The notes under the pieces: model-generated | Told to the model about the DNA's origin: nothing | Databases searched by the model: none | What the model saw: the letters and a program-made list of their open reading frames with translations, nothing else | Part shown: piece by piece, positions 1 to 21,259 of the stretch | How the letters are laid out: the number at the start of each line of letters is the position of its first letter | How positions within the stretch are numbered: the first letter of the stretch is position 1 | IMG/VR virus record: IMGVR_UViG_3300031700_000008 | Coordinates: 1 to 21,259 of that record | Origin: a virus | Direction: 5' to 3' (one strand) | Length of the DNA: 21,259 nucleotides | Program-made: the position numbers and the translations under genes

Positions 1-570
1 GACACGGCCTTCAAGGCCCGACAGGACAACGATTACTCCGTCATGATGACGATGGGCCTCGACACCACGGGTGACATCTACATTGTTGACGTGATCCGCG
101 ACCGTTTTGAGTTCCCCGAACTAAAGAGACGCATGATCCAAGCCAATAATCAGTGGCGTGGACGCGGCCTACGGGGCATTTACATCGAGGATAAGGCATC
201 TGGTCAGTCTCTCATCCAAGAATTACAGCGCGAGAGCGGCGTATCCGTAGTTCCGTACAAGGTTTCGTCGGATAAAGTCTCCCGCGTAACCTCGATACTC
301 CCACTCATAGAGGGCGGGCGCGTGTTTTTACCTGACAATGCCCCCTGGATGGACGCCTTCCACGAGGAATGTCAGTCTTTCCCTTCGGGAAAGCACGACG
401 ACATGATCGACGCCCTATCAATCGGCCTCGATGTTCTCGCTCGCACCCCTACCACGGGTGAATATTACACTCCGTCTGCTTTTTCTCTGCCCAACTCTGG
501 CGATAGCCTGTGGGACATGAAGTCCGATCTCAATAAAATGAGCGGCTCATGGCGCGGCTGGGGTGAATAA
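1..570 (+). CDS. terL: Terminase large subunit, C-terminal nuclease domain (5' truncated)
   Basis: This is the end of the packaging motor's large subunit, which cuts the concatemer and drives DNA into the prohead. The frame is already open at base 1, so the start and the ATPase domain lie outside the window; 189 codons remain. What is left is the RNase H-like nuclease. Numbering from the first codon, acidic metal-ligand candidates are D1 (in DTAFK), E63/D64 of the IEDKASG block and D133/D134/D137 of KHDDMIDA, in the order and spacing usual for TerL. The protein ends 39 bases before the portal gene, the usual terminase-portal order of head operons. The ATG at 43 is an internal methionine, not a start. 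The nuclease assignment is secure; the DNA-end type (headful, cos or terminal repeat) cannot be read from this part. Confidence 0.93.
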   Translation, partial: DTAFKARQDNDYSVMMTMGLDTTGDIYIVDVIRDRFEFPELKRRMIQANNQWRGRGLRGIYIEDKASGQSLIQELQRESGVSVVPYKVSSDKVSRVTSILPLIEGGRVFLPDNAPWMDAFHEECQSFPSGKHDDMIDALSIGLDVLARTPTTGEYYTPSAFSLPNSGDSLWDMKSDLNKMSGSWRGWGE

Positions 571-609
571 GGACGACCAAACCAATCACGAGGAGGTAAA
601 ACTCGTTTC
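571..609 (+). promoter_or_regulatory. Gap before portal: GGACGAC motif and strong Shine-Dalgarno
   Basis: The first seven bases after the terminase stop are GGACGAC (571-577), one of five such motifs in the gaps of this window. A strong AGGAGG lies at 591-596, 13 bases before the portal ATG, slightly farther than optimal. The gap shows no terminator hairpin. A promoter or processing role for the heptamer is a guess from its recurrence. Confidence 0.4.
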
Positions 610-2526
610 ATGACATTAACAACGACAAATTACCGTGCGGATTACGTTCCTGACAACGATGGTATCGTTGTTGATCTTTCCGATCACGCTGACGCCCTCA
701 TGAACTATGAGGACATATCCTCACGTCTCAGCGTCGAGCAAGAACAGAAGCTCGTAGACTACGTACGATCCGCGATGCAGATGTCATACGACCGCATCTC
801 CAAACGCTACGAGCATTGGAAGCAAGCTGACCGCGCGCATGACGTTTACGTACGTCCCGACGCCACGCAGTTCCGCGAGAAGGCGGTCATCGCTGACACT
901 CGCGCCATATCTGACACGGTTCACACCTACCTGATGGCTGCCCTTACGGGCCGCAATCCAATGTTCCAGTTGGAAGGTCTCAACAGAAAATCGCGCAAGT
1001 CATCTCAGATCATTGAACGCCTACTACACCAACAGATGCGCCGCACAGCAGGGGAGGCTCGAATTGCCCAACACCTTCTGGACAGTATTCGGTACGGATA
1101 CGCCCCCACAAAAGTTACGTGGGATGCTTCAAGCAAGACGAACAAGATCACCAACTTCGACCCGCGCCGCGTATTCCACGACCCCCGCGTCCAGTGGGGA
1201 GATTGGGAGAGGATGCAGTACATCATCTTTTCTGATTTCTCATCTTATGACGCTCTCCTCCAGACGGGCATGTACCCTAAACTCAAAGAGTACCCCGCCC
1301 TCCGAAACAAGTTTGCCGCTCCGACTGGTGGGTGGGACGGACATAAGTGGCATAAAGAAGCCGGACGAGGATTAAGTATTGACCCCGCAGAGCGCAACGC
1401 TCGCGGTGGCGGCACCTTCTTCGCATTGGGTGACAGCCGTATCATCGACGAGAGCTGGATACGTCTAGCTGGGTACGAGATTGGTGTCCCGCAAATAGAA
1501 CAGTTGTGGATGTGCATCACCGTCCTAGACGAGAACGTCATCATCCGCTGCCAACTCAACCCTTACGGCAGGCAGTTTCCTGTTGTAATCGGCGGCCTGT
1601 ACCACGACGCGCATAAGACCTACTCCCAGTCGCTTTATGACATCCTCCTCCCACTACATGATGTCGCGACATGGCTGTTGCGCAGCCGCATCGACAACGT
1701 ACAGGCCGCTTTGACCAATCTTATGTTCGTTGACCCCACTCAAGTCGCTATCGGAGACCTCATAGACCGCAATGCGCACGGTATTGTACGCACTATGCCT
1801 GGTGTTAAGCCTGGTGATGGCGTGTTTATCGCCAACGTCCCCGACGTTACGCGAGGTCATTGGAACGATATCGAGGCAATGTCGGGCCTAAAGCAGCGTT
1901 TATCCGCCGCTTCCGACGCTCAACAGGGTATGCCCACCGCAGAAGGCGGCGTACGCACAGCGACAGAGATACAGCGCCTTACGCAACTAGGCTCTCAGCG
2001 CCTTGGCGTACTCGCTCGTACGATCAGTGCCACTTCCGTACGGCCAATGGCCCGCATGATGGTAGCCAACGTGCAGGATTTCTTCGCTGCTGAAAGCTCT
2101 ATCCGCATTGGCGAGCAAGACAATGCTTCATCACTACGTGGCATGGTCAACGACGGCTACCTCGACTTCAAGCTGTCAGACATCCAAGGCGAAATCGACT
2201 ACCTCGTCGTAGACGGCACCTTACCACTTGAGCCAACCCGCAATGCTGAGACTTGGATCACCATGCTCAAGACCCTCAACGAGACGGGTCTCGCGATGGA
2301 GTACAACTCAGGCAAGATCGTCGAGGAGGCCATCCGCTCTATGGGTGTCTCAGACTTGGATCAGTTCAAAATATCCAAAGAGCAGCAGGCCGAGGGGCCA
2401 ACCAAGTCGCAAGAAATGATGATTGCGGAAAAAGCCCGTGGCGCATCCGTACAGCCGCAGCAACAGATCGAGAGTGAAGTTCAAAGGGGCAATCTCATAC
2501 CAATGCAGGAGGCGCAGCGCCGATGA
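610..2526 (+). CDS. Portal (head-tail connector) protein
   Basis: The 638-residue product has the size and position of a podovirus portal: it follows the terminase and precedes the scaffold and capsid. Portals form the twelve-fold ring at one capsid vertex through which DNA enters and leaves. The protein opens with a helical region (about residues 40-80), then a stem/wing-like section with the phrase SIRYGYAPTKVTW (about 158-170) that recurs in podoviral portals, a central mixed region, and a C-terminal polar, Gln-rich tail (about 590-638). No signal peptide or membrane segment is apparent. The start at 610 is supported by AGGAGG at 591-596. Its stop overlaps the next ATG by four bases (ATGA), implying translational coupling. 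Family assignment rests on context and general sequence character rather than a signature motif. Confidence 0.85.
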   Translation: MTLTTTNYRADYVPDNDGIVVDLSDHADALMNYEDISSRLSVEQEQKLVDYVRSAMQMSYDRISKRYEHWKQADRAHDVYVRPDATQFREKAVIADTRAISDTVHTYLMAALTGRNPMFQLEGLNRKSRKSSQIIERLLHQQMRRTAGEARIAQHLLDSIRYGYAPTKVTWDASSKTNKITNFDPRRVFHDPRVQWGDWERMQYIIFSDFSSYDALLQTGMYPKLKEYPALRNKFAAPTGGWDGHKWHKEAGRGLSIDPAERNARGGGTFFALGDSRIIDESWIRLAGYEIGVPQIEQLWMCITVLDENVIIRCQLNPYGRQFPVVIGGLYHDAHKTYSQSLYDILLPLHDVATWLLRSRIDNVQAALTNLMFVDPTQVAIGDLIDRNAHGIVRTMPGVKPGDGVFIANVPDVTRGHWNDIEAMSGLKQRLSAASDAQQGMPTAEGGVRTATEIQRLTQLGSQRLGVLARTISATSVRPMARMMVANVQDFFAAESSIRIGEQDNASSLRGMVNDGYLDFKLSDIQGEIDYLVVDGTLPLEPTRNAETWITMLKTLNETGLAMEYNSGKIVEEAIRSMGVSDLDQFKISKEQQAEGPTKSQEMMIAEKARGASVQPQQQIESEVQRGNLIPMQEAQRR

Positions 2527-2786
2527 GCAACCCCATAAATAGCAGTGTTTGGGCAACCCAGGTTGACGCAGTGATACGCGACTTTGTGAATGCTCGCATC
2601 CACGAAGAATTAAAGCCAGTACGGGACGACACCGAGGCGCTTCGCGGTGCATTGTTGCGAATAAGAGAAGCGTCCCAGTCTGACATGGGCACGCTGACCG
2701 CAAGAGTAAATGACGCTGAAGAGCTATTAAAAATGTCGTCATGGCGGGTGGCCAAGCTCCGCTCCCTAGCGACTGAAGAGGAATAA
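2523..2786 (+). CDS. Small coiled-coil protein, unknown function
   Basis: An 87-residue acidic-basic helical protein, not recognised by family. Residues about 35-75 show heptad spacing of hydrophobics (ALLRIREASQSDMGTLTARV and on), suggesting a coiled coil. The ATG overlaps the portal stop as ATGA, so it is probably made by translational re-initiation in fixed proportion to the portal. Only two bases separate it from the next gene. In podoviruses small helical proteins at this place can be virion or assembly factors, but nothing in the sequence decides that. It is judged real because it fills the space exactly between two well-supported genes in the operon's coupled style. Confidence 0.7.
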   Translation: MSNPINSSVWATQVDAVIRDFVNARIHEELKPVRDDTEALRGALLRIREASQSDMGTLTARVNDAEELLKMSSWRVAKLRSLATEEE

Positions 2787-2788
2787 GG

Positions 2789-3328
2789 ATGGCACGCACC
2801 CGCGTCCCCAGTGAACAGTTAAACTTCCGCTCCGCGAATACCGGAGTTCACCTTCTTGATACGTATCTTGAAGATGCGGAGATGGGCAACCTCACGCTTG
2901 CTCAACTTATGGGTAAGCTGTTCGATGAGACCACGGGTAACATCGACGCCTTCTCTTTTCAGTACAGCAACGAGAACGACCTCCAGACGCTAAAGCTACG
3001 CATCGGTGGCTCAGAAGCCCCGTACCTAGAGGTCGCCAGCTTCACTGATCTCTTTACCGACCTAGCCGCCTTCAAGTCTACGGCTCTTTCAGACATGGAA
3101 GTAAAGCGTGCTAACGCCCAGACCAGTGCAGAGAATGCCCTAGCGTCCGAGCTAGACGCGGAAGCAGCCAACGCTTCATCGCTTTCGGCAAAGCAAGCAT
3201 CCGAGGCTGCGCGGGACTTGTCCCAAACCTATGCCAACCAAGCGTACCAAACCACACCTACCGTGATCCAGCAGGGCATATTGTTGGCACAACTTCACGG
3301 TGAATTGTTCAACGGGAGTTCTCTCTAA
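2789..3328 (+). CDS. Short fibre-like virion protein sharing an N-terminal module with the fibre at 14544
   Basis: 179 residues. Residues about 25-90 match the N-terminus of the 522-residue fibre encoded at 14544: both begin MAR and carry YL..AE.G..TL..L...FD (here YLEDAEMGNLTLAQLMGKLF), followed by a beta-rich stretch and a similarly placed A(S/T)..DL. The C-terminal half is a long Ala/Ser/Glu-rich helix (about 95-165) of the type that forms trimeric coiled coils. It looks like a fibre anchor or shaft segment without a receptor tip. The stop overlaps the next start as TAATG. The shared module is seen directly; that it docks fibres to the tail is inference. A whisker or adaptor protein is an alternative. 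Confidence 0.72.
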   Translation: MARTRVPSEQLNFRSANTGVHLLDTYLEDAEMGNLTLAQLMGKLFDETTGNIDAFSFQYSNENDLQTLKLRIGGSEAPYLEVASFTDLFTDLAAFKSTALSDMEVKRANAQTSAENALASELDAEAANASSLSAKQASEAARDLSQTYANQAYQTTPTVIQQGILLAQLHGELFNGSSL

Positions 3329-3696
3329 TGCCAAATATTTCGGTATCAAATCAGCAGGCTCTCGCAGACGAACTTGCCCAGCGCCTTACCACCCTAACTG
3401 CATCCACGCCGAACGCCGACTTGGTTTATCTGGCGAGGATGATCGAAATCTTCAACGGCAACGCAAACCTATCTGCTGTTTCCGCTGAAGGCGACACTCA
3501 GATCACCAACATTACGAACGTGAGTTCGCAAAAGGTTACGAGCGTAACGCAAGAGGGTAACACCCAAATAACCGCCGTGCAGCAAGCATCCCTCACGGAG
3601 CAAGCGGCTCTCAATGGTCTTCAGACAAGCATCCAGTCAGCGTTGAACGCATACCAGATGTCTCCGTCGAAGGTCTTTTTTCTGTCACAAAGCTAA
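3328..3696 (+). CDS. Coiled-coil virion protein with internal repeats, probable fibre component
   Basis: 122 residues. The N-terminus (MPNISVSNQQALADEL) is followed by a helical segment and then near-repeats EGDTQITNITNV and EGNTQITAVQQA (about residues 53-95), whose polar/hydrophobic alternation suits a thin trimeric shaft. I recall this type of small protein near fibre genes of marine phages but cannot name the family with certainty. Its ATG lies inside the TAATG junction with the preceding gene, so it should be translationally coupled to it. A GAGG sequence follows its stop and serves the next gene. No enzyme motif or signal peptide is visible. Confidence 0.72.
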   Translation: MPNISVSNQQALADELAQRLTTLTASTPNADLVYLARMIEIFNGNANLSAVSAEGDTQITNITNVSSQKVTSVTQEGNTQITAVQQASLTEQAALNGLQTSIQSALNAYQMSPSKVFFLSQS

Positions 3697-3708
3697 ACGA
3701 GGAATATC

Positions 3709-5547
3709 ATGCCAAACGGATTATTAGGAAAGAAGGTTGTAAACGCCCGCGACACGGAAGTTGTATATACAGTTCCGGCGGCTCGCACGTCTACATTTAA
3801 CCTCAACGTACTAAACAACGGCGAAAGCGCTGCTACCGTTAATGTATACGTATCAGACAAGGTGTACCAAACACGCGACTTTGAGGACTACCTCACCCCT
3901 CTGAACTATAACAAGACATGGGTTGCAGCCGACACGTCCAACACACTTGATCTTGTGGGCCAGAGCACATCGAAGATGATGACTGCTATGAAGACCACTC
4001 CGGTAGAGCCTGCGGCTGCGAACACGGCTTCTTCCCCTATCGCGGGTAAAAAGATAGAGACACTGCAAACAGCGAACGGTGACGGCAACTTCTTCTTGGT
4101 CAGCTCCCCTGCCGCAGTCGGAAACCCGCTGCCATTCTACACCGCAGGCGCATTGTACGTACGTTCCGCCCCAGACGGCGGCGTATATACGTTCGACAAC
4201 TTCTTCTCTGGCGGCGCAGCAACTACTGCTTCCACAAGCTACGGTCAGACCGCTACTGACAACGTGCTTTGGGCCACCAACGAGAACGCAAACTTTGCGA
4301 TGTCTTACGTACAAGGTGTTCCCGGCGGCGCAGGCTCCGTAGTCAATTCAATCGCAGACTACCGCGTCACCGCAGCTACGTACAACACTGCCTTTACTTG
4401 GGGCTTGGGCGCGATCAGCAAGATTGCTGGCATTAAGACTTCTGAAGAACGCTTTATTATCGGCACCACCACTGGCTTTAACTATATGTCTAACGACGCA
4501 ACGCCACAAACCCAGTCTGAGTTCCAATCTAACACCATGTCACCACCGACAGGTATCTCTGGGTTTATGATTGGTGCGGCAGCGATTGAAGGTTCAACCG
4601 TCAACGAGGGCAACATCTTCATCGCCTACTCCGGCAACAAGGTTGCGTACGCTGGATACACGGCAGCAGCACCGTTCCCGGTAACGGGCTACAGTGTATT
4701 TGATTTCCCATCGGGAGTTGTGTTCACTGACGTTGTTGACATTCGGGCTGAGGGTACGAGCTTTGTTATAGTTGTAGCTGGCGGAACCAAGCACAGCACG
4801 GCAGACCTTGGCATAACATGGACGGCATCAAAGCACTACGCGGCGATGCCAGTTGGCATCACGGTTGCCTCCATCTCGGGGCAAAACAAGTTCGTCAACG
4901 ACGACCTATCAACAAACGTGACTGAGCTTACATTCGTACGCGGTCGTACGTACCGCTTGCACCAGCAGGCGGCAGCGAACAACGGCCACCCTCTTCAGTT
5001 CTCCGAAGTCTCCGGCGGGCCACACTCTAACGGCACCCCTTACTCAACAGGCATGAAATTCATGTTGGGCGACCCAACTGCGACAGCGCCTTTCACTGTA
5101 GAGACGACGGTAAACGCGGATTGGGTGTCTGGTCACGTCACGCACGACGGCAAGACACGGATCATCGAGTGGACTGTACCGGCATCTGCGCCGAATACTC
5201 TCTACACGTACTGCCCGAACCACACCAATATGGGTTACGCAGTCTCAATCGTGGACGAAGACACGGTTGCGCCACACGACGACGCCACGGCTCTCGCCAC
5301 TGTAAACATCTACAACGCCGACAACGGCGATGCGGATCGTCGCTACGACCTGACCTTCAACGGTGAGGCTTACATGCGCGAGAAACGCTTCTACGCTCTG
5401 CCTTTGCTCGACAAGTACGAAAAGTCTGAGATTGCTGCTGGTGAAATCTTGGAGCGCACAGCGATCATGGCAAGTGTTGGCGAGCAAGTAATTGTCACGA
5501 CGAGCGGAGACAGTATTGTAGTTCGCGTTCACGGCATCGAGGAGTAA
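3709..5547 (+). CDS. Tail/fibre-associated structural protein with an Asp-box and an amicyanin-like cupredoxin domain
   Basis: 612 residues, three visible parts. Residues 1-105 are a beta-rich N-terminal region typical of marine phage virion proteins. Residues about 130-390 are beta-rich; T364-W371 (TADLGITW) fits the Asp-box S/T-x-D-x-G-x-T-W of sialidase-like propellers. Residues about 395-517 resemble a cupredoxin: VTELTFVRGRTYRLHQ, then H427 in NGHPL, and C502, H505, M508 in YCPNHTNMGY. H...C-x2-H-x2-M is the type 1 copper ligand set with amicyanin spacing. The last 95 residues are again virion-like and end in a basic/acidic tail. GAGG at 3699-3702 serves the ATG. Position among fibre genes suggests an exposed virion protein. 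Copper binding is predicted from ligands only; a metal-free carbohydrate-binding use of the fold is the alternative. Confidence 0.75.
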   Translation: MPNGLLGKKVVNARDTEVVYTVPAARTSTFNLNVLNNGESAATVNVYVSDKVYQTRDFEDYLTPLNYNKTWVAADTSNTLDLVGQSTSKMMTAMKTTPVEPAAANTASSPIAGKKIETLQTANGDGNFFLVSSPAAVGNPLPFYTAGALYVRSAPDGGVYTFDNFFSGGAATTASTSYGQTATDNVLWATNENANFAMSYVQGVPGGAGSVVNSIADYRVTAATYNTAFTWGLGAISKIAGIKTSEERFIIGTTTGFNYMSNDATPQTQSEFQSNTMSPPTGISGFMIGAAAIEGSTVNEGNIFIAYSGNKVAYAGYTAAAPFPVTGYSVFDFPSGVVFTDVVDIRAEGTSFVIVVAGGTKHSTADLGITWTASKHYAAMPVGITVASISGQNKFVNDDLSTNVTELTFVRGRTYRLHQQAAANNGHPLQFSEVSGGPHSNGTPYSTGMKFMLGDPTATAPFTVETTVNADWVSGHVTHDGKTRIIEWTVPASAPNTLYTYCPNHTNMGYAVSIVDEDTVAPHDDATALATVNIYNADNGDADRRYDLTFNGEAYMREKRFYALPLLDKYEKSEIAAGEILERTAIMASVGEQVIVTTSGDSIVVRVHGIEE

Positions 5548-5553
5548 GCCCAC

Positions 5554-7695
5554 ATGGCACGTATTCGCAGAAAACTAAAAATCACGGGCGACGAATATAA
5601 CTTCGGGGGAGGGGCTTCTAGTGGCTCCTCCACTTCCGCAGGCGGGTTTGTTAAGATTGCCAAGGGCCACCCGAACCGCAACAACGCCAGCCATGACGGC
5701 TTCTTTGACAATGGGTCTACTATTACAATCGCTATGGACGCTGGCGGCGCGATATCTGAAAAAGACCAGTACATCTACTTCGACAATGCTTTTGAGACTG
5801 GCACAGGTACAGTCACTTATGAGTTTTTGAACGGAGATACGGCGCTTCCGGCTGGCGTGTCTTGGGCTACCAACACAGACGGCTCCAACACCGACACGGG
5901 CGAGGCTAGGTTTTACGGAACGCCCAGCGCAGTAGGAACAAACTCGTTCAAGGTGAAGGTAGACTACCCGTACGGCTCTGCCGCCGAGCAAGTCTCGATG
6001 ACCTACACTTTAAAGGTTCTCCCCACAGGAACGACACCAATCTGGACGGGCACACTCGCTCCGCTTATTGCTCAGAATGTCACTGACCCCCAAATAATAG
6101 TAGCGGGTCCGACTACAAACTACTCAGGCGCTACCTATACGCTTTCAAACGTCAGTGGATTTCTATCAGGCGTCAATCCAGTCATTGACAGCGAGACGGG
6201 AGCAGTTTCCGTATCTAACGTCGGCGCTGCCGTGCAAGCTGCTTCAGCCCACGCTCTTACTGTAACAGTTGACCTTGGTGAATATGGAACTGTGCCCAAG
6301 ACGTTTAGCGGAAATGTATCATACGGCGACCCTTACGGCGCACGTTATTTTGGTCCGGCAAACTATAAGCAAAATCAACAATCCAGCCTTGCGTTGTCAC
6401 TGGGCGAGGAAGACACTTACCATAACCCATCAAAGAGCTCTGGTGCCCTAAGACGTGAATGGAACGCCCCCGAAGATACATCTCCTTATTACCTAAATGA
6501 TACTTATGGTTGTATTGCCAATGGTTCCTATGTCCCAAGCCAATCCTTTTACGACCAAGGGGGTGACTACTATAAGCATGGCGTTATGGGCATCAACCCA
6601 ACCAGCACTCAGATCATGTGTTCAGCTTCAAATCACGCTTACGTTAGCGGATTTTGGGTCGTACCAGGCGGCGTCACTTCAATATGCGCTGTCGCCGCAG
6701 GCGCGGGTTCTATGGGCTGTTTCCAATGGTCCGCTGATGGCGGCGGCGGCGGTGGCCTTGCTTGGATGAATGGCATCACGGTAGTGCCAGGTGAGGTTCT
6801 TCAATGGTGCTGGGGTCTTGGAAAGTCAGTGGAAGCCAGCAACGGCTCCTATGGCGGCGGGGCTAGTTGGTTGAGACGCCACTCTGGCGGCGCGAACCAA
6901 GAACACATCCTTTTTGCGCAGGGTGGCGGCTGGACTGGTTACAGTGATGGCTCCCCTAACGGAAAAAACACTAGCTACACGGGGGGCGTAACTGTCAGCG
7001 GCCTTACGCACTGGGACAAAGGCAATGGCTACGCCGCAAACAATCAAAGAGATGGCGGCGGCTGGGGAGTACGGACTGAAGAAGGTTCTCCTGTAGACGA
7101 TGGCACGGGCACAACTTTTCACTACGGCGGTGGCGCGCCAATGTACTCAGGTGATCGGCACGGCATGGGCGCAGGCGGATACCGAGGGAACGGAACACAA
7201 ACTGGGCAGTCAACTGCTGGCTACTATGGCGGCGGCGGGGCGGGCTATGACTACTCTTCAACTCATGGCTATGGCGCTGGCGGCGGCGTAGGCTTGGACG
7301 GCCAAGGCGAAAAGGGTGGTCGTGCTAACGCTGACCCTCGCGCGAACCCGAATGCTGGCTCAGGCTACGGCGGGAGTGGCGGTAACTGGACTTCGTACGG
7401 CTTCGGCTCACCTAACTACCGCGGCGGTGGTGGCGGTGGATCAGGCGGTACGCGCGGAGCGTACGGCGAAAACCAGTTCACGGGTGGCGCAGAAAACGGC
7501 AACGGCAACGGCCACCGCGTAGGCGGCCTTCACGGCGGCGGCGGCGGCGGATCAGGCACGTCCTCTGGCGGCGGTCACGGTGCGTCGGGTGGCCTTCGTA
7601 TCATCTGGGGCACAGGCGAAGACGGAACTGCACGTTCATTCCCGTACACCTACTGCTCTGAAAAACCTTCAATGAAATATAATGGAGAACACTAA
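5554..7695 (+). CDS. Glycine-rich tail fibre / adhesin with Ig-like domains
   Basis: 713 residues. The short N-terminus (MARIRRKLKITGDEYNFGGG) is followed by an Ig-like region: about residues 60-165 resemble a putative-Ig (He_PIG) domain (ARFYGTPSAVGTNSFKVKV) and about 170-275 look like a second. Residues about 280-390 contain several aromatics and cysteines. From about 395 to 690 the chain is dominated by Gly with Ser, Tyr, Asn and His, ending with GGLRIIWG. Such glycine-rich tips resemble the polyglycine-helix adhesin known from T4-like gp38, where loops between glycine runs contact the receptor. GAGGAG at 5539-5544 supports the start. The next gene looks like a fibre assembly chaperone, which fits. 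Receptor binding is inferred; the receptor cannot be told. Confidence 0.8.
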   Translation: MARIRRKLKITGDEYNFGGGASSGSSTSAGGFVKIAKGHPNRNNASHDGFFDNGSTITIAMDAGGAISEKDQYIYFDNAFETGTGTVTYEFLNGDTALPAGVSWATNTDGSNTDTGEARFYGTPSAVGTNSFKVKVDYPYGSAAEQVSMTYTLKVLPTGTTPIWTGTLAPLIAQNVTDPQIIVAGPTTNYSGATYTLSNVSGFLSGVNPVIDSETGAVSVSNVGAAVQAASAHALTVTVDLGEYGTVPKTFSGNVSYGDPYGARYFGPANYKQNQQSSLALSLGEEDTYHNPSKSSGALRREWNAPEDTSPYYLNDTYGCIANGSYVPSQSFYDQGGDYYKHGVMGINPTSTQIMCSASNHAYVSGFWVVPGGVTSICAVAAGAGSMGCFQWSADGGGGGGLAWMNGITVVPGEVLQWCWGLGKSVEASNGSYGGGASWLRRHSGGANQEHILFAQGGGWTGYSDGSPNGKNTSYTGGVTVSGLTHWDKGNGYAANNQRDGGGWGVRTEEGSPVDDGTGTTFHYGGGAPMYSGDRHGMGAGGYRGNGTQTGQSTAGYYGGGGAGYDYSSTHGYGAGGGVGLDGQGEKGGRANADPRANPNAGSGYGGSGGNWTSYGFGSPNYRGGGGGGSGGTRGAYGENQFTGGAENGNGNGHRVGGLHGGGGGGSGTSSGGGHGASGGLRIIWGTGEDGTARSFPYTYCSEKPSMKYNGEH
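6736..7600 (+). repeat. Glycine-rich low-complexity coding region (GGC runs)
   Basis: Inside the adhesin gene, runs of GGC/GGT codons recur (for example 6739-6754, 7230-7239, 7426-7440, 7534-7551), interspersed with Tyr, Asn, Ser and His codons. The region is variable-length low-complexity DNA with several near-identical GGCGGCGGCG tracts, a natural substrate for slippage and recombination. It encodes about residues 395-683 of the adhesin. Confidence 0.75.
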
Positions 7696-7961
7696 TGTCT
7701 GTAGATCGTGACCTCCTTATTAAAAACATGCGGAAAACCCGCGACGAGAAGCTGGCTTCCAGCGACATCGACATGATCCGCACAATGGAGGACGCAGCAA
7801 GTTTCGCTGCGTTCTCGACAGCTCGCGCCGCATGGCTTGCATACCGCGAGGCGCTTCGTGACCTTCCTTCTACGGTGCCTGACATCATTGAGGATGACTA
7901 CTCTAACGTCCCAGCCATGCCACTTTCACCCCCACAAACAGCAGCACTTTCAGAGGATTAA
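7695..7961 (+). CDS. Probable tail fibre assembly chaperone
   Basis: 88 residues. Helical N-terminus (RDLLIKNMRKTRDEKLASSD) and then AAWLAYREALRDLPSTVPD, which matches the W..YR.aLRDLP signature of phage tail-fibre/tail assembly chaperones; the C-terminus is proline-rich and acidic. Proteins of this kind bind the fibre encoded just upstream and promote its trimerisation. It starts within a TAATG junction with the adhesin gene, so the two are made together. The motif is seen directly; partner identity is inferred from adjacency. Confidence 0.72.
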   Translation: MSVDRDLLIKNMRKTRDEKLASSDIDMIRTMEDAASFAAFSTARAAWLAYREALRDLPSTVPDIIEDDYSNVPAMPLSPPQTAALSED

Positions 7962-7962
7962 T

Positions 7963-8187
7963 ATGAAACTCATTCCTTACATTGACCGTTTCGACGTACA
8001 GCACTTCATCGACGTTGAGAACGTCATGTTCACAGAGACTTGCATTATTGCAATCGACGGAGAGCCGGAGGCTGAACCTTTAAAGGGAACGCGGATATGC
8101 CTTGATGCCAAGTCTGCGGGTTTTGTTTTTTCGAAAGAGCCTGCCGACGTTATTTGGGACCGCATCAATAAAGCGCTATCCGAGTAA
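7963..8187 (+). CDS. Small protein of unknown function
   Basis: 74 residues, start MKLIPYIDRFDVQHFIDVEN. The ATG at 7963 is chosen because AGAGGA (7952-7957) lies at good distance and the preceding gene stops at 7961; the frame is open farther upstream, but that part would overlap the chaperone gene by over 120 bases. The pattern is beta-strands followed by a C-terminal helix (ADVIWDRINKALSE). It vaguely resembles short FlbD-like proteins (T..xL...V.....eV...I), too weakly to name. Its stop codon lies inside the left arm of a terminator, so it is the last gene of this unit. Function unknown. Confidence 0.62.
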   Translation: MKLIPYIDRFDVQHFIDVENVMFTETCIIAIDGEPEAEPLKGTRICLDAKSAGFVFSKEPADVIWDRINKALSE

Positions 8188-8209
8188 GGGGATAACACCC
8201 CTTACTTTT
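8184..8209 (+). terminator. Rho-independent terminator overlapping the stop codon
   Basis: Perfect 8-bp inverted repeat GTAAGGGG / CCCCTTAC (8184-8191, 8198-8205) with loop ATAACA, followed directly by TTTT (8206-8209). The left arm includes the TAA stop of the gene ending at 8187. It separates the fibre block from the oxygenase gene. Confidence 0.85.
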
Positions 8210-8229
8210 CAACTTTAAGGATACTCTCA

Positions 8230-8865
8230 ATGACATTTGCCAACCCATTTGGCTTCCCCATTTTCCATGAGATTATAGAGAATGGAGAGGAGCTTGCAGA
8301 AAATCTCTGCAAAGACGCCTACGATCTAAGAGACGATGATCCTAATGGCAAACTTATTAGCAACGCTTGGCACAAGTTCGACCGAGCAAAGTCTAAAGAA
8401 GACTACAAAGAGCACGGGTACACAAGCCACGGCGCGTACCAGCTCTCCAGTGATGAACGGTTCGAAGGCATACACAAGGCAGCCGTCGCGCAAGCACAGA
8501 AGTACACCAAGAACCTAGAGGCAGACCCAAAGTTCTATATCACGAACAGTTGGGTATCCATCTATGGCAATGGCCACTTTGCCCCAGAACATATCCACAG
8601 TTTCGCGCACTTGGCTTGTGTCTTTTACGGTGCGACCACTGAAGGAACGGGCGAGATAGTCTTTAGGAACCCTGCCGCTGCAAGCTACAACATGGTTTAC
8701 GGCAACGGCTTTAACCTTTGGAACGACAGGTACACGTTAAACCCGACGCCTGGAATGATGGTAATCTTCCCAGCGCATATGGCGCACCTCACCAACCCGC
8801 ATATGTCTGATGAGGATCGGGTTATATTTAGCTGCAACATAGTGTTCGAAGAATGCACTTTCTAG
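8230..8865 (+). CDS. 2-oxoglutarate/Fe(II)-dependent oxygenase family protein
   Basis: 211 residues with the double-stranded beta-helix core of the putative 2OG-Fe(II) oxygenase family common in marine phages. The segment NSWVSIYGNGHFAPEHIHSF carries H121 and H123, and FPAHMAHLTNPH carries H183 and H186, then R197 in SDEDRV: these give the H-x-H/D...H iron triad and the arginine expected to bind the 2OG carboxylate. The GTGEIVF and PGMMVIFP strands are typical. Family members hydroxylate proteins, nucleobases or small molecules; the substrate is not predictable. It follows a terminator at 8184-8209, with AAGG at 8217-8220 as a modest ribosome site, so it may have its own transcript or depend on read-through. 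Its place amid virion genes suggests modification of a virion or host-surface component, which is inference. Confidence 0.85.
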   Translation: MTFANPFGFPIFHEIIENGEELAENLCKDAYDLRDDDPNGKLISNAWHKFDRAKSKEDYKEHGYTSHGAYQLSSDERFEGIHKAAVAQAQKYTKNLEADPKFYITNSWVSIYGNGHFAPEHIHSFAHLACVFYGATTEGTGEIVFRNPAAASYNMVYGNGFNLWNDRYTLNPTPGMMVIFPAHMAHLTNPHMSDEDRVIFSCNIVFEECTF

Positions 8866-8922
8866 CGAAGGACGACATAGACATCCCAATTCGAGATAGT
8901 GCTTGAAAGAGGACTGCACCCA
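8866..8922 (+). promoter_or_regulatory. Gap with GGACGAC motif and Shine-Dalgarno
   Basis: GGACGAC lies at 8870-8876, five bases after the oxygenase stop. AAAGAGGA (8906-8913) is the ribosome site for the ATG at 8923. No terminator hairpin is evident. The heptamer may mark a promoter or transcript-processing site, by analogy with the four other gaps that carry it. Confidence 0.35.
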
Positions 8923-9195
8923 ATGGCTAAAAAACCCGTCTCTAAGAAGAGCATGGCTTGTAACAAGCCGAAGCGCACGCCTTCTCACAAGACCAAATCG
9001 CACGTCGTAAAGGCGTGCGATAAGGGCAAGGAGGTAGTGATCCGCTTCGGTCAGCAGGGTGTCAAAGGTGCGGGTAAGAAGCCGAAAACCGCCGCCGAAA
9101 AAGCCCGCAAGAAATCTTTCAAAGCCCGCCACGCAGACAACATCCAGATTGGAAAGATGTCTGCTGCGTACTGGGCAGACAAGGTGAAATGGTAA
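8923..9195 (+). CDS. Small basic conserved phage protein
   Basis: 90 residues, very rich in Lys/Arg. It contains MACNKPKRTPSHKTKSHVVK, then IRFGQQGVKGAG, a basic AEKARKKSFKARHADNI run and the end GKMSAAYWADKVKW. I recognise this as a small family recurring in marine and T7-like phage genomes near structural genes, possibly annotated as a DUF; function unknown. The ATG at 8923 is preferred over the in-frame GTG at 8899 because AGAGGA lies about nine bases ahead of it. Charge and His/Cys content suggest nucleic acid binding, but no zinc motif is complete. It joins the next gene by TAATG. Confidence 0.82.
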   Translation: MAKKPVSKKSMACNKPKRTPSHKTKSHVVKACDKGKEVVIRFGQQGVKGAGKKPKTAAEKARKKSFKARHADNIQIGKMSAAYWADKVKW

Positions 9196-9335
9196 TGAGC
9201 CTCTATGACCACATAAACGCTCGTAGAAAGGCTAAGACCTCTCGGTCTAAAGCAAAGTCTACTGTCACCCCGAAGGCTTATTCAGAGATGAAAAAGAACT
9301 TTGGGAAGCCCAAACCAAAGAAAAGGAAAGCCTAA
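9195..9335 (+). CDS. 46-residue basic protein in a TAATG chain
   Basis: Starts at the ATG inside the TAATG shared with the previous gene: MSLYDHINARRKAKTSRSKA and on, ending KPKPKKRKA. About a third of the residues are Lys or Arg. Start and stop both overlap neighbours by one base, which is strong evidence of use. The opening (MSLY..IN.RRKA.TSRSKSK-like) matches tiny proteins I recall beside the preceding family in marine phages. Its job is unknown; a DNA- or RNA-binding or capsid-packaged basic peptide would fit the composition. Confidence 0.68.
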   Translation: MSLYDHINARRKAKTSRSKAKSTVTPKAYSEMKKNFGKPKPKKRKA

Positions 9336-9418
9336 TGGCCCATAACCCACTCGTTAAAAAATCGTGCCAGCCTGTCGTTGCTGGAAAGCCCATCATGAAG
9401 GGCGGCAAAAAGAAATAA
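9335..9418 (+). CDS. 27-residue basic micro-protein
   Basis: The third member of the TAATG chain: MAHNPLVKKSCQPVVAGKPI, ending MKGGKKK. The ATG overlaps the stop of the 46-residue gene, giving coupled translation; it has no Shine-Dalgarno of its own other than AAGGAAAG within the preceding gene. Basic with a single Cys. Very short, so its reality rests on position and the unbroken chain rather than on similarity. Confidence 0.45.
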   Translation: MAHNPLVKKSCQPVVAGKPIMKGGKKK

Positions 9419-9430
9419 GAAAGCCTCAAC

Positions 9431-9718
9431 ATGACTGTCAAAAGCAATATCAAAGACCTCATATCTCTATCCGAAAGCTCAGGCTGGGAAGTTCTCCATA
9501 AGACTATGGAGGCTGAAATCCTCCAGCTTGCTTTGAACATGGCCCGCAGCTCAGAAATGACGCAGCAGCACATGGACTTTCAGAGGGGTGCAATTTTCGC
9601 AGCAGAGCAAATGCTCAGTCTGCCAACTAAGCTCATCAACAAACTTGAAGGTGAACTTTCACTAGAAGACGCGACGAGCCGCCAAGGCCGCTCAGAAAGG
9701 ACTAAAGATGGCTATTAA
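9431..9718 (+). CDS. Hypothetical helical protein upstream of the scaffold
   Basis: 95 residues, predominantly helical (residues about 5-75), with a Gln/Met-rich middle (SSEMTQQHMDFQRGAIFAAE) and a polar C-terminal tail. Not recognised. It follows the basic micro-genes by 12 bases, with a weak AAGAAAG ribosome site, and its last 11 bases overlap the start of the scaffold gene in another frame, implying coupling. A small head-morphogenesis protein would suit its position; I see nothing that proves it. Confidence 0.7.
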   Translation: MTVKSNIKDLISLSESSGWEVLHKTMEAEILQLALNMARSSEMTQQHMDFQRGAIFAAEQMLSLPTKLINKLEGELSLEDATSRQGRSERTKDGY

Positions 9719-10736
9719 CCCAGGGATGGACGCGGAGCAAATCGCCCGCATTTCAGCAAGCCGGATGGGTGACGCACCACAGGCTGCTGCACCACAGGCT
9801 CCACAGGCTCCAACGCCACCAAAAGATGCACCGCCCACTGACATGGAGAAAGCAGTTGAGGCTGCATCGCCAGATACGGAAGGTGACAAGCAGGCTCAGG
9901 ACGCTGTGATGTACAACGTCTCGATTGGTGGCCAAGACCGCAATCTTTCGCCCCAGCAAATCGGATCCACATTTGAGCGCTACCGTGATCTCAATCACAA
10001 GAACGCCACGAACAAGCCGATGTACGACCTATCAGATCGTTTGATGCGCGACACGGGCGCTAGTCCAGAACAAGCAGCCAAACTCATGGATGCTGCTCTT
10101 CGGGCCATGACCAAGAACGCTAAGATGGGTAAGCAACGTCCGAAACAGGATGGTGTCGCAGCTCCAGAACAGCCTTCGGGGCCACAAGGTAGCAACCAGC
10201 TCAACGAAGAGTGGTCAAAGTACGAAGAAGAGAATGCCATCAGCCTGCCACCGGGGTATCGTGAGCAGTACGAACGCATGGGCCGCATGGAAGAGAGCAT
10301 GGGCAAGCAGCTTCAGATGATGCAGGGCGTCTTGCAAAACGCTCAAAATGCTGGCCAAGGCGCGAACCAATCACGCGAAGACGCTCTTAGTAACCGCGAC
10401 GAAGCTGTAATGCAGTCTATTCGTAACAACCTTGACCGCGCTCAACAGGAAGCTGGCCTTCCAGATGACGCTGTTGGAGATTTCCAGTCTTACGCGATGG
10501 AACGTGGTTACACCGCAGAAGACTTTGCTGATGCCTCTCTTACTAAGAAGGTCATCGGTGACTTCAAGAACCAGATGAATACCCCTGAGTTCGAGCGGTT
10601 GCGCGAAATGTCCAAGCGCCGCGAAGCATACCTTACATCCCAATCGGGTGGCCCAACGAGCCAAATGGCTCCCTCTGGGGGGGATGATACCCTCGCACGA
10701 CTTGCACAATCCGCCAACAACAAGCGGATGGGTTAA
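9708..10736 (+). CDS. Capsid scaffolding (assembly) protein
   Basis: 342 residues, hydrophilic, Gln/Ala/Pro/Met-rich and strongly helical, directly upstream of the major capsid gene: the classic position and composition of a podoviral scaffold. An Ala-Pro-Gln linker (about residues 24-42) follows a short N-terminal helix. The middle carries amphipathic helices (YEEENAISLPPGYREQYERM, about residues 167-190) and a Met/Gln coiled segment. The C-terminus is polar and ends KRMG; the basic end resembles scaffold C-termini that contact the coat protein, though only slightly charged. It is expected to guide procapsid assembly and leave or be digested. An AGAAAGG run at 9694-9700 is the likely ribosome site. 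A terminator follows four bases after the stop. Confidence 0.84.
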   Translation: MAINPGMDAEQIARISASRMGDAPQAAAPQAPQAPTPPKDAPPTDMEKAVEAASPDTEGDKQAQDAVMYNVSIGGQDRNLSPQQIGSTFERYRDLNHKNATNKPMYDLSDRLMRDTGASPEQAAKLMDAALRAMTKNAKMGKQRPKQDGVAAPEQPSGPQGSNQLNEEWSKYEEENAISLPPGYREQYERMGRMEESMGKQLQMMQGVLQNAQNAGQGANQSREDALSNRDEAVMQSIRNNLDRAQQEAGLPDDAVGDFQSYAMERGYTAEDFADASLTKKVIGDFKNQMNTPEFERLREMSKRREAYLTSQSGGPTSQMAPSGGDDTLARLAQSANNKRMG

Positions 10737-10740
10737 TAAA

Positions 10741-10765
10741 AAAGGCGGCCTTCGGGTCGCCTTTT
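10741..10765 (+). terminator. Rho-independent terminator after the scaffold gene
   Basis: Ten-base-pair stem AAAGGCGGCC / GGTCGCCTTT (10741-10750, 10755-10764) with one G-U wobble and a TTCG loop closed by C-G, the exceptionally stable cUUCGg tetraloop. The A-run before and T-run after are the usual flanks. It isolates the scaffold transcript from the capsid gene. Confidence 0.9.
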
Positions 10766-10940
10766 CCCTTTAAGGGACGACTACCTCCCCAGAAACAATC
10801 AATAGTACCTCAACGTCGATAGCGCTACGGCCCTAAACGTCGGTGTTAAAAAGGTTACTCGGTAAGTTCGCGTGATTGTTCCGCTCACACTTTCTTAGTG
10901 CCACTGATGACTGAAACCTTTTTCCAAAGGAGATTACCAC
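10766..10940 (+). promoter_or_regulatory. Leader region of the major capsid gene
   Basis: The longest non-coding stretch in the window. The 15-mer CTTTAAGGGACGACT (10768-10782) recurs with one change after the next terminator (12155-12169). AACGTCG occurs twice about 25 bases apart (near 10812 and 10837). The ribosome site AAAGGAG (10926-10932) is eight bases before the ATG, and CCTTT (10917-10921) could pair with its AAAGG across a TTCC loop to form a weak hairpin. I see no convincing sigma-70 promoter. A phage-specific promoter for the capsid gene probably lies here; that is inference from the upstream terminator. Confidence 0.5.
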
Positions 10941-12104
10941 ATGGCTGGTATCCAAGGACTACGGGGCTCAGGTCAGTTTGCTGCTGACTTCCGCCCGAAA
11001 AACTATCGCGAGCTTTTTACGCTCTTAGAACCAAACGGCAATGCACCTCTGAATGCTTTGTTGGCAATGACTTCCTCTGAAGCCACTGATGATAGTGAAT
11101 TTAAAAATTTCCGTGACGAACTTCCTGCTCGTACACTGACAGTGAATGGCGCTTTGTCAAACTCTGCTACAACTATCACTGTAGACGCAGGCAATGATGT
11201 ATTGTTTGCAGTTGGCGGCACTATCGTTGTCAACGCTGCGACAAACGAAGTTATGCGTTGTACTGCTGATGCGACCGCGACTACTTTGACTGTTGAGCGT
11301 GGCATTGGTGGCGGTGCAGCGTCTATTGCTGACGGCGCTGATTTGTTCATTGCGGGTTCTGCGTTCTCTGAAGGTGCTAATACACCTACAGGCGTATCAT
11401 TCGACGCAAGCGTTGCTTCGAACTTCACGCAAATCTTCCGTACGGCCTTCACAATCACCAACACTCTACGCGCAACGAACTTGCGTACTGGTGACAAAGA
11501 AGACGAGATGACAACAAAAGCTCTCAAGATGCACATGCAAGATATTGAGCGCGCAATGTTCTTCGGTAAGAAGCACGAAGCAAACGCTGCATCATCTCAG
11601 CCAACTCGCTACACAGGCGGCTTGATTAACTCGATCACTAACGTCAACGACCGTTCAACTTCTTCTAGCACGATGACAGAAGACCAGTTCGACCGTTCAC
11701 TTATCGAAGATGTGTTCGCGTTTGGTGGAAACCAAAAGATCATGTTCTGTGGCGCAAAAGTTGCGGGTCACTTGCAGAAGTTCGGCAAAGACCGTTGGGC
11801 TCCAACAGTTGTTGAAGGTGCGTACGGCGTTGGCCTTACTCGCTACTCCACATTTGCTGGTGATCTTATGGTTCACTTGCACCCACAGTTCCGCCAAGTA
11901 CCTGGTATGGAGAGCTCCGCAGTCATCATCGACTTCCCGCACCTCAAGTACCGTTACTTGGAAGGCCGTGATACTTCCTTGCTTCGCGACCGTCAGGCCA
12001 ATGGCGCTGACCAAGCGGCACACGAGTACCTCACAGAGTGTGGTCTCGAAATGTTGCAAGACAAGACGCACCACTACATCAAAAACTGGAACCTTACAGC
12101 CTAA
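10941..12104 (+). CDS. Major capsid protein (HK97 fold)
   Basis: 387 residues, the size usual for HK97-fold coat proteins. Position after the scaffold, a private leader and flanking terminators indicate the most highly expressed late gene. The N-arm (MAGIQGLRGSGQFAADFRPK) leads to a beta-rich insertion-like region (about residues 65-145) and then the P-domain-like core, including the long helix TKALKMHMQDIERAMFFGKK (about 192-211) characteristic of the SU10-like (formerly DUF5309) coat family. The C-terminal A-domain has FGKDRWAPTVVEGAYGVGL and HEYLTECGLEMLQDKTHHYI. The start is fixed by AAAGGAG at 10926-10932. Family naming is from memory; the coat-protein role is well supported by context. 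Confidence 0.88.
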   Translation: MAGIQGLRGSGQFAADFRPKNYRELFTLLEPNGNAPLNALLAMTSSEATDDSEFKNFRDELPARTLTVNGALSNSATTITVDAGNDVLFAVGGTIVVNAATNEVMRCTADATATTLTVERGIGGGAASIADGADLFIAGSAFSEGANTPTGVSFDASVASNFTQIFRTAFTITNTLRATNLRTGDKEDEMTTKALKMHMQDIERAMFFGKKHEANAASSQPTRYTGGLINSITNVNDRSTSSSTMTEDQFDRSLIEDVFAFGGNQKIMFCGAKVAGHLQKFGKDRWAPTVVEGAYGVGLTRYSTFAGDLMVHLHPQFRQVPGMESSAVIIDFPHLKYRYLEGRDTSLLRDRQANGADQAAHEYLTECGLEMLQDKTHHYIKNWNLTA

Positions 12105-12218
12105 TAAGGCAGTCGAAAGTTTTAGAAAAGGGCTGCCCTCGGGTGGCCCTTTTGCTTTGAGGGACGACTGGCCCCCAAATAACGGGGATAAAAGTCAGGA
12201 AACTCATGGAGAATTTTA
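12105..12218 (+). promoter_or_regulatory. Gap after the capsid gene with repeated GGGACGACT motif
   Basis: After the terminator at 12126-12153 comes CTTTGAGGGACGACT (12155-12169), almost the same 15-mer that follows the previous terminator, then a C-run and AT-rich leader. GGAGA at 12208-12212 serves the ATG at 12219. Recurrence of the same element just downstream of two terminators suggests restart of transcription for the following genes; function is not shown. Confidence 0.45.
12126..12153 (+). terminator. Rho-independent terminator after the major capsid gene
   Basis: Arms AAAAGGGCTGCC (12126-12137) and GGTGGCCCTTTT (12142-12153) pair along their length with two wobble pairs and a four-base CTCG loop; the A-rich and T-rich ends form the base of the stem. 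It lies 22 bases after the capsid stop, leaving the capsid gene as a monocistronic unit. Confidence 0.85.
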
Positions 12219-12578
12219 ATGGCACGTAAGAGAGCACACAAAGCCGACGGCAGTTTTAAGGCTGACGATCCGTCAACACCTGAGAACGAGGCTTGGATAG
12301 AAAAAGAAGTCTCTGAAAAAGTAGACGATCCTTCCTTAAAGGCTAAACAAAAGCGGGCACCGAAGAATGAAGCGCCCAGCGATTTTGTTTTCTTCGTATC
12401 CGCTAACGAAGAGAACGCCGCCTTTGACATACGCATCGGAGAAGACCGCGTTCGCGGGAATTGGGATAAAGATCGCGCTTTCGTACATTGGCGCGTTCCG
12501 CGCGAATTAGCTAAATTGGCTAAGATGCACCACCATATTTGGTCGGGCCGCGTAATCAGTTGCGAGGAAAATGACTGA
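12219..12578 (+). CDS. Small virion-associated protein, unknown function
   Basis: 119 residues. The first 55 are hydrophilic and charged (Lys, Asp, Glu) and probably disordered, starting MARKRAHKADGSFKADDPST. The rest is a compact domain with FVFFVSANEENAAFDIRIGE, VRGNWDKDRAFVHWRVP and a His-rich MHHHIWSGRV. I recall similar proteins just after capsid genes in marine podoviruses but cannot assign a function; head decoration or head-completion protein would fit the site. The stop overlaps the next start as TGATG. Confidence 0.7.
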   Translation: MARKRAHKADGSFKADDPSTPENEAWIEKEVSEKVDDPSLKAKQKRAPKNEAPSDFVFFVSANEENAAFDIRIGEDRVRGNWDKDRAFVHWRVPRELAKLAKMHHHIWSGRVISCEEND

Positions 12579-13021
12579 TGGCAGAGAAGAGCGTACAAAA
12601 GCCGTTTGCGGCTGCTAAAGAGAAGTTCACACCACTCGAAAGTTTAGTACGCTCTGCACTCGTCAGGGCGGGTAACTTCTCACCCTCGCGGGTTGATGGC
12701 GAGGTCATGATGATGATGATCGAGCTTGCAAATCGGGTTGTTGAGGACGTGCGCCAGCATCCTTACTGGGTGGGTGGAGATATAGATTACTACACTGACA
12801 TCCAAGAGCGCAGGCCCATCCCTGACATGATAATGATCGACGGCTTATCGGCTCATTACTTTGTTCAGCAAGGTTCCGATAAGGCTATGGTACACTTGCA
12901 ACTGTATCAGTCCAGCATGACCAACATTCTACATCAGAGGTCTAATGGGAACAAACCGTACGTTCGTACAATAATGGACGGCGGTTCCAACCCTTCGTAT
13001 AAGCCAAGGACGGTTAGTTAA
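12578..13021 (+). CDS. Probable head-tail adaptor (connector) protein
   Basis: 147 residues. A helical N-terminal half (residues about 15-60, with ESLVRSALVRAGNFSPSRVD and IELANRVVEDVRQHPYW) and a mixed second half (RRPIPDMIMIDGLSAHYFVQ and on). The place between the capsid and nozzle genes, the size and the helical bundle are those of the P22 gp4 / T7 gp11 type adaptors that extend the portal. Start and stop both overlap neighbours (TGATG, TAATG), so its level is tied to that of the nozzle. The role is inferred mainly from order and size. Confidence 0.68.
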   Translation: MAEKSVQKPFAAAKEKFTPLESLVRSALVRAGNFSPSRVDGEVMMMMIELANRVVEDVRQHPYWVGGDIDYYTDIQERRPIPDMIMIDGLSAHYFVQQGSDKAMVHLQLYQSSMTNILHQRSNGNKPYVRTIMDGGSNPSYKPRTVS

Positions 13022-14541
13022 TGACCAGACTAGCGTACGCACCCTTATCCGTTAAGAGCGACTTCACTTCCTACTATGGGTTTAGGGGCATTGACCGTTC
13101 GCGCGACATCACAGCACTTGAGACAGAGAAGGACCAAAACTTCTGGAAGCTGGAAAACTGTTTCGTGGACTATCGCGGTCAGTTGATACGCGATCCTGCG
13201 TTCTACCTTCACAAAGGCTCTAACCGCTTTCCGGTAAAAGCGCTCAGATTTTACAACCGCGATGGAGTTGTCTTCGCAGAAGAAGATGCTTCAAATACGC
13301 ACTTGTCTTCTGACAGGGGCCACCGCCTTGACGGTGCTTTAGCAAAAGGCGCTATTGTTTCCATGACTAACTTTAAGGGCAAGGTTCACATCTTCTCTAA
13401 AGATAGCCGGATGTATCGCTACGACGGGTTTGAGTTCTCGACATCCACTTCCTCGATCAAGCCACAGTTCGGCGTACCCATCCAACGACGACTAGCTGTT
13501 GCTGGGTTCAAGGACCGACCGACTGTTGTGGAGTTCTCGCGCGTAGACAACCCCGACATCTTTTTGAACGAAGAAGCTCCGACAGAAGAGGTCACGAGAG
13601 CTGCATTTATCGACATCTCGAACTTGATTGGTACTGCCGACCAAATCGTCGGGATGGGTACATTCGAGGCTAACCGCCTTGCTGTGTTCACCAAAGACCA
13701 AACATTAGTTTACATCATCGACCCTGATTTTGAGCAGTGGCAGCTAGATAGTCGTGCCAACCTTCGGATTGGTTGCGTATCGCACAACACGATTGCCAAC
13801 TCTGGTTCTGACTTATTGTTCTGCTCACGCCGAGGCATCCACTCGATCATGCGATCAGAGCAAAATGGTGTTACGATTTCTGAAGCATCTTTGTCTGACG
13901 AAGTAGAGCCTCTTTATCAAGAGCTCGTACGCACAACACCTGACCCCGAAACTATATCTGCGGTATTTGACCCAGATACGCTTACGTACCACGTCTTCTT
14001 TCCCCGTCCAGGCGGTTCGAACACTGTCCGTCTGAGTATGAATTTTCGTGCAGGCTATGAGAGTGTAAACTTCCAGCTTGGCGACACACTGTTACCACGT
14101 TGCGGAACCTTTTTAGGTGGTCGTTTAATGTTCGGCACTTCCGATGGAGTTTACGAGGCAACTAAACGTACGTTCATTCAAGACACAGGTCGGTCTGATT
14201 TAAGGCGATCTCCGATGATAGCCGAGACGCCTGTGCTATGGCTAGGCGACTTCCTTGGTACGAAGAGGTCTCACACTTTCATTGTGCAAGCTACGGGTAC
14301 GGGTCGCTTCTTCATTGACTTCACAGATGAAGTTGGCGGTGACATGGCCTCGATAGAAGTCAACCTCGACAGGATTGAGGGTGACGAGAACTGGGGGGAC
14401 GCGCCTCTAAACCATGACTACTCCTTCCCATTTAACCACATTTTCCGAGGCGTTCGAATGAGATTTCGCACCGATGAAAAAGACACGAAGAGCGAAGTGA
14501 CGGTGATTAGCTTTGCATTCTTGAACCATAAGGACAAATAA
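13021..14541 (+). CDS. Tail nozzle / hub protein, beta-propeller type
   Basis: 506 residues, beta-rich throughout. Recurring strand pairs such as KALRFYNRDGVVFAEED, GKVHIFSKDSRMYRYDGFEF, NRLAVFTKDQTLVYIIDPD, DLLFCSRRGIHSIM and GGRLMFGTSDGVYEATK have the look of propeller blades, as in podoviral nozzle proteins (P22 gp10, T7 gp12). The stretch from about residue 215 to 285 (VGMGTFEANRLAVF.. to ..GCVSHNTIANSGSDLLFCSRRG) is the most characteristic. The nozzle binds under the adaptor and carries the fibres. It is coupled to the adaptor by TAATG and followed by a fibre gene, consistent with that role. The family is inferred; no single signature is decisive. Confidence 0.75.
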   Translation: MTRLAYAPLSVKSDFTSYYGFRGIDRSRDITALETEKDQNFWKLENCFVDYRGQLIRDPAFYLHKGSNRFPVKALRFYNRDGVVFAEEDASNTHLSSDRGHRLDGALAKGAIVSMTNFKGKVHIFSKDSRMYRYDGFEFSTSTSSIKPQFGVPIQRRLAVAGFKDRPTVVEFSRVDNPDIFLNEEAPTEEVTRAAFIDISNLIGTADQIVGMGTFEANRLAVFTKDQTLVYIIDPDFEQWQLDSRANLRIGCVSHNTIANSGSDLLFCSRRGIHSIMRSEQNGVTISEASLSDEVEPLYQELVRTTPDPETISAVFDPDTLTYHVFFPRPGGSNTVRLSMNFRAGYESVNFQLGDTLLPRCGTFLGGRLMFGTSDGVYEATKRTFIQDTGRSDLRRSPMIAETPVLWLGDFLGTKRSHTFIVQATGTGRFFIDFTDEVGGDMASIEVNLDRIEGDENWGDAPLNHDYSFPFNHIFRGVRMRFRTDEKDTKSEVTVISFAFLNHKDK

Positions 14542-14543
14542 GA

Positions 14544-16112
14544 ATGGCTCGTTTAAAAGTATTATACCCTGGCAACCACACCAGCTCATCTAACATTGGT
14601 GCCGACATTGAGAACATTGTTCGTTACCTAAACTCTGCGGAGGTTGGTGACTTCACACTATCCGAGCTTTTGAGTGTTATGTTCGACAACAACGGAACCT
14701 TGGTTGCACCAATTGATTTGCGTAACGATGCTGTCAACGGCCTTCAGTACCGTGCAGGCGTCTATACCGAGCTTGAAGATGGATGGAAAACTATCGCGAC
14801 TTCTGCTGATTTGCGCGGCACATCTGGATCAGACGTTGCCACAATCGGCGCTCCACTTTTCTCAGCGCGTACAGACTTAGTTATAAATAGCGCTGACGCA
14901 AACGGAGTTATAGCCAATCCTACTGGTGCTACCACTTTCAATTTCTTGCACGAAGATACTGACGCTATTGTTGTGTATTTGAACGGTGGCTTGCAGGCGG
15001 CTGACAGCTACTCATCTAGCGCAGCCGCGAACACGGTAACGCTTTCTAATGCTACGGACGCTGATGATCTTGTAACGATCTATAAAGTGCAGTCTTCAAA
15101 CGACAGTGGGTTCGTTCGTGAGGATGTAGTCTCCGGTGCGTCTCAAGCGGTGTTCCCTTTTGTCCACACGGAGGATCAGAAAGTTCTAGTATCACGAAAC
15201 GGCGTTTTGCAGCGTGAGGGTGGTACGAATGACTACACAACTCAGCCAGCAAATTCGACGATAACTTTTACGTCAGCGATGGTCTCAGGCGATTTAATTA
15301 CGCTCATGATTGTTGAGGACACTTCACAGGTTCGTGTCAGTGGTCTTATGACTGAGGACAAGTTTACTGATGCAAACGGCTTTGTCCCTTACTCTAAGCT
15401 GGCTATTTCTGACCAAGAAATTCCACAATCTAAAGTGGCTGGGATTACCAGCCTTTTGACTAACCGTGGTCGCGTTTACGTTTCTGCTTCTGAGCCTGTG
15501 ACTGCTAACGCGGGTGACTTCTGGGTGGATACCGCGTCCTCACCGAACGTGCTTAAATTCTACAACGGTACGGGCTGGCTGCTTACTAGCCCCGACACGG
15601 GCATCCCTGCGTTCACAACCACGAACGCCCTTCAGTTCTTGCGGGTGAACTCGACAGGTGGTGGCCTTGAGTTTTCTAGCATCGACTTTACTGCTGTTGT
15701 TCCCAAAACGTACATCGGTGCTGCTGATGGGGTTGCTGGCCTAGATGCTACAGGTCGCCTGCCTATCGCGCAGTTACCTGATACATTCGCCACTCGCAGC
15801 TTCTTTTACCAGAAAACAGGGTCAGTTCCAGATGGGTCATATGTTATTACGCGAGCCTTCAAGCAAAACGTACGCATCGACGCCGTAGCAGCCAAGACTG
15901 TATCTGGCACAGCCAACATCCAGCTAAAGATTAATGGCATCAACGCTGGCGATGTTATCCCGGTAAACTCAACTCTGACAGAGCAAAACCTGTCAGCTTC
16001 CATTGCCATCGACGCCACGACCACCTCTCGCGAGGTGGGTTTCGAGGTCACGTCAGCTAATAATGTAACTGACATCGAAGTCACCTTGGCAGCCGTCATC
16101 ACCAATGTCTGA
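14544..16112 (+). CDS. Tail fibre protein with duplicated beta modules
   Basis: 522 residues. Residues about 25-95 are the anchor-like module shared with the 179-residue protein at 2789 (YLNSAEVGDFTLSELLSVMF here). Two tandem copies of a fibre module follow, about 130-185 (FNFLHEDTDAIVVYLNGGLQ...LVTIYKV) and 205-262 (FPFVHTEDQKVLVSRNGVLQ...LITLMIV). Then come VSASEPVTANAGDFWVDTAS (about 313-332) and the phage-fibre phrase GVAGLDATGRLPIAQLPDTF (about 395-415). The last 90 residues form a beta-rich tip. The chain suits a trimeric fibre bound to the nozzle encoded just upstream. AAGGA at 14529-14533 serves as the ribosome site. Receptor specificity cannot be predicted. Confidence 0.8.
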   Translation: MARLKVLYPGNHTSSSNIGADIENIVRYLNSAEVGDFTLSELLSVMFDNNGTLVAPIDLRNDAVNGLQYRAGVYTELEDGWKTIATSADLRGTSGSDVATIGAPLFSARTDLVINSADANGVIANPTGATTFNFLHEDTDAIVVYLNGGLQAADSYSSSAAANTVTLSNATDADDLVTIYKVQSSNDSGFVREDVVSGASQAVFPFVHTEDQKVLVSRNGVLQREGGTNDYTTQPANSTITFTSAMVSGDLITLMIVEDTSQVRVSGLMTEDKFTDANGFVPYSKLAISDQEIPQSKVAGITSLLTNRGRVYVSASEPVTANAGDFWVDTASSPNVLKFYNGTGWLLTSPDTGIPAFTTTNALQFLRVNSTGGGLEFSSIDFTAVVPKTYIGAADGVAGLDATGRLPIAQLPDTFATRSFFYQKTGSVPDGSYVITRAFKQNVRIDAVAAKTVSGTANIQLKINGINAGDVIPVNSTLTEQNLSASIAIDATTTSREVGFEVTSANNVTDIEVTLAAVITNV

Positions 16113-17244
16113 CCTTAATCTCAGCCCACAAGAACAGAACATTGTCGATTACCACAACGGTTCGATGAGTTCTGGTCGTGTGGGCAGGGATGACCAAGGC
16201 AGACCTATGACAGTCTACTCTACAGGCATCAGGGTTGAGCGGGGTCCACACAAAGGTAAGTTTGTGTCGGTGCCAGGATGGGTGCCAAGCGTAAACGCAG
16301 ACAGACCTTTGACCGAAGGCGAGGCTTTCGAACACTGGGAAGCTGAAATCAATGAGGGCAAGTGGCCCTTCTATGAAAGTGGCCCAGCGCTCAACTCGCG
16401 ATCACAGGAGATACACACCATTATGGACAACGATCTAATCCACATTAACGAAGAAGAGAGCAAGATACTGGCTCCTAGCCTAACCCCCTCGCCGCAAAGA
16501 GAGATACCCACCATCAAGGGTGAGGAGGGCCACTTCAAGGCGTACGATCATCGCCAGTTGATGACCCACCTACCAAACAAGATGGGACCGGGCGCGGCGG
16601 CGGCTGGCCCTATGGGGACTTCGGGTATGCACTATGTTGACCGAGACGGCGAGTTGACGACCGGAATGCGCGGAGAAAAGACACCCGCTCACATCTCCAA
16701 AAACCAAGATACGCAGGAAAGTTTTCTTGCTTCTGAGATGTCTCGCAACTCTATGGAGCAATTACGCGCTTCGTTGCCTAGAAATGTCCAAGACAACTTG
16801 ACGGGCGACATGCTCTTGGAGCTGGCAGACGACGGCAAGTACAGCTTGCTGGTGGGTGATAAGGACAGTGGTTACGTAGAACTTTCGTACGGACCAGATG
16901 ATTACCAGGACGCTCTTTCTGATGTGAAGCGTGCGTACAACTACTCAGCCCAGACGGGTGACGCAAATATGGACGCTGGCTTCTTGGGCCGAGCCTCCTC
17001 TGCGTACAGGTACAACGGCTACACAGAAGCGTTGCTTCGCAAAACCGGAGAGGGTCGCCTTTCTGAGATAAAGTCCAACCCGTTTGCTTCTGAGGAAGAC
17101 GTGCTTTCCGCTCTGGAAGAGATCGACGCCATGAATGATGAGGTCAGTCGGCAGAAAGGCCATGAGAAATCGAAGCAACTTTCGTTCTCAAAGCGCGTTC
17201 TGGACAGGGAGGCTAAAATGAGAGCCGCCAAGATGATGCAGTGA
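16105..17244 (+). CDS. Virion-associated protein, possibly internal/ejection protein
   Basis: 379 residues. Residues about 6-112 form a module (LSPQEQNIVDYH, then YSTGIRVERGPHKGKFVSVP and LTEGEAFEHWEAEINEGKWP) that I recall from large internal virion or tail-associated proteins of other podoviruses, often with the same bulk-plus-periphery pattern; its role is unknown. An Ala/Gly-rich hinge (GPGAAAAGPMGTSGM, near residue 160) precedes a helical C-terminal half ending in a strongly basic helix (VLDREAKMRAAKMMQ). It begins eight bases inside the fibre gene. No catalytic triad, signal or membrane segment is seen. Confidence 0.65.
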   Translation: MSDLNLSPQEQNIVDYHNGSMSSGRVGRDDQGRPMTVYSTGIRVERGPHKGKFVSVPGWVPSVNADRPLTEGEAFEHWEAEINEGKWPFYESGPALNSRSQEIHTIMDNDLIHINEEESKILAPSLTPSPQREIPTIKGEEGHFKAYDHRQLMTHLPNKMGPGAAAAGPMGTSGMHYVDRDGELTTGMRGEKTPAHISKNQDTQESFLASEMSRNSMEQLRASLPRNVQDNLTGDMLLELADDGKYSLLVGDKDSGYVELSYGPDDYQDALSDVKRAYNYSAQTGDANMDAGFLGRASSAYRYNGYTEALLRKTGEGRLSEIKSNPFASEEDVLSALEEIDAMNDEVSRQKGHEKSKQLSFSKRVLDREAKMRAAKMMQ

Positions 17245-17299
17245 GGACGACAATAATGTCGCTTGAGGAATATAGTTCTAAAAAATAAAGGAGCCTGTG
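17245..17299 (+). promoter_or_regulatory. Gap with GGACGAC motif and a possible 10-codon mini-ORF
   Basis: GGACGAC follows the stop directly (17245-17251). GAGGA with an ATG at 17256 opens a ten-codon frame (MSLEEYSSKK) ending at 17288; AAAGGAG (17287-17293) then serves the gene at 17300. The mini-ORF could be a leader peptide or chance. No hairpin is apparent. Confidence 0.3.
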
Positions 17300-17545
17300 A
17301 TGGCATTTAGTACAGAAATTTTTGGCCCGAACACCGGAACGTCTATTGCGGCACGTCGTGAAGCTGGATCAACAGAGCAGACAGCAGAAATGGGACGTGG
17401 TGGCGACAGCATGATGGTTCGCTCTTCACCGTTCACGATCAAGCTATTGCAAGACATCGGTGGCGCAGGCTCGTTTAACCCTGAGACGGGTATGCTTGAG
17501 TTCTACGACGTAGATGAAGCTGTAAAGAAAGCCTACGGTCAGTAA
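17300..17545 (+). CDS. Small protein of unknown function
   Basis: 81 residues beginning MAFSTEIFGPNTGTSIAARR, with a polar Gly/Met-rich middle and an acidic end (YDVDEAVKKAYGQ). Not recognised. The ATG at 17300 is preferred over the GTG three bases earlier because AAAGGAG (17287-17293) is six bases before it. It is joined to the acetyltransferase by TAATG. A small virion component is plausible from its place. Confidence 0.68.
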   Translation: MAFSTEIFGPNTGTSIAARREAGSTEQTAEMGRGGDSMMVRSSPFTIKLLQDIGGAGSFNPETGMLEFYDVDEAVKKAYGQ

Positions 17546-17997
17546 TGATCCAGTATAGTGCCATTACTAAAGACGACGGCCCTGCTCTATGTGAGCTGGG
17601 CGCGTTGATGCACGAAGAAAGCTCGTACTCTGAGCTAGAGTTTAACCCCTCTAGGGTGATCGAGACCTTCAATGCCTATTTGGATAATGACACTAGAGCC
17701 TGCTTTATCGCCAGTGAAGATGGCAAGCCAGTCGGCTTGTACGCGGGATACATGAACAAATACTACTTTAGCGACGAGTACGTTGCGAACGACATAGCGT
17801 GGTTCGTCGTTAAGGAAAAACGCGGCACTCGCGTTGGTCTGCGACTTCTCGATATGTTCGAAGATTGGGCTAAAGAGAGAGGCGCGTCTGAAGTCAGGAT
17901 AGGCTACAGCACCGACATAAACCCAAAGGCGTTTAATAGCCTGATGCAGAAGCGAGGCTACAATCTAGTCGGCGCAAACTACCGCTTGGAGAGATAG
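17545..17997 (+). CDS. GNAT-family N-acetyltransferase-like protein
   Basis: 150 residues with the GNAT fold order: N-terminal strand (MIQYSAITKDDGPALCEL), helices, then strand CFIASEDGKPVGLYAGYMNK, strand DIAWFVVKEKRG and the acetyl-CoA loop/helix RGTRVGLRLLDMFEDWAKER (motif A, R93 to G98; the first G of the Q/R-x-x-G-x-G/A consensus is R96), followed by SEVRIGYS and a C-terminal GYNLVGANYRLER. GNAT-like proteins of this size sit at the T7 gene 13 position in some marine podoviruses, beside the ejection proteins, and may be structural or modify a virion/host protein. Whether it still acetylates is unknown. It starts in TAATG with the preceding gene. Confidence 0.82.
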   Translation: MIQYSAITKDDGPALCELGALMHEESSYSELEFNPSRVIETFNAYLDNDTRACFIASEDGKPVGLYAGYMNKYYFSDEYVANDIAWFVVKEKRGTRVGLRLLDMFEDWAKERGASEVRIGYSTDINPKAFNSLMQKRGYNLVGANYRLER

Positions 17998-17999
17998 CA

Positions 18000-19226
18000 A
18001 TGGCAACTTTTAACAGCTACATTTTTGGCTCTTTTTTAGACAGACGCTTGTTCGCAAAGGACGGCGGTGGCGACCCCGGTGATGACGACAACAACTCAAG
18101 CTCGGCCTCTAACGCAATGACGGTACAGGCTGGCGATACCCTTAGTCAGATTGCGCAGGCTAATAACACGACTGTTGACGCTATTGCTGCGGCCAACAAT
18201 ATTTCTGACGTTAATCAAATCCAAGCTGGCCAGAACTTGAGTATGCCTACGAGCAACACCAACTTCAACACAGTCAGCGATACAAACACCAGCGATAGCG
18301 CGGGTAGCAACACCACCCGTATGGACATTGCCAACAGCATTACCAAAAATGACGGCACGACCTACAAGGACGGCATTCTCTACAACGATAGTGACAACAG
18401 CCAAGTTACCTATACAACTCCATACCAGAACCTTGCGGATGCTTTTACGCCAAATGACGGCACGACCTACAACCAAGGACAGCTTGTTGACGGTAATGAC
18501 AATACATTACGTCAAAACGTAGCTAACAGCATTACCGGACCAGACGGAATGGTGTACCAAGGCGGCAATCTATACAACGAAGGAGACGGTTCACTTGTTA
18601 CTGATAACACTTCGTACCAAGACCTTACGAACCTCGTTACCCCGTTCGACGGCTCTATGTACGAAGACGGCCAACTGACACAAGGCACTGGCGCGTCAAT
18701 CGGTACTGCATACATTCCCCCACCCCCGACAGATAATGACGATGATACGCCAGCCACAACTACAGCCACTACTACTGACACCACTACTGAAGTTGATACT
18801 GATACTACTGAAACTGAAACCGCTGAAACTGATACGACTGGCACTGATACGGTCGATTACACTGACTTGGTAGAAGTCCTTGAGAGCTTTACGCCTGGCG
18901 GTCAGAGCGTGACTTCTCTTCCCGATGAGTATCTCACACAGGAAGACCTTGAGAAATATCTAGCGAACCTTGATCTAGGCTCAAACGCCTATGACCCAGC
19001 AGCATTTCTTAATGCGTACGGGTTTGCCTTAGACGGAACGCAGAACAACCTGATTGCCAACACATCACCGTCTAGCGGTGTGTTCACACGCCGAGCTGTT
19101 AAGGATCGTGAAACTGGAGAAATACGGTACGTCAATGTGCCTGTTGGAAGTGGTGCTATCGACGGAAATAACGGAGCAAGCCAGTTCCGCCTCGACCGTC
19201 GCAACGGCTTTGCCTCTATGGTTTAG
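18000..19226 (+). CDS. LysM-domain virion protein with repeats and Thr/Asp-rich linker
   Basis: 408 residues. Residues 40-83 form a LysM domain (AGDTLSQIAQANNTTVDAIA, IQAGQNLSMP), a peptidoglycan/chitin-binding fold. Residues about 111-232 hold four imperfect copies of a short unit that begins ANSIT, ADAFT, ANSIT and TNLVT and carries xDGxxYxxGxLx; spacing is 35, 29 and 35 residues. A PPPP tract and a Thr/Asp/Glu-only linker (about 240-285) precede a C-terminal domain. It sits between the GNAT and gp14-like genes, suggesting a cell-wall-binding ejection or tail-tip component. No lysozyme, NlpC or transglycosylase catalytic motif is visible, so wall binding rather than cutting is inferred. Confidence 0.75.
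   Translation: MATFNSYIFGSFLDRRLFAKDGGGDPGDDDNNSSSASNAMTVQAGDTLSQIAQANNTTVDAIAAANNISDVNQIQAGQNLSMPTSNTNFNTVSDTNTSDSAGSNTTRMDIANSITKNDGTTYKDGILYNDSDNSQVTYTTPYQNLADAFTPNDGTTYNQGQLVDGNDNTLRQNVANSITGPDGMVYQGGNLYNEGDGSLVTDNTSYQDLTNLVTPFDGSMYEDGQLTQGTGASIGTAYIPPPPTDNDDDTPATTTATTTDTTTEVDTDTTETETAETDTTGTDTVDYTDLVEVLESFTPGGQSVTSLPDEYLTQEDLEKYLANLDLGSNAYDPAAFLNAYGFALDGTQNNLIANTSPSSGVFTRRAVKDRETGEIRYVNVPVGSGAIDGNNGASQFRLDRRNGFASMV
18330..18690 (+). repeat. Four imperfect repeats in the LysM gene, with an exact 21-base direct repeat
   Basis: The four protein repeats at residues about 111-232 are also visible in the DNA: 18347-18367 and 18452-18472 are identical over 21 bases (encoding NDGTTY), 105 bases apart. 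The in-frame spacing of 35 codons suggests a recent internal duplication. Confidence 0.7.
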
Positions 19227-19237
19227 GAGACTACAAG

Positions 19238-20176
19238 ATGTTCGATCTATTAATGGCTGGCACCTCTCTTTATAATGCGGTCAAATCAAACAACAGAGCT
19301 GACGGCGCAAACGATCAGCAGGCGGCATTAACTGCCGCTGAAGTTGCACGTAACGAAAAAATAATGGAGCTTTACGCGCAAGGCTCTTCCGAAATGCAGA
19401 ATGCGATGAGAGGTGCTTTAGATAGTGCCGGAGACTTCGCGAACATTACGCCAGAAAACTTTGTTGCTCTCAGGAACTACTTCACCTCAGAGCGCAAGCA
19501 GGAAGACTTGCAGAACGAGAACGATGTCTACGCCGCAGACAATCGTGCCCGTGAGTTCGGTGCGAGTACCTTCGACATGGCCCCTAACATTGATCGGGTT
19601 GCGCAAAAGTTTATCGACGCTCGCATGGCGAACGCAGGCCGTGCCGTAGATGAAACTATGTCGCGTGGCCAAGCAGACTTGTACGCAAGGGGTATGGATA
19701 ACAGTACGCTTGAGGTACAGCTCCGCAAGAGCGCTGCCGACCTAAAGGCGCAGGCTTACAACCAAGCCTTGCTAGACGGCACGAACGACGCACTTACGTA
19801 CGTTAAAGGTGTGCAAGGTGTCAGCAGCAACGAACAGATCATGGATATGTCTGAGCGCAAATTTGGCCAAGATTTGATTAAGAATTATACGAACATGGAT
19901 ACTGACACTGCGCTTTTGGATTACACTAACTCGAACACCGTTATGAACAATCAGAGCGCCATGTACACTGACTTCGCCTCAACTATGGGCGACCTAGCGG
20001 CAGCTCCGTCAAAGTTTGCGGCTGATGGCCAGACCTCCGCAGGATTTGGCAACGCACTGCAAAGCGCTCAATCCATTTCCAAGCGTATGAATGACAACGC
20101 AAACGATGCGGGTGGCACTTTCGGAACATGGTACGACAGGCTCACAGGCTACAACGACCGCACCCCAGTAAGTTAA
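19238..20176 (+). CDS. Internal virion protein, T7 gp14-like
   Basis: 312 residues, helical, Ala/Asn/Gln-rich. The N-terminal MFDLLMAGTSLYNAVKSNNR and the following charged helix resemble the amphipathic starts of podoviral internal core proteins (gp14 class), which leave the virion first and help form the channel across the envelope. The middle has helices with regular hydrophobics; the C-terminus is glycine-rich and polar. TAGGAGA across the previous stop acts as ribosome site. It is placed before another long helical gene, as in the gp14-gp15-gp16 order. The assignment is from context and composition; confidence is moderate. Confidence 0.68.
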   Translation: MFDLLMAGTSLYNAVKSNNRADGANDQQAALTAAEVARNEKIMELYAQGSSEMQNAMRGALDSAGDFANITPENFVALRNYFTSERKQEDLQNENDVYAADNRAREFGASTFDMAPNIDRVAQKFIDARMANAGRAVDETMSRGQADLYARGMDNSTLEVQLRKSAADLKAQAYNQALLDGTNDALTYVKGVQGVSSNEQIMDMSERKFGQDLIKNYTNMDTDTALLDYTNSNTVMNNQSAMYTDFASTMGDLAAAPSKFAADGQTSAGFGNALQSAQSISKRMNDNANDAGGTFGTWYDRLTGYNDRTPVS

Positions 20177-20181
20177 GGAGG
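20175..20181 (+). promoter_or_regulatory. Shine-Dalgarno that decides a GTG start
   Basis: AAGGAGG overlaps the previous stop and ends six bases before the GTG at 20188. It is the best ribosome site in this region and the reason the rare start codon is accepted. Confidence 0.75.
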
Positions 20182-20187
20182 CACTAA

Positions 20188-21259
20188 GTGCTTAGATTAG
20201 GTAAATTTACTGAGGCTATCGAGCGCGGTGATGAACGTAGAAGTTCGCTTCGCAAAGAGAACGCTGGTTTGTACGCTGACTTCGTACGAGATAACCCTGG
20301 TGCGTCCATTGATGAGCGTACGGATTACGCTCAAACCCTCATCAACGACACGGGTGTTGGCAGCAGGGGTCTTCCGACCAGAGCTGCTATGCAGAAGTCT
20401 GTTGATACGTACAAGAAAGCGGAAGCAACAAAGGCCGCTGCTGCTGCAAGGGCGGCGGAAAGCCGCAAACAGGCTGCTATCCGTCAAAGATTTACGGACG
20501 TAGAAAGTATTATGGCCAACGCTGCCGCTATGGGGCAAGATAAGGCTTACGTAGAGGGACTTCTGACAGAGTTCGGGTATGAACTTGATGGCATAGATGC
20601 CATCATGACGGGTGTTAAGGACAAGCAATTTCAGGAATGGCAGAAAGATAACGAAGCTGCGATCCAGAGCTACTTGGAGAGCCCGACAAAGGCAGGCTAC
20701 GATCTTCTCCTTTCAAGAGGTGGAGATTTTAAAGAGAACATAACAACTCTTTTTAAAAGCCAGTACGAAGCGTCCGAAGAAACCCAAAGCAAAGAATTGA
20801 AGATCGCACTGGAAGTATTGGCATCCGCGACGGACCAAGCTGATTATGATAGACAGCTCCGTGATCTTAGAAACAAATATCCTGATGCTGTGTTTAATAA
20901 AGTAAAATCAGAAGTCAGTCTTACCGAAGGGCTCTTCGAAGGGAACATGAAGACGAAACTTGCGGAAGAAGTCGTGACGGCACGAGCTAAGTTAGAAGAA
21001 CTTTCCAACGAGGACAGCACTCCACAGGATTATGAAAGAAAGCGCGACCAGTTTTTGCTTACTCTTTCTGAGGATGTTCGGGCTGAAGTATCCAAAGGTG
21101 GCGATGGTTCGATAGTAAACGGATATGGTGCTAACTTCGACCGCCAAATGGGTCTTCGGACTGACGCTTCAGTTCAAAAATTGCGCGGCGAGTTAAGCGA
21201 TCTTTCCCGAAAAAATCTTGCCGTAGACGTTTACGAAGAAGAGCGAAAAGAACTTTTGG
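20188..21259 (+). CDS. Large helical internal virion protein, N-terminal part (3' truncated)
   Basis: From GTG at 20188 the frame is open to the last base (357 complete codons), so the gene continues outside the window. It begins (V/M)LRLGKFTEAIERGDERRSS, carries an Ala/Lys/Glu helix (KAEATKAAAAARAAESRKQA, about residues 76-95) and long charged helices thereafter, with no catalytic motif or membrane segment. Position after the gp14-like gene, helical character and open-ended length fit a gp15-like ejection protein. An ATG-based search would miss it, since the next in-frame ATG lies about 67 codons downstream. AAGGAGG is ideally placed for the GTG. A smaller antisense frame at 20197-20628 is its shadow. 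Confidence 0.8.
   Translation, partial: MLRLGKFTEAIERGDERRSSLRKENAGLYADFVRDNPGASIDERTDYAQTLINDTGVGSRGLPTRAAMQKSVDTYKKAEATKAAAAARAAESRKQAAIRQRFTDVESIMANAAAMGQDKAYVEGLLTEFGYELDGIDAIMTGVKDKQFQEWQKDNEAAIQSYLESPTKAGYDLLLSRGGDFKENITTLFKSQYEASEETQSKELKIALEVLASATDQADYDRQLRDLRNKYPDAVFNKVKSEVSLTEGLFEGNMKTKLAEEVVTARAKLEELSNEDSTPQDYERKRDQFLLTLSEDVRAEVSKGGDGSIVNGYGANFDRQMGLRTDASVQKLRGELSDLSRKNLAVDVYEEERKELL

Follow-up and report, generated by a model that had tools for sequence, protein, structure and literature searches.

GANTC, which is its own reverse complement, is the CcrM methylation site of Alphaproteobacteria as well as the HinfI recognition site, and phage T7 is the classic case of restriction-site avoidance. 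Site avoidance as an old phage strategy is already known, and so is GANTC depletion in pelagiphages: about half of 33 pelagiphages are GANTC-depleted, the trait tracks phage phylogeny, and their hosts methylate GANTC, no restriction system having been identified in them (Seong et al. 2022, PMC9516812). Those are SAR11 phages in which the difference lies mostly within Autographivirinae, whereas the phage described here represents a different family, and, unlike for the pelagiphages, the integrase-linked attP of its lineage (found in relatives) points to Rhodobacteraceae, the purge is likely ancestral and there are traces at the amino acid level. Restriction-site avoidance as treated by Rusinov et al. 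(2018, PMC6286503), in which total site loss is reported to be less common in temperate phages, offers another likeness, namely the complete loss of a palindromic type II site from a dsDNA phage genome, but here the hosts have no known cognate endonuclease, the family is integrase-bearing and several asymmetric sites are lost as well. Some sinorhizobial and Paracoccus phages, moreover, encode GANTC methylases of their own (PMC5537653), probably as an answer to the same host GANTC pressure; they methylate the site, whereas the phage studied here removes it, and its clade, unlike them, has no detectable NPPY/F/W adenine methylase. CRP-810 is the isolate on which a marine family was recently founded (Wu et al. 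2024, PMC11288001), with which our phage has in common core genes, portal and major capsid proteins (MCP) that are 69% identical and a tRNA-directed integrase; CRP-810 itself uses tRNA-Thr and has 105 GANTC sites, whereas the lineage reported here has none and the attP of its relatives corresponds to tRNA-Ser(GCT). The consulted passages of that paper are silent on GANTC, and the word restriction is absent from the paper. What is new is that a second phage family, in an integrase-bearing lineage, shows a GANTC purge that is likely ancestral and has left a trace at the amino-acid level, that cultured Rhodobacterales phages have converged on such a purge, and that the sampled host group lacks the known cognate nuclease.

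The window, by which the whole analyzed stretch of 21,259 bp from a virus record is meant, holds the end of a terminase gene and portal, capsid and tail genes (Table 1), and forms the structural-gene module of a phage of the CRP-810 type. Its near relative G001, a 53 kb genome with 91% nucleotide identity to the window across the aligned part, carries the whole terminase large subunit (TerL) gene at 47822-49486 and also encodes an integrase, a LuxR-type regulator, CobS/CobT-like genes, a primase-polymerase, a Holliday junction resolvase and an endolysin. All six core genes of the family tree (portal, TerL, MCP, PD-(D/E)XK nuclease, AAA ATPase and primase-polymerase) are common to CRP-810 and G001, and three of them, TerL in part, portal and MCP, lie inside the window.

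Table 1. Features of the 21,259 bp window.
Feature	Positions	Strand	Remarks
GANTC-free stretch	1..21259		No GAATC/GACTC/GAGTC/GATTC on either strand
Terminase large subunit, C-terminal part	43..570	+	Gene start upstream of the window
Portal protein, 638 aa	610..2526	+	69% aa identity to the Roseobacter phage CRP-810 portal; basis of the tree
Major capsid protein, 387 aa	10941..12104	+	69% identity to the CRP-810 counterpart
Homologue of the CRP-810 gene annotated as stabilization protein	13021..14541	+	Homology
Homologue of the CRP-810 gene annotated as tail fiber	14544..16112	+	Homology
Coding region with Ser codon bias	610..20176	+	Codon count: Ser codons after Asp/Glu 0 TCN : 30 AGY, elsewhere 358 : 119

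The initial annotation of this DNA had reported that 21 kb contain no GANTC site, and a machine count bears this out, GAATC, GACTC, GAGTC and GATTC occurring 0 times each. Its uniform-base expectation of about 83 sites was too high, as a maximal-order Markov model gives 42.4 and a synonymous-codon shuffle of 23 genes, which leaves out codon-pair bias, gives 44.9 ± 5.1, but the conclusion holds nonetheless: in 2000 such codon-preserving shuffles, the check that had been proposed as capable of refuting the claim, the count ranged from 30 to 62 and never came near zero. GANTC shows the strongest deficit among the 1,504 palindromic/degenerate words tested in the window, and composition is not the cause, just as the annotation had argued, because its one-step neighbours (964 occurrences) and GATC (72) are plentiful.

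Related phages, a comparison likewise suggested beforehand, share the absence clade-wide: 57 of 80 portal-recovered contigs, a sample that leans to near kin since the relatives were found via short window peptides, have zero GANTC in a total of 565 kb, where about 1,222 sites would be expected. The six genomes G001-G005 and G009, of 42-57 kb each, have no site at all against 87.6-115.8 expected in their coding DNA (106-116 for the coding DNA of G001-G003 and G005), the coding sets of relatives being those of a greedy ORF picker. In the portal tree, the zero state is spread over a marine clade of 81 rows and is therefore probably ancestral there, with a few nested regains suggested by the tree; the nested pair L073 and L082 has regained about half of the expected GANTC, a few other clades have 1-9 sites, and relatives from Endozoicomonas and Phycisphaerae assemblies, the bin assignments of metagenome contigs being unsure, are near expectation. 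CRP-810, a sister phage on a Roseobacter host, is mildly depleted (105 GANTC vs about 171). That digestion of the library, filtering in assembly or a mutational bias of the phage might have produced such zeros, an idea that has nothing in its favour except the extremity of the count, is extremely improbable: metagenome 3300020401 yields both L077 (0 sites) and L082 (17), metagenome 3300020446 yields both L047 (0) and L033 (6), cultured isolates are equally purged, sampled Rhodobacteraceae DNA keeps 76 GANTC vs 96 expected, and neither the plentiful one-step neighbours nor the imprint on amino acids described below would fit an artefact.

This imprint is seen at serine. After Asp or Glu, TCN codons make up 0 of 30 Ser codons in the window and 0 of 361 in G001-G005, whereas elsewhere in the window 75% of Ser codons are TCN, and CRP-810 uses TCN at half of its Ser sites after Asp/Glu. 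The pressure has also reached the protein sequences themselves, because the D-S and E-S dipeptides are depleted: six purged genomes have 0.49 of the expected number, while CRP-810 has 0.78 (p = 2e-5). Selection is continuing as well, since the 1,697 mismatches between the window and G001, which by chance should have created about 26 new GANTC sites, have yielded none in either genome. GANTC has thus been removed genome-wide in this phage lineage by strong, continuing selection at the DNA level, at some cost in amino acids.

As to the host, the evidence from attP has to come from relatives because the integrase lies outside the window. Downstream of the integrase, five purged relatives carry an attP that copies the 5' half of tRNA-Ser(GCT), and G001 carries its predicted integrase and tRNA-Ser attP in the part of its genome beyond the window, so that site-specific integration is predicted from sequence. 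Among 150 Rhodobacteraceae genomes about 93, counted by hand, contain the 35-base attP core as an exact match, whereas 0 of 143 Gammaproteobacteria genomes do, the comparison being one between these two groups. CcrM, identified through its RAMA domain, is present in 142 of 150 Rhodobacteraceae genomes, and RAMA above the cut-off in 5 of 369 Gammaproteobacteria. The hosts are most likely Rhodobacteraceae-like alphaproteobacteria with CcrM.

Purging is seen outside the family, too. Three cultured Rhodobacterales phages, vB_PmaS-R3 (GANTC 0/63), RcTitan (1/84) and RDJLΦ1 (1/165), are purged; homology to G001 is not detectable in R3 and RDJLΦ1 and almost none is found in RcTitan. As these three have genes in common to varying extent, they represent at least one independent origin of the purge, though three need not be assumed. 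Mild depletion (0.30-0.64) is seen in other alphaproteobacterial phages and none in two N4-like roseophages (1.3), and GANTC avoidance is absent in T7 (1.41), lambda (0.95) and one Vibrio phage (1.06). The initial annotation's attribution of the loss to long-term selection by an alphaproteobacterial host is supported in both of its parts, by the clade-wide purge, the Rhodobacteraceae tRNA-Ser attP, the Roseobacter host of CRP-810 and the convergent Rhodobacterales phages, and we regard both the selection and the host link as solid. Its proposal that GANTC loss be used as a host clue is good as long as it is not applied rigidly, phages of the same host group ranging from 0 to 1.3 times expectation; GANTC depletion is usable, though not strict, as a host clue for environmental phages.

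GANTC is, at the same time, the strongest item of a broad site avoidance, and its constant element across the purged clades. That further sites are avoided had escaped the initial annotation. Of the 64 six-base palindromes, 37 are absent from the window (3.6 expected), 32 from G001 (0.3 expected) and 25-40 from each relative (0.2-2.9 expected); CCGG and CCNGG occur in the window 25 and 20 times vs 61 and 52 expected, CCGG is wholly absent in several sister clades, and CRP-810 lacks GCWGC, CCWGG and GGWCC, yet retains GANTC. Asymmetric words, namely GCGGAC, GAATGC, ACCTGC, GAAGAC and CCTNAGC, are also missing in various members. These phage genomes look as if they were shaped by many restriction systems, the palindrome avoidance fitting many type II systems. 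The missing palindromes, the lost CCGG and the CRP-810 pattern could accordingly be taken to mean that GANTC is just one more avoided site, not specially tied to CcrM, but this seems a rather unlikely whole story, because T7 strongly avoids palindromes (O/E 0.43) and not GANTC, and RDJLΦ1, in which palindrome avoidance is weak, shows nearly the reverse; GANTC is, besides, the most avoided word of the window and common to all the purged clades.

The most likely reading, to which we assign a probability of roughly 0.6, is that the agent is restriction of unmethylated GANTC by a putative nuclease in CcrM-protected hosts. GANTC sites of the host would be protected beforehand by CcrM methylation, and incoming phage DNA with unmethylated GANTC would be cleaved by a presumed host endonuclease, which would need no methylase partner of its own because CcrM already protects the host GANTC. 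Phages would then have two solutions, removal of the site or, as in some sinorhizobial and Paracoccus phages, a GANTC methylase of their own, and the removal of GANTC falls within the broader avoidance of palindromic sites. Restriction is judged most likely because many classical restriction sites have been lost just as totally from these genomes and because some phages methylate GANTC instead.

A GANTC-cutting restriction system had been offered in the initial annotation as a possible selecting agent, and this part of the claim fared less well. HpyAIV (NF045832), a GANTC-cutting endonuclease family, was found beside CcrM-like methylases in two Gammaproteobacteria (L208 and L210), where the methylase and nuclease pair was recovered; a search that covered this family, with a working positive control, gave 0 matches among genomes of Rhodobacteraceae (397) and Alphaproteobacteria (385), a species sample from which the true host may differ. 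For the genomes sampled, an HpyAIV-family endonuclease was accordingly set aside as a candidate. A search for plasmid-borne CcrM homologues beside a nuclease gene gave, among the matches listed, mostly YhdJ-type methylases. Besides this lack of an HpyAIV-family gene, the following were counted against restriction: CRP-810 is only mildly and the N4-like roseophages are not at all depleted; phiLM21 and R6L, which have a GANTC or CcrM-like methylase of their own, are still down to 0.36-0.40; and complete purging is reportedly rarer in temperate phages (PMC6286503), the phage family here being integrase-bearing. A further step, which we put forward tentatively and at somewhat less than even odds, would make CcrM a communal self-mark for a widespread putative defence acting on unmethylated GANTC, whose solitary nuclease could spread without a methylase partner and to which unrelated phage families may have responded by deleting the site or by carrying a CcrM-like methylase.

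The near universality of CcrM in the host family also allows for an explanation with no cleavage: phage GANTC methylated by CcrM could be bound by GcrA-sigma70 or other readers, with harmful ectopic transcription or cell-cycle coupling as the result, and the sites would be removed so that the CcrM/GcrA circuit does not see the phage. GcrA binding indeed depends on GANTC methylation (PMC3667746), and RDJLΦ1, which has purged GANTC although it otherwise avoids palindromes but little, indicates that GANTC can be a target in its own right. Such regulatory toxicity is, however, unlikely, as the purge is total within coding sequence, beyond the surroundings of promoters, many sites unconnected with CcrM are purged likewise in the same genomes, and CRP-810 integrates into the host genome (PMC11288001) yet keeps its GANTC sites.

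Nor do the phages' own genes readily supply the agent. A search for the [DNS]PP[YFW] motif found no genuine adenine DNA methylase ORF in the clade, and a phage-encoded methylase was dropped as a cause of the purge. A phage nuclease that cuts the DNA of host or rivals at GANTC, whether methylated or not, with loss of the site as immunity, would have a candidate in a conserved ORF of 133 aa that shows a PD-(D/E)XK-like D-D...Q-x-K pattern. In most relatives with low GANTC this ORF adjoins the endolysin gene, and it does not occur in CRP-810. Its distribution, however, is mismatched: G005, with zero GANTC, lacks the ORF, whereas G007 and G008 encode it and have 20 and 10 sites, respectively. Pfam, PHROGs and PDB gave no match to it, and the purged R3 and RDJLΦ1 have no detectable gene in common with G001; since the purged phages of the two groups do not share any one gene, a phage-encoded GANTC nuclease is quite improbable.

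If the purge does reflect restriction, an orphan regulatory methylase would double as an immune self-mark across Alphaproteobacteria against a putative matching nuclease, and the question is directly testable, as the purged isolates RcTitan, RDJLΦ1 and vB_PmaS-R3 grow on culturable hosts. Unmethylated GANTC may also partly explain the poor entry of cloned DNA into the host bacteria.

Restriction footprints differ inside a single phage family, as exemplified by the Roseobacter phage CRP-810 (L001/L002), which belongs to the same family as the window, retains GANTC, and, over its whole genome, has 1 GCWGC site against 144 expected, 0 CCWGG against 96 and 0 GGWCC against 67. The loss of CCGG is a second purge, changing independently: the site is absent over the whole records of genomes from several sister clades (L017-L022, L024, L026, L027, G002-G005 and G009), for which about 56-100 occurrences per genome are expected in coding DNA, and the window's own clade has kept part of its CCGG, mostly in non-palindromic contexts. 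Within the window (1-21259), 37 of the 64 six-base palindromes are missing (3.6 expected for coding DNA), the EcoRI, HindIII, PstI, PvuII, XbaI, XhoI and KpnI sites among them.

Avoidance of asymmetric sites is reported to be rare. The related genome G006 (L178-L180) shows a scarcity of the asymmetric five-base words ACCGT (0 versus 71 expected), CCTGA (1 versus 59) and CACTG (1 versus 53), together with that of CCWGG (0 versus 36).

GANTC exceeds expectation in the N4-like roseophages L236 and L238 (observed/expected 1.3), which suggests that these phages are protected in another form. In two gammaproteobacterial records (L208 and L210), an HpyAIV-family nuclease adjoins a CcrM-like methylase, the two apparently constituting a complete GANTC restriction-modification pair.

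Other genes are listed below; searches of Pfam, PHROGs and PDB returned no match for the PD-(D/E)XK-like protein.

Additional genes of the window and its relatives
Feature	Location	Family	Remarks
2OG-Fe(II) oxygenase	window, 8230-8865	phrog_81	amid structural genes
GNAT acetyltransferase	window, 17545-17997	phrog_1249	
PD-(D/E)XK-like protein, 133 aa	L164, 15191-15592, and homologues		conserved; adjoins endolysin gene

The tRNA-derived att sites found 3' of the integrase (L163-L191) vary between members, five of which have one derived from tRNA-Ser(GCT); that of G007, another relative, is an apparent piece of tRNA-Arg, and in CRP-810 a tRNA-Thr adjoins the integrase.

Follow-up and report, generated by a model that had tools for sequence, protein, structure and literature searches.

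A domain of a 612-residue putative virion protein, encoded on a fragment of an uncultured virus (IMG/VR virus record of 21,259 bases, analysed in its entirety and referred to below as the window), is predicted to fold as a cupredoxin and to possess all the ligands of type 1 copper, i.e., His, Cys, His and an axial Met on a loop of amicyanin length. The domain would be placed in the outer part of a marine podovirus particle, each copy probably taking up one copper ion, which would be loaded after lysis out of seawater or cell debris. It would thus represent a metal-stabilised surface module, most likely attaching to the host or the host envelope. This reading as a whole is held with moderate confidence. 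The domain itself is a widespread and so far unnamed cupredoxin-like module, common to virion proteins of marine phages and to proteins that marine bacteria and archaea export.

The gene is preceded by terminase and SU10-like portal genes and followed by the major head protein gene (Table 1), a setting which makes a virion role likely. Moreover, virion families of the PHROG collection match the domain (baseplate wedge/tail-fibre connector, 2.1e-8), which is common to annotated virion proteins. Gene position and PHROG matches thus point to the 612-aa product as a likely virion protein, and its description as a phage structural protein in the first-pass annotation fits this inference. Among the relatives of the whole protein, 30 of 33 loci are near copies, while 3 match residues 382–513 only. 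AlphaFold2 prediction on all 612 residues with 12 near relatives yielded no usable full-length fold (mean pLDDT 34.6).

Table 1 Coordinates of the virion protein gene, its predicted copper-site features and neighbouring structural genes in the window
Feature	Position	Strand	Basis
SU10-like portal protein gene (context)	610..2526	+	Pfam SU10_portal 1e-26
Putative virion protein gene, 612 aa, carrying the domain	3709..5547, stop included	+	ORF, PHROG matches, neighbours
Predicted cupredoxin-like domain, residues about 382–517	4852..5259	+	AlphaFold2 model 372–525, Foldseek, VIA-align 2
H427 codon, predicted first His ligand	4987..4989	+	Conserved alignment column
Subfamily-specific insert, residues about 452–481	5062..5151	+	Low pLDDT; gapped in most relatives
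C502 codon, predicted thiolate ligand	5212..5214	+	Sequence, conservation
H505 codon, predicted second His ligand	5221..5223	+	Sequence, conservation
M508 codon, predicted axial ligand (Gln, Leu or Tyr in some relatives)	5230..5232	+	
Major head protein gene (context)	10941..12104	+	PHROG 1328, 1.8e-37

In another record (IMGVR_UViG_3300025652_000005, 53,289 bases; loci L005, L180 and L183), a closely related gene lies partly at one end and partly at the other; the record may therefore represent a near-complete genome from this phage group in circularly permuted form. Further genes of the window encode a 2OG-Fe(II) oxygenase within the structural cluster (8230–8865; Pfam 2OG-FeII_Oxy_5 5e-13, PHROG 81 1.4e-37), an acetyltransferase (17545–17997; PHROG 1249, 1.7e-31) and, next after the latter, a protein with a transglycosylase/endolysin-like N-terminal part (18000–19226; PHROG 4602, 2e-13).

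The candidate ligands H427, C502, H505 and M508, assigned by the first-pass annotation to residues 395–517 of the protein, were confirmed at these positions on the reading frame, as was the stretch RGRTYRLHQ ahead of H427 (residues 411–419); the nucleotide range given at that time (4891–5259) lacks the first strand of the domain. The loop CPNHTNM has the C-x2-H-x2-M spacing of amicyanin that had been noted for it, and is the sole C..H..M in the window (six-frame open stretches of at least 50 aa). C502 is the only Cys of the protein, which contains 10 His and 14 Met; the chance expectation of C-x2-H-x2-M in a protein of such composition is about 0.0004 by hand calculation. The motif arose other than by chance. 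In the alignment of near relatives, comprising the window and 14 of the 27 loci found, all four residues are invariant (15/15). The segment between H427 and C502 is long (75 residues), including the subfamily insert.

The model of residues 372–525, predicted by AlphaFold2 from an alignment of 51 sequences including the window's own (alignment A3), is an all-beta sandwich (mean pLDDT 78.9, pTM 0.76) with the Greek-key arrangement of the cupredoxin fold. Blocks of the ligand region reach pLDDT values of 88–95, those of the insert (residues 81–110 of the model) 52–67. As expected for type 1 ligands, the predicted Cys, His and axial residue (C131, H134 and M137 of the model, corresponding to C502, H505 and M508) are located in the loop joining the last two strands (126–130 and 140–144), and H56 (corresponding to H427) immediately precedes strand 59–61 in the manner of cupredoxins. 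The four residues are hence not scattered over the predicted cupredoxin-like sandwich, and the fold test named by the first-pass annotation comes out in favour of its claim.

Comparison of the model with the PDB by Foldseek retrieved what we take, from the titles, to be cupredoxin folds in 49 of the 50 matches listed (including CotA, rusticyanin, CueO and Cu nitrite reductase), whereas the remaining match is a GH123 enzyme; the best E-value is 0.0015, and none of the matches listed has one of 0.001 or below. On the same assumption, all 50 matches listed by VIA-align 2 are cupredoxin folds (best Z 8.0, rmsd 2.9, 105 aligned), a Z of 8 lying in the range where common structural arrangements can also score. 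The predicted fold is well supported by the agreement of the two comparisons, their individual scores being modest. Amicyanin is absent from the 50 matches listed by either program, which excludes nothing. Among predicted viral structures, 52 matches were obtained at an E-value of 0.001 or below, the named ones including baseplate connectors, tail fibres and virion proteins of cyanophages. Two "beta-sandwich" proteins from giant-virus metagenomes also match the model (BFVD A0A481Z6J5 and A0A481YVH3, E 6.6e-6 and 1.1e-4; source records Pithovirus LCPAC302 and Marseillevirus LCMAC201).

Conservation of the site was analysed in phage domains gathered by three DNA anchors without ligand codons (FSTTxDGTH, GxTYxFDQSD and GSEYTTGVT); sequences not spanning both sites were left out (9/169, 16/154 and 7/160, respectively), ligand columns were masked in the alignment profile, and 216 domains were kept at less than 85 % identity. 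An earlier, diverse alignment had been picked by the C..H..M pattern, so that the invariance of Cys, His and Met therein is uninformative. An intermediate set of 249 domains held loci of the cellular scan whose pattern included the first His; removal of these loci left the result the same.

The His-Cys-His set is complete in 194 of the 216 domains, a frequency that applies to a sample (at least 120 stretches from each viral scan) favouring the canonical subfamilies matched by the anchors. In these 194 domains the axial residue is Met (188), Gln (4), Leu (1) or Tyr (1). Gln is the axial ligand of stellacyanin and Leu is found in fungal laccases, both representing natural type 1 copper variants. 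Of the 80 loci listed from the first ligand-free scan, 67 have all four ligands and 12 do not, one ending before the site. In the 249-domain set, Cys, His and His rank among the nine most conserved columns.

The remaining 22 domains lack all three strong ligands (12), two (8) or one (2) of them. Among 2,775 column pairs, Cys and the second His are the most correlated (phi 0.94), and the first and second His, distant in sequence, rank seventh; the first His and Cys rank twelfth. On a tree built without the ligand columns, the 22 variants correspond to about 16 loss events (counted on the best tree, branches supported or not), two or more ligands having disappeared in 14 of them and all three in 9. 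The fraction of multiple losses is 0.91 for the ligands; in 560 triplets of control columns with equal conservation, it peaks at 0.76 and has a mean of 0.16. In the variant L141, N/S/Q occupy the places of H/C/H in L048, the two domains being 87 % identical outside the ligands; a similarly recent loss separates L105 and L085 (84 % identical). If only supported branches are considered (249-domain set), Cys and the second His change the same way in five of six pairs (p 0.0625) and the first His and Cys in about two of four; 4–6 independent pairs are too few for significance, and none of the sign tests attains the 0.05 level. The rest of the domain sequence persists in the site-less variants, the site thus being dispensable in about a tenth of the domains. 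Joint loss is the behaviour of a metal site, since residues engaged in packing or receptor binding would hardly be lost together in this way. That the four ligands are kept or lost as a unit suggests that the particles carry a metal, probably copper.

Relationship to known cupredoxin families was assessed by profile comparison. Scans of the window with Pfam and NCBIfam yielded no copper-protein match; specifically, neither PF00127 (Copper-bind, cut-off 21.2 bits) nor the amicyanin model TIGR02657 (cut-off 110.2 bits) matched it. PF00127 weakly matches 7 of the 51 A3 members, and the best relative, a Woeseiaceae protein, scores 20.6 bits (E 6.2e-4), i.e., under the cut-off. TIGR02657 matches 2 of the 51 at E-values of at least 0.13; the sole genome match above its cut-off (L444) has the loop CTPHPMM. 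In the Pfam scans, no model scores the domain above its own cut-off. The plant family PF25489 (At5g54830-like) matches 10 of the 51 A3 members below cut-off (best E 2.5e-5, L107) and may be an unrecognised cupredoxin-like relative.

With a profile of 27 cellular cupredoxin sequences, 246 of 454 domain segments outscore the highest among 2,265 shuffled decoys, and only 7 remain once the ligand columns are masked; the window domain itself scores 2.4 bits, below the best decoy (8.9). Among the 58 segments aligned by a stricter rule, the first His of cupredoxins falls on a His in 40. HMM-HMM comparison with relatives of amicyanin and pseudoazurin gave a weak match (P 0.0009, probability 23), with Cys, His and Met in register and the first His two residues off. 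Solved structures yielded no relative by sequence, either with the window domain or with the diverse profile A2, whose third weak match is a pseudoazurin (E 0.72), again with Cys, His and Met in register. Since masking the ligand columns drops most matches, sequence alone is no proof of shared descent with cellular cupredoxins. Likeness to them appears to consist mostly of the ligand residues, and the type 1 ligand set may stem either from descent or from convergence. In view of the weak profile matches and below-threshold scores, the domain is designated cupredoxin-like with a type 1 ligand set rather than amicyanin.

The occurrence of similar domains in marine phage virion proteins, stated by the first-pass annotation, was borne out by PHROG, tblastn and predicted-structure matches. 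A tblastn search with the window domain retrieved 254 phage records at an E-value of 1 or below. The names Synechococcus, Prochlorococcus or Cyanophage account for 252 of them, the other two being a Pelagibacter and an uncultured record; the lowest E-values include those of S-TIM61 and S-TIM5 (8e-8) and of P-HM1 gp7 (6e-7). With a canonical relative as query, 44 phage records were found at 0.001 or below, including Pelagibacter (4) and Methylophilales (4) phages, and a plasmid search with the same query gave no match. Cyanophages, pelagiphages and Methylophilales phages carry the domain in baseplate, tail-fibre and other virion proteins.

A scan of prokaryote contigs with a pattern that includes the first His found 40 stretches. 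Some of these matches are phage-like, e.g., a Pelagibacteraceae contig with a tail-fibre-like protein, and one candidate cellular copy (L213) was rejected as a chance match inside another protein. Cellular proteins carrying the domain include a marine archaeal protein with collagen repeats (L404, 568–1830), a SAR92 protein with a phosphatidylethanolamine-binding domain (L409, 715–1803), both with lipoprotein-like starts as called by eye, and a cadherin-bearing Woeseiaceae protein (L408). The domain is also found in open frames of 5,164–9,219 aa in flavobacterial/Bacteroidetes genomes (L402, L403 and L405). Two copies on SAR86 genome contigs (L193 and L217) have an axial Gln (C-x2-H-x2-Q), a variant of stellacyanin type. 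Presence of the domain in exported-looking proteins of cells as well as in virion proteins indicates a module serving surfaces in both.

We infer the identity of the metal as copper, the time of its loading and the attachment role of the domain from these observations, copper being a prediction from the ligand set. Copper is scarce in the cytoplasm, where the phage protein would be made, which counts against this metal. No export signal was seen on the phage protein upon inspection by eye, and copper would therefore be expected to load after lysis. Alternatively, the four residues could bind another soft or borderline metal, e.g., Zn(II) or Cu(I), which would act purely as a staple holding the beta sandwich together. 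Any metal could explain joint retention and loss of the ligands, and the cytoplasm, where assembly takes place, offers more zinc than copper. However, the ligands correspond exactly to those of type 1 copper sites, with known type 1 variants in the axial Gln and Leu, whereas structural zinc sites using Met are unusual, and the domain sequence survives without the site in 22 of the 216 domains; such a staple is therefore rated unlikely, if still of some weight.

Electron transfer by the domain is possible but less likely. As a functional electron carrier, a type 1 copper of the virion would trade electrons with the surface of the host or with its respiratory chain, or else sense redox conditions to trigger ejection. 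The full type 1 ligand set would agree with this role, as would the variation of its axial residue between Met, Gln and Leu, by which cupredoxins tune their potential. Of the window genes scanned, however, none was recognised as encoding a redox partner, and the module occurs in many different, unrelated virion proteins with the site repeatedly lost while the domain is kept, rendering such a carrier improbable. A metal-stabilised contact module is favoured instead, given that the module moves among virion proteins and between phages and cells, and can lose the metal yet keep the remainder of its sequence.

Little credence is likewise given to a metal-free cupredoxin fold reused for binding, as known from ephrins and plant early nodulins, in which the conserved residues would be a fossil or serve packing. 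Such a fold would account for the 22 ligand-free variants. A fossil, however, would decay residue by residue, and loss of a single ligand is confined to 2 of the 22 variants and 2 of the 16 events; conservation of the strong ligands in the great majority of the domains also speaks against it. Hardly any credence attaches to a copper version of the iron "Trojan horse", with metal-loaded tails exploiting metal-uptake receptors of the host: the domain does occur in tail and baseplate proteins of marine phages, and the available part of PMC11705849 discusses metal-loaded tail fibres in connection with T4 and with marine phages that have HxH iron sites, but the present case lacks a known host receptor, a buried type 1 site is predicted from the ligands in place of an exposed chelate, and cells use the same module in their own exported proteins.

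In the case of a copper-loaded attachment module, as favoured here, seawater copper would bear on the adsorption or stability of the phages. Cultured carriers of the domain for such tests are available among cyanophages and pelagiphages, e.g., S-TIM5, P-HM1 and HTVC028P. With 10^10 particles per litre and 10–100 sites each, virion-bound copper is estimated at about 0.2–2 pM, which would be negligible for ocean chemistry; any importance would thus lie in infection. A more far-reaching proposal is considered quite unlikely, namely that copper proteins make up a large proportion of the tailed-phage particles in the sea, with type 1 copper modules of their baseplates, fibres and other virion parts being loaded outside the cell and used at the host surface (redox-active or as a copper lure), and with the site repeatedly switched off by the phages. 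Such switching off might perhaps occur where copper is scarce or the receptor changes.

The open-access literature searched yielded no description of phage virions bearing a cupredoxin or a copper site, subscription papers and preprints being outside the scope of the search. In the available parts of PMC10665884, PMC9146016, PMC6207643, PMC6893657, PMC10964948 and PMC9325289, mentions of copper refer to microscopy grids or a cited reference. If the particles do carry copper, type 1 sites would gain a place undescribed in the literature searched, namely virus particles as opposed to electron-transfer chains.

Amicyanin and the small type 1 copper proteins (PF00127, TIGR02657) resemble the window domain in predicted topology, the His...Cys-x2-His-x2-Met ligand order and the placement of the ligand loop, but the window domain resides within a large phage virion protein without an export signal discernible by eye and has the extended His-Cys segment. 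In structure, the model comes closest to the type 1 domains of multicopper oxidases and of Cu nitrite reductase (CotA, CueO, 2dv6); unlike these, the window domain is a single one without trinuclear or type 2 copper partner sites. According to the available part of PMC11705849, the HxH iron tail fibres (T4 gp37, Alteromonas phage R22Y) exemplify metal ions in tail proteins of marine phages, yet their sites differ in fold, ligands and metal and are located in a trimeric fibre. Cyanophages also encode a cupredoxin in plastocyanin PetE, as described in the available part of PMC3037559; PetE is a photosynthesis auxiliary metabolic gene, whereas the window domain is a putative virion part. Further counterparts are the gp7/gp9/gp10 baseplate and tail-fibre proteins of cyanophages (PHROG 677, 708 and 27200, the annotations of which mention no metal). 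They contain the same domain by sequence, with ligands identical to those of the window in the examples read, while the window copy belongs to a subfamily that has diverged, and is part of a podovirus protein with no fold assigned to its other regions.
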